The translations under genes were made by a program, and so were the position numbers. A DNA stretch of 64,000 nucleotides from Owenia fusiformis (lineage: Eukaryota > Annelida > Polychaeta > Sabellida > Oweniidae): the NCBI GenBank assembly GCA_903813345.2, contig CAIIXF020000008.1, positions 32,884,867 to 32,948,866 of the forward strand, in the 5' to 3' direction. Shown here in pieces: positions 1 to 64,000 of this stretch (position 1 is its first letter; each line of letters begins with the position of its first letter). The notes beneath the pieces were generated by a model. That model saw only the letters and a program-made list of their open reading frames with translations. It was not told the DNA's origin and ran no database searches.

Positions 1-486
1 CCTCCATACTTCCGCCAACAGATCAATACCAACACTAGGTTGTATCATCCTTCTAAGTTCATACAACCATCAACTAGAACGGATGCATACAAATTTAGCT
101 ATTTCCCTAGGACAATAGCTAAATGGAACACTCTACCTGGTGACATCTTAGACTGTGACAGTCTAAGTAGTTTTAAATCATCATACTATGCCTATGTCAA
201 TAACTGCAATTAAATAGGTGTGTTTTTAATATAGATCTATGTTTTAATGTAAAGGGTCCCCAGTGCACAGCAACAAGCCTGCACTACTGGTAAAGAGGGG
301 TGATGTCAACGCGGTAGCCTGACAGTCTCCCCAGGTAAAATGAGATGTAAACCATAGATCTATTTTTAAATATTAAGGTTTTAAATTATATTCTATTCAA
401 ATTCTATCACTGTTAAATTATATATCTGCTTTATATGGGCTTATTAGCCTTTTGCAGATTATTGACATAGACATAGACATAGACAA
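1..486 (+). mobile_element. 3' end of a non-LTR retrotransposon (LINE)
   Basis: Positions 1-213 are open in frame 1 and end at TAA (211-213). The peptide has the typical C-terminal signature of a LINE reverse-transcriptase protein: FSYFPRTIAKWNTLPGD, followed by a short tail. About 250 bp of 3' UTR follow, and the copy ends in tandem ACATAG units (about 463-486) rather than poly(A), as in several CR1/L2-like families. The 5' part lies outside the window. It is either in an early PPP1R37 intron or just upstream of that gene. The clade is not certain. Confidence 0.75.
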
Positions 487-1352
487 AACATAAGTCATGT
501 TCCGAGGTGTGCAAACTTTTCCTTTGAATGTTTTCTTAGAAAATCATATTTTCGATCAAGAACCAGAAAAAAACGGAAAGACCATCGTAAAGAAGAGTAT
601 ATTCCGATTCAGAAAAGTATTGGTTCAAAAATTGTTGATCAGGATTAAGCGTGCGGAATTAGCATCAAAAAGGGTTGCAAAATTAACGTTTTTCGCGGAT
701 GTTGTTATTTTTCAGGACAAGTACGTCACAAATTTATCAAGTTTAGTTGACTGCTCACTTTCAATATGTTATTTCTCGGTCAATTCTTTTTAGAAAATTA
801 CAAAAATAAATATTCCGAGAGACAAAATAATGCTTGTTTCATTGATATTACTTTTATTCCAAACAACACAATATTGAGGAAGTTATGGTGTGTTAAAAAT
901 GGCCCAAATGGGAAAAATACGTCATGTCAGGGCTTTCCGCGCCTATTGTCACCACCCTACTTGACAAACCCAAGTTCCACCTGTATTCGGCAATCAGACT
1001 CTCCTCCCAGTTCTCTGTTAGTCGAATTGATGATTCCCGTTAGCAAAACTAGAATTCTACGATGGGAAAAGTTTGTGTGTCAGTCTGTCAAGAATCTTTG
1101 TGATTTCTCTGGGGTTTTAGATGGAAAAATGAGACAAAAAATAACGAAGATATTGTGAAAGTCATATATTCAATCATAGAATGATGTCATCAGCCTGTAA
1201 TTGATAAAAACCAGGCAAGAAGGCTCAAAAGAAAGTATACCAATCATTTCAAGTCTACTGTAAAATATAATGTAACTTTTGTGACCTTGAGAATAACATT
1301 TAAGAACAGTACCCTTTATCCAAACTTTGATTATGTTTGACTTGTTTTCCAG
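487..1352. other. Non-coding stretch before the first PPP1R37 exon seen
   Basis: There are only short chance frames here. I looked for an exon carrying the RVxF-type PP1-binding motif expected near the N terminus of PPP1R37 and found none, so it probably lies left of the window. The stretch ends in a normal acceptor at 1351-1352. Confidence 0.5.
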
Positions 1353-1450
1353 CTGCCACTTGTTCGAAGGATGAACTGGTCAGTTCATACAAGAGGTCTT
1401 GTGAGGCTCACTGCGTCAAACCATTCCCCAAACTTGTGACACAGTTGCAG
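1353..1450 (+). CDS. PPP1R37: PPP1R37 exon: N-terminal helical segment
   Basis: It enters in phase 1 (two bases complete a codon) and leaves in phase 0. It encodes ATCSKDELVSSYKRSCEAHC and then VKPFPKLVTQLQ, the helical stretch that precedes the first LRR. Acceptor TTTTCCAG, donor CAG/GTAAGG. It is the first exon of the gene that I can see. Confidence 0.9.
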
Positions 1451-4400
1451 GTAAGGAGGTCATGATATTATGAGAATTTTTTGAAAAGGTCCATATCGTT
1501 TGAACGTTGACGAGTATTAATATATTGTTGTGGATCAAACAGTCACCCTGGATTACTAGGATTTTTTCATATTGTGTTTTACCAGAATTTCTGTTTGTAA
1601 CTGCGATTCCTAATGAATATAGCAGTTAGTGATGAGGATATCCAGGGTTCTCACCAGGAAATTTTTAGACCCTGGATTTTTTGCGCTATTGCGACTTCTG
1701 CTCCCCATGTAAGATCAGAGATATCCTATTAGTATTCTTTTCAGAATACTATAACAAAGATTATCTTCCTATTTTGATTATTTTAATCACAATATATATT
1801 TCAAAAAGGTTTCTGATTTCATATTCCTTGTTTGTATCCAGTTTTATGTATTTTCTCAAGAGTTTTACCATAAAAAATGTGACAAAAATGTGAAATTAGA
1901 CTCCAGATAAAACACCTTAGACTCTGGAAAAGCTATTATACTCCGGAAAAAAGACATTAGACTCCAGATCTCCGGGGTCTAAAAGCCTAGTGAGAACCCT
2001 GATAGTGATGAGGATATCAGTTCTTCACCTGAGGTGTAATGATTCAGTTAACCAATCTATTAAAAACACATAAAATATTTTCTTTCTTTACCTCTTAAAT
2101 TCTACTTATATTTTTTATTCATTGATTCATTATTCCCTATGCTCTTTATTGGTGCTTATTCTATTCAATTTCATTTTCCATTATGTCACACTGATTTCCA
2201 CAAGTTGAGTCAAAAGTAACCTCATTTTTGTCCATATTTGTGAATCCCATGCTGAATAAAGATCTTTCTGAGTAACTGGTGCCGTTCTATCAAGGATTTT
2301 TGGCATAATCAAAAATTAATTGTAGATTGAACAATGCATATGAACATTGTGCAAATATAGGTATCAAGGATTTATTAGGAATGTATAAATCAATGGTGTC
2401 GTTACAGGGTTAATAATCTAAAATTCATCGAACTTTTGAGATGTTCCATTCTCTCATAATCTTATTTCAATCAGTGACTCTGTGTAATGACTTTATGGCA
2501 CTCAATACCAATAACATAATGATATCTCTCAATATGGACGATGATTTAATCGGCCTCTGTTGCTAAGATGATTTATTGGAAAAGAGATAAATGAATTCCC
2601 GTCATCATAACTTAACATCTTGGTGGTTAGGATTGAGATATTTACAACTCTTGGGGAAAGCTTTACTTTATCCATAACCAGTTGTTTTTGAAAAATAGAG
2701 CCATTTTGCGTTCAGTCAGATCCCGATGCGATCACGTGATCATATCGTGGAAATGGCGTTAACATCAGTTCAATATCATCATTTTAATCCTACGATAATA
2801 CTATTGAAGTTACTCGATCGAAAGTTGAAGAGAATACTCATAAAACTACAGCGAACATTAGGCGATTCAGTTTGATGGCAAATGAGGCCTGTTTATAAAA
2901 TTTGTTTTCGAACGTGCCAATATGAAAGGTCATCTTTGGGAAATCTCCCCCCCCCCCGGTGCAGTCTCATTCTCATATGTTCCACATTAAATCTTACTCA
3001 CAATTTCTTCGGTTTTAATATGTGAATTGGATAGTCAAGGTCTGTGACCTTAACTAAAAGAATATGAAAACTATTTTGGCAAAACTCTTTGAACTAGCTG
3101 CTGTTATTGAAAAAATCACATTTAGAACTTGACATGAAACTTTTGATATAACCCCTTTGATCCCTCATGATTTCATGTCTGATATTGCCTGATATAACTA
3201 GCCCCTTAAGAGAAAGAGTTATTGTAAGCATATACTAGTATGTTACATGAACTTTTCACCAAATTGCCTCTGACAATGTTCTCATATGATAGATAAATAT
3301 TAACTATCTTTTTGACTTTTCTGAACTTGAATGCAACCTTCCGCTGTCAGCTACTGGATTAACTATTTTATGACCAACTCATTTAAATTCAAATAGAATA
3401 GTGGCAGGACCATATAGAAAGTTGTCCATATTTCGGCGACAAACTCTGATTGGCTCGTTGAGATCAGAGATTTATTATAAATTGAAAGAGTGAAGACAAA
3501 GCTCTCTTTAAAGAAGTGAAGTCAAATGAATGCAAAGGGTAGATATCAAGAGGTCAGACCATTGCAAAAGATACTCACATATTCATAACCATGAAATAAT
3601 GCACACATTAGCAATTAGCATTCAGTCTCTTATTTGGTAAATACAGTATAGCAAAACCCGTCTTAGTGAATACCTCTCTCTAGTGAACACCTGTCCCTGG
3701 TGGACACCCTTCTTCGGTTATCCCGTTCCCGGACTATAGTCCTGCACTGATCGCATTCATTTGCCTGTACGATTACAACTTGGGAGAATTATCTACGCCC
3801 CTTACACTTAAGATACCTACCTCAATGCATTATAGAACTCAAGATGTAACTTCTAATATATTGGAACCGCCGATTGTCTGGGTATATCGGCAGAACGGGA
3901 ACATTTTCTCTTTTTCATCGAGAGAGATTCCATCACTTTTCAAAATGGCGGTTGGATTTAAAAGGGGAATCCCCAGTTTGGCTGTCCCGGATGTAGCCCG
4001 GAAGTACCAATATGGAGGAATTTGACGGTTGAAATAAGTTAAATGTAACACGCAAATATTGCGATCAAAAACGAAAATGTCTTCGTTCTGCCGATAAACC
4101 CAGACAATTGTGGATTCAACTACACGAAAAGAATGCTAAATTACCAAGGAATCTATTGAAGTAGGTATCTGAAGTGTAAGATCAGTAAAAAATTCTCCCA
4201 TGTTGTAATCGCACAGGCAAAAGATTGAGATGTTCACAGGACCATAGTCCGGGAACGGGATAATTCTTCGGCACTCTGCTGACTTCTGTATAAACTACCC
4301 TCTGTAATGAAGACCCAAGTGATCACATATTTTGGTTTCATAGGTGTTCACTGTACACAGGTTTTACTGTAAATATATCTCCACAGTTTTTATATTAATA

Positions 4401-7400
4401 TTGGCATAATTTTATAGTTTTGAACCAAGTTGAGAAATTTTCCTGTTAATAATAGACACTAACAATAACCTATTTTTTGGGGAAATTATGACGAAAAATA
4501 GTTCAAGACTCGAGATTCTCGAGTCGAGAATTGATTTTGTGTAAGAAGTAACTCGTGCATTAAATGACTCACTTGTTGGCCTTATCCCAAAAATTTTTCA
4601 TTAAAAAGAGATTTTAATTCAGACATTTCACATTGCGTATGATTATTCTGGCTTGTCAGGATTTTTTCTGACAATAACGGCCAATTTGGTAAAATCAGCT
4701 GAAGATAAAATCCCTGGTTGTAAGCATGTCTCTTTACTTCAAATCTGTCTCATTCCACAAATTAATGGTAAATAAAATAATAACTGACATTTTATATTTG
4801 GGACGTTTTCCCATCACAAATAAACAGCCGCACATTTGTAATAATCTAGAGATGGTATTATTGATTTGGGCATTACTGATTATAATGTCAAATTGTTTGA
4901 TGGTTAATTTATAATATCATACATCAAAGTGCCTCTAAGTGTAGATTCATATTCATCTTGTGATTATTAAAATCTCTGTCTTGTCAAGATATCGCTTTAT
5001 ATAGTAATATTGGTGTTTGTTTGCAGTTATTTAATTACATTAATGGATATACTGTAGTTTGATAAGGGTTATTTTGAACATTTTTGGTATACTTCATCTA
5101 CCATTTTGTAGGATTTTGTTGATTTTTTGTTTATTTTGTTTTACATTTTAATCACACCTTTCAAAGCGCTATATTGTCATTGTCTTGTGTTGCTGGAAAA
5201 CTGATTGGTTTGAATTTTGAATTTTCAAAAGTGTGACAATTATCACTTTTTGTCTTGTTCATTTTTGAGTTCTGAGCACTATGTCAGATCATTTTTGGAT
5301 CTAATCATTAAGGTTTGGAATTGGGAAGACAAAATATCATGTCTCAAGATACAAATTTTCCTGTGGTAATTAATATATTGTCTTTCCTGGCGCTCGCTTC
5401 TGTCTTTATGATTAAAATTACAGTTTATGAGCATTTCCTGTAATCCGAAACAGTCTTGGCTTGCAAAAATGAATTAAGCAGTAATAGGAGAGAAAAACAT
5501 ATCTGTCTCCAGTTATATCCAAGAAAATTTATTTATTTATTTATTTTGTATGGCAATGTTTCCCATATTATAGATTTTAACTATTCAAAGAATTATATGT
5601 GTTTCATTCATTGCAAAAATATGTTTTTATGTATTTCCAGCAAATCGATGAATTCGGCAGAAGATACAATTCCCTGAGTCTCAAAGGTAAGAGATTAATT
5701 TGTGTGGAACGCAGGGGGTGGGGGGGGGGTGTTGTCGCTGCGAATGTGGCAATCTATAATTCTGATTTCATATTCTTTTGCAAAGCATAACATTTATTTG
5801 ATAGTTATTATGATCATTCAGTGGTGAAATTGAAATCTTCCATTTAGAAAAATCCATAGAAAATCTTATGTGTCGGGATAAGTTGTCAATATACTGATCT
5901 GCAATTATCTAAGTGATCGAAATTCTAGCCTGCTTCGTTAGTATGTAATCGTTTCATTTATTTCTGTAAAGAAAACAGTGAACTGCCTCCGTAACATCGA
6001 AGAAACTGGGTGCCACACCCATTTGAGAAAGAGAAAGCCACTTTACACCCATTTGAAGATATGTACCTTGTTAATACGTTGAAATTCATTAAAAATTGGT
6101 TTATTTTTTAATCTGAATGGATAGAATTTGAATTGGCAAGTTTTCGTCAAAAAGGAATTTTGTTCATATCTTTTATATATATTTTCATATCCGTGTCAGT
6201 CATCTATTTCTTATGATTTATATTATCAAATATAGGCTAATGAAATGGACAGTGTTCATATTATATCTGTTTGTACATTCTGTAATGCAAAAACAGTGTT
6301 TGTATATCTCTTAATTCATTACATATGTTGATTATTCTATCGTTCTCCACTATGCATTCCTGTTGATAAACTTAATGAAATGGTCGTTATATTTTACGGA
6401 AATATGAGTGAAAAGGGGTATTATAACAAGGAATATATAGATAGATATGAGATACACATTGTAAATGATATCTGTTTATGTAGAAATAAGCAATATTTGT
6501 TGAATTTAGCGAGAGTGGGAAGGAATGAGTGATTTGAAAGGGTATTTTATTTACTGGTCCCAAGCGACTTCATGTTACAGAATAGAGATTTATCACCTGG
6601 GCTGTATTGGAATTTGCTACATTTATGGTATAAACAATGTGATACAGATTTTTAACACTTTCATATACAATATCTCACTGGTGATCCACTCGATTACGCT
6701 GGTTACCAAAACGAACCGTTTTGGTAACAAAATGTCGGACCGTCGAAGGCACGATCTTTCTTTTTTCCTTATTTCACGCGTTGTAGGCAGAATCCCCACG
6801 ACGTTTTTTCTCACAACGTGCATCAGTATCATATGTTTTAGAAAATGTACATGTTTGCGAAAAAATAGCTCAGAGGACAACAGAATCGTCGATTTACTTC
6901 CTCACTTAAGTTACATAAACGGTTTTTCGAAAAACAGTTAAGATCTGCACTTTTAACCCAAACCGTTTATGTAACTTATGTGAGGAAAGAAAATCGACGA
7001 TTCTGTTGTCTTCTGAACTATTTGTTCGCAAATATGTACAATTTCTTAAACATATGGTACTGATACTGTTTGTGTTAAAAAAATGTCGTGGGAATTCTGC
7101 CTACAACGTGTAAAATAAGGAAACGAGAAAAATCGTACCTTCCGGATGTTCCGACATTTTGTTACCAAAACGAACCGTTTTGGTAACCAGCGTAATCGAG
7201 TGGATCACCAGTATATCTGTGTATATGAAAGATTTTTAACTCTGTGATACAGATTTTTATCACTGTGACAGATTTTTATCAATGTGATATATATTGTGTT
7301 TAACACTGTGTGAACTCTAAAAGAGGTTTGGATCAACACCTTCCCATCCCCATCTCCCTCTCCCTCCCCCACTCTAACAAGGGGTGGGGAGAGGAGCATC

Positions 7401-10400
7401 CAGATACCAGGAGGTATGAGCTAATTCAACATTTCTGAATTTTGAAGAATCTTGGACATCCAAACTCAAAAACTACCTTGAAGACCAAAGAGCAGTCTTG
7501 AACAGGCCTTTTGTACGAGCTTGTATTTGTCTACTTTTGATTGAAGATAACTTTTTGATTAAGCTTTTTAAAATCACATTATGTTGTCAGAAAACCGCAA
7601 TATTTACAACATTGTCTAACTCAAGTCTCAAAGTGACGTTAGATTCAAACTCTGATCACAGTAGTAGTAGTGAGTAGCTCCCATAATTCTTTCATATTGT
7701 ATTGAATTTGGGATTCCCCGTTATATGATTCCCATCAAATTGCAGGATATGATCGCGTGAACAATCATGAGCATGTGCTCTCTCAGTGCCGCGTATGCGC
7801 AAAGAAAAATTTGAACTAGTGGGAATGGGGTTAACATCAGTTCAGCATCATTGTTTCAAAACTTCGGTAATACTATTGAAGTTACTCGATCCAAACTTAA
7901 AGAGAATACTCATAAAACAACAGCGAACATTGAGAGATTCATTTCAATGGCAAATGAGGCCTGTTTATTATAAAATTTGTTATCGAACGTTCCAATACGA
8001 AATGTCATATTTTGGGAAATCTCCCCCCCCCCCCCCCGCTTTGATCTTGAAGGCTTCAGTCGATACTGTCTCAATCTTTTCATCAAGAAAGATCTCAATT
8101 CATGTGTTAAAATCAGAGGGTGGTATAGCGGAAGCTTGAGATACAGGGTATTTCTAAAAATATTCCACTGTATGTGAACTTGAAAATTCCTCTCTATTAA
8201 GAATTCTTTGTTGAATCAATTTGAAGTAATATCCAATTTAGGTTGGCGTTAGAGAATGAGAAATCAATTGAGTCTTCACATTTAGCCTGACATAGTAATG
8301 TATGTATATTGGCGAAATTGACGTCATGTCCAAAAACAGATCAATTGACTGATGAAGGCTGTGATTGATGTCCGTTTTGGGATATTCAGAATAATATAGA
8401 ATGAGACATTGTCAGCTTTTTCACTTTTGCGTTTATTTGAAATATGAGTCTTATCTGACTTTTGCTATATTGGGTGAAATGTCTTATTATTTAGTGAAAT
8501 GTCTGATTATTAGGTGGAATGTCGGATTATTAGGTGAAGTTCCTGATTACTTTGTGGAATGTCTGATTTTTATGAGGAACTAATTGATGGAAAGTCTGAT
8601 TATTAGTTGTAGTTTCTGATTAGGTGAAGTTTCTGATTATTAGGTTGAATATTTGATTATTAGGTGGAATGCCTGATTATTAAGTGAAGTTCCAGATTAT
8701 TTGGTGGAAAGTTTGATTATCAGGCAGAATGACTGATTATTAGGTAGAATATTAGACTTTTTTGTGATATTAGGTGGATCGCCAGATTTTCAGTTTGGAT
8801 GTCTAATTTTTCGATGGGATACCTATTTATCAAGTCTGTATGTAAGATCTTCATGTCTCCAAAGGCTGGGGATTGTAAATTGTCTGAATTGGAACATATG
8901 TCAAAGAAATCATCAGCTAATCTACAAGGTTTCAAATCAGTATTGATTTGCTGATAAGGAACACGATGACATAGTCGAAGTTTATCATCGGGCACACAGC
9001 CAGATGGGGACTTCATTCTTTCAATTCATGCCATTTTTCACCATTCTGAGCATTTTTCATATAATGTTGGGCCAAATTTGGCAAAGTAAACGCCCCGTGG
9101 AAATTTTTTTGAAAAGTGACTCCTGTAGGCAAAAGCTGGCTATGGGCCTGATCATGACGATGGTGCTCATTACAATGCCTAGTGCAATTCAGTACTCTTT
9201 CCTTAAAAGTCTTTTCACTAAAATCTTTGTATTTGTCAGAAATCTGAGACAGACATAATTACAAAGACCAATAACTAGAGGTGACACACCGACCCGAAGT
9301 CGACCCGAATCTCGACATTCATTTTTGTTCTGACCCGACCCGAAATAACCCAACCCGCACACTTTTTTTCTGGCCCGACCCGACCCGAAAGATATCTGAC
9401 CAGACCCGACCCGACCCGAAAGATATCTGACCCGTGACACTCCTACCAATAACCCTATTCCAGGATTGGAACTGGATATATCTGATTGGTAAGCTACCGG
9501 GTTTCATTTTTGGATCTTTTTCAGATCAAGTTAATAATTTGCCAAGTTGGTCTCTTGATAGAGAGCACAAAAATACAGCCAAATCCATGAACATGTGGAC
9601 CCCCCCCCCCCCCCTACAGCCCTACCACAGTTTCTGATCCATATTCACTACAATTAGATTTTTGTATTCCTCTTATCTTTCCATGTAAGTCCGACAATTC
9701 TGACTCTGAAGAAAAAGATGTCACTACATAATGTTATAATCTCTAACATTTTTGTGGACAGCATTCTGAAATCGATGTTTGTTGTTTGGCAGTCAGTGTC
9801 TGTAACAAATGGAAGATGGTGACATTTTGCATGTTAATGCCTTGTCCTTGAATTTTATATTTTTAAAATAGAATTGACAACATGTTATTCCAGGCGAAAG
9901 GCTAGAGCTCAGAGCAGTAGAGTCACTTGAAGAAATATTCAGACGTGTACAATTCAACATTGTAGAAGTTGAGGCGACACATTTGGACGATGAGGTAATT
10001 TACTAATTCTTGTGATTTCAGTGACTTAAAATCAATTTGGGTATGGGTATATAAAAATTTTATTTTATATACAGTAAACCTGTCTAATCCGAATATCATT
10101 GGGACAAACCAAAAGTGTTCGTATTAGTAGGTGTTCACATTTCAAGGTTTCCTAAATATGAGAGATAAAAAAAAAATTGGACCAAGAAAAAGTGTTCACA
10201 TTGAGAGGTTTTGGATTAAAGAGGTGTTCGAATATACAGATTTTTCTCTATTCTTTCTTTTGATACAAAAAGTGTCTACATATTATAACTAAAACCTTTA
10301 TTCATGGTGAATTTGCAATTGTTTCAATAAAAGGGTGAAAAAATTATGAAAAATAATATCAATATCATCTGGTCCCCTAACAAAACTTTAAAATAAATAT

Positions 10401-13400
10401 TTAGAACTTTTGTGACAATCTTTTATTTCTATGGTAATGCTAGAATGCAGCTATACTGTACTTCTACTTAATATTGAACATTTGGCGGCTACTTAATTTG
10501 ACAGAATTTCAATATTGAATATTCTATACATATTTAAGATTGAAATATGAAATATTGACTTTGGCGGCTACTTAATTTGGCAGACTTTTAAAAATGTTGC
10601 GAATCCATTGAATTAAAACAGCCGCCAAATTAAGTAGAAGTACAGTATGTGATTCTACAAGGTCAATGTGACTTAGTATATTGAACATTGTGTGAAATCT
10701 ATCTGTGATTCTAAATTATTAGAAAATATCATGTTATGTTTTAATTTAAACCCAGAGGTTACAATGTGCACCGTTTATTAGTTGATATACAGTAAAACCT
10801 TTGTATCTGAAGCTGAACACCTCTCTAATCTTGACCCCCTCTAATGTGAACACTTTTTCCATCCCATTCTTTTAGTCTGCCATAGACTCACATGTTAAAA
10901 CCTTGAAATGTGAACATCTGCCAATCTGAACACTTGAACACCTGCCAATCTGAACACTTAAGGCTGCCATAGACTTACATGTTAAAAACCTTGAAATGTG
11001 AACACCTGCCAATCTGAACACTTTAGGCTGCCATAGACTAACATGTTAAAAACCTCGAAATGTGAACACCTGCCAATCTGAACACTTTAGGCTGCCATAG
11101 ACTAACATGTTAAAAACCTCGAAATGTGAACACCTGCCAATCTGAACACTTTAGGCTGCCATAGACTAACATGTTAAAAACCTTGAAATGTGAACACCTG
11201 TCAATCTGAACACTTTAAGTTGGTCCAAGTGGCATTTCAGTTATACAGGTTTTACTGTAAAATTAGCAAATCAAAATTTGCACTTAATTTAAATTTCAAA
11301 CAGATGCATGAATTGAAATGGTTTATTATTCAATTATCTGGAAAATAGTTGTAGGCCTCATTTATTCTTCATTTTAGACTTCACAACAAAATATTTCCAG
11401 ATATCTACAAATAATTTGTTTAAAAGATGTACAAGAATCTGTTTAAAGTGAACACTTTATATTACCAATAAACACTTTTTGCCACAATTGAATACTTCCT
11501 GTCTGTGGTTAACACTGTTCTTCATAAATCAACACTGTTTGTCTAATATGAACATGGTCGGTCAACACGACCTGTCTCTAAATGTTGCCAGTAAATAAAT
11601 TGGAATTTTTCTGGTTTTTTTTATTTATTTATTTCATCCACTATATTTGATGTGTTCTGTTTGCATGATGTTTTTAATGTTACGCTTTTCAAAAAATCAA
11701 GTCGAGATATTATTTTTCAAGATATTTCAAGTCTTATTTCAGAAATTAAAATTACTGTGGAAAGGGAAATATTAGCTTGCTTAGGATATGAAACATATAG
11801 CTTCTACGCAAATAAGAGTATAATTTGGGTGATAGAATTACCTGTTGGTTTGAAAATTAATAGTTTGACGTAATATTTTCTTTACTTTCAGAGTGCAATT
11901 GCATTATTTGATATGCTGGAGTATTACGAGTCTGCAACTCGACTTAATATGTCGTTTAACAAGAACATCGGCCCAAGAGGATGGCTTGCATGTTCCAAAC
12001 TCCTCAAAAAGGTAATGTTTTCATGGCATTCTTTCTTGTATTAATATTCTTCACATGCATTATGCAGTGTTTTCAGTAGGTTTGTCCAAGATTGCGTCCC
12101 TGGGACGTAGCGATTTTCAAAAAATATGTCTCCCTCAAAAAACTGCGTTCCTTGAAAAAATGTTCCCGGGAATTCAAAGTCACGTTTTTACACTAACTAA
12201 AATAAAATTGATGAAGTTTTGTATCGCTTTTGCTATTTATCGGTCTAAATCAGTGTTCTGGCGAGTCTAGTATGTCATTGAATGATACAGATACCATCAC
12301 CATCAACTTATATTCAACCATTAGAAAACATTTTCTTTGCATATTTCGAAGCAATTAGCTACTGATTTTGCTTTAGTTTAGGGGCAATCTGCGCGAGGTT
12401 CAATTTTTTGGTTCAGTTTCTTGCGCATGCACATGCGCATTCTTAAATAATGATCTTGTTATCGCACTTGACCAATAGAAAATGGTTTAAATTGGGTCTT
12501 CAGCTAGCGGCCAATCGTAAGACTAGTACTGATTACTGCGCGGTTATCGAGTATTGGACAACTATTTGTCCTATCACATGCCTCGTACTATTTCGATCAG
12601 AAATCAACTGCCGGAAGGAAACTTCGAAAGAAAATTTTATTTCTTTTAGAAATAGAATTTCCTTCAATTATTTAGTGGATTCACGAAGTGATTTACGAAA
12701 TTCAAATTGCGTCCCAAAAACGTAATTATTTTTTTAATTTACATCCACCCAATCTTGATTTGAAGGACGCCGTTAATGAAATCACTGATTATGTGTTTTT
12801 CTGTTGTCATGTACCTTTGAAACTTGCTAGCAACAATTTGGGAAATGTGATACTTGAGTGTGATTTTGAGCTGAGATGATTTGAACGCATCGCAATTTAC
12901 CCCATCAGCAGACCTTGATACAAAGCTTTTTCATGTAAATATTGAGGCCTTATAAACTAGGCACTTGGTCACTTTGACTGAGTTTTTGACAAGTTCATAC
13001 CACCTTTAGAACCACAGATTTTTTATGCCATTTGAAAATTCAACTAAATAAGATTGTCTTCATGACTTGTCTTTTCCAATATTTAAACCAAACACTTTCT
13101 GCCATAATGTGTCATTTCTCAGAAAACATCCTAACCAGTATTGACTTTTCTTCTTTCAGACACCATGCATTGAGTTCCTTGATGCCCGGAACTGCGTTTT
13201 CACTGAACAGACTATGCCAATGTTAGGTCGTGCTATTCGTATGGGGTCCGCTTTGACGATCCTCCATCTTGAGAATGCGAACTTATCAGGGAGACCCCTT
13301 CTAATCCTTGTAGCAGCCATCAAACTTAATGAATGTCTCAAGGTGCCTATAGTTTTGAAATATTTTTTATGTCAACAAGATGGAAAAAAAGGGTCATAAG

Positions 13401-16400
13401 GGTTCCCTAATGCCTTGGTCACATTTGCTCCTATTTTCACGACGGCACCCGGCCGATTGAGTATTTTGTTTAGAAATATTCAATTTTAAACAAAATACTC
13501 AATCAGCGGGGTGCCAGACGATGAATCGCAGCAAATGTGACCCAGGCATTACAGTAAAGCCTTCAATATTCTACAAAAACCTATTTACAGTATTATGAAA
13601 CAATTTCAAGTCTAATTTGTGAATTGTTAAAAGATTCATATGGTAATGAGTACAAAACATTCCAACTTAATATCAGAATTTCTTGAATACAGTGTTGGCA
13701 TTTGGCTGTTGGTGTTTGGTGTATGTAACAAATGGCAGGTTTTGACATATTGCATGTAAATGCCTTGTGTAAGAACTGTAGTGATCTACCCAACATTGAA
13801 ACAGGCACTGCACCACACTACGATTTAAACACCCATTTGCCCCCTCTTAAAAAATGAGAAAATCATGAAAATTGGCATATTTTTACAATCTTTGGTCAGA
13901 ATTTCAAAAAATGACGATTTTGATGCCACCTGAAAACTCCCTCTGAATTGTGTTTACATACGAGGGGTGATTCAGAAGTAATGTGATTTGAATGCTGAAA
14001 TACTCAATAACAATGTCTACATTTGTATTTCAGGAACTATTTCTGGCTGACAATAGGATGATGCCATCTGATGGTATTCAACTTGGCAATATGTTGAAGT
14101 TTAACCACAAACTCGAGCTATTGGATGTTCGCAATAATCACCTACAGGTATGTAATAATCATGCAATAATCACCTACAGGTATGTAATAATCATGCAATA
14201 ATCACCTACATGTATGTAATAATCATGCAATAATCACCTACAGGTATGTAATAATCACTCAATAATCACCTACGGGTATGTATTAATCACACAATAATCA
14301 CCTTAGGTATATATTGCTCAGACATGAATCATCCCTAATTATAACCAACCATTGAAAAGATAACTTGCTTTATTTGCAATTTTCAGGGATGTTTTGGAAT
14401 GAGAAACTGTCTAATTTCGATTTAGTTTTTGGGCATTAAGTCCGCCATTTTTTTGATTTCTAGATAAAATATAGTTTACCCTGTGTATTGTATTTTTAGG
14501 ATGTAGGAGTTAGCCATTTATGTGATGGTCTTTATGAACAGAGTCTAGGCCAAGGCCTGAAAACGCTAGTCCTATGGAATAACCAAATTACCTACCAGGC
14601 CATGCCCTCCTTAGGCAGGGCCCTTAGTTCTACTAAAGGCCTAGAAACATTAAACCTAGGCCATAATAATGTTACCAATGAGGGGATTCATACACTGAAA
14701 GATGGTCTGCTCAAAAACAAGTCTCTACTCAGGATTGGCCTGCAGGCTGCTAAGCTGTCTTGTGAAGGTAATTATTCTTGTGAGGGTAATTATTATTATT
14801 CTTGTGAGGGTAATTCTTGCAAGGTAATTATTATCATACTTGTGAAGGTAGTTATAGTATCCAACTTTTTTGTTGACATTGTTCAGGGTTTGGCATCTCA
14901 CGGTCAGCGTTCAGAATTTGGTGTCTGTAACAATTGCCAGGTGGTGACGTTTTGCGTGTTAATGCCTTGTAACCAATTGTAAACAAAAGTGCAGTGCAAT
15001 AAATTAGAGGATGGTTTAAAATGACTACATACTCCCAATCTGAAAATATGAATCACCAATAAGTAAAGTGCATGAATTTGGAGGAAAATCCCTTATGTGT
15101 CTATAACATGTAGACCCATAGCCAGCTTTTGCCAAAGGGGGTTCACTTTTCAAAAATTTCCATTGGGGGTTCACTTTTGACAACTTGCCCAAAAAATGGC
15201 CAAAATCAGAAAGTGAACCCCCTGAACCCCCCTGGCTATGGGCCTGATGTGTGTCCAAATGTACTTCTAGGTGCAGTTGCTTTAGCTGAATATGTAGCTG
15301 ATAGCCTAACCTTAGTGAGATTAGATCTTCGTGAGAATGACATTAAGACAGCCGGATTAATGGCAATTGGTCTGTCATTAAAGGTCAGCGAAACAATGCT
15401 TAGAGTTGACCTGGATAAGGAGCCAAAGAGAGAAAGCGTAAGTAAAAGTTTGTTTATCGTTGCCATGGAAATAGGCATATTAAACATTTCTGTCTCCTCA
15501 CAAGGCCAAAGGCAGGTGAAATATTTGTATTGTAGTAAATGAAAAAAAAGAGCGCAATTATGTTTGAAGTACAATGTTGTTTTTTCAAGAAATAATTTAT
15601 TTATTTTTCAGGGAGTGAAAGAGTATGCTGAGCAACAGAGGGCGCTACTTGAACAGATTACGTCAACTTTACAGCGTAATAAAGAGCTCCAGGATTCACG
15701 AGCGGAACAGAAACGTTTACAAGAGCTTCAAAACAAGGAGCAAGAAAAACTAAACCAGGAGCAAGAAAAACGAAATCAGGAGCAAGAAAAACTAAATCAG
15801 GAGAAACTTAATCAGTTAAATCAAAACACAGGGCAACAAAATGTTTCATCTTTAGAAAATACCCCACAAGTTATTCTTCCAAATTCCACTCAGAGCAGTA
15901 CATCTAAGGAACAACTTTCCGCAACCACCAACATTCCTACAATTATAGCACCAGACATTAGTGAAAGTGAACCACTTAGCTCACTTCCAGTTGTAACTGG
16001 TTCTAACCAGAGTAAAACCAGCTCACAACCAGTCGAAACTGGATCTAAACCAGTCGCAACCTCAACACCTCTAACTGTGGATATTCCAGATAGTGCAGTT
16101 AGTAGAACATTGTCGTCTCCAAAACAGTCAACTGTGTCTCTTAGTCCAAGAACACGACATAAGTTTATCGTCACACCTACACTGCAGGACAGTACCGGGC
16201 ATCCCCTTTCAGGTGCCTCTTTAGAAGCTCACTACGGGAATGCTAAAAATACAATAAAAAATATACCAGATGTTACTATTAAAATCTCTGATGATAGTCG
16301 GGTTAAAAATGAGAATCCTTTAGTGGATGATGAACATATAAAAAGTCAGTCAGATGACAGTATAGGTGTCAAAAGTGAAATTGTGGACTCTGAGGCCAAA

Positions 16401-19400
16401 GCATTTGATAGCCTTACAGAGGATAGGAATGTAGAGGCTGTTGAGAGCCCATTGGAGGATACAGGACAACATCTGCCACATTCTGACTCCCTGGATCTAT
16501 ATAAGCTTCAACAACAGATTAAGCAACAAGACAATAAAACTAGTACATGTGATAAAATTGAAGAAGTAACTATAGCAGATCCTAAAATAGGCGGCGTGAA
16601 TACACCTCCTGTGCCATTACCTTTAAAAACTGGTGACTCACCCGGCACCAGCAAACTGAATGCAATAGACCCCACACATAGCCAAAATACAGAAGCTAAA
16701 ATAGACTCTGAAACGCATGGAGAACAAAGCAGTAAACAAGATGCTACACAAGAAGCTAAAAAGGACTCTAATGCGCATAACGAGCCAAGCAGTAAACAAG
16801 ATGCTACACAAGAAGCTATTAAAGACTCAAATGCGCATAACGAGCCAAGCAGTAAACAAGATGCTACACAAGAAGCTAAAAAGGACTCTAATGCGCATAA
16901 CGAGCCAAGCAGTAAACAAGATGCTACACAAGAAGCTAAAAAGGACTCTAATGCCCATAACGAGCCAAGCAGTAAACCAGACACGGCAGAACTGCCTGAT
17001 AGTGACAAACCCCAAAGCACTACGATTGATACCTCTGGGGAAACACCCTCAGCCGATGCAGCAGAAAAGCCTGAGGTTGATTTCAATAGTGCTCTTACAA
17101 TGAATGGTGTCAGCACAGAATTGGGGAAGATATTGGACAGTCTGGGTCCCGTAGATCAGGATGCTACCACAGCCTTAACAGGTCGGTAAATTCATCGTCA
17201 ATTTAACTCATTTTTTTGGTAAGTTATAAGAAACTTTATTTTTATATAATCTTCTCGCACAAGTACAATCCATGCATCAACTTTTTCAGATAGGCTTATT
17301 GTATTTCTCATAATTTTGAAGATTGTGGGAAAAATTGCGAAAAATTGCATCCTGTTGACCAAGATCTAGTACATGTACTTATCGTATGAACTGTAAAATG
17401 AAGCCCTCTGATTTGTCAGTTCTTGTGCTGTACCAATCTGTATCGCTACTGAGATTGTCCCCTTTGATCATCTCCGTCGCAATACAGAAAATATTGGTAC
17501 GGAGGGGACAATCTTAGTAGCTATACAGAGGATCACACGATAAAAACGTTATTGAATGATTTGAAGTGCAATACAGGATATATTCTGTCTCGATATTCTG
17601 TATTGGCACTCATCTGCATCTCGTTCCAATACAAGATTTCTCGAGCAGAATATATCCTGTATTGCACTTCAAATCATTTAATAACTTACATTTTAAATCT
17701 TGTCCAAATATGACAATGGCTAGGTGTAATTACTGAACATAGGTAACTTGGGTAACAGAGCTTGAGAATTTAGAGAAAATGAAATTTAAACTTGTGGAAT
17801 CCACAAAATTTGATAACCACTAAATCGTGATTTCTCTAAATTCGTGAAATATAAATTTGTGCAATTAACTTTGAGTTCATTTTCTTGTAAATGAAACATA
17901 TTTCTTTTTAAGGTGAAGAGGAAGATGATTTTGAAAAAGAGTTGGATGCCATGTTGGCAGACATAACAACCACATCGCCATTGGCAACGTCAACTACAGG
18001 TGAGGTAACCATAGCAACAATCACAAAAGAAATAAAATAAATAAATTACAAAAAGATTGAAAATCAATGATTTGATGTCAATTGATGTTATTATGCAGAA
18101 ATGAATAATAGTCAATGATACAAGCTAATGGATATATTACTGAATATTCTTAACTTTGATGATGCAGGACTTTTGGAGAAGAGTGTAGATGAAATTATGG
18201 CTGAAGAATTAAAACAAGTCAGAGATATTGTACCTGAAAGTAAAGAATATACACTTTTGGCATGGGATTTGGAATTCAATTTTTTAAATTATGTGTCTTT
18301 TTACTCAGCTAGTTCTTTACTACTTTGGACTGGTCTACACTCTACAACTCATATTATATATCCACCAATGACAAGGTGCTCCTTTATAGTGCATATTAAG
18401 CAGTTTCTACTCAAGCTTTATCAAGAAATTACATTGTATTTTTTTATTGGGAGTGGCCTGAAACCTATGGTTTGATGTGGTGAAATGTCTCTTGTGATTA
18501 TATGTGTCAGGTGTAAGAATGTGTCAAGTGGTATATGTGTCAAAACAATATTTTTCTTATAGCCGTTTCTACCCTCTTATGTCACCACAAAAAGTGGTGA
18601 CATTGTTATAGTCTCCCAATTTTTTGTGAATGGTGTTTGGCAGTTGGTGTTCAGCATTCGGTGGTTGGTGTTCAGTATTCAGTGATGACATTTTGCATGT
18701 TAGTGCTTTGTTCTGAACTGTGACCGGAAGTCATATTAAATGTTGATTTCCATATTAAACTTCTTTAATTTTTAACTTTAATTTTTACATTTTATAAACG
18801 ACAATCTTATTATCCCATCTGCTTCTTCAGATATTTTCTGAAATGAATTTTCCCGATTGCAATTCATACTATTTTTGGAAATGGCTCTACAACTAAACGC
18901 AATTTAGTCGCAAAACATTTATTTTTTGTATCACTTTGTACCGCAATTTGAATATATTTCCATATTTGGCATATTATATACCCAAGGTGCTTATGTAATG
19001 AACACAAACTCTCATAAGAACGTGGTTCTGCTAAATTACCATAAAAATGTTTAAATTTGGGTGTTGAATTGTAAATACAAAAACCTGTGTAAGTAGAACA
19101 CTTTTTCTTCGTCAAAATAGTGCTCCACTTATAGGGAGTTTTTACTCACATTTTACATCAAGTTAATGAAAAATTGGCCTATGGGATTTCAAGTATTGGA
19201 ATGTTAGTTGTTCTATTTCTCTGGTTTAAATGTACTTCTATTTTTCCAGCAATTTAGATACTAACATGCAACAATGATAACTTGAGTGTATGGAATTGTG
19301 TTTTAAATTGTTCCCTCAAAACAGGTGCATTTCAAAGAATATAGGCATTTGGTGCACAAAAGAAATTAGAGTATATTTGCTAGATTTATGATATCATTCT

Positions 19401-20297
19401 ATGCAAGCAGCAATGTTTGTAGGCAAAATTGAAAGCAACTTATCAATTAGCAATTAGCAATAAGTTGATCTTATCTCTGCTCTGAAACTGTAAGAATGAC
19501 ATCATAAACAATAACACTCTACTATACCTTGCATTTGGTGTTCATGAGCATCCCATTTGGCTTACTAGTAATGATTATGTACTTGTTTTTATTTGTCTGT
19601 TCCTTATCAATGGTTTATCGGATGACCTAGATGTTAATAAGGTACTTTCAAAAATATACTAAACAATTCAATTCGACAAACAGAGTATCTTATGCATTTC
19701 TAGGGGTTAGGTATAGTAGAGTGACTAAGTGATATGATTCACTACACTGTGTAATTGGTCTGTTGCTTGAAGTGATAAATGACCTTGTTATTTTGATTTA
19801 GAGAAGAAAGGTCATAAAGAGGGCAGCACTTGTTATTTTTGCTTTTTCCCTATAGAGGGCCAAACTGAGGTATTGTGTAATAGCAGCATGCCAAGGAGGA
19901 TTGGATCCCAGAGTGCAACATCCATATTCTGTTCCATATATGGGCATGTTTTGATACAAAATTCGAATTCAAACAGCCGCCATTTTGTTCACTCTAACAT
20001 TTGAATCGTGAATTTTGGTCTTATTTCCTTACTAAAAATTCCAAAACTCACAAGAAATGAGCGAGATATAGGTTTGAATTATCATTTGAATTTATAGCCG
20101 GTTATAATTTCAGAAAATAACAACATTTCAACGTTTTCATTGTTGGAAATTTTGAGTTTTGATCCTGGGAGCCAATCCTCCTTGGCAGCATGCTAAGAAT
20201 TTGCAATGTTTTCTTGAATTTTCCTGGCTGCAGTAATGTAATTCTCATAACATGTCAATTTATATTTGCAGGTGTAGAAACCAGTAGTTCTTCGTAA
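1353..20297 (+). CDS. PPP1R37: Protein phosphatase 1 regulatory subunit 37 (leucine-rich repeat), 5'-partial, 12 exons
   Basis: Exons: 1353-1450, 5641-5686, 9894-9994, 11892-12011, 13160-13342, 14034-14147, 14500-14767, 15271-15437, 15612-17181, 17913-17999, 18168-18239 and 20272-20297 (TAA). All have AG/GT borders and compatible phases, giving about 949 codons. The order matches the PPP1R37 (LRRC68) family. First comes a helical lead (ELVSSYKRSCEAHCVKPFPK). Then come ribonuclease-inhibitor-type LRRs with family phrases such as ALFDMLEYYESATRLNMSFN, LHLENANLSGRPL, ETLNLGHN and RLDLRENDIKTAGL. A long low-complexity tail follows, holding a conserved SPRTRHKFIVTPTL motif. In vertebrates PPP1R37 binds and inhibits PP1 through an N-terminal RVxF motif, which is not in the window. 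The tail is longer than in the human protein and contains a 20-residue tandem repeat. Orthology is from remembered family sequence, not a search. Confidence 0.93.
1643..2002. mobile_element. Foldback MITE with CAGGGTTCTCAC ends and a 16-bp flanking direct repeat
   Basis: The left end CAGGGTTCTCACCAGG is mirrored by CCTAGTGAGAACCCTG at about 1986-2001, and the arms continue with TTTTTAGACCC against GGGGTCTAAAA. The 16 bases TAGTGATGAGGATATC occur immediately left (1627-1642) and again at 2003-2018. The interior is AT-rich with no coding sign. The termini look hAT-like, but 16 bp is twice a normal hAT target duplication. It lies in PPP1R37 intron 1. Confidence 0.7.
2003..2720. other. Intron sequence, nothing recognised
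   Basis: AT-rich PPP1R37 intron without an open frame, repeat or RNA gene that I can support. Confidence 0.4.
2727..2957. repeat. Dispersed repeat ending in poly(C), copy 1
   Basis: About 230 bp is shared with 7745-8037 in the same orientation, including GTTAACATCAGTTCA, ACTATTGAAGTTACTCGATC, GAGAATACTCATAAAAC and GGCAAATGAGGCCTG. Both copies end in GGGAAATCTC followed by a run of C (here 2947-2957). It is non-coding and lies in PPP1R37 intron 1. Confidence 0.75.
3642..4371. mobile_element. Tigger/pogo-like MITE (TACAGTA...TACTGTA), split by another MITE
   Basis: The outer ends TACAGTATAGCAAAACCCG (3642) and ACAGGTTTTACTGTA (to 4371) resemble those of the elements at 10070 and 10788. TA at each end suits a Tc1/mariner-pogo type. 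The body carries 'gtgaacacc'-type motifs on both sides. It is interrupted at 3718-4263 by a younger foldback element that duplicated 8 bp. Confidence 0.65.
3718..4263. mobile_element. hAT-like foldback MITE with perfect 8-bp target duplication
   Basis: The 546-bp element starts TTATCCCGTTCCCGGACTAT and ends with the mirror image ATAGTCCGGGAACGGGATAA. Imperfect arms extend about 150-200 bp; for example, GATTACAACTTGGGAGAAT at 3772 mirrors ATTCTCCCATGTTGTAATC at 4193. TTCTTCGG flanks it on both sides (3710-3717 and 4264-4271). An 8-bp duplication is typical of hAT elements. It has no transposase and sits inside the older MITE at 3642-4371. Confidence 0.85.
4372..5640. other. Intron sequence with a small perfect hairpin
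   Basis: Nothing coding is seen. A 17-bp perfect hairpin (ACTCGAG, ATT, CTCGAGT) lies at about 4506-4522. The rest is AT-rich intron up to the acceptor at 5639-5640. Confidence 0.4.
5641..5686 (+). CDS. PPP1R37: PPP1R37 exon: short linker into LRR 1
   Basis: It encodes QIDEFGRRYNSLSLK plus the first base of Gly. Acceptor TATTTCCAG, donor AAAG/GTAAGA; phase 0 in, phase 1 out. With the next exon it reads LSLKGERLE, matching the family's 'LDLKGEKLD' position at the start of the LRR region. Confidence 0.88.
5687..6676. other. Intron sequence with a poly(G) run
   Basis: A G-rich run lies at about 5714-5730. Apart from that I see only AT-rich intron. Confidence 0.4.
6677..7212. mobile_element. 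Long-arm foldback element (ACTGGTGATCCACTCGATTA)
   Basis: The 536-bp palindromic element begins ACTGGTGATCCACTCGATTA and ends TAATCGAGTGGATCACCAGT. The arms are about 260 bp each and almost meet near 6945. The outer 60 bp or so are nearly perfect, including GGTTACCAAAACGAACCG and ACAAAATGTCGGA. The flanks ATATCT[C] and ATATCT[G] suggest a 6-8 bp target duplication. A degenerate relative lies at 45978-46409. No coding capacity. Confidence 0.85.
7213..7744. other. Intron sequence with a CT-rich tract
   Basis: A pyrimidine-rich stretch lies at about 7338-7375. No gene is seen. Confidence 0.4.
7745..8037. repeat. Dispersed repeat ending in poly(C), copy 2
   Basis: Second copy of the repeat at 2727-2957, same strand, about 5 kb downstream. 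It ends in 15 C residues (8023-8037). It carries about 20 extra bases near its 5' end relative to copy 1 and shows many point differences, so both copies are old. Confidence 0.75.
8440..8800. repeat. Degenerate minisatellite (TCTGATTATTAGGTGGAATG-like units)
   Basis: About 14 imperfect units of roughly 20-26 bp built on 'gattattaggtggaatgt'. Short frames across it are by-products of the repeat. It lies in PPP1R37 intron 2. Confidence 0.75.
9055..9170. repeat. Dispersed repeat, CTGGCTATGGGCCTGA family
   Basis: It ends in GGCAAAAGCTGGCTATGGGC, which recurs in both orientations at 15110-15247. It appears to be a single, degenerate arm of that foldback family. Confidence 0.5.
9285..9440. repeat. 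(GACCC)n-rich tract with G-quadruplex potential on the - strand
   Basis: There are repeated GACCCGACCCGAA and AAAGATATCTGACC blocks. The - strand carries GGGTCGGGTCGGGT runs with four or more G triplets in a few tens of bases. It is far GC-richer than its surroundings. The frames across it are repeat artefacts. Confidence 0.65.
9761..9850 (+). repeat. GTGGTGACA dispersed repeat, copy 1
   Basis: It contains TTTGGCAGTCAGTGTCTGTAAC, shortened to the shared core GTGTCTGTAACAAATGG, then GGTGACATTTTGCATGTTAA and TGCCTTGT. Related copies lie at 13685-13775, 14883-14975, 18570-18715 and, inverted, at 61405-61555. Confidence 0.65.
9894..9994 (+). CDS. PPP1R37: PPP1R37 exon: LRR region
   Basis: It encodes GERLELRAVESLEEIFRRVQ and then FNIVEVEATHLDDE; phase 1 in, phase 0 out. 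Acceptor TTATTCCAG, donor GAG/GTAATT. It matches the family phrase 'ACEALEEVFKRLQFKVVDLEQTNLDED' in outline. Confidence 0.92.
10070..10242. mobile_element. Tigger/pogo-like MITE
   Basis: It starts TACAGTAAACCTGTCTAATC and has a partly matching right side, GGATTAAAGAGGTGTTCGAA. It contains the 'gtgttcacat' motif shared with the elements at 3642 and 10788. TA ends suit the Tc1/mariner-pogo group. Confidence 0.55.
10454..10647. mobile_element. Tc1/mariner-like MITE with 19-bp perfect TIRs
   Basis: TACTGTACTTCTACTTAAT is exactly mirrored by ATTAAGTAGAAGTACAGTA, 194 bp in all. The motif GGCGGCTACTTAATTTG occurs twice inside the left part and once, inverted, at the right. TA at both ends. Lies in PPP1R37 intron 3. 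Confidence 0.8.
10788..11259. mobile_element. Tigger/pogo-like MITE with an internal 64-bp tandem array
   Basis: Ends TACAGTAAAACCT and AGGTTTTACTGTA. The interior holds about five units of 64 bp (AGGCTGCCATAGACT...; unit starts at 10961, 11025, 11089 and 11153), each with GTGAACACCTGCCAATCTG. Expansion happened inside the element. Confidence 0.78.
11260..11891. other. Intron sequence, nothing recognised
   Basis: AT-rich. A 73-codon chance frame at 11652-11873 has no family resemblance. Ends in the acceptor CTTTCAG. Confidence 0.4.
11892..12011 (+). CDS. PPP1R37: PPP1R37 exon: LRR region
   Basis: 40 codons, phase 0 to 0: SAIALFDMLEYYESATRLNM, SFNKNIGPRGWLACSKLLKK. This is the most family-diagnostic exon, because 'LFDMIEYYESATHLNISFNK' is nearly invariant in PPP1R37. 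Confidence 0.95.
12012..13159. other. Intron sequence, nothing recognised
   Basis: Short frames at 12055, 12450 and 12688 have no recognisable domain. No clear repeat was found. Confidence 0.4.
13160..13342 (+). CDS. PPP1R37: PPP1R37 exon: LRR region
   Basis: 61 codons, phase 0 to 0, from TPCIEFLDARNCVFTEQTMP through LHLENANLSGRPLLILVAAI to KLNECLK. It has two LRR consensus stretches and the family phrase LHLENASLSGRPL. Donor AAG/GTGCCT is weak in its last bases. Confidence 0.95.
13409..13550. mobile_element. Small foldback MITE (AATGCCTTGGTCACATTTGC)
   Basis: The left arm AATGCCTTGGTCACATTTGC mirrors GCAAATGTGACCCAGGCATT. There is also an inner inverted pair, GATTGAGTATTTTGTTT and AAACAAAATACTCAATC. 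142 bp in PPP1R37 intron 5. Confidence 0.75.
13685..13775 (+). repeat. GTGGTGACA dispersed repeat, copy 2
   Basis: It shares GTAACAAATGGCAGG, TTTTGACATATTGCATGTAA and ATGCCTTGT with the copies at 9761 and 61405. Diverged. Confidence 0.6.
14034..14147 (+). CDS. PPP1R37: PPP1R37 exon: LRR region
   Basis: 38 codons, phase 0 to 0: ELFLADNRMMPSDGIQLGNM, LKFNHKLELLDVRNNHLQ. The last 17 bases and the 5' splice site are the first unit of a 32-bp tandem array. Confidence 0.94.
14131..14318. repeat. 32-bp tandem array duplicating an exon end and its 5' splice site
   Basis: Six units begin near 14131, 14163, 14195, 14227, 14259 and 14291. Each unit holds AATCACCTACAG/GTATGTAA or a variant. CAG/GTATGT is intact at units 1, 2 and 4. 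The period is not a multiple of three. Confidence 0.9.
14500..14767 (+). CDS. PPP1R37: PPP1R37 exon: LRR region
   Basis: 89 codons plus one base, phase 0 to 1. It includes GLKTLVLWNNQITYQAMPSL, KGLETLNLGHNNVTNEGIHT and LLRIGLQAAKLSCE: three LRRs in register with the family. The donor GAAG/GTAATT is again followed by imperfect duplicates of itself. Confidence 0.95.
14756..14850. repeat. Imperfect tandem duplications of the next 5' splice site
   Basis: TTCTTGTGA[AG]GGTAATT-like units recur at about 14759, 14776, 14800, 14815 and 14837, just after the exon end at 14767. Each carries a GTAATT or GTAGTT donor look-alike. Confidence 0.7.
14883..14975 (+). repeat. GTGGTGACA dispersed repeat, copy 3
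   Basis: It has GGTGTCTGTAACAATTGCC, AGGTGGTGACGTTTTGCG and TGTTAATGCCTTGT. Lies in PPP1R37 intron 7. Confidence 0.65.
15110..15247. mobile_element. Foldback repeat (GACCCATAGCCAGC ... GCTATGGGCCTG)
   Basis: The ends ACCCATAGCCAGC and TGGCTATGGGCC mirror each other. Inside are direct GGGGGTTCACTTTT repeats and an inverted AAAGTGAACCCCC. A one-arm relative lies at 9055-9170. Confidence 0.65.
15271..15437 (+). CDS. PPP1R37: PPP1R37 exon: last LRRs
   Basis: Phase 1 to 0. It encodes GAVALAEYVADSLTLVRLDL, RENDIKTAGLMAIGLSLKVS and RVDLDKEPKRES. The phrase LDLDREPKKEAVK closes the LRR domain in vertebrate PPP1R37. Donor AGC/GTAAGT. Confidence 0.95.
15612..17181 (+). CDS. PPP1R37: PPP1R37 exon: large low-complexity C-terminal region
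   Basis: 523 codons plus one base, phase 0 to 1. It begins GVKEYAEQQRALLEQITSTL, continuing the family's helix after the LRRs. A KEQEKLNQEQEK-type coiled stretch follows, then a Ser/Thr/Pro-rich region and, near 16137-16185, SPRTRHKFIVTPTL, which resembles the human GHKVFVVTRV site. Next is an acidic stretch and a 20-residue tandem repeat (about 16729-16980). The donor ACAG/GTCGGT is slightly atypical. It was chosen because it gives phase 1, which the next exon requires; the frame would otherwise stop at 17189. Confidence 0.93.
16729..16980 (+). repeat. PPP1R37: 60-bp (20-residue) coding tandem repeat
   Basis: About four in-frame units of SSKQDATQEAKKDSNAHNEP inside the PPP1R37 tail. The units are almost identical at the DNA level, so they are recent or being homogenised. 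Long frames on the other strand and in another + frame here are by-products. Confidence 0.9.
17424..17538. mobile_element. Small foldback in PPP1R37 intron
   Basis: The arm TGTATCGCTACTGAGATTGTCCCC mirrors GGGGACAATCTTAGTAGCTATACA in imperfect form; the exact core is GATTGTCCCC/GGGGACAATC. The inner parts 'caatacaga' and 'accaatctgtat' relate it to the hairpin that follows. Confidence 0.6.
17548..17685. mobile_element. Foldback with 40-bp near-perfect arms
   Basis: Arms 17548-17587 and 17646-17685 (GTTATTGAATGATTTGAAGT and its mirror ACTTCAAATCATTTAATAAC), with a 58-bp loop. In the transcript it would form a long stem. Lies 10 bp after the previous foldback. Confidence 0.75.
17913..17999 (+). 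CDS. PPP1R37: PPP1R37 exon: acidic C-terminal segment
   Basis: Phase 1 to 1. It encodes GEEEDDFEKELDAMLADITT and then TSPLATSTT. Acceptor TTTTTAAG, donor ACAG/GTGAGG. The acidic helix resembles the C-terminal region of other animal PPP1R37 proteins. Confidence 0.85.
18168..18239 (+). CDS. PPP1R37: PPP1R37 probable 24-codon cassette exon
   Basis: 72 bp, phase 1 to 1: GLLEKSVDEIMAEELKQVRD, IVPE. Acceptor GATGCAG, donor GAAA/GTAAAG. Because both neighbours are phase 1, it can be skipped without changing frame. If the donor is not used, the frame reads on to a stop at 18475 as an alternative end. Confidence 0.6.
18570..18715 (+). repeat. GTGGTGACA dispersed repeat, copy 4 (near full length)
   Basis: It starts with the palindrome GTCACCACAAAAAGTGGTGAC, here noted by its arms GTCACCAC/GTGGTGAC. 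It then runs through repeated 'ttggtgttcagcattcggtgg' motifs to ACATTTTGCATGTTAGTGC. Compare 61405-61555 (inverted). Confidence 0.7.
18720..19880. other. Last PPP1R37 intron, nothing else recognised
   Basis: AT-rich intron. An 83-codon - strand frame at 18864-19115 shows no domain. Confidence 0.4.
19889..20187. mobile_element. Foldback MITE (TGCCAAGGAGGATTGGATCC)
   Basis: The ends TGCCAAGGAGGATTGG and CCAATCCTCCTTGGCA mirror perfectly for 16 bp, and the arms extend with 'atcccag'/'ctgggag'. GCA flanks both sides (possible 3-bp duplication within AGCAGCA/GCATGCT). Inner arms near CAACATT/AATGTTG are weaker. Confidence 0.75.
20272..20297 (+). CDS. PPP1R37: PPP1R37 terminal coding exon
   Basis: Acceptor TATATTTGCAG. 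In phase 1 it encodes GVETSSSS (or SVETSSSS after the cassette) and the stop TAA at 20295-20297. It is the only nearby acceptor with a short, phase-compatible open end. Confidence 0.75.
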
Positions 20298-20339
20298 AAC
20301 AGCGATTCAAGACAAAACCAAATTGGTCTGCCAAGCATT

Positions 20340-20635
20340 TATTGTGTCATGGAGGGGTCTCACTGTGGGCTCCTAAGTATTTGATGTGTCATCGAAGAGT
20401 CCCACTGTGGGCTCCTAAGTATTTGATGTGTCATCGAAGAGTCCCACTGTGGGCTCCTAAGTATTTGATGTGTCATCGAAGAGTCCCACTGTGGGCTCCT
20501 AAGTATTTGATGTATCATCAAGAGATCCCACTGTAAGGTCCTAATTTATTTGATGTGTCATCAAGTGGTCCTACTGTGGGCTCTTAAGTATTTGATATGT
20601 CATCAACGGGTCCCACTGAGGGCTCCTAAGTCACA
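20340..20635. repeat. 42-bp minisatellite in the PPP1R37 3' flank
   Basis: About seven units of 42 bp with TCCTAAGTATTTGATGTGTC and GTCCCACTGTGGGC. Inner units are nearly identical; end units are decayed. It starts about 40 bp after the stop codon, so it is probably in the 3' UTR. GCCCAC/GTGGGC makes each unit able to fold. Confidence 0.9.
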
Positions 20636-20770
20636 CTGAAGAGTGGATCTTCAACTGGAATAACTATATTATATAAAGAAACATGGTGCAGAGCAATTTT
20701 TCATCTGTTCATTCATTTACCATTTCATCAAATTTTGTGATTTTATTCATTGACCTGAATATATGCACTG

Positions 20771-21000
20771 TGACAACTATGTGAGACAATTCTGCAACTA
20801 TGTGAGACAATTCTACAACTTTTTGAGACAATTCTGCAACTATGCGAGACAATTCTACAACTATGTGAGATAATTCTGCAACTATGTGAGACAATTCTGC
20901 AACTATGTGAGACAATTCTGCAACTATGTGAGACAATTCTGCAACCATGTGAGGCAATCCTGCAACTTTGTGAGACAATTCTGCAACTTTGTGCAACAAT
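20771..21000. repeat. 21-bp minisatellite
   Basis: About eleven units of CAACTATGTGAGACAATTCTG with point changes. The - strand is open as a heptad-like VAELSHI repeat, but it has no start context, splice sites or family and lies in the 3' flank of the opposite gene. I do not call it a gene. Confidence 0.9.
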
Positions 21001-21099
21001 TCCTTAACTATTTTTGATGACATTTCTGAATCAGTAATTCAACAATTTATCATAATGACTCAAAAACTGTGTCCAACAACAAAACGGAGCATTACACAG

Positions 21100-21235
21100 A
21101 ATCTTATTGTACAATGTAGTTCAGTGCAATTCTACATAGTGTAATGTACTGTAGTATAGTGTAGTGTAGTGCAGTACATTACAGTACTGTAGTATATAGT
21201 GTAGTGTGGTGCGTTGTTGTACAGAGTAGTATCAT
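21100..21235. repeat. GTAGT/GTACT-rich low-complexity tract
   Basis: Dense runs of 'gtagtgtagtgcagtac'. Many partial self-inverted matches (GTACTGTAGT/ACAGTAC). Confidence 0.6.
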
Positions 21236-22560
21236 CCACCAGTTCACACTACTACACAAGCACAAATTGTCACATGATGTTCATAAAATCCTTAATTACT
21301 GGACTGGTAGTAGCCTATGAAAATTTAACTGTATTTACTGTACTCTACTTTACTTCGCTATATTTACTGTAACGATTGAGTTGCCAACATCCTAAAACTA
21401 CAAAAATCCCTTCAAGACATATTTGATACTTAAATTTTGCTAATTTACATATTGAAGCGTCAATAGCTGTAATTCTCGCCCGACATAACCCTTATACGTT
21501 TTGATAATGATAATGATACACTTACATAATCTATAAACTTAGACATATCATATCTTATCTTATGAAAAATTTCCCAATTTTTGAAGCTTCAGTATTTACA
21601 GAAATTTACTGAAATTTTAGGATTGTTAGGATTAGAATTACAGCTATTGGCTCTGTAAAGGGACATTCCTTGCCAGACCATTTCTCTCCTAATATACATG
21701 TAGTAGTTATAGCCATACAGTATATGTACTTTCCATATTAAGCAAAACGTGGAAAAATATTGCAATATGGTCAATATTTATCTTTAAAAAATGTTGGTCT
21801 TGTTTCCAGGAGGCTGTCATCTTTTGAAATTTCACACAGGAAGTGATGTCATTAAGTCTTTTATTTCATTTGTCTAGTCTTGGATTTAGACTCTACACCT
21901 CCCCCTCCCTCTTTCTTTTATGCAAGAAGGGGGATACAGGGTCGAGATCTTGGTGCAAGATTGACATTTTTTCATGAAAACCATCCTGTAAATAAAACAT
22001 TCAAAATCAGGAACCATGTAAATTGAGGGGTAATAGCTATTGTTATAAGTATATATATTTTTTATTATTAGGTTTCAGGCTCTTCAAATGTTGTGGAAAT
22101 TGTTTGTTTGTAAAGTATTGATGCTGAAAGGCATCTTGTTATGACATAATACATTTATTTAAAGGCAGAATCAGGTCTATAAGGGGTGACAAAATTGCAA
22201 GCAACATGAAAAATTGAATTGACAATGTGTTCCTTACGATTTCAGATATAATATCTTTCAACAGATCTGTGATGTTATGAAATTTGTGAAGCTATTATAG
22301 GTTCAAAGTGTAAAAGTGAGGATCAAAAAATATTTCAATTCTTCCAAATGATAATAAGTAATAAATATGGAAACTATTTTTTGGGGAAATTATTTTAAGA
22401 ATCTTTTAAGGTTTCCTTAAGTATGCACTGTATGAAGGATTTTTAAAAAATAGACATGAAAGGAATGATATCACTCAAAATTTTTTTTGTTAAGGTTGTT
22501 TGCTAGATCTGATACTACCTACCTAAAAATGCATAGGGTAAGTAATGCTAAACATATAGA
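21236..22560. other. PPP1R37: PPP1R37 3' flank, candidate poly(A) signals
   Basis: No gene is seen. AATAAA occurs at 21991-21996, and stronger paired AATAAA at 23514-23519 and 23524-23529. I cannot tell which one ends the transcript. Confidence 0.35.
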
Positions 22561-22570
22561 GTGACATGTG

Positions 22571-23083
22571 CACTCAAGAAATGCATGAGCCTTTGGCCAA
22601 TACATCCATGTGTACTCAAGAAATACATGAGTATATGGCCAATACATCCATGTGTACTCAAGAAATGCATGAGTTTATGGCCAATGCATCCATGTGTACT
22701 CAAGAAATGCATGAGTATATGGCCAATACATCCATGTGTACTCAAGAAATGCATGAGTATATGGCCGATACATCCATGTGTACTCAAGAAATGCATGAGT
22801 ATATGGCCAATACATCCATGTGTACTCAAGAAATGCATGGGTTTATGGCCAATGCATCCATGTGTACTCAAGAAATGCATGAGTATATGGCCAATACATC
22901 CATGTCTACTCAAGAAATGCATGAGTATATGGCCAATACATCCATGTGTACTCAAGAAATGCATGAGTATATGGCCAATACATCGATGTGTACTCAAGAA
23001 ATGCATGAGTCTATGGCCAATGCATCCATGTGTACTCAAGAAATGCGTGAGTCTATGGCCAATACATCGATGTATGTTCCAAA
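22571..23083. repeat. 42-bp minisatellite, open in three frames
   Basis: About twelve units of 42 bp built on TGTACTCAAGAAATGCATGA and GTATATGGCCAATACATC. As 42 is divisible by three and the unit lacks stops in several frames, two + frames and one - frame stay open for 175-180 codons. None has introns, a domain or a non-repeat flank, so I treat all three as artefacts. Confidence 0.92.
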
Positions 23084-23987
23084 GTGTCATTAATTATGTT
23101 TAGGGGAAGGTTCAATGGTTCAGTTTATTCAAATGAAACATTTTGGTTGAAAAAACCAATACAGTAGATGTTCTTTTTAATATCAGGAGGGAGGGGGGTC
23201 TGTCTGATATGTAATTATTATTTTAATTAGGAGAACATTGAAAATTGTATGTAAGGTAGCTTAATGCCTTTGGCACTCAAAGCTTAGGTAATTCAAAGTT
23301 AAATATATGTTTAACATCCCTTCTCCTAATATTCAACCTATAATAAGGACGTTAAACATTTAATTAACTTTCCATGGCTATATAATGCAAAAAAAATGAA
23401 ATTGTAAATCAATTAAATAGAGTCAATTATTGTGTTTGTTATCTAGGTGAGATATAGATTCCCCTAGTTGTTATACAATTATATGTAAATTGTAAATGCA
23501 CTAAATTATTCTTAATAAAATTAAATAAAGAGAGTACATATAGAGAGAACATCGTTTATATTGCTCTTTATTAGGTTTATAGACCAACATAGAAAAAAGC
23601 TGAAAAGTATGAAAGTCATAAAATGTCTACAAAATAATAGTCTGTAAAAGTTTTCTATATACTCATCCATGAAAGCATCTATACCTCAAGATTTCTAAAC
23701 AAAGTAATATCTTTGTCCTGAGTTATATTATAAAATATTTATTCCAATTTGTTAAGTAATAGTGTCATCGGGAATGTGTTCATTTTTAACTGAAAATGAG
23801 TCATTTACAAAATTAATAGAAGTGTGATAATAGAACCCTGAAGTACTCCATCGATGAAAAGATTAATTTGAAAGAGCTTCGATGAGTCCCTGATGTATAG
23901 ATTCTGAAGACCATATAAGATATGCATGCCGTGCACATATACAGACCCTAGCTACTGACATGACTGACACAATTTTGTAATGACATT
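23084..23987. other. Convergent intergenic stretch, candidate poly(A) signals on the - strand
   Basis: It separates PPP1R37 (+) from the first CARD gene (-). On the - strand, AATAAA lies at 23738-23743 and 23568-23573, both suitable for the CARD gene. A segment at about 23480-23560 resembles 27605-27700. Confidence 0.4.
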
Positions 23988-24140
23988 CTACATTTTGAGA
24001 TTATTCATCATCATTTGAACTTCATCCGCATCCTTTTGAATTCTCATCAGGAACGAGGGAGCAAGACCATCTCTTTCCAAATGATTGTTTAGACTTGCCA
24101 TGCTGTCCTTTGTGATAAACAGAACGTGTGTTTTAATATA

Positions 24141-25459
24141 TCATGTACGTTTTATGGTTTTCTCAAACATCCTTTTCCCGCCGGAGTCTTCGTCCAAAGG
24201 AGGTAATCTATCGATAGATAGATGGCGTGACCGAGGGTGATATTTGTCAGATTTCTGCGGTCTTGTAAGAGAATTCTGAGGGTGTGCAACGCGAATCACA
24301 TCTGGGAAAGTGTCTTTAAAAACTGGCTCACTCGGGCTTTTCTTTAGGGTTAGATTTTTGGCTAGGTCTGCAAACCGGTTTAATACTGAGATATCTGGCA
24401 GTTGAACGATGTCCCCGCCACTTGAGTGACTTTCACCAGCGCTACTTCCTCTTCTTTCATGCATCCTTCCACGTAAATCAAGATATTTCTTTTTCATTGT
24501 TTTGAGATTTTGTTTCATTAGCTCCTCATTTATTTTTAGCTTATCAAGTTGTCGCTGTAAGTTTGATTTTTCCGTTTTTGCTTCCTTTAACTTTTTCTTC
24601 AGATAATTTATTTTTATTTTCTGATCTTCCGTTTCAGTCTGAAGTTTATTTATGAAGCTTAGTTCTATTGTATCGATGTTTTGGTTGTTCTCAACCCTAT
24701 CAAACCCTCGGATTTCACATGCGGTTTGCTGTTCGGTTTCCAGTTCCCTTATAGTGTTATGGGCCTGGAAGAGGTCTTCCTGGAGTGCCGCTATTTTATT
24801 TTCCACATGTTCCATATTCATGTGGAGTATAACCATATGTTTTGTATCAATAGGTAGATTGTCATCATTTGGATTATGGTCCGTAACAGCCTGCATTTTT
24901 TCATTAATCTTCTTTATTTTCTCCTCGTGGTCACGCTTGTGGCTTTCGAACTGAATACGAATCCCTTCTAAGTTACTTTGTTTAATATCTAGTTCCTCTT
25001 TTAATTTTGAAATTTCTTCATCCTTTGCATCTGCAATCCAAACTTGATCTTTCGGTTCTTGGTCAAGTGAGTTCACAATTCTCGGACTTCCATTGTAATT
25101 TCTGTTAAGTTTGTCCTCCAAACTCATTTTTTCTTGAGAGAGTTCTTTAATTTTAGCTTGTAGTTCTTTTATTTTCTGATTGAGTTCATCCATTTCAACG
25201 TTGTTACCTTTAATTACTTTCAAACTTATGTTAAGTTTGTCATTGACATTCGACAACTCATTTTGAAGAGGCTTTACTTGGTTGTTTAAGCGTTTATTCT
25301 CATCATCCTTTTCATTGAGGGAACGTCTTTCTCGCATAAATTCGTCTTTTGTGACTAGATTGTTGCAGATCACTTGCTTATCATTTTGAGATAGATGTCT
25401 ATTTGTGGCAAGGTTTTTGGAGAAGAACTCTTGCATTTGTTCGCTTGGAGGCGTCGTCA
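24141..25459 (-). CDS. CARD gene 1, exon 3: coiled coil and tail
   Basis: 439 codons including TGA. It enters in phase 1 after TATTGTAG and begins VTTPPSEQMQEFFSKN. Heptad-rich from about 25390 to 24480, then Ser/basic tail. After TGA (24143-24141) the same frame stays open for 50 more codons to 23988. Confidence 0.85.
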
Positions 25460-26322
25460 CTACAATAATATGAGCAAATATCATTACATTTTGTATTTTT
25501 GTCGTTATGATTGGATAAAATATACTTAAGTATAAGTATTAGAATATTTTATCAAAAAGTATATTTACAAATAACCATACTGCTACGTACAAGATTGAAC
25601 AGGTATAGCATGTATTTCTGTTTATTATTTGCCTGAGAACATAAAATGATGGTCTCAGCTATTTACTTATTTTCATTTCATTTGGGGTCAATTCAATCAA
25701 CTTTTATCATGGCAAAGAGTAGTTTTTAGGGTTTGGACATGACTAACGACTTGATATGATCTCAATACCTTCACGTCTCCGTGTCTCTTCATCTCTGAGA
25801 AGTTTGGCAAGGTGTTTGTATGACGTATCTTCAAGGATCTCGCAGAATTTGTGAAATACTTTTGCCCTCTTCTTCAATAAGGTCAACATCCTTAAGTTTT
25901 GTTCACTTTCAGTCTTCTGAGCCTGGATATATAAGACATATGAATGAAAGGTACACATGGTTGAATGACAGTGAATGACAGTCCCCTTTAATCAAAAGCT
26001 TATTTTCATTTTATGCCCGTCTTCGGGTATTTTTGCACCTCTTGTTTGAAGCTATTTTGCCCGCATATTATAAATATAGATTTTGGGTGAATAATCATTC
26101 TTGGAAATGAACATTGACCAAGAATATGCGCTTGATATTTTTTACTTTCTAGTTAGTATAGTGTATCCTAAATATATTCCATCATACCTGAATCTGTTGA
26201 ACCATTTCATCAGTGAAGATTCCCTTAGCAAGTAGCTTCGCATAGAAACTGGGAAGTGGAACAATGTCACTTTGAAGTTCTGGCGTTAACGCAGTTATGA
26301 TCTCTCGGTGGAACTTATCCAT
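24141..26322 (-). CDS. CARD plus coiled-coil protein (paralogue 1, no DEATH domain seen)
   Basis: Coding exons on the - strand: 26322-26188, 25922-25769 and 25459-24141; phases 0, 1 and stop all agree, about 535 residues. Residues 1-97 form a CARD: MDKFHREIITALTPELQSDI, then LLAKGIFTDEMVQQIQ, then LLKKRAKVFHKFCEILEDTS and HLAKLLRDEE, with the usual helix pattern. Residues of about 115-390 are a long coiled coil rich in K, E, N and L. The Ser-rich tail has LPDISVL and SEPVF, shared with the paralogue at 32785-47714. The ATG follows a good acceptor (CCCTATCTAG), so an upstream 5' UTR exon is likely. CARDs are homotypic interaction modules of inflammatory and death signalling; the role here is inferred. 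The gene is convergent with PPP1R37. Confidence 0.82.
25769..25922 (-). CDS. CARD gene 1, exon 2: second half of CARD
   Basis: AQKTESEQNLRMLTLLKKRA, KVFHKFCEILEDTSYKHLAK, LLRDEETRRRE. Acceptor TATATCCAG, donor GAAG/GTATTG, phase 0 to 1. It carries CARD helices 4-6 with the 'LL..R..AF..F...L' pattern. Confidence 0.85.
26188..26322 (-). CDS. CARD gene 1, first coding exon: first half of CARD
   Basis: 45 codons, MDKFHREIITALTPELQSDI to DEMVQQIQ; donor CAG/GTATGA, phase 0. It has CARD helices 1-3. The paralogous exon at 47577-47714 aligns along its whole length. Confidence 0.82.
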
Positions 26323-26339
26323 AATTTGATTTTGTCCTA

Positions 26340-27709
26340 GATAGGGACAACCAAATTCAAGATTTTACTGAAAATTGTTATTTAGAGTTCGAAGATTTTA
26401 GATACTTTAAAACGCTGGTCATTTGGCTTTATGGCCATGACGCAGTTAATTTCCTTACGTAAAATATGTGGAATTTCCAAGGCCCAGGGCCCAGATCCCA
26501 GTTTTCTATATATCAATTCAGATTTAACATTGAAATTTTTCAAGAACAGGCAAACTCGAAAACCATTGTTAAAAGATTTACTTAAAAAATTGCAATTGTG
26601 AAAAACGATTAAGCTAACAAATGCACGTTACCTATACAAATAATATTAACAATAGTTAAAAGATCGTGAAAATGTAATATTTGTATTGAAATGGAGAAAG
26701 TGATTCAGCACTTCTTATTCTTAGTACAGTGACCTTTTTTCTTTCAGAAAAGTGAAGCATTCTCATGATATTAAATCAAGAGTAGTAGTATTTCTCAATC
26801 TAACCAAAAAGTTTAATACTAATGTAAATGTAATACAACAAACTAGAGAATCATAGTTTGAATTTTCACTTGCATATATTCTCTCTCTCTTTATTTTGAT
26901 GAATCGAATCGATTGTCGCTCAATATCAATTCTAAAATGTTTTATGGCAGTCGTACATGTTTAATGATCAAAGAACGAAGAAACGGTTACGATAACATGG
27001 CGATTTTTAGATTATATTTCAAACCGTTTAGCAAATTAATCATGACTTCGCAAAAAGTTAAAGATAACTTAATAAAATTGCACTGTTCACCATCTAAGAT
27101 TATTGATTATGATTATTGAAATAAATTATTTGTGATTATTAAAAATATGAGCAAGTCTGGTATCTCCACCTGAGGTAATATGTCACATCACATGATAAGA
27201 AGGCTTAGCAAATCAGAATACAATATTAACATTCTACGATTGACATCAGATGCTTATTATTAAATGACCTAGTGTAAAAAACTATAAATAGTATGAATAT
27301 CCTAGTACCTTGTGCATGACAAAATGTTGAGATTGCTTAAACTTTTGAAAAGTCGTCTTATATTCCAACCTGGTGGTCTCGGTTAAAACATTTTCGTGTA
27401 AAAGATTTTTCATTGGCCCAACTCCTTTATTCTTTCTGTGGCTATGTCTCTTAACTTTCCAGTGTCCCTTCAGGGTCGTAGTTAAGTTGGATATCATGCC
27501 ACTATCGCCATCAGTAGTTCAAAAAATAAATATTGGGTACTTTCTCTCAAAAATGTCTGCATAAACTCCGCGGCGGGCATAATTATAATTCGTCCAATGC
27601 ACAAAATGTTGTACAATATGTTGTAAATGCACCATATTACTCTTAATAAGAGAATAGATGAAGAGAGAATTGTTTTGTATTGTCTTATTTATTTAATATA
27701 CAGATTATT
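26340..27709. other. Upstream region of CARD gene 1
   Basis: No clear exon is seen. A 5' UTR exon should exist because the coding start follows an acceptor, but I cannot place it. A GC-rich patch (CTCCGCGGCGGG, about 27566) stands out in AT-rich sequence and could be promoter-proximal. 27605-27700 resembles 23480-23560. Confidence 0.35.
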
Positions 27710-29614
27710 GATTATTAACCTAATAACACAAATTAATAAAACTTTAGATCGTATCTCAAGAACAACTAATACCACTGAGCGTATCAATTGTATGTACAAT
27801 GAGTTTGTCTCAGCTATTGACAATGAAATGAGCAAAGTGTTCCAACCAGTCACAGTGTAGGCCACTGCTAAAAAACCAAGTCATTCAGAAAGCCATACTG
27901 GTGTGATGAACTACAAACACAATGGAATAAAGTGTCTGCATCTGAATCTGCCTGGCTGAAATGTAAATCCACCCAAAAACGTAACTTGAAAGAACTTTAC
28001 AAGATAGAACGACGAACCTTTGACAGAATCCATCGCAGAATAAAGTGACAATTCCAGAAACAAGAACAACAACATCTATTGGATATATACAATGAACCAA
28101 ATTCTAGGAACTTTTGGGATAAAATTGGAAAAATTGGCATCGCCTCAGACCGAAAACAGGAAGTTCCTTGGGAAATTTTAAAACCAGACAAAACTGTATC
28201 AACAGACAAACAAGAAGTCTTAAATTATTGGGCCAACTCATACAATGAATTATATTCAGAAAAAGAGGACAATGTCAACTTTGATGAGAATCACTTGAAA
28301 CAAGTCAAGGAAGAACTCTCCCATATTGAAAATGATAATGTTGACCCACTAAGTGCACCACTTAATGAGGACATAACCCTACAGGAAGTCATCAATGCAG
28401 TTCATCGAGCCAAAATTCGCAAAGCCGTGGGCATTGACTCAATCCCAGCAGAAGTATTGCAAACCCAACTTGTATAAATATGTTGTATAAAATTATCATA
28501 GAATGCTTTGATAGTGGAATTGTCCCCCAAAAGTGGATGCAGACCATAATTAATCCAATTTTCAAGGATGGCGACAACCGTGACCCACTTAACTACAGAG
28601 CAATCAGCCTAATCTCAGTGCCATGTAAAATATACTGTGATATTCTTAACAAGCGCCTTACAAAGTTCCTTGAGAGCAACAACTTATTGGTTGATGAGCA
28701 AAATGGATTTCGTGAAAAGCGCAGCTGTTTAGATCATGCCCACAGCCTCCACTCAATAGTTAATAATCGTAAGTTGGCTAAACTCGAGACATTTGTTTGT
28801 TATATCGACGCAACGAAAGCTTTTAGTGGTATAAACCGTGATTGTATGTGGCTAAAATTAAACCGCATTGGAGTCAAGGGCAAAATATTCAATGCAATTA
28901 AATCAATATATCAGGATGTATCTGGAGCCATTCGTGTCAATGGATATTTAACACCCTGGTTTACCATCAGCAAGGGTTCGAAGGAAGGCTGTCTGTTATC
29001 TCCGACAATATTTGCGATCTATGTGAATGACCTAGCCGCAGAAGTAAAACAATTGAACTTTGGGATAAATATAGACAACACAAATGTCTCAATACTTTTA
29101 TATGCTGACGATATAGCCCTCATAGCCAGCTCTGCAGAAGACCTTCAGAGAATGATTGACACTGTAAATACATGGTGCAGGAAGTGGAGAATGAAAATCA
29201 ACCAGAGAAAGTCCAAAATTGTACATTATCGCCCACCTTCAAAACCCCGTAGTAATCATCAATTCAACTGTGGCAACATGGAATTATCATATGCCAGCAC
29301 CTATAAATACCTTGGTATATGGTTAGATGATCATATCAATTACAATAAAACTGCAAAAGAAATAGCCAAGTCAGCAAATCGTGCCCTTGGAGTTATAATC
29401 TCTAAGTATAAACAGTTAGGTGGCATGGATCTCTCAGTGTATAACAAATTGTATGACACCATGGTTCAGCCTATTATTAACTATGGATGCTCAATTGTTG
29501 GGCTGTCAGAACATAGCTGTATTAACAAAGTGCAAAATAGAGCTGGAAATTTTTTTCCTGGGTGTTGGAGCAAAGACCAGCAATGAAGCAGTAAGAGGGG
29601 ATTTAGGCTGGACA
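27710..29614 (+). mobile_element. LINE family 1, copy A (RT region, 3'-interrupted)
   Basis: An APE-type non-LTR element, the same family as 30335-32146 and the - strand copy at 37000-40790. The homology to the - strand copy starts near 27710, so the endonuclease is missing. A frameshift lies near 28478. Reverse transcriptase is open from 28480, with a DPLNYRAISLISVPCKIYC stretch, FVCYIDATKAFSG (motif A), SKEGCLLSPTIFAIYVNDL (B) and LLYADDIALIA (C), then IKINQRKSKIV-like and YKYLGIWLDD. At 29614 the LINE switches to Ty3/Gypsy sequence. 27881-29614 is repeated at 30335-32068. Confidence 0.88.
28480..29586 (+). CDS. LINE reverse transcriptase, copy A
   Basis: 368 open codons covering the RT core with an intact YADD box and the thumb region (GVIISKYKQLGGMDLSVYNK, then MVQPIINYGCSIVG). 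A 1-bp shift near 29556, in the run of T's, ends this frame; the LINE continues in another frame to 29614. Mutated remnant of a mobile-element protein, not a host gene. Confidence 0.88.
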   Translation: MLYKIIIECFDSGIVPQKWMQTIINPIFKDGDNRDPLNYRAISLISVPCKIYCDILNKRLTKFLESNNLLVDEQNGFREKRSCLDHAHSLHSIVNNRKLAKLETFVCYIDATKAFSGINRDCMWLKLNRIGVKGKIFNAIKSIYQDVSGAIRVNGYLTPWFTISKGSKEGCLLSPTIFAIYVNDLAAEVKQLNFGINIDNTNVSILLYADDIALIASSAEDLQRMIDTVNTWCRKWRMKINQRKSKIVHYRPPSKPRSNHQFNCGNMELSYASTYKYLGIWLDDHINYNKTAKEIAKSANRALGVIISKYKQLGGMDLSVYNKLYDTMVQPIINYGCSIVGLSEHSCINKVQNRAGNFFPGCWSKDQQ

Positions 29615-30334
29615 AGATTGAACAGAAAAAACTGTCTAAAACATCCAAAGCTCTACTTCGGAATTGGAACCGTCTAAATATTATCAAAAATGTTCTAGTT
29701 AGAAAAATCAAGGACAACAATGGAAATGAAACTTATCAAATCATAGTCCCACAATGTATTCGTGAAGATGTATTGAAAGCTAACCATGATATGAGCGGAC
29801 ATCAAGGATCTGACAGAACTGAAATACTTGTAACAAAGTCTTTCTTCTGGCCAGGAATGTATACAGATATACGAAACTATGTACGAGATTGCTCAAGATG
29901 TTTGTATTCCAAGAAACCAGTCAGAAATGTAATTACGCCATTGGGAAGTTTAACAGCCAAAAGCCCACTTGAGTTATTATTTCTAGACTTTACACTTTTG
30001 GAGAAATCTTCCGATGGAATCGAAAATGTTCTTATAATAACTGACGCTTTCACAAAATACACTCTTGCAATTCCTACAAAGAATCAAAAAGCGGATACAG
30101 TCGCAAAAGTCCTAGTCAACAATTGGTTCTATAATTTTGGAATACCAATGAGAATCCACTCAGACCAGGGACGAAATTTTGAAAGTGAAATTATTGCAAG
30201 CTTATGCCAGCTCTATGGAATCAAAAAATCTAGAACAACTCCATACCATCCTTCGGGAAATGGGCAATGTGAACGTTTCAATAGATCGCTCCACTCGCTA
30301 CTGAGAACACTTTCCGAAGAGAAAAAGAAAAAAT
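29615..30334 (+). mobile_element. Ty3/Gypsy LTR-retrotransposon fragment (integrase part of pol)
   Basis: About 720 bp whose protein frame shows the integrase H/C zinc-binding region (H..H then CSRCLYSKKP) and the catalytic-core signature, with DFT, HSDQGRNF and YHPSGNGQCERFNRSLH phrases. It is an isolated piece: no LTRs, gag or reverse transcriptase are present, so the element is broken and incomplete. It lies exactly between two near-identical LINE segments, which points to a young arrival. Confidence 0.88.
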
Positions 30335-32146
30335 TCATTCAGAAAGCCATACTGGTGTGATGAACTACAAACACAATGGAATAAAGTGTCTGCATCTGAA
30401 TCTGCCTGGCTGAAATGTAAATCCACCCAAAAACGTAACTTGAAAGAACTTTACAAGATAGAACGACGAACCTTTGACAGAATCCATCGCAGAATAAAGT
30501 GACAATTCCAGAAACAAGAACAACAACATCTATTGGATATATACAATGAACCAAATTCTAGGAACTTTTGGGATAAAATTGGAAAAATTGGCATCGCCTC
30601 AGACCGAAAACAGGAAGTTCCTTGGGAAATTTTAAAACCAGACAAAACTGTATCAACAGACAAACAAGAAGTCTTAAATTATTGGGCCAACTCATACAAT
30701 GAATTATATTCAGAAAAAGAGGACAATGTCAACTTTGATGAGAATCACTTGAAACAAGTCAAGGAAGAACTCTCCCATATTGAAAATGATAATGTTGACC
30801 CACTAAGTGCACCACTTAATGAGGACATAACCCTACAGGAAGTCATCAATGCAGTTCATCGAGCCAAAATTCGCAAAGCCGTGGGCATTGACTCAATCCC
30901 AGCAGAAGTATTGCAAACCCAACTTGTATAAATATGTTGTATAAAATTATCATAGAATGCTTTGATAGTGGAATTGTCCCCCAAAAGTGGATGCAGACCA
31001 TAATTAATCCAATTTTCAAGGATGGCGACAACCGTGACCCACTTAACTACAGAGCAATCAGCCTAATCTCAGTGCCATGTAAAATATACTGTGATATTCT
31101 TAACAAGCGCCTTACAAAGTTCCTTGAGAGCAACAACTTATTGGTTGATGAGCAAAATGGATTTCGTGAAAAGCGCAGCTGTTTAGATCATGCCCACAGC
31201 CTCCACTCAATAGTTAATAATCGTAAGTTGGCTAAACTCGAGACATTTGTTTGTTATATCGACGCAACGAAAGCTTTTAGTGGTATAAACCATGATTGTA
31301 TGTGGCTAAAATTAAACCGCATTGGAGTCAAGGGCAAAATATTCAATGCAATTAAATCAATATATCAGGATGTATCTGGAGCCATTCGTGTCAATGGATA
31401 TTTAACACCCTGGTTTACCATCAGCAAGGGTTCGAAGGAAGGCTGTCTGTTATCTCCGACAATATTTGCGATCTATGTGAATGACCTAGCCGCAGAAGTA
31501 AAACAATTGAACTTTGGGATAAATATAGACAACACAAATGTCTCAATACTTTTATATGCTGACGATATAGCCCTCATAGCCAGCTCTGCAGAAGACCTTC
31601 AGAGAATGATTGACACTGTAAATACATGGTGCAGGAAGTGGAGAATGAAAATCAACCAGAGAAAGTCCAAAATTGTACATTATCGCCCACCTTCAAAACC
31701 CCGTAGTAATCATCAATTCAACTGTGGCAACATGGAATTATCATATGCCAGCACCTATAAATACCTTGGTATATGGTTAGATGATCATATCAATTACAAT
31801 AAAACTGCAAAAGAAATAGCCAAGTCAGCAAATCGTGCCCTTGGAGTTATAATCTCTAAGTATAAACAGTTAGGTGGCATGGATCTCTCAGTGTATAACA
31901 AATTGTATGACACCATGGTTCAGCCTATTATTAACTATGGATGCTCAATTGTTGGGCTGTCAGAACATAGCTGTATTAACAAAGTGCAAAATAGAGCTGG
32001 AAATTTTTTTCCTGGGTGTTGGAGCAAAGACCAGCAATGAAGCAGTAAGAGGGGATTTAGGCTGGACACAAGCAAATGATAAACAGAAAATTGAATGTGT
32101 ACGCCACCTTATTAGACTCAGAAACATGAACCCCAACAGATTGAAC
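30335..32146 (+). mobile_element. LINE family 1, copy B
   Basis: 30335-32068 repeats 27881-29614 at a constant offset of 2,454 bp. Reading side by side, I noticed only one difference (28838 G, 31292 A). After 32068 copy B continues in LINE sequence (GWTQANDKQKIECVRHLIRL), as in the - strand copy, then breaks off at about 32146. Confidence 0.88.
30934..32040 (+). CDS. LINE reverse transcriptase, copy B
   Basis: 368 open codons, identical to copy A except H for R in SGIN[R/H]DCMW. The RT motifs, including LLYADDIALIA, are intact. Shares the frameshifts of copy A, so it is not functional as it stands. Confidence 0.88.
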   Translation: MLYKIIIECFDSGIVPQKWMQTIINPIFKDGDNRDPLNYRAISLISVPCKIYCDILNKRLTKFLESNNLLVDEQNGFREKRSCLDHAHSLHSIVNNRKLAKLETFVCYIDATKAFSGINHDCMWLKLNRIGVKGKIFNAIKSIYQDVSGAIRVNGYLTPWFTISKGSKEGCLLSPTIFAIYVNDLAAEVKQLNFGINIDNTNVSILLYADDIALIASSAEDLQRMIDTVNTWCRKWRMKINQRKSKIVHYRPPSKPRSNHQFNCGNMELSYASTYKYLGIWLDDHINYNKTAKEIAKSANRALGVIISKYKQLGGMDLSVYNKLYDTMVQPIINYGCSIVGLSEHSCINKVQNRAGNFFPGCWSKDQQ

Positions 32147-32784
32147 CTGATTTATAATTGGTATCACGTTGAGCTTCCCCAAAGTCATAATCACATGGAT
32201 AACTCCATTAGTGTGGTGTCTCATCATTGTCTTGATATTCATCAATGTCTTCATTGCAATTGTCGTCATGATTAGCCATTCCATTTTTTCTAACCCGAAG
32301 ATTCATCATGCATGCATAATAGAAATGTAGTACGATCAGAGCGCATCGTCGTCGTCGTCGTCATCACCATTCCCATTCACTGTAAGTAAGATTGCTTTAA
32401 AAATAAGGTCCTAAAAGATTTATGGTCCAATTTTCGATTGCTTTTGATAGATACAAATGTTGCAATTTGTTTTTGCTCTTTTAACTTCCGTGAAACACCA
32501 TTTGTGCTACAAACATTTTATTGAAGCAACAACACAAATTCTTGCAATGAGACCGATTCGTTTTTTTTAGTACCAATTGGCACAACACTGAATTAAACAT
32601 TTAGCTTTCTTTGTGGTATCAATATGTGTGAATATACGACTTTTGGAACGATCAGTTCTCTAGTCAAATAATTTACCGAAACTCTTAGTGTGTGGGAGCC
32701 AAAGACATCAATAATGATTTCATGATTTATGATAGATTTCAAGTGTTTTTGCTGCCGATGCATGAAACACATTTAGCCCACCCT
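32147..32784. other. Spacer between the LINE and CARD gene 2
   Basis: A (CGT)n-like run (GTCGTCGTCGTCGTC) lies at about 32346-32362. On the - strand near 32276-32205 there is a short acidic frame, MANHDDNCNEDIDEYQDNDE, following a TTAG acceptor-like site. Its phase does not join the DEATH exon, so I leave it uncalled. Confidence 0.35.
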
Positions 32785-33077
32785 TTAGATGAAAGTCTCG
32801 TCTCTACCTTTATAGTCTTCCACAGCTTCTCCCAAAGCAACTAGTCCTATAGCTTTAAGTGCACGTGCCAGTATATGTTTTCCGTTTTGGTCTTTGGAAA
32901 GCCTCTGATTCCAAGTTGTTAAAACGTTCAACACCCATACACCAGCATTATGTTGGTTACTTAAAATGATTGTTTCAATAGTCGTTTTACTAATACTTAG
33001 TTGATTTCCTAGAGCATGGCACTTGTCGGGTCCTACTTTTTCAGCAATTTGTTGTAGATATTGACCATCCAAAACAC
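32785..33077 (-). CDS. CARD gene 2, exon 4: DEATH domain
   Basis: 97 codons including stop, entering in phase 1 after CCTGTTTCAG as GVLDGQYLQQIAEKVGPDKC. The six-helix DEATH pattern is complete, with the conserved helix-5 phrase NVLTTWNQRL. It ends EDYKGRDETFI. An AAAG/GTAGAG donor-like site just before the end leaves a small chance of an alternative last exon. Confidence 0.88.
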
Positions 33078-36000
33078 CTGAAACAGGTATGAAAACAATA
33101 TCAATAAAAATGCAATCACAAACAATAACTACAATAAATAACAATAACTCGAAAGTTCCCATTTTAAGATAATGTTACATTTTGAACCCATTCTTCTTTT
33201 GATTTCTCGTCAGTTCTATAGCAAAACGTAGCTCTTACCAGTGGATTTGCTATATTGCCTTTTCTCGTGTGTGTGAGTATCTTTGCCAAGAGACACAATG
33301 GGTGTTTTAAGGGGTGTCCTGGAAGCTGTCCGAGAACAGATCGGTCGTCTTGTTCTGGATGAATTTATTTTTTGCAATTGGCTAAAAGATGCTGGAGCTT
33401 GGAAAGTAGGCTCACTTTTATTACTCCTCGATAGAGTATAACTTTTGGCTTGGTATTCTCTATCCGATATATCTGGAAGTGTAATGCTATTCCCATTGCC
33501 CGAGTCACCGTATCTGGCACTACTTGGTCTCCTCTCATTGATTTGTCTTTGTAAATCATGATGTGCTTTTTTCATAGATTCGTAGTTTTTTCGTATCTGA
33601 ATCTCATTCACTTTAAGCGTCTTGACTTCTTTCTGTAGTTTCTTTTTTTTCATCTTTGCTTCTCCCAATTCTTTCTTTAAATTATCAATTTCTTTTTTCT
33701 TTTCTTCTGCTTGATTTTCAAAATTATCCAAAAAGGTTTTTGCAGTATGATACAAGTTTTTTTCAATCTTATCAAATCCGAGTATTTGAGCGACCAATCT
33801 CTGTTCAGTTTGTAATTGACTTATCATGTTTAGTTCACTTAAGAGCTTTTGCTGAAGATATTCTATGTTCTCCTCAATGAATGTTATATTTAGGTGTAAA
33901 ATAGACATTTGCTTATTTTCCGTTGATATATGATAATCATTTGGATTGCATTTCGCAACGGCCTGTAATTTGACATTAATCGTTTCGATTTTCTTTTCAA
34001 ATTGCCTCGCGTCGGTTTGATAGTTTTCCAGCTTTTCTGTCAATTTTGAAATTTGGTCAACTTTTTTATCTGTAATGGCATTTATTTCTTTTACTTCTTG
34101 TTCAGAGGATTCCCCTGGGCGTTCATTGTTATGATCGTTGAGGTTGAACTTCGATTTCATCTCCTCTTTAAGTTTTTTGATTTCATCATCACGAATAACT
34201 ATTTCATCCCGTAGTTCCTTTATTTCGAGTATGCCATTGTTATTTACTATTTCATTTCTATCGAGGTCCTCACTGAGACTCGTCACCTTCTTTTGAAGTG
34301 TATTTACTTGGTAGTTCAGTTGAGCAATCTTGTCACCTTTACGGGCAATTATCTCAGATGCATAGTTCTCTTTCCTTTTGATGCTTTTGATAATTTCCTT
34401 GTCTTCCCGAGACAGGGGTTCCTCGTTGATGGCTTTGGATAAGATTCGTAGCATTTGGTTTTGTAGATTTGGAGACGCCACCACTGTAAGATTCAAAACA
34501 ACATTAAATTTATTTCAATGTCTTCTTATTCAATGATATTTCGATGGGCCCACTCAGGGAAATGAAATGCCAACGTTTGGCGGAGATCAAATACATTGTA
34601 CAGTGCGTATCACAAAAACGCAACAGATTGTTATCTCGGAAAAGCATAAAACCAGTGATAACAGCATTGATTTCATTCAATGTACCTCTTTCCAATGGTA
34701 TATCATTCGTTGATATTGGGTCATGGTGGGGCGAGTAATCATTTCTTTTGCAAAGTGGGCCAAAATTAGCTTGGGACCAATTTATAAACGTCGCGAAATT
34801 CAGAGTACGGGGCCCAAGGCATAAGGGTAATTGGAAGAAGGTGTGGCAGGTGTGACATACACAGTAAAGTGTTTTATTCATACTCTTACAAGAATACAGC
34901 CTATACCCCTCCAAATTGCCACCACTTCTTGACACATAAAGATGCGCTCATCTCTCCATGTCATTCATGGTTCAGTCCTGAGTCATGTATGGGTTACAGG
35001 CTCAGCGGGGAAAAGGTGCGCGCGGGACGCGCGCTCCCCCTAAAATCCGGCATAGACATTAGATAGACTAATATCAAAGAAAAATGTATTCAAGCAGAGA
35101 CATTTGAAAATGAAAAAACTGATAACATGTCAACAATAGAGCGTTTGAACTTTGAAGGTGTAAATTCAAAAACTGCTTCAATATTAAAATGCCTCTGATG
35201 CAAAATAATGCACTGCTTGGAAACGACATTGGTTTTCAATTAGAAAGCCCATGGAAACGTTGATCTTTGAAATCGCACAGTCTGATTTTCTGATGAAATA
35301 TAATTGTTTTATTTCTCGGACGCTATAGATGACCAATTTCACTTTGGTAAAACAATTAAATTCACATTTCAATAGCTTTTTAATCAAAATTGGTGTCATG
35401 ATTAAATTGTGTTACGTCTTTTTGAATCATGAAAATGGACACATGTAACATCGTCTGATATGTCACACGTTATCATTTGTATGTTTGGGATGTTCAATTT
35501 AATTAAGATTTCAGTTAAAACGATTTTAACCGAAGGTTGATGAAAATAATTTTACCAAAAACAATAATAGAATAGAATGTTGGCGTTATCTAAGAAAAAT
35601 AAAACTTTTAATTCATTGCAGATCCAGTTTTCAGTCAAATTTGCAATAAACGTTTCAAGAACTTATCTTGATCAATACGCATTCTGCGTACACGTTCCTC
35701 CGACTTGTCTAGATAGTACATGTACCACCAGTTATGTAAGCTTATTATCCGCAATTTTTTGGTACGGTACAATGATTTAAAAATATTAAAAAATGATCAG
35801 ATCGCAGCAAATGACATTCAAATTCTCGAAATTCCCGGGGACCTCATGTTTGTCGGTCTCCAGCCTCCTTTGTTCATCCATCGACCTCGAATTCAAAAAT
35901 CAAGGCGCACCCCCTAACCTGAAATCCTGGATCCGCCCCTGCTTCCGACGGCACTTAGCCCTTGCACTGATTTTTGCAATATCTGAAACTTGGTCCAGAG

Positions 36001-39000
36001 CCGATTTTGACACACTGTGCAAATGGAAGGATTTCGCCAACCGTGACCATATGTGAATGATTGACATATCATTGCAAAGAGGGGGATGTGGCTTCATGGT
36101 AAATTAAATAAAATTGATGAAGTCATCACTGGTTTTGTGATTTTACGAGATAACTGCTTGTTGCGTTTTTTGATACGCCTTGTATTACAAAATCTAACAT
36201 TGAATATACAGTACTTTGACATTAATTCAAATACTTTAAAATAAAAATTTGGCCAACCCTATCTTTTCTATCTTTGAATATCCTGTAAAGTTTAATACTT
36301 GAGATAGAAACGGACCTTCGTTTCTCTGCAATTCTGCATCTTTGAGAAGTTTTGCGAGATCCCCGTGTGCAGTTTCTTCGAGTACCTCGTTAAATTTGTG
36401 AAAAGCTCCTGAAGCTCTTGTTTTTAGTAAGGTCAACATCTTGAGGTTTTGTGTTGTACCTGTCTTTTCAGCCTGAAGAAAACCGTGGCATGGTTGTGAT
36501 ATAAAGTCAAAATAAATAGATAAATAGAAGAGCCCATACAGCTCCGCTTTTTAAACAATATTCAAAGTGTTGGATATGTACAATATCCACCTTTTTAACG
36601 TAGGTCGGTTTGTGTACAAATGGTACAACGGATTAACAGTGTTTCCACAACTTTTTGGTGACTTTTTCCAAATAAATGTTGACATTCACAATTATCATAC
36701 TCGCCATTGCCAGGATCTACATGCTTTTGGATATAAAACCAAAGTAGGATTTTTTCTACAAAGATTCAAGGTCAATGGATATCGAACAGTATTGAAAGGC
36801 CAATAAGGGAAAGCTCTTCTTTGAATATTTTTAAGATAAGATACAAAAAGTATTTGATAGATAAAATTTCTTTAGATTAGAATCTACATGTATATCACCA
36901 AATATATCATTCAGGGTCTTAAAGGCATTTAATTACAATTAATAGTTTGGTTTAACAATTGTTTATTTCTGTGTCACAGGTTTACTAAAATATTACAAGT
37001 AAAATACATGTGTTAAAAAAGCCAACAGCCGACATCGGCTTACGAGACACCATATAAATATACAAAGATTAAATCAATAGAAAAATATAGCATCGGTATG
37101 TCGAATAATATCACAGAGGGTGTAAAGTAAGTTTGCAGAGTGTGAACAATTCAGACAAAATGACTAGATTAAAATAACATACAATATAAACATGTGATTT
37201 CAAAATGCAATAAATGAGAATACAGTAATTATGACTTTGGTTGATAATATTGTACATATTTAATATCACAAACGTTCCAGGTTAAATAAACGTTTTGAGA
37301 ACATTTTGTAAAGAGTAGCAGCAAGGCAGCTTTGAATGTTCTTTGCATGTAGTAATGTGATCATAACTAAGGTTGGATTGACACTTGAAGTATTTAAATA
37401 AGGTACTTTAACTTTGGCTTCCTGATACAACATGTCTCTTAATTCTGTATAATCTTCAACTTCATTTGAGTCACACAGTTTACACTTCCTTTCCAATAAA
37501 GGTGTGTTATTATACCTTTGTGTCTCAACATTAAGTTGAATGGACCCAGTTCTAAAGCTAGCTAGAGTTTTCCTATGATGTCTTGGCATGTAAATGTTAT
37601 TATAATGTTCAGTTACTACTCCGTACTTGAACTGTCTATATGTCCTCAGTTTATTACCATTGACTAGGTTATGTTGATCATTCCAAATATTTGTAAGAAA
37701 TGGATCAGTTTGTTGAAAATAATCACTCATTTTTTTCATGAAGGGTTTACATGGAGTTTGTGTCCCTAAATGTTGTTCAAGGCCTGCTAGTTGTATTATG
37801 TGCTGTGTTCTGGAATCCCAGCTTGAGCGTCTTTTTAGGGACCATTTGTAGATCTTATAGTTCAATCTGTTGGGGTTCATGTTTCTGAGTCTAATAAGGT
37901 GGCGTACACATTCAATTTTCTGTTTGTCCTTTGCTTGTGTCCAACCTAAATCCCCTCTTACTGCTTCATTGCTGGTCTTTGCTCCAACTCCCAGGAACAA
38001 TTTTCCAGCTCTATTTTGCACTTTGTTAATACAGCTATGTTCTGATAGCCCAACAATTGAGCATCCATAGTTAATGATAGGCTGAACCATGGTGTCATAC
38101 AATTTGTTATACACTGAGAGATCCATGCCACCTAACTGTTTATACTAAGAGATTATAACTCCAAGGGCACGGTTTGCTGACTTAGCTATTTCTTTTGCAG
38201 TTTTATTGTAATTGATATGTTCATCTAGCCATATACCAAGGTATTTATAGGTGCTGGCATATGATAATTCCATGTTGCCACAGTTGAATTGATGATTACT
38301 ACGGGGTTTCGAAGGTGGGCGATAATGTACAATTTTGGACTTTCTCTGGTTGATTTTCATTCTCCACTTCCTGCACCATGTATTTACAGTGAATCATTCT
38401 CTGAAGGTCTTCTGCAGAGCTGGCTATGAGGGCTATATCGTCAGCATATAAAAGTATTGAGACATTAGTGTTGTCTATATTGATCCCACAGTTCAATTGT
38501 TTTACTTATGCGGCTAGGTCATTCACATAGATCGCAAATATTGTCGGAGATAACAGACAGCCTTCCTTCGAACCCTTGCTGATGGTAAACCAGGGTGTTA
38601 AATATCCATTGACACGAATGGCTCCAGATACATCCTGATATAATGACTTAATTGCATTGAATATTTTGCCCTTGACTCCAATGCGGTTTAATTTTAGCCA
38701 CATACAATCACGGATCAGACCACTAAAAGGTTTCGTTGCGTCGATATAACAAACAAATGTCTCAAGTTTAGCCAACTTACGATTATTAACTATTGAATGG
38801 AGACTGTGGGCATGATCTAAACAGCTGCGCTTTTCACGAAATCCATTTTGTTCATCAACCAATAAGTTGTTGCTCTCAAGGAACTTTGTAAGGCGCTTGT
38901 TAAGAATATCACAGTATATTTTACATGGCACTGAGATAAGGCTGATTGCTCAGTAGTTAAGTGGGTCACGGTTGTCGCCATCCTTGAAAATTGGATTAAT

Positions 39001-42000
39001 TATGGTCTGCATCCACTTTTGGGGGACAATTCCACTATCAAAGTATTCTATGATAATTCTATACAACATATTCATACAAGTTGGGTTTTTCAATACTTCT
39101 GCTGGGATTGAGTCAATGCCTACTGGCCTACGGCTTTGCGAATTTTGGCTCGATGAACTGCATTAATGACTTCCTGTAGGGTTATGTCCTCATTAAGTGG
39201 TGCACTTAGTGGGTCAACATTATCATTTTCAATATGGGAGAGTTCTTCCTTGACTTGTTTCAAGTGATTGTAATCAAAGTTGACATTGTCCTCTTTTTCT
39301 GAATATAATTCATTGTACGAGTTGGCCCAATAATTTAAGACTTCTTGTTTGTCTGCTGATACAGTTTTGTCTGGTTTTAAAATTTCCCAAGGAACTTCCT
39401 GTTTTCGGTCTGAGGCGATGCCAATTTTTCCAATTTTATCCCAAAAGTTCCTAGAATTTGGTTCATTGTATAAATCCAATAGATGTTGTTGTTTTTGTTT
39501 CTGGAATTGTCGCTCTATTCTACGATGGATTCTGTCAAAGTTTGTCGTTCTATCTTGTAGTTCTTTCAAGTTACGTTTTTGGGTGGATTTACATTTCAGC
39601 CAGGCAGATTCAGATGCAGACACTTTATTCCATTGTGTTTGTAGTTCATCACACCAGTATGGCTTTCTGAATGACTTGGGTTTTTAGCATTTGCCTTCAC
39701 TGTGACTGGTTGGAACACTTTGCTCATTTCATTGTCAATAGCTGAGACAAACTCATTGTACATACAATTGATACGCTCGGTGGTATTAGTTGTTCTTGTG
39801 ATACGAACTAAAGCTTTATTAATTTGTGTTATTAGGTTATTATCTAACATAAAGTTATCGGGCACCTTGTTTATCCTATATTATTTGTGTTTTAAGTTAT
39901 CTTCAGTTGGGCATTGTTCTTCATTTGGTGAAAACAATTCAAAGTCCAAAGGAAGAATTAAATCACAGCTCAGGATACAATGGTCTGGTAGTGCAGCTGG
40001 GGCAGGTAGATTAAACTTTGATATTAGATCTGTTGGCCTCCAAATCGAGAAATTTTCAAAACCATTTAATTGCTCATGTGGGGTACATATGTAGTCAACT
40101 ATGGAACGTCCTTTATGAGATATGCAGGTGAAGTCATTCATTCCTCGTCTGCCATTCAATGTACAAATACTAGAATCAACAAGGAAGTTTAAAAAGTGTT
40201 CCCCAAATGAGTTTAAAGTAAAATCAACAGTTGAGCGTTGGGGGATAGTGTCAACACCTTCAACATAGTCACTATTGTCACCAATGCGTGCATTAAAATC
40301 TCCCATAATGCATAGAGTACCCTCATTTTGAAACTCATAGACTCCTTGAAGTAAGTTGTTAAGGAAAGCTTCTGGATCACTGATTCTTGTACATCTAGAT
40401 ATAGGGGGAAGATAACAGGCGCATATCACCACACTGAAGTTGGAGTGGATTGCTTTTAGTTTTATCCACATAGTATCTGGCATTGATCTATCAAGAACTT
40501 CATATTTAAAGTCTTTTAGTAGATCAGATTTTATCAGGACTCCAACACCTCGTGATCCCCGGCGATTATGGCCGATCAAAGTGTATCCATCAATATTAAG
40601 AAACTGCTCATCTCGGAGGAATGTTTCATTTAGGCATAAGATATCAAAGTTCATATTCTTTATAATGGTCTTCCTGAAAGCGGAGTTTTCATTTTGGGTA
40701 ATTGAGAATCCATTTACATTCCAGGTGCCCATGGAGAGCCGATGTCGGCCGTCCCCCTATTGATCATTTCCAGCAGTATTTGTCCTAAGATTATCACTAT
40801 GTTTATGTTTCTTTATTTCCTCCGTTTTATTGGAGAGCAAAACAATTTATACATGCATATCACATTACAAACATATATTACAGAAGAGTAAAGGGTTATT
40901 AATTTTTACATATTTACAAGTTAAATGACTCTAAATACATTTTATCATAAGATTACAATTCAAGCGTACCTATTTGAAATACATATTTGTATTGTAAAAT
41001 GTATTTGCACATTCGATAACGAACATATCATAAATGGTGTCATTGGCTACATCAAAATCTATTCTGCTACCCAGAACAGTCTGTAAGAAAATATCATCAT
41101 CAAAATTGAAAAGCATAACACTATCTTGAACTGGTAAGATATCAATGAGTCGCTCAAAAAATGCGTCTCTCTCAGATAAAAATTGATTGCAATGCAGAAA
41201 ATGAAATATTATACAATTACACGATGAGTTGCATTTCTTACATGTGAATGTCTTATATGAAGGCATTGCAGAAAGCTGCACCAGGTTGGCTAGTTGCCAT
41301 AGATATGATGGGTATCGTTTTCCAACGACCCAGGCGAAGCTTGGTTCCAATTTACAGTGAATGTTCCTAAAAATATGCAGATTATCATTGGCTTCCATTC
41401 TTGAAAGCCACTTATTTTCCTCTCTGTTGAAAATATGGAAATGCGATGCTTTTTTAAACAAAACTGTATTCATAATTGAGCCGGTAAGCAAGAAGGTTTC
41501 TGCAACACTCCGTGCAATATCACAGTCGATGCTCATGACGTCTTTAGCAAAACCAAAGTGATTGTTTCCCGGGTTTGTGAGTAGGGACGAGAATCTAAAC
41601 AGGAATATGTATTTTGTAACTTCATGAGTGCATCGACATAATCTTGACAAAAAGTTTAATTTCAATTTCTCAATGAAGCTCGATACAGATATTGCACCAA
41701 GAGTGGCCAGAACAACGTCTGATGCCGTTCTTGCTTCAAAACCTTGAACTACTTTGAATATATGTTTTTGAGCAGTGTTCAGTATATCTTCATCATGCGG
41801 TGACAAGTTGTACCATAGCTCACAACCATATAATGCAGTGGGTAATATAATAGAATACCATAGTCTAATGAACACAAGTGGATTAGCGCCAAATTTATGT
41901 AAACGCAAGGTGTTTTTGATCGAATAAAATTTTGAGTACATTTTCTTTTTTGAGTTGTTAACCAGATTTTCGGTTTCAAAGTTAGTAGTGATAAGGTTAC

Positions 42001-45000
42001 CTAAATAGTTTGTGCTTTGAGTTTCAGGCACTATATCAGTCCCTAGTAGCCACTGACGACTACCTCTGCTTCGAAAAAACTGTTGCTTTGTTTCATTAAA
42101 TGTCAAAATTGAGCTTTTAGTGTTATCACCAGCGTGGTAAACCATACGCCATTTTGAACTGTAGCGAAATACAATGTCTAACAGAACTTGCAAATTATGC
42201 GCAGAGGAAGCTAGAAGAGTAGTATCGTCTGCCACCAAAATACACGGAATATCATACGAACCTATCTTAAGACCTGAATGCGCTTCCTTAAGCTCAGTTA
42301 TGAGTGCGTCAATATAGATCAAAAAATAAATCGAACTCGTCACTCTTCCCTGTCCAACTCCCTGATAAATACTAAATTCCCGGGAAAATGAGCCATTGTA
42401 TAATACACGTGCAGTGGTATTAGTATAACTTTCTACGATTAGCCTCCATGTTACTCCATTGATACCGAGTGAGAATATTTTCTGAAATAACCCTTTCCTC
42501 CACAATAAATCAAAACATTTGCGATTGTCAAGAAATGCTGAAAATACCATAGAGTCACGTTCTTTGTAGTGAAGTATGATCTCTTTGAGAGCGAAGAGAG
42601 CGAACTGACTACTACTTCCCTCTTGATAGGCAAATTGTAAAGCGTTGGGGCAGCCTTTGATTTTTAGTTTAGGGGTCATTCGGATGCTGAGAATTCTTTC
42701 CCATATTTTGTACAGACAGGAGGACAAGGTTTGAGTGTTCTAAGAGGTAAGATTTTTGGAAATTGCTGTGAAAATAAAGTGCGTCCAAGGGACTCGGGAG
42801 TTTTTTATTTTTCCGTCCAACATTATTTTTTGGGGTCCATCTAATGTAAGGACGGCGTTAAATAAAACGTAGCTATGCTATCATATTTCATTTAACTGTC
42901 ACTCCCCCTGCTCATATCCAACAACTATTAATGTGCTCTTATTTATACTTATTTTAATAATTAATTTTCGCTATTATTATATTATATTTATGTTTAGTCA
43001 AGCAGTATATACACTTATTTTAGGTGTCCACTGTAAATAATTTGTATTTTGCTTTATTGTTATATCAAGGAAATAAGAAATAAATAACAAAAAAATACTT
43101 AACCGATCTTAAAGGCCCCATATAAAGTTTAAACCACTTTAGCTTATATTGTAGTCTTACCCAATGTTATCAAAGTGTGATATGTGAAACTTTTTTTTTA
43201 AATTTCAAAAAGTGGTTTTTGATAGACTTTTTGTTCCAAAATTTGTGAATTTATTTAAACCCAACTTTTAGAGGTCACTCATATTTTTTTCAAAAAGTTT
43301 TTGGTACCTTAGTGACATCACTAATGTTTCAAAATATTTTTGATATGTTAAAACATTGAAGTGGCCCATTAAATATGGCATTTTATTATTGAAATAGAGT
43401 GTACTTTGTTCAACCTTTGCATTGGGGTTAAAAAGATAATCTTTTTTGAAATGCATTAAGAAATATTTGATAATTAAGAAATTTCAACTTTTTTTGAAAA
43501 ATGGCGGGAAATTTGAATATTTGAGAAATGAAATGCTCACAACTTTTTTTTCAAAATTTTTTTTTTGTTAAAAAATCTCTAAAATCACTTTTAAGTCCTG
43601 ACAAATAGTAAATGAATGATAAAAAAATATTTTCAAACTTTAGACGGGGACTTTAAGTGTATCTTAAAAACTGGCCTGACCAAGTCTTGTATAAAAATAC
43701 ATAAAACATTATTGAGCTTCTATTTTTTATATCAAAAGTTTCTACTACAATCTTCGTGCTCAACGTATTTAGTATACTCTAGTTAGGGGTGGTGCATCGA
43801 TGTCACTTCAACTCCTCATGGAAACCTGATCGATCTACTTGATACATTATACGAGTTTTATCGTCATTAAATCTCCCCATACTTTAAAGTGCTTAAATAG
43901 ATGTATTTATATACATGTATTACTGATTTGTGTTCAGTTATGAGTCAGATTTGCAAGTCATGGTCAGTGAGATGAGATTTAGTTCTTAAAATGGAAGGAA
44001 GTGAAGAATTACTTACTATTAAGAAGTACTACAAATAACAATTGCAAAGGTATTATTAAGTAGTTTTTGAAAAAACGGTTTTCTCTCAAATTCGTGAAAT
44101 ACTTTTAAAAAATCATAAGATAGTCAAAAGTGACTCAATTTTTATGAAATAAACCATGTTGGAAAGGCAATTCAATCTTCAATGAGTATCTACCATACAG
44201 AGCAATAATAATTAATTTACATTTTCTACAGTATTAGAATCGAGGTAACTATCAATATTTTATGAAATTCACTTTTATTGGCACAAACCTCCGACTATCA
44301 TAACTTTGCCTTCTACTCCAAATCACCTTTACTTTTACGCCAAAAAGTGTCATTTATTCACATTTCTCGCAATGTGTTCACGTTTGCCGGCGCATTTACC
44401 ATGGATTTCCTGGTTGCCGAATGGTCGCAACAGCGCATTGAGGACGCCATCCCGATCTGACGGGGGCCTTACCACTTTGTTACTAGAATAATTTTTTGGG
44501 CCCTTTAAGAGCTTAAAGTGTCTGTTCGATGCTCATGGGGTCAAAATACAGTTTATACACGTTCTAAATGAAATAAATACCACTAACATGTCAAACCAGG
44601 TACCGTTCTTGTAGCCTAAATATTTTTATAAATGTGAAATTTGATGTTCAAAATCGGGAAACACAATGTCAAATGCCAAACATGACATCAATAACAGAAC
44701 GGGTTTTGAATATGTTGTTGGAGTTCATAATCTCCTAACGTGCATTTAAAGTGTTAGTGTAATTGATTGCAACTGCATTCAATGAAGTGAGGAATTGATT
44801 GACTACTTTGGAGCCACGTTTTTTCCTCTGATAAACCAAAAATATAATACCTAAATTAGAGCTTCAAACCCAGCGGTGCGTTTTTACATATCATCCAGAA
44901 TTATTTTCTGGCTTATGTAACGACCCAGGGTTAATAATAATTGTAGTCTTTATTAAATGGCAATTTAATTGTCAAAGTCGACATATACCTTTTAAAGCAC

Positions 45001-47714
45001 TACCAGTAATCATACTCATGTATAATTTGGTTCAACAGTGATATAATATACTAATTATTATTATGTAATATAATGAACTCCTTTTTAAGGTACACTAATT
45101 ATTTTATACGAACTAATCTAATAAAATGGCGTTCAGCCTGGAAAAGTTAACCAGTGGTCAAGCACAGTGACAATAAATAAAGCACAAGAAGTTACAACAT
45201 GCGTTCAATAATATATCTCACTGTGCTGATTTAATTCAACTATGGCGTCTACGTTTTGAAGCCATGTGACTGATACCCTGCTGACTGTATTACAGCGCGA
45301 ATGTTCAAATATCCAAATATCCAAAATTGCAAAAATCCAAATTCCAAGATGTGTTAATTGATTTCAAGTTATGTTATGTAATATCCCACAGAAAACTGTC
45401 GAAGTGCTGAAAGTTGGTGTTGCTGAGAGGCAAGAGCGAAACTGAGGGCCGAAGGGATTGAATTCCTTTATATACCCCACTGACCATCAGTGCCAGCTTT
45501 GGGTATAGGGCCTCAGAACAAGCTAATTGGACAATCCAACAAAACCATAAATCACTGCCACACTTCCTGAGTCAAAGGGATGGGATATGAAACATTACAT
45601 AAATTTGATTGGACAATAAGGTCAGCAGCAGAGTACCAGGCATACAGTCTGCGATAACCGGACAACTCATCCCCTAGACAACTCATCCCTGGACAACTCA
45701 TCCCCTAGACAACTCATCCCCTGGACAAGTCATCTCCTAGACAAGTCATTCCCTAGACAAGTCATCCCCTAGACAAGTCATCCCCTGGACAACTCATCCC
45801 CTAGACAACTCATCCCCTGGACAACTCATCCCCTGGACGACTAATCTTTTGGCATGTTTGAGTATAGTAATTTAATATCATATCACCAATTCATATTTGA
45901 TATTCAAATGATTTTTTAAATGTTTTGGTTGTGAATTAGGGCAGCTTTAAGTTTCAAAAAACATATATAACATGAACACTGTTACTCCACTTGATTATGC
46001 TGTTGATCCCTTTGGGTAACAAAATGTTGGAGCCTCGAAGGTATATAAGTGTTTTTTTCTTACTTCACGAGTTGCAGGCAGAATTCCCATGACATTCTAT
46101 GTCTCGCTTTTGTTACTTTCTGTAGACAGAACTTCTAAAACGGTTAAGATCTGCACTTCTAACCCGTTCCGTTTATGTAACAATAGTGAGGTATTAAATC
46201 GACGATTCTGTTGTTTTCTTTTATTTGTTTGCAAACATGTACATTTTCTTAAACATATGATACCGACAAACGTTTGTGATAAAAATGATGTTTGAATTTT
46301 GCCTGCAACGCCGGAATGGGGTAAAAATCAAAATCGATCATTTCTTTGAGGTTCTGACATTTTGTTGCGATCCGTTTCGGTAACCAGCATGATCTAGTGG
46401 AGTACCAGTGATAAACAAAAACTTTCTGGAGGGGAAAATTGCTAAAAACAAAGAGATAATCAACCAATTAATCCGTGATTTGTTTTGTAAATATTTATTT
46501 TTCATTTCGATGTGATATTAACAAGAGACATATAAAACATTATATGTCTCTCTATTAGCATTGCTTGTAGAAGTTCCTTTGATGTTATAATATGTTTGTT
46601 GTTCATAGCTCAAATATTCTTAAATTATTTTTTCACAGCAGAAAGAGATGAGAGTTTTAATGACATCGTTTGGCTGTTTATTTGTGTCAGTAAAGTGAAA
46701 AATAATATTTTCAATGATCTAAGATTGGGGATGAGATGTCTATGGGATGAGTTATCTAGGGGATGAGATGTCCAGGGATGAGTTGTCTAGGGGATGAGTT
46801 GTCAGTAAGCCCAGTCTGCTATAGCAGACAAAGACACTGCCAAAGATGGACCATCAGTCAAGAACTTGTAAATTGATGTTGTAAATTAGCCATGACGAAT
46901 TGTGCAACTGTGATAGGTCAAAAATAAAGAAATAATAATGCAGTCTGTACAGAGGGTTGTCACAATATAGGATAATTGTTTAACTTACTAAATCTCAAAT
47001 GATACAGGCTGAGGGTAAGGTAAATATGATTGGTCCAGAGACATAATAGAGTAGTGACCAATATGAAGACCGTCAGCCATAATGCAAATGAGAACTACAG
47101 TATACTGAAGTGATATAATAAAGTAATATGGAAAACCAGGTGTGATGTACAAAGTGTTTTAGAATACTGTATGAAAAATAAAAATGCAAATAAAAGGGCC
47201 AAAGGTCCTTACACCTGTAACCAAAAGGCATTGAACCATGAAGTGATTTCGGTAAGCGTTACTCCTTTCTGGCCAATCAGAACACAATATATAACATAAA
47301 CAATTTTAACTTGGCACCTTAGTTGCATAACGCATAACTAGTTATGTTAGTGACGTCATGTTTTTTCCCGGAAAATCTTATTTTGCCACCAATGAACAGA
47401 CGGAATGAGTTGAGAGTCTGTTTTGAATACTATTTTTACTTACCAATATCGGTTTCATCTATTGTAGTGAGAAAAAATAAACAGAAATTACCGAATTAGC
47501 ACTTTAAAATGGCTCGATTTATCTATATATCAAACTTTTCATTCTAATAATCAACCATTTTATTTTAATACAATACCTGAATCTCTCTAATCATGTCAGC
47601 TGTGAATATTTGCTTGTCTACGAGACTCTCATAGAACGTGGCCCCTGGGACAATATTATCCCGTAAGATTCCCGTCATTGACGTAATAACTTCTTGGTGG
47701 AGTTTTTCCATCAT
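32785..47714 (-). CDS. CARD, coiled-coil, DEATH-domain adaptor-like protein (paralogue 2)
   Basis: Coding exons on the - strand: 47714-47577, 36472-36316, 34483-33239 and 33077-32785, 1,833 bp, 610 residues; phases 0, 1, 1 all agree. The N-terminal CARD (about 1-98) is MMEKLHQEVITSMTGILRDN plus LLKTRASGAFHKFNEVLEET. A coiled coil spans about 120-370, then a Ser-rich linker with ITLPDIS and SEPTF. The C-terminal DEATH domain has YLQQIAEKVGPDKCHALGNQ, LSISKTTIETI, VLNVLTTWNQRL and ILARALKAIGLVALGEAVED. The start follows an acceptor, so a 5' UTR exon lies upstream. CARD and DEATH are interaction modules; bridging a CARD partner to a DEATH partner, as CRADD does, is an inference. I know no vertebrate protein with this domain order. 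Confidence 0.85.
33239..34483 (-). CDS. CARD gene 2, exon 3: coiled coil and linker
   Basis: Phase 1 in after ATCTTACAG, phase 1 out at ACTG/GTAAGA. It begins VVASPNLQNQMLRILSKAIN, aligning with exon 3 of gene 1, and ends KRQYSKST. Coiled-coil heptads span most of it. The tail shares LPDIS and SEP[TV]F with gene 1. Confidence 0.88.
34484..36315. other. CARD gene 2 intron 2 with an inverted repeat pair
   Basis: About 34600-34810 (+) matches the reverse complement of about 35975-36195, for example CGCAACAGATTGTTATCTCG against the inverted CGCAACAAGCAGTTATCTCG. These are two copies of one dispersed repeat facing each other. A GC-rich hairpin (GCGCGC GGGA CGCGCGC) lies at about 35018-35035, and a 'cctggatccgcc' repeat remnant at about 35925. 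Confidence 0.6.
36316..36472 (-). CDS. CARD gene 2, exon 2: second half of CARD
   Basis: AEKTGTTQNLKMLTLLKTRA, SGAFHKFNEVLEETAHGDLA, KLLKDAELQRNE; phase 0 to 1. Acceptor TTTTCTTCAG; donor GAAG/GTCCGT is weak. The exon matches exon 2 of gene 1 in place and phase. Confidence 0.85.
37266..39623 (-). CDS. LINE family 1 reverse-transcriptase region, copy C, broken
   Basis: Reading down the - strand, it has the lead region (NYWANSYNELYSEKEDNVNF), the RT fingers and palm (SKEGCLLSPTIFAIYVNDL, LLYADDIALIA), the thumb (YKYLGIWLDEHINY) and a C-terminal Cys motif. At least four frame breaks are visible (near 39120, 38930, 38500 and 38390). A decayed remnant. Confidence 0.85.
39881..40732 (-). CDS. LINE family 1 APE-type endonuclease, copy C
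   Basis: 283 codons from MGTWNVNGFSITQNENSAF. APE landmarks: ILCLNETFL, GVGVLIKSD, MGDFNARIGDNSDYVEG and LPDHCILSCDL. The first domain of the ORF2-type protein. It is the only endonuclease seen for this family here. Confidence 0.88.
   Translation of the reverse strand: MGTWNVNGFSITQNENSAFRKTIIKNMNFDILCLNETFLRDEQFLNIDGYTLIGHNRRGSRGVGVLIKSDLLKDFKYEVLDRSMPDTMWIKLKAIHSNFSVVICACYLPPISRCTRISDPEAFLNNLLQGVYEFQNEGTLCIMGDFNARIGDNSDYVEGVDTIPQRSTVDFTLNSFGEHFLNFLVDSSICTLNGRRGMNDFTCISHKGRSIVDYICTPHEQLNGFENFSIWRPTDLISKFNLPAPAALPDHCILSCDLILPLDFELFSPNEEQCPTEDNLKHK
40820..42780 (-). mobile_element. LINE family 2, 5'-truncated, in gene 2 intron 1
   Basis: It lies immediately upstream of copy C on the same strand. 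The 5' end is cut near 42780 within the RT fingers. The frame 42727-40970 is open for 585 codons, then about 150 bp of 3' UTR. Unrelated in sequence to family 1. Confidence 0.82.
40970..42727 (-). CDS. LINE family 2 reverse transcriptase with variant motifs
   Basis: RT motifs in order: VFSAFLDNRKCFDLLWRKGL (A), FSIYQGVGQGRVTSSIYFLI (B) and CILVADDTTLLASS (C, VADD in place of YADD). Then a thumb region (STNYLGNLITTNFE, LPTALYGCELWYN) and a C-terminal CKKCNSSCN...HFLHC metal-binding motif. 585 codons without a stop suggest a fairly young insertion. A TAG lies just upstream of the first Met. Confidence 0.85.
   Translation of the reverse strand: MSSCLYKIWERILSIRMTPKLKIKGCPNALQFAYQEGSSSQFALFALKEIILHYKERDSMVFSAFLDNRKCFDLLWRKGLFQKIFSLGINGVTWRLIVESYTNTTARVLYNGSFSREFSIYQGVGQGRVTSSIYFLIYIDALITELKEAHSGLKIGSYDIPCILVADDTTLLASSAHNLQVLLDIVFRYSSKWRMVYHAGDNTKSSILTFNETKQQFFRSRGSRQWLLGTDIVPETQSTNYLGNLITTNFETENLVNNSKKKMYSKFYSIKNTLRLHKFGANPLVFIRLWYSIILPTALYGCELWYNLSPHDEDILNTAQKHIFKVVQGFEARTASDVVLATLGAISVSSFIEKLKLNFLSRLCRCTHEVTKYIFLFRFSSLLTNPGNNHFGFAKDVMSIDCDIARSVAETFLLTGSIMNTVLFKKASHFHIFNREENKWLSRMEANDNLHIFRNIHCKLEPSFAWVVGKRYPSYLWQLANLVQLSAMPSYKTFTCKKCNSSCNCIIFHFLHCNQFLSERDAFFERLIDILPVQDSVMLFNFDDDIFLQTVLGSRIDFDVANDTIYDMFVIECANTFYNTNMYFK
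43108..43657. mobile_element. Foldback element (CTTAAAGGCCCC ... GGGGACTTTAAG)
   Basis: The left end CTTAAAGGCCCCATATAAAG mirrors CTTTAGACGGGGACTTTAAG. About 550 bp, with AT-rich, T-run-rich interior and a lone AAAATGGCGGGAAA motif. Lies in gene 2 intron 1. Confidence 0.65.
43658..45640. other. Intron sequence, nothing recognised
   Basis: No supportable gene. Short frames near 44278-44491 have no domain. Slightly GC-richer at 44380-44470. Confidence 0.35.
45644..46818. mobile_element. Foldback element whose arms are 17-bp tandem arrays
   Basis: The left arm (45660-45842) is about ten units of GACAACTCATCCCCTAG; the right arm (46725-46803) is the same motif inverted. The ends CAGTCTG[CG] (45645) and CAGTCTGCT (46812) lie just outside. 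A second, unrelated foldback (45978-46409) is nested between the arms. Confidence 0.75.
45978..46409. mobile_element. Degenerate foldback related to 6677-7212
   Basis: It begins ACTGTTACTCCACTTGATTA and ends CTAGTGGAGTACCAGT. Inside are GGGTAACAAAATGTTGGAGC and ACATTTTGTTGCGATCCG, shared in diverged form with 6677-7212. Older than that copy. Confidence 0.75.
46819..47576. other. Intron sequence next to CARD gene 2 first exon
   Basis: Nothing coding seen. Ends at the donor of the first coding exon. Confidence 0.4.
47577..47714 (-). CDS. CARD gene 2, first coding exon: first half of CARD
   Basis: 46 codons, MMEKLHQEVITSMTGILRDN to TADMIREIQ, donor CAG/GTATTG, phase 0. An acceptor (TACCATTTAG) precedes it as in gene 1. 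Aligns with 26188-26322. The next exon is 11.1 kb away, so the link rests on phase and on the paralogue's structure. Confidence 0.8.
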
Positions 47715-47819
47715 ATTTGTGATTTCTAAATGGTAAAACGCTCAGGCTAAAATTGACATTAAGAAGACCTTTAATTTCTTTAACATGTGATAGCAATTTG
47801 ATTTGATATGATACAGTTT

Positions 47820-49099
47820 CACGGTGTCCAACCTAAACGCTCTTACATGCACGACGGAGCGTTTCATTTACGCGGAAACGCTGCGGAGCAAAATAAAATG
47901 GCGGCGTATGAAGATTCCACTATGACCGTAAGTATTGTTTCACTCGTTTCTCTTACATATCATACGTTATGGTGACATATTATGTACCATTCGATTAATA
48001 CAGTGAGCAAAGATCTTATTTCTTCAACTTCTGGTGGTAAACTGTTATTTGCTTGATAAAAGCTCCGTAGTGAAGATCGAACGAATCTGAAGTTGACGAA
48101 TTAACCACAAATTACGAATAACGTCAATCTTTCTGTCAAAGTAGTAGATCACAAACTCTCATTTCCTAAAGTCCCAGTCCAAATCCATTACTTGTTCTCG
48201 AGAAATCGCTTGTTTTCCTCGAAACGCTCCGTCGATTTAGGACACAATTGTAGAAATTATCTTACCATTTTGTTTTGATAACATTTTCAGATTATTAGAG
48301 AAGAGTTCGGAATCGAATCTATCTCACAAAAACGTGTTGTACGAGCTTGTTAGGCAAATTGAAACGTCCGAACCTGGTGGTGCTGAACGTGCAGCTGACT
48401 GACTTGAGCCTACATTAGATGATGTCATGCCTACATGTGTGCTAAAACATAAAACTATTGAAAAAACGAAAAGTTTATATGTGAATTAATCTTTATTTTT
48501 TTATGCCAAGGGGTATAATAGGTCTTTTCTTTCTCTTCCTGAAAAGGAAAGTCATGCTATATATTTCCTAAACAGATCTAGACTACCGCAGCGTTTCCAG
48601 TTCACTGTGTTAACCGGATCGGAGCGTTTCTTGGATATTAGAATGTCATCATTTTTAAGACTGGATTTTCGGTCATCAAATCACTATTACGATAATGTAT
48701 GGCGTTGAAGCATTGGAATTTGACCAAAATATACGTTGGTGCTCTAATCTTAGCTCAACTAATCACATGTCTCGACAAAAGGGGTTTTGACCGGTAGAAT
48801 GATAAATAGTTTAAATACGTTTTTGAATTTTGATAACTATACTGGTTCATACAGCTCTTCCTAATTGCTTCAAACGTAAACAGCCAGCCAAGTACAACAT
48901 GAATATCACACCCATCGAATGGTATACTCGAAATAAGTAACTCATACCTCGAGCTCTTGTTCCCATTATTGGAGAAATTGTCAGATGACTCATCATTCCC
49001 GCCTGCCAGTCTTACTTCGGAGCTTTTCTTTGTTTAATTTCAGTAATAATGAAACGCTCCGTCATGCATGTACTAAGAGCGTTTGGATTGGACACCGTG
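47820..49099. mobile_element. Transib/RAG-like non-autonomous element: CACGGTG ends, 5-bp target duplication
   Basis: 1,280 bp. Both ends read inward as CACGGTGTCCAA[CT]C[TC]AAACG, and the imperfect TIRs run about 50 bp to GACGGAGCGTTTCATT. AGTTT flanks both sides (47815-47819 and 49100-49104). CAC-starting ends plus a 5-bp duplication are the hallmark of Transib and RAG-type transposons; CACGGTG differs in one base from the V(D)J heptamer CACAGTG. GGAGCGTTTC or its mirror recurs inside (about 48218 and 48622). No transposase is visible. It lies 105 bp upstream of CARD gene 2's ATG. Confidence 0.75.
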
Positions 49100-49104
49100 A
49101 GTTT

Positions 49105-50215
49105 GGTCTAATCCATTTGCAACAACCACCAAAAGGTTTTGTCTTATCAGTTCTATAGCATTGTATTTTAAGACCAACGTAACGATTATCAAATTATTCA
49201 CTCAGAGATAGTTATTGTGGTAATCATTAACTATATTGTTGAAGTCAATACTGTCAACTCAAATAAAAAGTTTACCTAACAATTAAATGTGTAGACATTG
49301 AATTGTGTTTAGGATAGAAACCAAACCATGTGACTTTATTAAGTCACTCAATTGAGCAATCTCCCCAGAGATGCACTCATCTGACACCTGCTCACTTCAC
49401 AAAATCTGCCTGCTGACACTATGGAATGTACAAACAAGTAACGTCTATAGTTGCTTTATATTTGTCAATATCATTGGCAATTACATTCTGGACTATTACA
49501 AGAACAATATTATAATAGAAGAAATAACAAAACATTTTAAATTTTTTATAATTTATTTCTGCCGTTCAGTAAGAAAACTCACAACTCAGATGTCATGAAA
49601 ATTCAAATTAATGAATTCAAAGTTATTCTTATATTATATATCCCTACAAACGCATTTTGACTGAATACATGTTTAAAATGGCTACTTATACCTAAAAAGA
49701 CACTGTTCATCTATAGACTGAATATCATAAACTAAATCTCGGCTCAATGCTTTCATGTATGATAGTATTAAATTGAACTACATTTTTAGTTCAGTCAATG
49801 TTTCAACTTGAATGTATTGCAAATTAGTAAGAAAAGACTAGCAATGGTTATGAATTACACTGTTAAAGTTATGAATCTTTATTACACAATTATAGCACCA
49901 CTTCTGAACATATTTATACTTTCTGGCATTTAGCCAAATTATATATCTAAATTATTTCCAGTTTCTGCACATAAGTTTCTCAATTTATTACTTGCCAAAA
50001 TAAAATACCTTCTTTTACTCCAGTGTATTTGATTTCTGTCATCATTTCGCAATGTAAATTCGAAATTGCAACCTGTTTTTTTTTACAAAAATAGGATATT
50101 TTGACAATACATGACATGACAAAAGTACATATTTAACTGAAGGAAGAATCAGAGAAAAAGAAAACTATCTTTTAAGATAATATCAGTTAATGAAAACACA
50201 GAATGAAATCCTGTG
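49105..50215. other. AT-rich stretch, nothing recognised
   Basis: Upstream of CARD gene 2, no gene or repeat that I can support. It could hold that gene's 5' UTR exon. Confidence 0.35.
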
Positions 50216-50239
50216 CTATGGGGTGATGTGAAAAAGTTA

Positions 50240-50292
50240 GTCCACCCCAGTGGGGATCGAACCTACGACCCCTCGCTTACAAGGCGATTGCT
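50240..50292 (-). repeat. tRNA-derived fragment (3' half, anticodon arm UGU plus T arm)
   Basis: The - strand reads CGCCTTGTAAGCG (anticodon arm, loop CTTGTAA), then GTAGGTTCGATCCCC (B box/T arm). The D arm and 5' acceptor strand are absent. It is probably a SINE piece or tRNA pseudogene, not a working tRNA-Thr. A TTTTT follows on the - strand. Confidence 0.65.
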
Positions 50293-50879
50293 CCAAAAAT
50301 CACAGTTTTATAATAGTTTGAATGACATTCAAACCAGCTTTAATTTGATGTTTGAAACATAATCTAGATATACAAACTGACTCATGTATAAATAATGCAT
50401 AAAATTGGTATTTAACATACTTTTCTGGCCATAAGTTTTAAAATGTTATAGGCCATGTTTATTGGAAAGTTAATATTGCGTCCACTTTAGTCAACGTCAT
50501 CCCCTTTTCTCTGATTCTATCTTCGATGACAAAGGTAATATCTATGTGCAGGACCCTAAAATGTACATACTGATAATGATACTGAACAAACTGATTTTAC
50601 GATGAGTACAACGAACCTGTAACAAGCCATTCTCACTGTATATTTCACAAACATTCTTACTATTTCACGAACATTTTCATATTTTACAAACATTTTTATA
50701 TTTCACAAGAATTCTACCCCACAATTGGACTTCATATTTGACATTTAAAACATACACGACTGTGTGAATTCTGTATTTCACTGTTTAAAAAATTAGTATT
50801 CTATTAAATACATACACCATTATTTCAAAATGTTACTTGACTTCAAGTCCTTCTAATGTTTTAATAAATTAAAACACAG

Positions 50880-50965
50880 GTCTTGTTTAGATCCATTATT
50901 AGACCTGCTAGTCCTTGATTAGATTTGCTAGTCCTTTATTAGACCTGTCAGTCCTTGATTAAAAT
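50880..50965. repeat. Short array of TTAGACCTGCTAGTCCTTGA units
   Basis: About four imperfect units of roughly 20-22 bp. Confidence 0.65.
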
Positions 50966-51124
50966 GCTGTCAAATCCCAGGGGATGGAAATGCGTAGAGT
51001 ATTATCATCGAGAACAACAGGAATTACAAATCCTCCATTTTATTAAAACAAGGCACAGGACGTGAACGAGATCACACCATCAAATAGGCAGACACTATGA
51101 ACCAGGAAAACTGTTCTCCTATTA

Positions 51125-51995
51125 TGTTAACAAATTTCAAGAACAAGAAAACAAGATGGCCGCCCAAAAGTTAATCAGCTCTAGTACTTGATATCCTCTA
51201 TCATTTGTGTAAATTTGAAGGAAATCCGATGAGCGCTTTTCCTGAAATGGCGATGACAAGATTTTTCGAAAAACCTTCAAAATGGCCACCAGAAAACAAG
51301 ATGGCCGCCCAAAAGTTAATCAGCTCTAGTACTAGATATCCTCTATCATGTGTGTAAATTTGAAGGAAATCCGATGAGCGGATTTTCTGAAATGGCGATG
51401 ACAAGATTTTTCGAAAAAATCTTCAAAAAGGCTGCCAGAAAACAAGATGGCCGCCCAAAAGTTAATCAGCTCTAGTACTTGATATCCTCTATCATTTGTG
51501 TAAATTTGAAGGAAATCCGATGAGCGGTTTTCCTGAAATGGCGATGACAAGATTTTTCGAAAACCCTTCAAAATGGCTACCAGAAAACAAGATGGCCGCC
51601 CAAAAGTTAATCAGCTCTACTACTTGATATCCTCTATCATTTGTGTAAATTTGAAGGAAATCCAATGAGCGGATTTTCTGAAATGGCGATGACAAGATTT
51701 TTCGAAAAATCTTCAAAATGGCTGCCAGAAAACAAGATGGCCGCCCAAAAGTTAATCAGCTCTAGTACTTGATATCCTCTATCATTTGTGTAAATTTGAA
51801 GGAAATCCGATGAGCGGTTTTCCTGAAATGGCCATGACAAGATTTTTCGAAAAACCTTCAAAATGGCCGCCAGAAAACAAGATGGCCACCCAAAAGTTAA
51901 TCAGCTCTAGTACTTCATATGCTCTATCATCTCTGCGAATTTGGAGAAAATCTGATGAGCAGTTTTCCTTAAACGGCGATGACAAAAAGCGGGAC
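51125..51995. repeat. 145-bp tandem array of AAGATGGCCGCC units
   Basis: About six units of 145 bp. Each has AAGATGGCCGCCCAAAAGTT, AATCAGCTCTAGTACTTGAT, AAATCCGATGAGCGG and CAAAATGGC. The - strand frames across it repeat every 145 bp and are artefacts. Confidence 0.9.
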
Positions 51996-52062
51996 GATCA
52001 CGATCACAATCATGACCACGACCACGATCACGACCACGATCACGACCAGTATGACGACTATA
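51996..52062. repeat. (CACGAC/CACGAT)n microsatellite
   Basis: Imperfect hexamer run directly after the 145-bp array. Confidence 0.85.
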
Positions 52063-52340
52063 TCCCACCGATGGTGTGATAAAAACTAGGAAGGTGTAGT
52101 TGTATTTGGTTGACTGTGAATGGTTGTACATCCCCATCTGTTAATACACTCATCCAATCCTCCTAATACATAGGGGAAACAGTCAATTGTTACAAACTGA
52201 CACCAAAAAACATTAGTTTTTCAAGAATGTGGGTTTAACACTAGAATTTTTGTTCAAACTCAAAATATTTTTTGGTTAACCCCATATTCTAGAAAACCTG
52301 ATGGATAGCTGTCAATTTATAACACCTGACTGTTTTCCCA

Positions 52341-52670
52341 ATGTACTGACACTGGCTGATCCAGAAGCTAACAAGGTGAGGGGAGAAATTTCAAATCCTA
52401 AAATAATGTCCCAAAAAAGGCCAAATAATGTAACAGTGTCAAGATATAGGGACAGAAAATATTCTAGCATAGTAAGAGCATTCAATATACAGTTAGCAAG
52501 TTTAACACAGGCATTGAGTTTATTGATTTTCTCCCTATATCATGACATGTATAAAATAATGCCCAAAAAGGCCCACTTATTGAGGCCCTACAAAATAATT
52601 CCTGAGCCCACCCAAGAGGGAGGGGGGGTAGGAAATTCTCCCCCCCCACCTGGATCCGCCAGTGTACTGA
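52341..52670. mobile_element. Foldback element (CTGGCTGATCCAG ... CTGGATCCGCCAG)
   Basis: GTACTGACACTGGCTGATCC at the left and GGATCCGCCAGTGTACTG at the right are imperfect mirrors. A poly(G)/poly(C) pair lies near the right end. About 330 bp. Confidence 0.6.
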
Positions 52671-53270
52671 GAACATAATGAGCATATTGGCAGGCGAGCT
52701 AAAACTACAAAACGTTTACAGACTACCTAATAAAACTACACCTACCTCCTTTTCGAACATAAGTACTCTACCCATTTCTGTTCCCTGAATCCGTTTCATA
52801 TTAAAAACATATTCATTATAATGTACATGTATATGGATATTAGCTCTGTGCTATATCCTACAGAAATCCATTGTAGATAATTCCCTATATATACAATAAT
52901 TGTATTATTTACACAAATATTAATAGCTATACAATATACATCAAATGCATAATTAACACAGTGAGTCTATTAACAATCATAAATTAAATTAGTCACCTAT
53001 TTATTATATTTAATCTACATTAATAATAGTTTAACTTTATTTTCAAATTTTTGGTTACTCTTTGAAGGTGACATGTTATAAAAATCATAAAATATATAAT
53101 AATAGTAATAACAAAGAATAATATTAATAATTATACGAGACAATATTCTAGTTCTATTGGTACCAAGCGCACTTGAAAATAACCAGAACAACGGCAACGC
53201 CAAAGCGTACCGAATCCCATCGAACAGAAATGGCTGGCATTTTTACAAACGAAGCGCAAATATCATAAAA
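52671..53270. other. AT-rich stretch, nothing recognised
   Basis: No gene seen; short runs of TA-rich sequence. Confidence 0.4.
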
Positions 53271-53274
53271 CAAC

Positions 53275-54480
53275 ACACCAGAAAGGCCACCATTTTCAAA
53301 ATGGTTGCTCACTAGCCAAGTTGTCATCAGAAGAAATAATATGCTTTTAAGTAGCCACCTCTAAAATTTTTTGAAAAATCGCACAAGTACTTGTAAAATA
53401 ACACACGTAAAAATGGTGGCCATTTTTCAAAATGGCCGACTACTCCCCAAAGTTTTATTAGACAATGTGCCATGCTTAAAGTATTCACATATCAAATATG
53501 AACAAAATCGCTCCACTGCTTTTCGAGTTATAGTAAAATACGTTAAAATGGCGGACATTTTTCAAAATGGCCACCTTCTACCAAAAGCGTCATTAGAAAT
53601 AGACGGTGTTCCATGCTTATAGTATTCACATACCAAATATGAACAAAATCGCTCCACTACTTTTCGAGTATTAGTAAAATACGTTAAAATGGCGGCCATT
53701 TTTCAAAATTGTTTTCAAAATGGCTGCCTTCTACCAAAAGTGTCATAGGACAGTGTGCCATGCTTATAGTATTCACATACCAAATATGAACAAAATCGCT
53801 CGACTACTTTTCGAGTTATAGTAAAATACATTAAAATGGCGGCCATTTTTCAAAATTGTTTTCAAAATGGCCGCCTTCTACCAAAAGTGTCATAGGACAG
53901 TGTGCCATGCTTATAGTATTCACATACCAAATATGAACAAAATCGCTCCACTACTTTTCGAGTTATAGTAAAATACGTTAAAATGGCGGCCATTTTTCAA
54001 AATGGCCACCTTCAAAATGGCTGCCTTCTACCAAAAGTGTATTTAGACAGTGTGCAATGCTTATAGTATTCACACACCAAATATGAACAATATCCACTAT
54101 TTTTTGAGTTACAGCAAAAATCGTAAAATGACAAGTAAAGGCCGCCATTTTTCAAGATGGCTGCCATGTGCTTTTTAATATCTACATTTGTAGCATTATT
54201 AATGTCCTTTATAATTTTTTTACATTTAAAACATATTGCTATTACAGTTTTACATATTGCACCTAAATTACTGTAAAATCGTCACTAAAATGGCCACCAT
54301 TTTGAAATGAGTGGCCATTTTGAAAATCGGCTTTCGAGCAGAACTTCTACCCCCATAGGGTATATGTGTACGAAATATGAACAAAATCGGGCCAACGGTA
54401 TTTGAGTTATTGCCCGGACGGACAGACGGACGGACGTACGTACGGACGTACGTACGTACGGACGGACGGAGGCGTTCCCT
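53275..54480. repeat. AAAATGGCGGCC tandem array ending in (CGGA)n/(CGTA)n
   Basis: About six units of about 130-155 bp with AAAATGGCGGCCATTTTTCA, TTCTACCAAAAGTGTCATAG, TTCACATACCAAATATGAAC and AAATCGCTCCACTAC. The end (54414-54473) is a (GGAC)n/(GTAC)n run. Distinct in sequence from the arrays at 51125 and 59330, but built the same way. Confidence 0.88.
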
Positions 54481-54514
54481 ATATCCCTCCGAACTTCGTT
54501 CGATGGGATAATAA

Positions 54515-54870
54515 TCATGAAAGCCTGTGCACTTTGGACATAATAATCATGAGTGCTTGTGCACTGGAACATCATTATAATGACTGCCTGTGGACTTGGA
54601 CATAATTATCATGAGTACCTGTGCCTTGGACATAATTATCATGAGTGCTTATGCACTTGAACATAATTATCATGAGTACCTGTGCACTTGGACATAATTA
54701 TTATGAGTGTTTGTGCACTTGGATATAATTATCATGAATATCTGTGCACTTGGACATAATTATCATGATTACATGTGCACTTGGACATAATTATCATGAG
54801 TGCTTGTGCACTTGGACATAATTATCATGAGTGCTTGTGCACTTTGACATAATTATCACTAGTGCATGTG
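54515..54870. repeat. 31-bp minisatellite
   Basis: About eleven units of 31 bp, ACATAATTATCATGAGTGCT plus TGTGCACTTGG. Follows the (CGGA)n end of the previous array by about 40 bp. Confidence 0.88.
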
Positions 54871-55154
54871 TATTATGAATGTCTATGCCTCCACTTGTGA
54901 ATTTTGCACTTAATAATATCAGAGAAGTTGTACAAAAATAGTTGATCAAATAAATGTAAGTTATTTTTTGTAAGCATTAACAATTAAATTATTGCAACAT
55001 ATTTGACATTCTGTAGTATCATAATATACTTTGCAAAGGAAAGTCTTTAATTTCAATTTGTCTTTTCTTTTAAATAATGGCTGATCTGGCATGTTTCAAG
55101 CAATATAACTGTGATTAGAGTGGAAAGAATACAAACTAAATGCTAGTAAAGGTG

Positions 55155-55400
55155 TCAATAATGAATCGGGTGTCGACTTTTGGCTCGCAACCGAAGATAC
55201 CTCAAGAAAAGCTGGAGACTGCCAAAGATTTTATTTGCAAACAAAGTTGCCCGAGGGAACAACGAATGTGAAGAGGATGTCTCCAATTGGTCAAAAAGAG
55301 AGGCTCGGCATTCTACGTCAGATTGGATCGGCAAAATTCGGTTGCATGACTACCTTCGGCTGCATGGCCCAACCTCGATTGAATGGAAAAGATGCTGTCC
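55155..55400 (+). pseudogene. Unassigned coding-like, GC-richer stretch
   Basis: It stands out from its flanks by higher GC and open frames. One frame reads VSTFGSQPKIPQEKLETAKD; another, from about 55245, reads KRMSPIGQKERLGILRQIGS. The two together could be a frameshifted retrocopy. I do not recognise a family, and no splice sites frame it. Confidence 0.3.
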
Positions 55401-56350
55401 CATAATAAATCTGCTTATGCTTAGGATTTGTTTTAAGCTGATTTATGTGTTGTAAGATTACATTTCGGTAGATCCACATGATAAGTGTTTCCGTGTAATT
55501 TGCATGATCACAATTATAATACAGTAAATCCTGTGTGTATTAAACATTTTTTGCAAAGAAAAAAATTCAGTGTTGGTATATAATTTATACAGAAGTCAGT
55601 AGACTATATGTGGAGTAAGAGTGTCCTTTAGAGACAGGTGTTCACTAAAGAGAGGTGTTTACTAAGACTAGCTCTACTGTACGCAGAAAATGTAGAGTAG
55701 GGAATACCAAAAAGAGATTTTAATAAGAAGCATTCAATACATACACTGATATGTATTGAATAATGCGACTGAATAAAAAATCTCAAAAATCTATTGCATT
55801 TTAATGATTGCCTCGTACAGGGTGTTCAATAACTATTGATAAAAAAGTTACAGCTATAAAGTGTGAACTATTTGCTAATTTGCTAATTGTTGTACACAAT
55901 CCACTAGTAGTTTTAGCACCATGTTTTTCAAAACTTAAACACAATGATTGCATTGCTAAAAAATGTTGTTTAATTTTTGGTAAAGGGAGCATTCTTAATT
56001 GCCAAATTATTTAAAGCGTAATCTTTTTAAATAATCATCTTTAAAATCATACTTCTATTATATAGAAAAAATATTCCACGTTAGATAAGTTAATATTGCG
56101 AATTGATGTGAGCTGAAAAATTAATCCATAATCCATACATATCAGATAAAAAACAAATATTACACTTGTAAAACATTCAATGTGTACGACTGCTTCTCGT
56201 AAATGCAACTGAAAATATATATCTAAAACCAGCCAGATACTTTGTGGGAAAGATTCTGTTAAGATTCTCTACACAATATTACACAATAGTTACTCTATTC
56301 AACATTACATGACACCTTTTGGCATTCAACATACACTGACAAAGTTTTAT
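55401..56350. other. AT-rich stretch with a MITE remnant
   Basis: 55615-55680 carries 'acaggtgttcactaaagaga', the interior motif of the TACAGTAAAACCT elements. No gene is seen. Confidence 0.4.
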
Positions 56351-56355
56351 ACATC

Positions 56356-56760
56356 ATCAGAAGTCTGTTTCTTCTTTATCAATAAGCTCTCTCATTTCGG
56401 CAAAGAACTTCAATGAGCTATGTTCTAGTTCTCAATGAGCTTTTCATTGTTCTTAATGAGCTCTTTATGTTCTCAAATTTAAGCTTTCTCAGAGACAACA
56501 TTTTTGTTTTCAGACCTATCAAAAGCGTCTCTCAAAACCCCATCCCATATCATCCAACTCGCTCACTCCATTTTTCTCTTAAACTCAAAGATTCTAAAAA
56601 GCTATTCCATAATGCTTTGGGAAATATCCCATAATTCATTGGAGCTATCCCATAATTTCTCATGAGTACTGCCATCTTTTGGGCATCTGAGAAAGTAAGT
56701 TGGAACTCCAGTGATCCGCTGTTATTTGACGACAAGGCAACATTAGCATTTCCTTGTCAC
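56356..56760 (-). other. Coding-like - strand frames of unknown origin
   Basis: 56735-56550 encodes NVALSSNNSGSLEFQLTFSD and then AQKMAVLMRNYG before becoming repeat-like (ATTATGG units). 56410-56356 encodes LKFFAEMRELIDKEETDF and a stop. Either could be an exon of a - strand gene, but no good splice sites join them and I recognise no domain. Confidence 0.25.
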
Positions 56761-56935
56761 ATTGATATCTCTATGTGTCACATTGACATATGCGCGTCAT
56801 ATCAATGTCTCTGCATGTCACATTGATGTTTCCAACTGTCACAGTGATGACTCAGTGTCACAACTGATGTATCCACTTGTCGCATCTCACCTGTCACATT
56901 GAAGTCTCAATATGTCACATTGGTGTATCTATGTG
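56755..56935. repeat. Degenerate TGTCACATTGATGT array
   Basis: About eight imperfect units of 20-26 bp with TGTCACATTGA. Confidence 0.7.
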
Positions 56936-57439
56936 ACCAAATACTGATACAGGAAAGTATTTTATGTGAGTCTGCCATTGAGACGATAACTGGAAAAACT
57001 TGACACCTGTCCATTCATTTCCGTCTATCATAACTGAAAAAAAAAAATATAATATATTCTTACATGACATAAAAATGCTAATGTTTAGTCAAATTAGTGG
57101 CTTTCAGAAATTGAAATTGTTCTATCGTCCATTGTTTAATGAAGTCACATATATGTATGCTGTTAGTACTTTTTAAAATTCAATCTTGAAAATGACTTGA
57201 GGATGCAGGTCAAAAGTTTCAGTAAAATAACTGATTTCTTCGAAGAAATGAATAAAGTGTTTAAAAAGATATTAAATTTTAATTGATTGCAAGGGATATA
57301 TAATAAGGGTTTTAAAAAAGAGATTTTGATGCAAATTGTGAAATTCATTCCATGGACCAGTGTTTAATAAGCTACTTGCTTTTAATTCAAAACTCTAAAT
57401 GTTAAAATAAAATAACTTGCTCATAGCCTGTCTTGAGAT

Positions 57440-57625
57440 TAAATACCATTTCACCTGTTTTTAAGAGCAACTTACACTGAGCTAATTTTACTACTAACCT
57501 GTGATGGGATTACCCTTTTTTAAAGTAACTTGCTCAGATAATTTTACTACTAACCTGTCATTGGTTACTCTTTTTTCTAAGTAACTTGCTCAGGTAATTT
57601 TACTACTAACCTGTCATGGGGTTAC
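57440..57625. repeat. About 60-bp imperfect tandem repeat
   Basis: Three units with TAACTTGCTCAG, AATTTTACTACTAACCTGTC and TGGGGTTACTC. Confidence 0.7.
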
Positions 57626-58405
57626 TCTGACTCTTAGAGGTACATATCAATCTGTTGATTCCATCTACTGATTGGCACTTTGACTCCGTCTCTTTAGATT
57701 TCTTTCCTATTCTCATAACTGAAAAATATGGAATGCAATATGAGAAAGTGGCTTTAACAAACTAGGACTATGATTCAGGAATTTAGCATGGGAATATGGC
57801 TTTAACAAACTGACTGAAATTCATTTTAAGGGCCTTAAAGACAACAGAACAATACTAATTTTTAGAAGTGTCTACTTATAGAATATTTTATGTTCCCTCC
57901 AGCTTAATTACAAAATTGATAGGGGGTTGAAGGGAAGAGGTTGCAATCATTCATTCCTTGTTATTACTTGAACAAAAGTCTAAAAATAAACTAATACAAA
58001 TGTCTCCTAAAATCAAGACTATTTTTAATTATCTAACAAGAAACATGTAGTGCTATATTTCTACCAACTTTTGGCTACCCAAATTGGAAACTTTAATAAT
58101 CAACAAAATTGGTGGACTAAATAGCAATGTTTTTTTGTCAGGGAACTAATTTAACAATGGCACAGTTTCAAACGTCTGTAATGGGCAATAAAAAGAAACA
58201 TGCAACATTTGGAAATACACCTCAGTTTAATTCAGTGTACATGTATAATATTTGCATTTAAAGAACAACCCCACAACCTCACAAAGACAAGAGTATCATC
58301 AATTTTAGACGATTTTAACTGAGTGCAAAGTGTGAAATGTATTAACATTTATTAGCTATCCTTGTATGACTAATGCATTTAAATATATTAATACATAAAT
58401 TAACA
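57626..58405. other. AT-rich stretch, nothing recognised
   Basis: No gene or repeat I can support. Confidence 0.35.
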
Positions 58406-58745
58406 GGCTCAGGCACGGGTAACTAGAGTATTCGCGTATATTGAGTATGACCGGTTCTTAGGCTACGAATATGACCTGTTTTGGAAAGTCATGAGAGGCA
58501 CAGCTGCTTAAAAATGGAAAATAAAGGTTAACTTCTATATTATCCTTTTTGAAATTGTGTTTGTTGAATATAGTTTATGCTGTATTTAATAGTAATGTAA
58601 CAAAAAAATGTTAAACATGAGCTATTTTAGCAATGTAACTGTGCATAATGGAATATCAATCAGAAAGTACAGATTTATCGCCTTAGAGCCAAATCATTAA
58701 TAACACAGTAGAAAAAAACAAATCCCAAACCTTTTTATGGCTAAC

Positions 58746-58921
58746 CTGAACAAGATCTCCAAATCTCAGTTTATATGAACCCCCGTAGAGTGAGCAAGAG
58801 AAGGATTTATCTTTTCCCAGAGGATACGCTTGTGAAATGTCATGGAAACGAGTGTAACACGGCATCCAAGACATTTCACAACCGTATTCTCCAATAATGG
58901 AGCACCAGTGACATTCATATT
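58746..58921 (-). CDS. Cysteine-rich exon-like frame inside the 2.4-kb element
   Basis: It reads EYECHWCSIIGEYGCEMSW, then MPCYTRFHDISQAYPLGKDK and SFSCSLYGGSYKLRFGDLVQ, ending at a CAG/GTTAGC donor. A weak acceptor (ATTTTTGAG) lies at its start. Five cysteines in a CxxC-like arrangement suggest metal binding or disulphides. Family not recognised; it could be element-encoded, a captured host exon, or chance. Confidence 0.35.
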
Positions 58922-59329
58922 CTCAAAAATTCAAAGATGTATCATATTTGGACAGAGCAGGCTAAATTATTTAAAATATTCATGACTAATTCGTAGATCT
59001 AGCTATATATTATACATAAGATGTGTCATCCTCTTCGGAGTTGCGTTGTGTTACACAAAAACTGATCAAAGATGCTGGAAACTAGGATTTTACGGCTTCA
59101 ATCTAATATTAATACGTTTTCTCTTGATTAAGGCCCCTTGTGATATGCCTGGCATTATAAGTATACCAAGTATCATTCATTGACCAAGTAGGATAAAAAG
59201 AAAACGTTCGAAAGTGTTCATACAAGAACACAAATGTGTACAAAATGTCCCCACCAATGGGTGATAATTTGAGGTCATAAAACATGTAAACATGTAAACG
59301 AGACTTTACAGACAAGATTCTAGGATAGA

Positions 59330-60180
59330 AAATCCAAAATGGCTGCCTTGACATTTACCAAGAATGTCAAAAAACTAATCTGTTCCTAGATTTTCATACT
59401 AAGAATCATCCCTGAAAATATGACATTGATCTACCAAATGGTTCACCTGAAAACGCATAGACAAGACTTTACAGACAAGATTTTAGGACAGAAAATCCAA
59501 AATGGCTGCCATGACATATACACAGAATGCCAAAAAACTAATAAAAATGTAGATTTTCACACTAAGAATCATCACTGAAAATTTGAAATTGATCTACCAA
59601 ACGGTTCACCTAAAAACGCGTAGACAAGACTTTACATGCAAGATTTTAAGACGGAAAATCCAAAATGGCTGCCTTGACATTTATCCAGAATGCCAAAAAA
59701 CTAATCAGATCTACATTTTCATACTAAGAATCATCCCTAAAAATTTGAAATTGATCTACAGAACGGTTCACCTGGAAATGCATAGACAAGACTTTACAGA
59801 CAAGATTTTAGGACGGAAAATCCAAAATGGCTGCCTTGACATTTACCCAGAATGCCAAAAAACTAATCAGTTCTACATTTTCATACTAAGAATCATCTCT
59901 GAAAATTTGAAATTGATCTACCAAACGGTTCACCTGAAAACGCGTAGACAAGACTTTACAGACAAGATTTTAGGACGGAAAATCCAAAATGGCTGCCTTG
60001 TCATTCACCCAGAATGCCAAAAAACAAATCAGATCTAAAAGAATCATCCCTGAAAATTTGAAATTGATCCACCAAACGGTTCACCTGAAAACACGTAGAC
60101 AAGACTTCACAGAAAAGATTTTAGGACGGAAATATCCAAAATGGCCGACAATAAAAAAGTGATTATGTGTTTTTGCTGAT
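59330..60180. repeat. About 160-bp tandem array of AAAATGGCTGCC units
   Basis: About five units of roughly 160 bp. Each has AAATCCAAAATGGCTGCC, AGAATGCCAAAAAACTAATC, GAAATTGATCTACCAAACGG and ACAAGACTTTACAGACAAGA. The 151-codon + frame here is a repeat artefact. Confidence 0.9.
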
Positions 60181-60621
60181 TTCTTCTTACAAAATTATCA
60201 CATATAACTACTGTTAACAATAAAATAGGCTTTTACAACAAAGTACATCTGAAATTATTTATAAAGCTACTAAATAGTTAAAGTATGAAAACTCAAAAAC
60301 ACCATTCAATATGATTCAAAGTATAATCGTGCGCTAACTTTTCTTAAGACATTCAAAATGGCTGACATGACTGAGCTAACAGGTCCAAAACCTAATCAGA
60401 TCTAGAATGAAGTGAGCTGAACAAGATTTTAAAGTTTTAAAAGCAACTGTGAAGCCATTTTTCTTAAAGTTTGCAGACAAGGATTTTAGCATTTGACTTC
60501 AAAATGGCCGACAGGAAGTAGGTATCGAGTTAAAATTTTTTCATCCACATCTGTATGCACTCATAAGTTATCCCTGAAAATTTGAAGGTGATATCTGTAG
60601 CGGTTTTGGAGAAAACTCCCG

Positions 60622-60668
60622 GACGTACGGACAGACGGACGGACGGACGGACGGACAGACAGACGGAC
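60622..60668. repeat. (GGAC)n microsatellite
   Basis: A GGACGGAC/GACAGACA run, after the array and before the right TIR. A similar run ends the 53275 array. Confidence 0.85.
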
Positions 60669-60825
60669 GCGCCTAGGCCGACAATATGGCCCCACACTAT
60701 GTGGTGGGGACATAAAAAAGCAAGTACTCACCTCGTCTGTTTATAGGAACAGAAATACGGTCACACTCGTAAGCTTAGAACCGGTCATACTCAATATACG
60801 CGGATACTCTAGTATCCCGTGTCAG

Positions 60826-61400
60826 GACTGCCAATAAATGGCAGATAATTGAGTTGGTTTCAGTGTACTGTATATTATATCAACATAGAAAATACTATCA
60901 AAAATCACCAAAATAAAATTAATTAAAAATACCTAAAATCTATTGATAGTAACATGACAGTAAACAATAATAAAGAGAACATATTATAGTAATTTGATTG
61001 ATTTTGAATTTGAAGTTTGAGGACATGTGTATTTATACGCAAACAACGATTGAATTTGAAGAAACAACCCACGGGTGACAATTATTGAACTGCCATCTAT
61101 AGGAGTCCTGCGCAACATTGTATGTAATCTCACATAGTACTGAAAATTATAATTATTACAAAACCATCCCCAAAAGAATAATATATGTATATTATATCTT
61201 ACAAACAACACACTAAATGTGCAACATATTTAATGTACATACACATCTATCATTATAATTATATCAAACAATTCTAACTACATGAATACAATCAGATAGA
61301 GATTATTTCCAGACCCAAGAATATTACTTTAATTTGAAAGACTGAATTTGCTACAAATTCAAACAGATGCTTCCTTACAGAGAATCACAGTGCAATACAA
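60826..61400. other. AT-rich stretch, nothing recognised
   Basis: No gene seen. Confidence 0.35.
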
Positions 61401-61404
61401 TACA

Positions 61405-61555
61405 AGGCATTAACATGCAAAATGTCACCACCTGCCATTTGTTACAGACACCAACCACCCAACACAAACCCCAAAATGCCGAACACCAACCACCAACTCC
61501 ATCCACAAAAAAATTGGAGAATATAACAATATGTCACCACCAAGTGGTGACAAAA
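61405..61555 (-). repeat. GTGGTGACA dispersed repeat, copy 5 (inverted, near full length)
   Basis: The - strand reads from GTCACCACTTGGTGGTGACA-like palindromic bases through TTGGTGTCTGTAACAAATGG to GGTGGTGACATTTTGCATGT and TAATGCCTT. It defines both ends of the repeat. Confidence 0.7.
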
Positions 61556-62034
61556 CAATTCAACATATGCAATATAATACAAAACATATACAATTTATAG
61601 TGTTGCAATAAGGTGGACATGTACAAAGAAAGGGCTGGGGTCATGCATGTCAAGAGAATACATATAGGGTATACAATAACAAAACAATGCTGAAGAATCT
61701 GCAGAAAATGGTATGATTGTTTCACATTAAATGGTGTTAGATAAATCAAATGTTTAAAAATCAAAACAGAAAATAATTCAATAATTTTAAAGAGTGATAC
61801 TTGTGGAAATCAAATGCAGATAAATAATAATCATGTTTAAAATTGAAGAGTAAATTTCTGATAAAGTAAATCACAGAAAAATCACAAAATTTTAAAGAAT
61901 GGATTTTTGTTGAAAACATTCTCAATCATACACATATACAATAACAGTCACTACACCATTTGACGAAGACACAATTATTGCATAGCAACAGGGTAAACAT
62001 TTACTAAAATCACAAAGATGCACCAATTAACAGA
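61556..62034. other. AT-rich stretch, nothing recognised
   Basis: No gene seen. Confidence 0.35.
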
Positions 62035-62164
62035 GGTAGTATCCAAGAGATAATGGCCCCTCATAAGGTCATTGTACTTTGTGCTAAAGCCCTGATACCA
62101 AGATATGTCAATATAAAAGATGTGTGGCACATGGTATCATTGGGTCTTTACCTTGGATACTACC
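62035..62164. mobile_element. Small foldback (GGTAGTATCCAAG ... CTTGGATACTACC)
   Basis: 13-bp perfect inverted ends, 130 bp overall, with weaker mirrored interior. Confidence 0.6.
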
Positions 62165-62890
62165 CCTTTGGGAATACAGGGCTACATAACACGGACAGAC
62201 TAAAATGGGCAGGAAGAGTAGAATGAGTACATAATCTTGCACATTATGAGTAGAATGAGTTATTTTGTGCATTAACCTGCACATTTTGAGTAGAGTGAGT
62301 AACCTTATGAGTAATCTACATTTTGAATTAATAATCTTGTGAATTTTAAAACTTGAAAAATTGTTGAAAAATAATCTTATGAAATTTTGAGTGAAACTTT
62401 GAAATTGAATTTGATGGCACAGAAATCAATGTTAGATTCAATGTTCAATTTGAAGTTCAAGTAAAAGATTGTGTTCTAAGAGTCAATTTGAGCTCAAATC
62501 TTAATTTAAAGCTGAAGACTCAGTTGAGGTTGAAGATTTCATCTTATGATATTTCCTGGAGTTGTTTAATATTCAAGTGCAATTACTATGACAACATCAT
62601 GATTATGGAGGTGTTATTTTACAATACTTTAGTGGGTCAAGTTTCTATTTTACAATAAATGCTGTACTCCGGGTATTGTTCGCATGCGATTTAATTTCGC
62701 TTTGTTCGCGAATGTAGTAAAATCGCGAACATTTATCGTCGCAAAATTTGTCTTTTAAATCCCAGGGGATTTGACATGGGACTTTGATATGTTTTGTTCG
62801 GTGTAAAACGTTTCATCCAGTGTTACTGGGCGATAATTCAAAAAGGCCTAAAATGTCTACCATTTGAATTGCCTTATTAGGCAAGAACTG
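62165..62890. other. Non-coding stretch with a TTCGCGA-rich repeat remnant
   Basis: 62670-62750 carries GTTCGCGAATGTAGTAAAATCGCGAAC, here noted by its mirrored parts TTCGCGA/TCGCGAA, like a decayed MITE. No gene is seen. Confidence 0.4.
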
Positions 62891-62951
62891 TTTTTTTTTT
62901 ATCTTTCAATCTATCTTTATTTCTATTCAAAATATGTTTTACAGTGCAAAT

Positions 62952-63422
62952 CTACATAATTGCATTAAAATGATGCATTTTAATTTCATGTGTATCTTTA
63001 CAATAGTTAACAAATATGATATACCACATTTCATTAAGGCATTCATTAAAATGTTTGTAGTCAATGTTTCGTATTTTATATCCAAAAATCAATGTTTTAA
63101 TATCTGTTAAAACTATTGTGATTTTAAAATGATTAAAAATGTACTCTTCTAATTGTTTTAGCACTCTGTTTACTCTTTTACAATCTAAGAATAAATGTTT
63201 ATAATTTTCAACTACGTTACATAAATCACAGTTTTCAGTTTGACTTATTTGCCATCTTTTAAGTAAGAACTTACATGGTAAAATGTTATGTAGCAATTTA
63301 TATTTACAATTTGCAGATTTTGCAGAAGACCCATACACACTTGAAAAGTTCAGTATAATCTTAAAGCTTACATAAATCAACCCATACCTTTTCCATGAAT
63401 GGTTTTGATTTGATCTTGTCAA
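62952..63422 (-). CDS. LINE (L1/Tx1-like) C-terminal zinc-binding part
   Basis: Contains KLLHNILPCKFLLKRWQI, then ENCDLCNVVENYKHLFLDCK, a CxxC...HxxxxC metal-binding motif (zf-RVT type), and a short tail. One or more frameshifts separate it from the preceding part. Confidence 0.75.
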   Translation of the reverse strand: MTRSNQNHSWKRYGLIYVSFKIILNFSSVYGSSAKSANCKYKLLHNILPCKFLLKRWQISQTENCDLCNVVENYKHLFLDCKRVNRVLKQLEEYIFNHFKITIVLTDIKTLIFGYKIRNIDYKHFNECLNEMWYIIFVNYCKDTHEIKMHHFNAIM

Positions 63423-63456
63423 TTAGAATTCTATAAATGTCTTTTGAAGTAGTTTT

Positions 63457-64000
63457 TTAAGTCAGACACTGATATGTGTTACAAGTAACATTATAAATTT
63501 TTAATGACTGTTGTGTTGAAACTTTTGTCTTCTTGCTCTCTTGTGAGTTCATCCTGTCTGCAAAGTATGTGGGTATTGCATGTCTGATTTGACTATATTC
63601 CGACATCCAATTGATTTTATTATTGAGTTTGTTTAACACATGTCTTTGGGATCCCATTAAGTCATTTATGTAAATAATCTCAGAATTTATCCAGTTCTTT
63701 AAATATAGACTTTTGTTTTTGAAGATTACATTTGAATTGTTCCAAATAACTTGCTTTCTAATGTCAGCAAATGAATTGTTTCTGGAGGATGCTCCTCCAA
63801 TAAGGCCCCATGCATCTAGAATATCTTGGTAGAATTTAGGAAGGATGTTAAAGTTAGTTATATTTTTTGTAGTTCCATATGCACAGCTGAAGATGAGTAA
63901 ATCATTTTTTCCTAATCCCAGTTTACTTAAAATTTCTCTTGCTAGCAAGTTCCAGTTGTCAGATGCATTACCGTAAAATATGTCAATGATCCATTTTATT
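63457..64000 (-). CDS. LINE (L1/Tx1-like) C-terminal region, first part
   Basis: It is open from the edge: NWNLLAREILSKLGLGKND, then FYQDILDAWGLIGG, IRKQVIWNNSNVIFKNKSLY and INDLMGSQ. The 'IWNN..I' plus 'W...GI..I.DL' pattern is typical of the region after the RT in L1/Tx1 proteins. Ends at a stop at 63457; the element's reading continues in a different frame. Confidence 0.78.
   Translation of the reverse strand, partial: IKWIIDIFYGNASDNWNLLAREILSKLGLGKNDLLIFSCAYGTTKNITNFNILPKFYQDILDAWGLIGGASSRNNSFADIRKQVIWNNSNVIFKNKSLYLKNWINSEIIYINDLMGSQRHVLNKLNNKINWMSEYSQIRHAIPTYFADRMNSQESKKTKVSTQQSLKIYNVTCNTYQCLT

Follow-up and report, generated by a model that had tools for sequence, protein, structure and literature searches.

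The window analyzed here, a stretch of 64,000 nucleotides from the annelid Owenia fusiformis, carries two related genes on its minus strand, which we call gene A and gene B. Gene A (24141-26322) has three exons that splice into 535 amino acids with no internal stop. The first two (26188..26322 and 25769..25922) encode the halves of a CARD, and the third (24141..25459) encodes a homologue of the coiled coil and tail of gene B, retains the heptad pattern, and ends in a stop codon. The model of gene B (32785-47714) consists of four open exons with AG and GT splice sites, which give 610 amino acids with no internal stop. Exon 1 (47577..47714), recognized from its splice sites and its homology to the first exons of gene A and of the third copy described below, encodes the first half of the CARD and ends in phase 0. 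Exon 2 (36316..36472) encodes the second half and ends in phase 1 at a donor, AAG/GTCCGT, that appears weak by eye. Exon 3 (33239..34483), in phase 1 at both ends, encodes a coiled coil, as judged by predicted long helices and heptads, followed by a predicted disordered tail. Finally, exon 4 (32785..33077) opens at a phase-1 acceptor, ends in a stop, and encodes a DEATH domain that is identified by Pfam, a six-helix model, and fold matches. An AATAAA on the same strand (32517..32522) lies 263 nt past the end of the gene B stop. Gene B has one phase-1 intron more than gene A.

Genes A and B are real paralogues with common exon phases. They align by BLASTP over 484 columns with 38% identity (E 8e-81), well past chance. 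A sequence-only reading of this DNA had pointed to three further shared features, all of which are present in the spliced models. Both genes have introns of phase 0 and then phase 1 at the same positions; an acceptor AG lies directly ahead of the ATG, at 14 nt in gene A and 11 nt in gene B; and the tail motif LPDIS...SEP[VT]F is found in both. The same reading described A and B as a local pair, a description that is incomplete. When the host genome was searched in six frames with gene B, 60 matches at E up to 1 were returned, and besides A and B themselves they led to a third gene, copy C (C8:21670821-21673933), on the same contig 11.2 Mb from gene A. Its exons (2822-2956, 3945-4098, and 4406-5934 of locus L039) splice into 605 amino acids with the three-exon layout seen in A and B, and its tail carries a variant of the motif, LPDVS...STPTF. 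Because this third paralogue exists and is closer to A than B is, genes A and B are not an isolated or simple tandem pair. Identity is 59% between A and C (532 codon-aligned positions), 44% between B and C (509 positions), and 39% between A and B (499 positions), making B the most divergent of the three copies. Changes between gene B and its paralogues are most frequent at third codon positions, and dN and dS (NG86) are 0.43 and 1.28 for B and C, 0.25 and 1.06 for A and C, and 0.50 and 1.37 for A and B, ratios that are rough because a dS above 1 is near saturation.

The surroundings of the two genes hold other features. Between A and B, a pair of nearly identical reverse-transcriptase segments (28049-29586 and 30503-32040), one frame of which differs by one residue by eye, flanks an integrase frame (29587-30357). 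Retroelement-like frames, also recognized by eye, lie on the minus strand within the 11-kb first intron of gene B (37266-42739). On the plus strand, the region 14500-17189 holds leucine-rich-repeat-like frames and, after them, a long serine-rich frame that contains repeats of 60 bases; these frames are reminiscent of PPP1R37. Caspase-type catalytic exons (C8:33040329-33042162) are located about 91 kb to the right of the window, on the same strand as A and B. Scanning the window with Rfam and for tRNA genes gave no match.

With a Pfam cut-off of 23.9 bits, the CARD scores 30.8 bits in A and 27.8 bits in C, both above the cut-off, and 23.3 bits in B, which is 0.6 bits under it. At E up to 0.001, CARD is matched at least 38 times by exons of the host genome, and the A, B, and C exons over which the CARD is split score too weakly to be among them. 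When a profile of the three CARDs was compared with solved structures, the leading matches were RAIDD (3e-4) and caspase-9 (4e-4), with APAF1 among the chance-level matches. Although the structure library contains CARD9 chains, no chain of CARD9, CARD10, CARD11, or CARD14 was among the 27 matches at E up to 10. We reject orthology of these CARDs to that of CARD9 on the basis of the profile, to which RAIDD and caspase-9 are nearer and CARD9 gave no match. Two other genes of the host genome, L057 and L064, have a phase-0 intron at this very column of the CARD alignment, and the CARD exon of L064 is followed 660 nt further on by a caspase catalytic match. Because of the RAIDD and caspase-9 matches and the intron held in common with this CARD-caspase gene, the CARD of A, B, and C looks allied with those of initiator caspases. 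Elsewhere in the genome, CARDs occur in other settings. A single frame of L006 (1456-2679; C8:31.002 Mb) joins a CARD, a likely helical stretch, and a Ras-family GTPase (Pfam CARD 55.8 bits, Ras 122.5 bits), an unusual CARD combination, and a frame of L056 (1989-3191; C1:26.825 Mb) has tandem CARDs, detected by Pfam as two stretches.

Exon 3 places 414 codons between the CARD and the DEATH domain of gene B, about 290 residues of which are predicted to form the coiled coil. A structure model of the exon has helices at exon residues 25-117, 124-176, 187-234, and 241-316, followed by a disordered tail; built from three sequences, it is of low confidence (mean pLDDT 65). The periodicity of the helical part is clear in all three genes: for B, A, and C alike, not one of 500 shuffles attained the aliphatic heptad power of the real sequence. 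The tails are unremarkable in this respect, since their heptad power was attained by 351 (B), 273 (A), and 149 (C) of 500 shuffles.

The DEATH exon is what sets gene B apart from gene A. The sequence-only reading had proposed a profile search of the 610-residue protein against CARD and DEATH models, and its outcome was mixed. Searched alone, the DEATH exon scores 25.4 bits against Pfam Death (PF00531), above the gathering cut-off of 22.6 bits, but the CARD of B falls just short, as noted above, and a scan of the entire 610-amino-acid protein did not return Death at E up to 1. Other evidence agrees with the result for the isolated exon. A model based on 15 sequences folds into six helices with a mean pLDDT of 86.9. 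In a Foldseek search with this model, the first 34 matches were all DEATH-domain structures and the highest TM score among the best 50 of 93 matches, 0.80, was to PIDD (chain 2of5_H); no match had an E below 0.001. A profile of the DEATH family that includes gene B matched PIDD first in the PDB (1.5e-10) and then CRADD (5e-7). In addition, the invariant core positions of the domain are retained in gene B. The earlier claim that only B has a DEATH domain stands for the window, where no other frame of at least 30 amino acids exceeded the inclusion threshold; the match of gene B itself is there by construction, because B is in the profile. For copy C, no DEATH exon was found above the same threshold among frames of at least 30 amino acids in L039 and L040, which extend about 4 kb past the gene.

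This exon has many relatives. At least 67 DEATH exon matches are present in the host genome at E up to 0.001, a list for which the gene B exon is too weak, and the six-frame search with gene B found 45 relatives of it. Each of the 15 relatives that were read from these 45 has a phase-1 AG no more than 25 nt from where its alignment starts, including L044 and L053, where the automatic choice was an AG within the domain and an AG just ahead of it, likewise in phase 1, was identified by eye. An alignment of gene B with 14 of the 15 (L050 was omitted as nearly identical to L047) has Pfam Death at E up to 0.01 in 15 of 15 rows. Furthermore, a CARD-DEATH gene in this genome (L043) consists of two exons that are joined, by eye, in phase 1. 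The gene B exon looks like an ordinary phase-1 module of an expanded DEATH family. Near two of the relatives, frames of L046 (393-827) and L047 (359-829) have a common LIEDF...LIPE stretch, and the former matched nothing in Pfam at E up to 0.01.

An argument can be made that the DEATH exon is a separate gene that begins in intron 3 of gene B, which would make the product of B, like that of A, a protein with CARD and coiled coil and a length of about 520 residues. Going upstream through the intron, the DEATH frame meets no stop before an in-frame ATG that is accompanied by a hydrophobic run. Exon 3, for its part, is open for a few codons past its donor, giving a 520-amino-acid protein without DEATH. 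Yet the hydrophobic run overlaps the pyrimidine tract of the acceptor. A phase-1 AG at a similar place in all 15 of the relatives read indicates that the domain usually starts at a splice acceptor, and this ordinary phase-1 character argues against a gene that starts within the intron. The donor of the nearest recognized exon upstream, at a distance of 161 nt, also leaves the phase that the DEATH exon requires. We regard a separate gene as unlikely, and splicing of exon 3 to the DEATH exon as the more plausible arrangement. It is very improbable, moreover, that gene B is a decaying copy with no working protein. Its divergence from A and C, the retroelement frames in its long first intron, and its exon-2 donor, weak by eye, would fit such a history. 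However, its four exons are intact and free of stops at 39-44% identity to the paralogues, third codon positions have changed most, and both the heptad pattern and the DEATH core have been kept.

If gene B is spliced in this way, its carboxy terminus differs from that of copy C, which ends in a putative zinc-binding region, CxxC...YHKG...GKRWSCC...GCCKGLH. Compared with solved structures, this region has a sole match at E up to 10, CHORD protein-1 (E 0.005). Against Pfam CHORD it scores 15.1 bits, and because this misses the cut-off of 24.6 bits we name it CHORD-like only. A genome search with the zinc end at E up to 5 yielded C itself and a single other match, a remnant at gene A (24022..24159, minus strand). 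The remnant, which overlaps the gene A stop and then runs past it, has 50% identity to the zinc end of C (E 1.2e-8), is also evident in DNA alignments, and contains two stops. It therefore seems that the zinc end has been lost from gene A. From these comparisons, a CHORD-like zinc domain most likely stood at the end of the ancestral protein of the three-gene family, a state that C has kept.

The boundary of intron 3 in gene B carries a related signal. In a DNA alignment of the three 3' ends, the third donor of gene B, G/GTAAGAG, aligns with DNA that in C codes for GGTAAGAG (Gly-Lys-Arg), and the start of the intron (33174..33238, minus strand) comprises this donor and about 60 nt aligned with the zinc-coding DNA of C. 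Left unanchored, the alignment of the intron with C is weak, with 37 of 1000 random stretches of the window scoring equally high, a number that falls to 26 if the end of the exon is added; the random draws could include the gene A remnant and gene B itself. An anchored test, run after the unanchored one and omitting the 7 donor bases, was more discriminating. Of 400 dinucleotide shuffles, a single one attained the colinear score past these bases, as did 2 of 1199 GT starts sampled from 3376. Because the anchored score is so rarely reached, we read the start of intron 3, with moderate confidence, as what is left of a zinc end.

Since the gene B donor falls on coding DNA of C, the intron begins with zinc-like DNA, and the DEATH family is of phase 1, gene B most likely swapped ends. 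The history could also have run in the opposite direction, from an ancestor with CARD, coiled coil, and DEATH, followed by loss of DEATH from A and C and by later read-through into an intron that gave C its zinc end. The phase-1 join of L043 agrees with this scenario, as does the position of B as the most divergent copy. We nevertheless find it quite unlikely. The zinc end resembles an existing domain, for which a chance origin from an intron is improbable; the remnant in A means that this end is not exclusive to C; and neither the window nor L039 and L040 hold another DEATH frame above the threshold. Our preferred interpretation, which we consider probable, is that gene B is a CARD, coiled-coil, DEATH adaptor that descended from a zinc-ended ancestor and exchanged that end for a DEATH domain by way of an exon-derived donor. 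Under this interpretation the zinc end of gene B would have decayed, the coding GGTAAGAG would have turned into a splice donor, and the new donor could then have fed into a phase-1 DEATH exon from the expanded host family.

The resulting protein is likely a coiled-coil-clustered adaptor that links DEATH partners to CARD caspases, and gene B may in this capacity serve as an innate-immune module. The coiled coil would cluster the protein, the DEATH domain would receive input from DEATH-domain partners, and the CARD, which resembles those of RAIDD and caspase-9, would nucleate the recruitment of CARD caspases. Genes A and C, where the searches detected no DEATH exon, may take part in these clusters or titrate them without DEATH input. 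Splicing might add a layer of control. Because both boundaries of exon 3 are in phase 1, its omission from the transcript would yield a 195-amino-acid CARD-DEATH protein like CRADD. We hold it to be a long shot that gene B is a splice-controlled switch among the 610-amino-acid clustering adaptor, a 520-amino-acid CARD-coiled-coil form that stops in intron 3, and this exon-skipped form, with A and C as DEATH-less partners.

The order CARD, coiled coil, DEATH, as the sequence-only reading proposed, is the best reading of gene B and differs from the layouts of familiar adaptors. To our knowledge, CRADD has no coiled coil and CARD9, CARD10, CARD11, and CARD14 have no DEATH domain. CRADD/RAIDD comprises about 200 amino acids in all, with no long region between its CARD and DEATH domains. 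Gene B is similar in having a CARD and then a DEATH domain in one chain, through a predicted splice and with a CARD just under the cut-off, and RAIDD is both the top solved structure for the CARD profile and the second protein, after PIDD, for the DEATH profile. Gene B differs in the coiled coil of about 290 residues between the domains and in its intron-split CARD. PIDD is built from leucine-rich repeats and an autoproteolytic part in addition to its DEATH domain. Its DEATH domain is the nearest to that of gene B by profile and has the highest TM score among the best 50 of 93 matches, but gene B has a CARD and a coiled coil, and Pfam did not find leucine-rich repeats or the autoproteolytic part in it. 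CARD9, CARD10, CARD11, and CARD14 act together with BCL10 and MALT1. Genome searches for MALT1_Ig and the PIDD autoprocessing domain gave no match and their controls were also blank, so they are silent on absence.

The amino-terminal half of gene B is closer in layout to the CARD-CC proteins, that is, CARD9, CARD10, CARD11, CARD14, and invertebrate CARD-CC, which have an N-terminal CARD followed by a coiled coil of about 300 residues (PMC6624267). In CARD9 and CARD11, according to the same source, the CARD is kept in check by the coiled coil before activation, and the coiled coil helps to form filament templates (PMC6624267); it is by analogy with this coiled coil that we propose clustering for gene B. 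However, the CARD sequence of A, B, and C is not of the CARD9/11 type by profile, and gene B ends in a DEATH domain and C in a CHORD-like domain. In amphioxus, domain shuffling has produced new death-fold combinations, for example, death-caspase, death-NACHT, and DED-NACHT (PMC2575513). Gene B resembles these hybrids as a novel combination in an invertebrate, but CARD-coiled coil-DEATH is not among the combinations named in the passages of that report considered here (PMC2575513). The combination is likewise absent from the titles and abstract openings that searches of open-licence PubMed Central brought up, which for the larger result sets were the best matches. If the splice is confirmed, gene B would be a readable case of adaptor rewiring, in which a stretch coding for Gly-Lys-Arg became a donor and a zinc end was exchanged for DEATH, with the older state preserved in one paralogue and surviving as a broken remnant in a second. 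The predicted protein unites in a single chain the CARD-coiled coil layout and the CARD-DEATH layout, both known from adaptors, and its clustering is directly testable.
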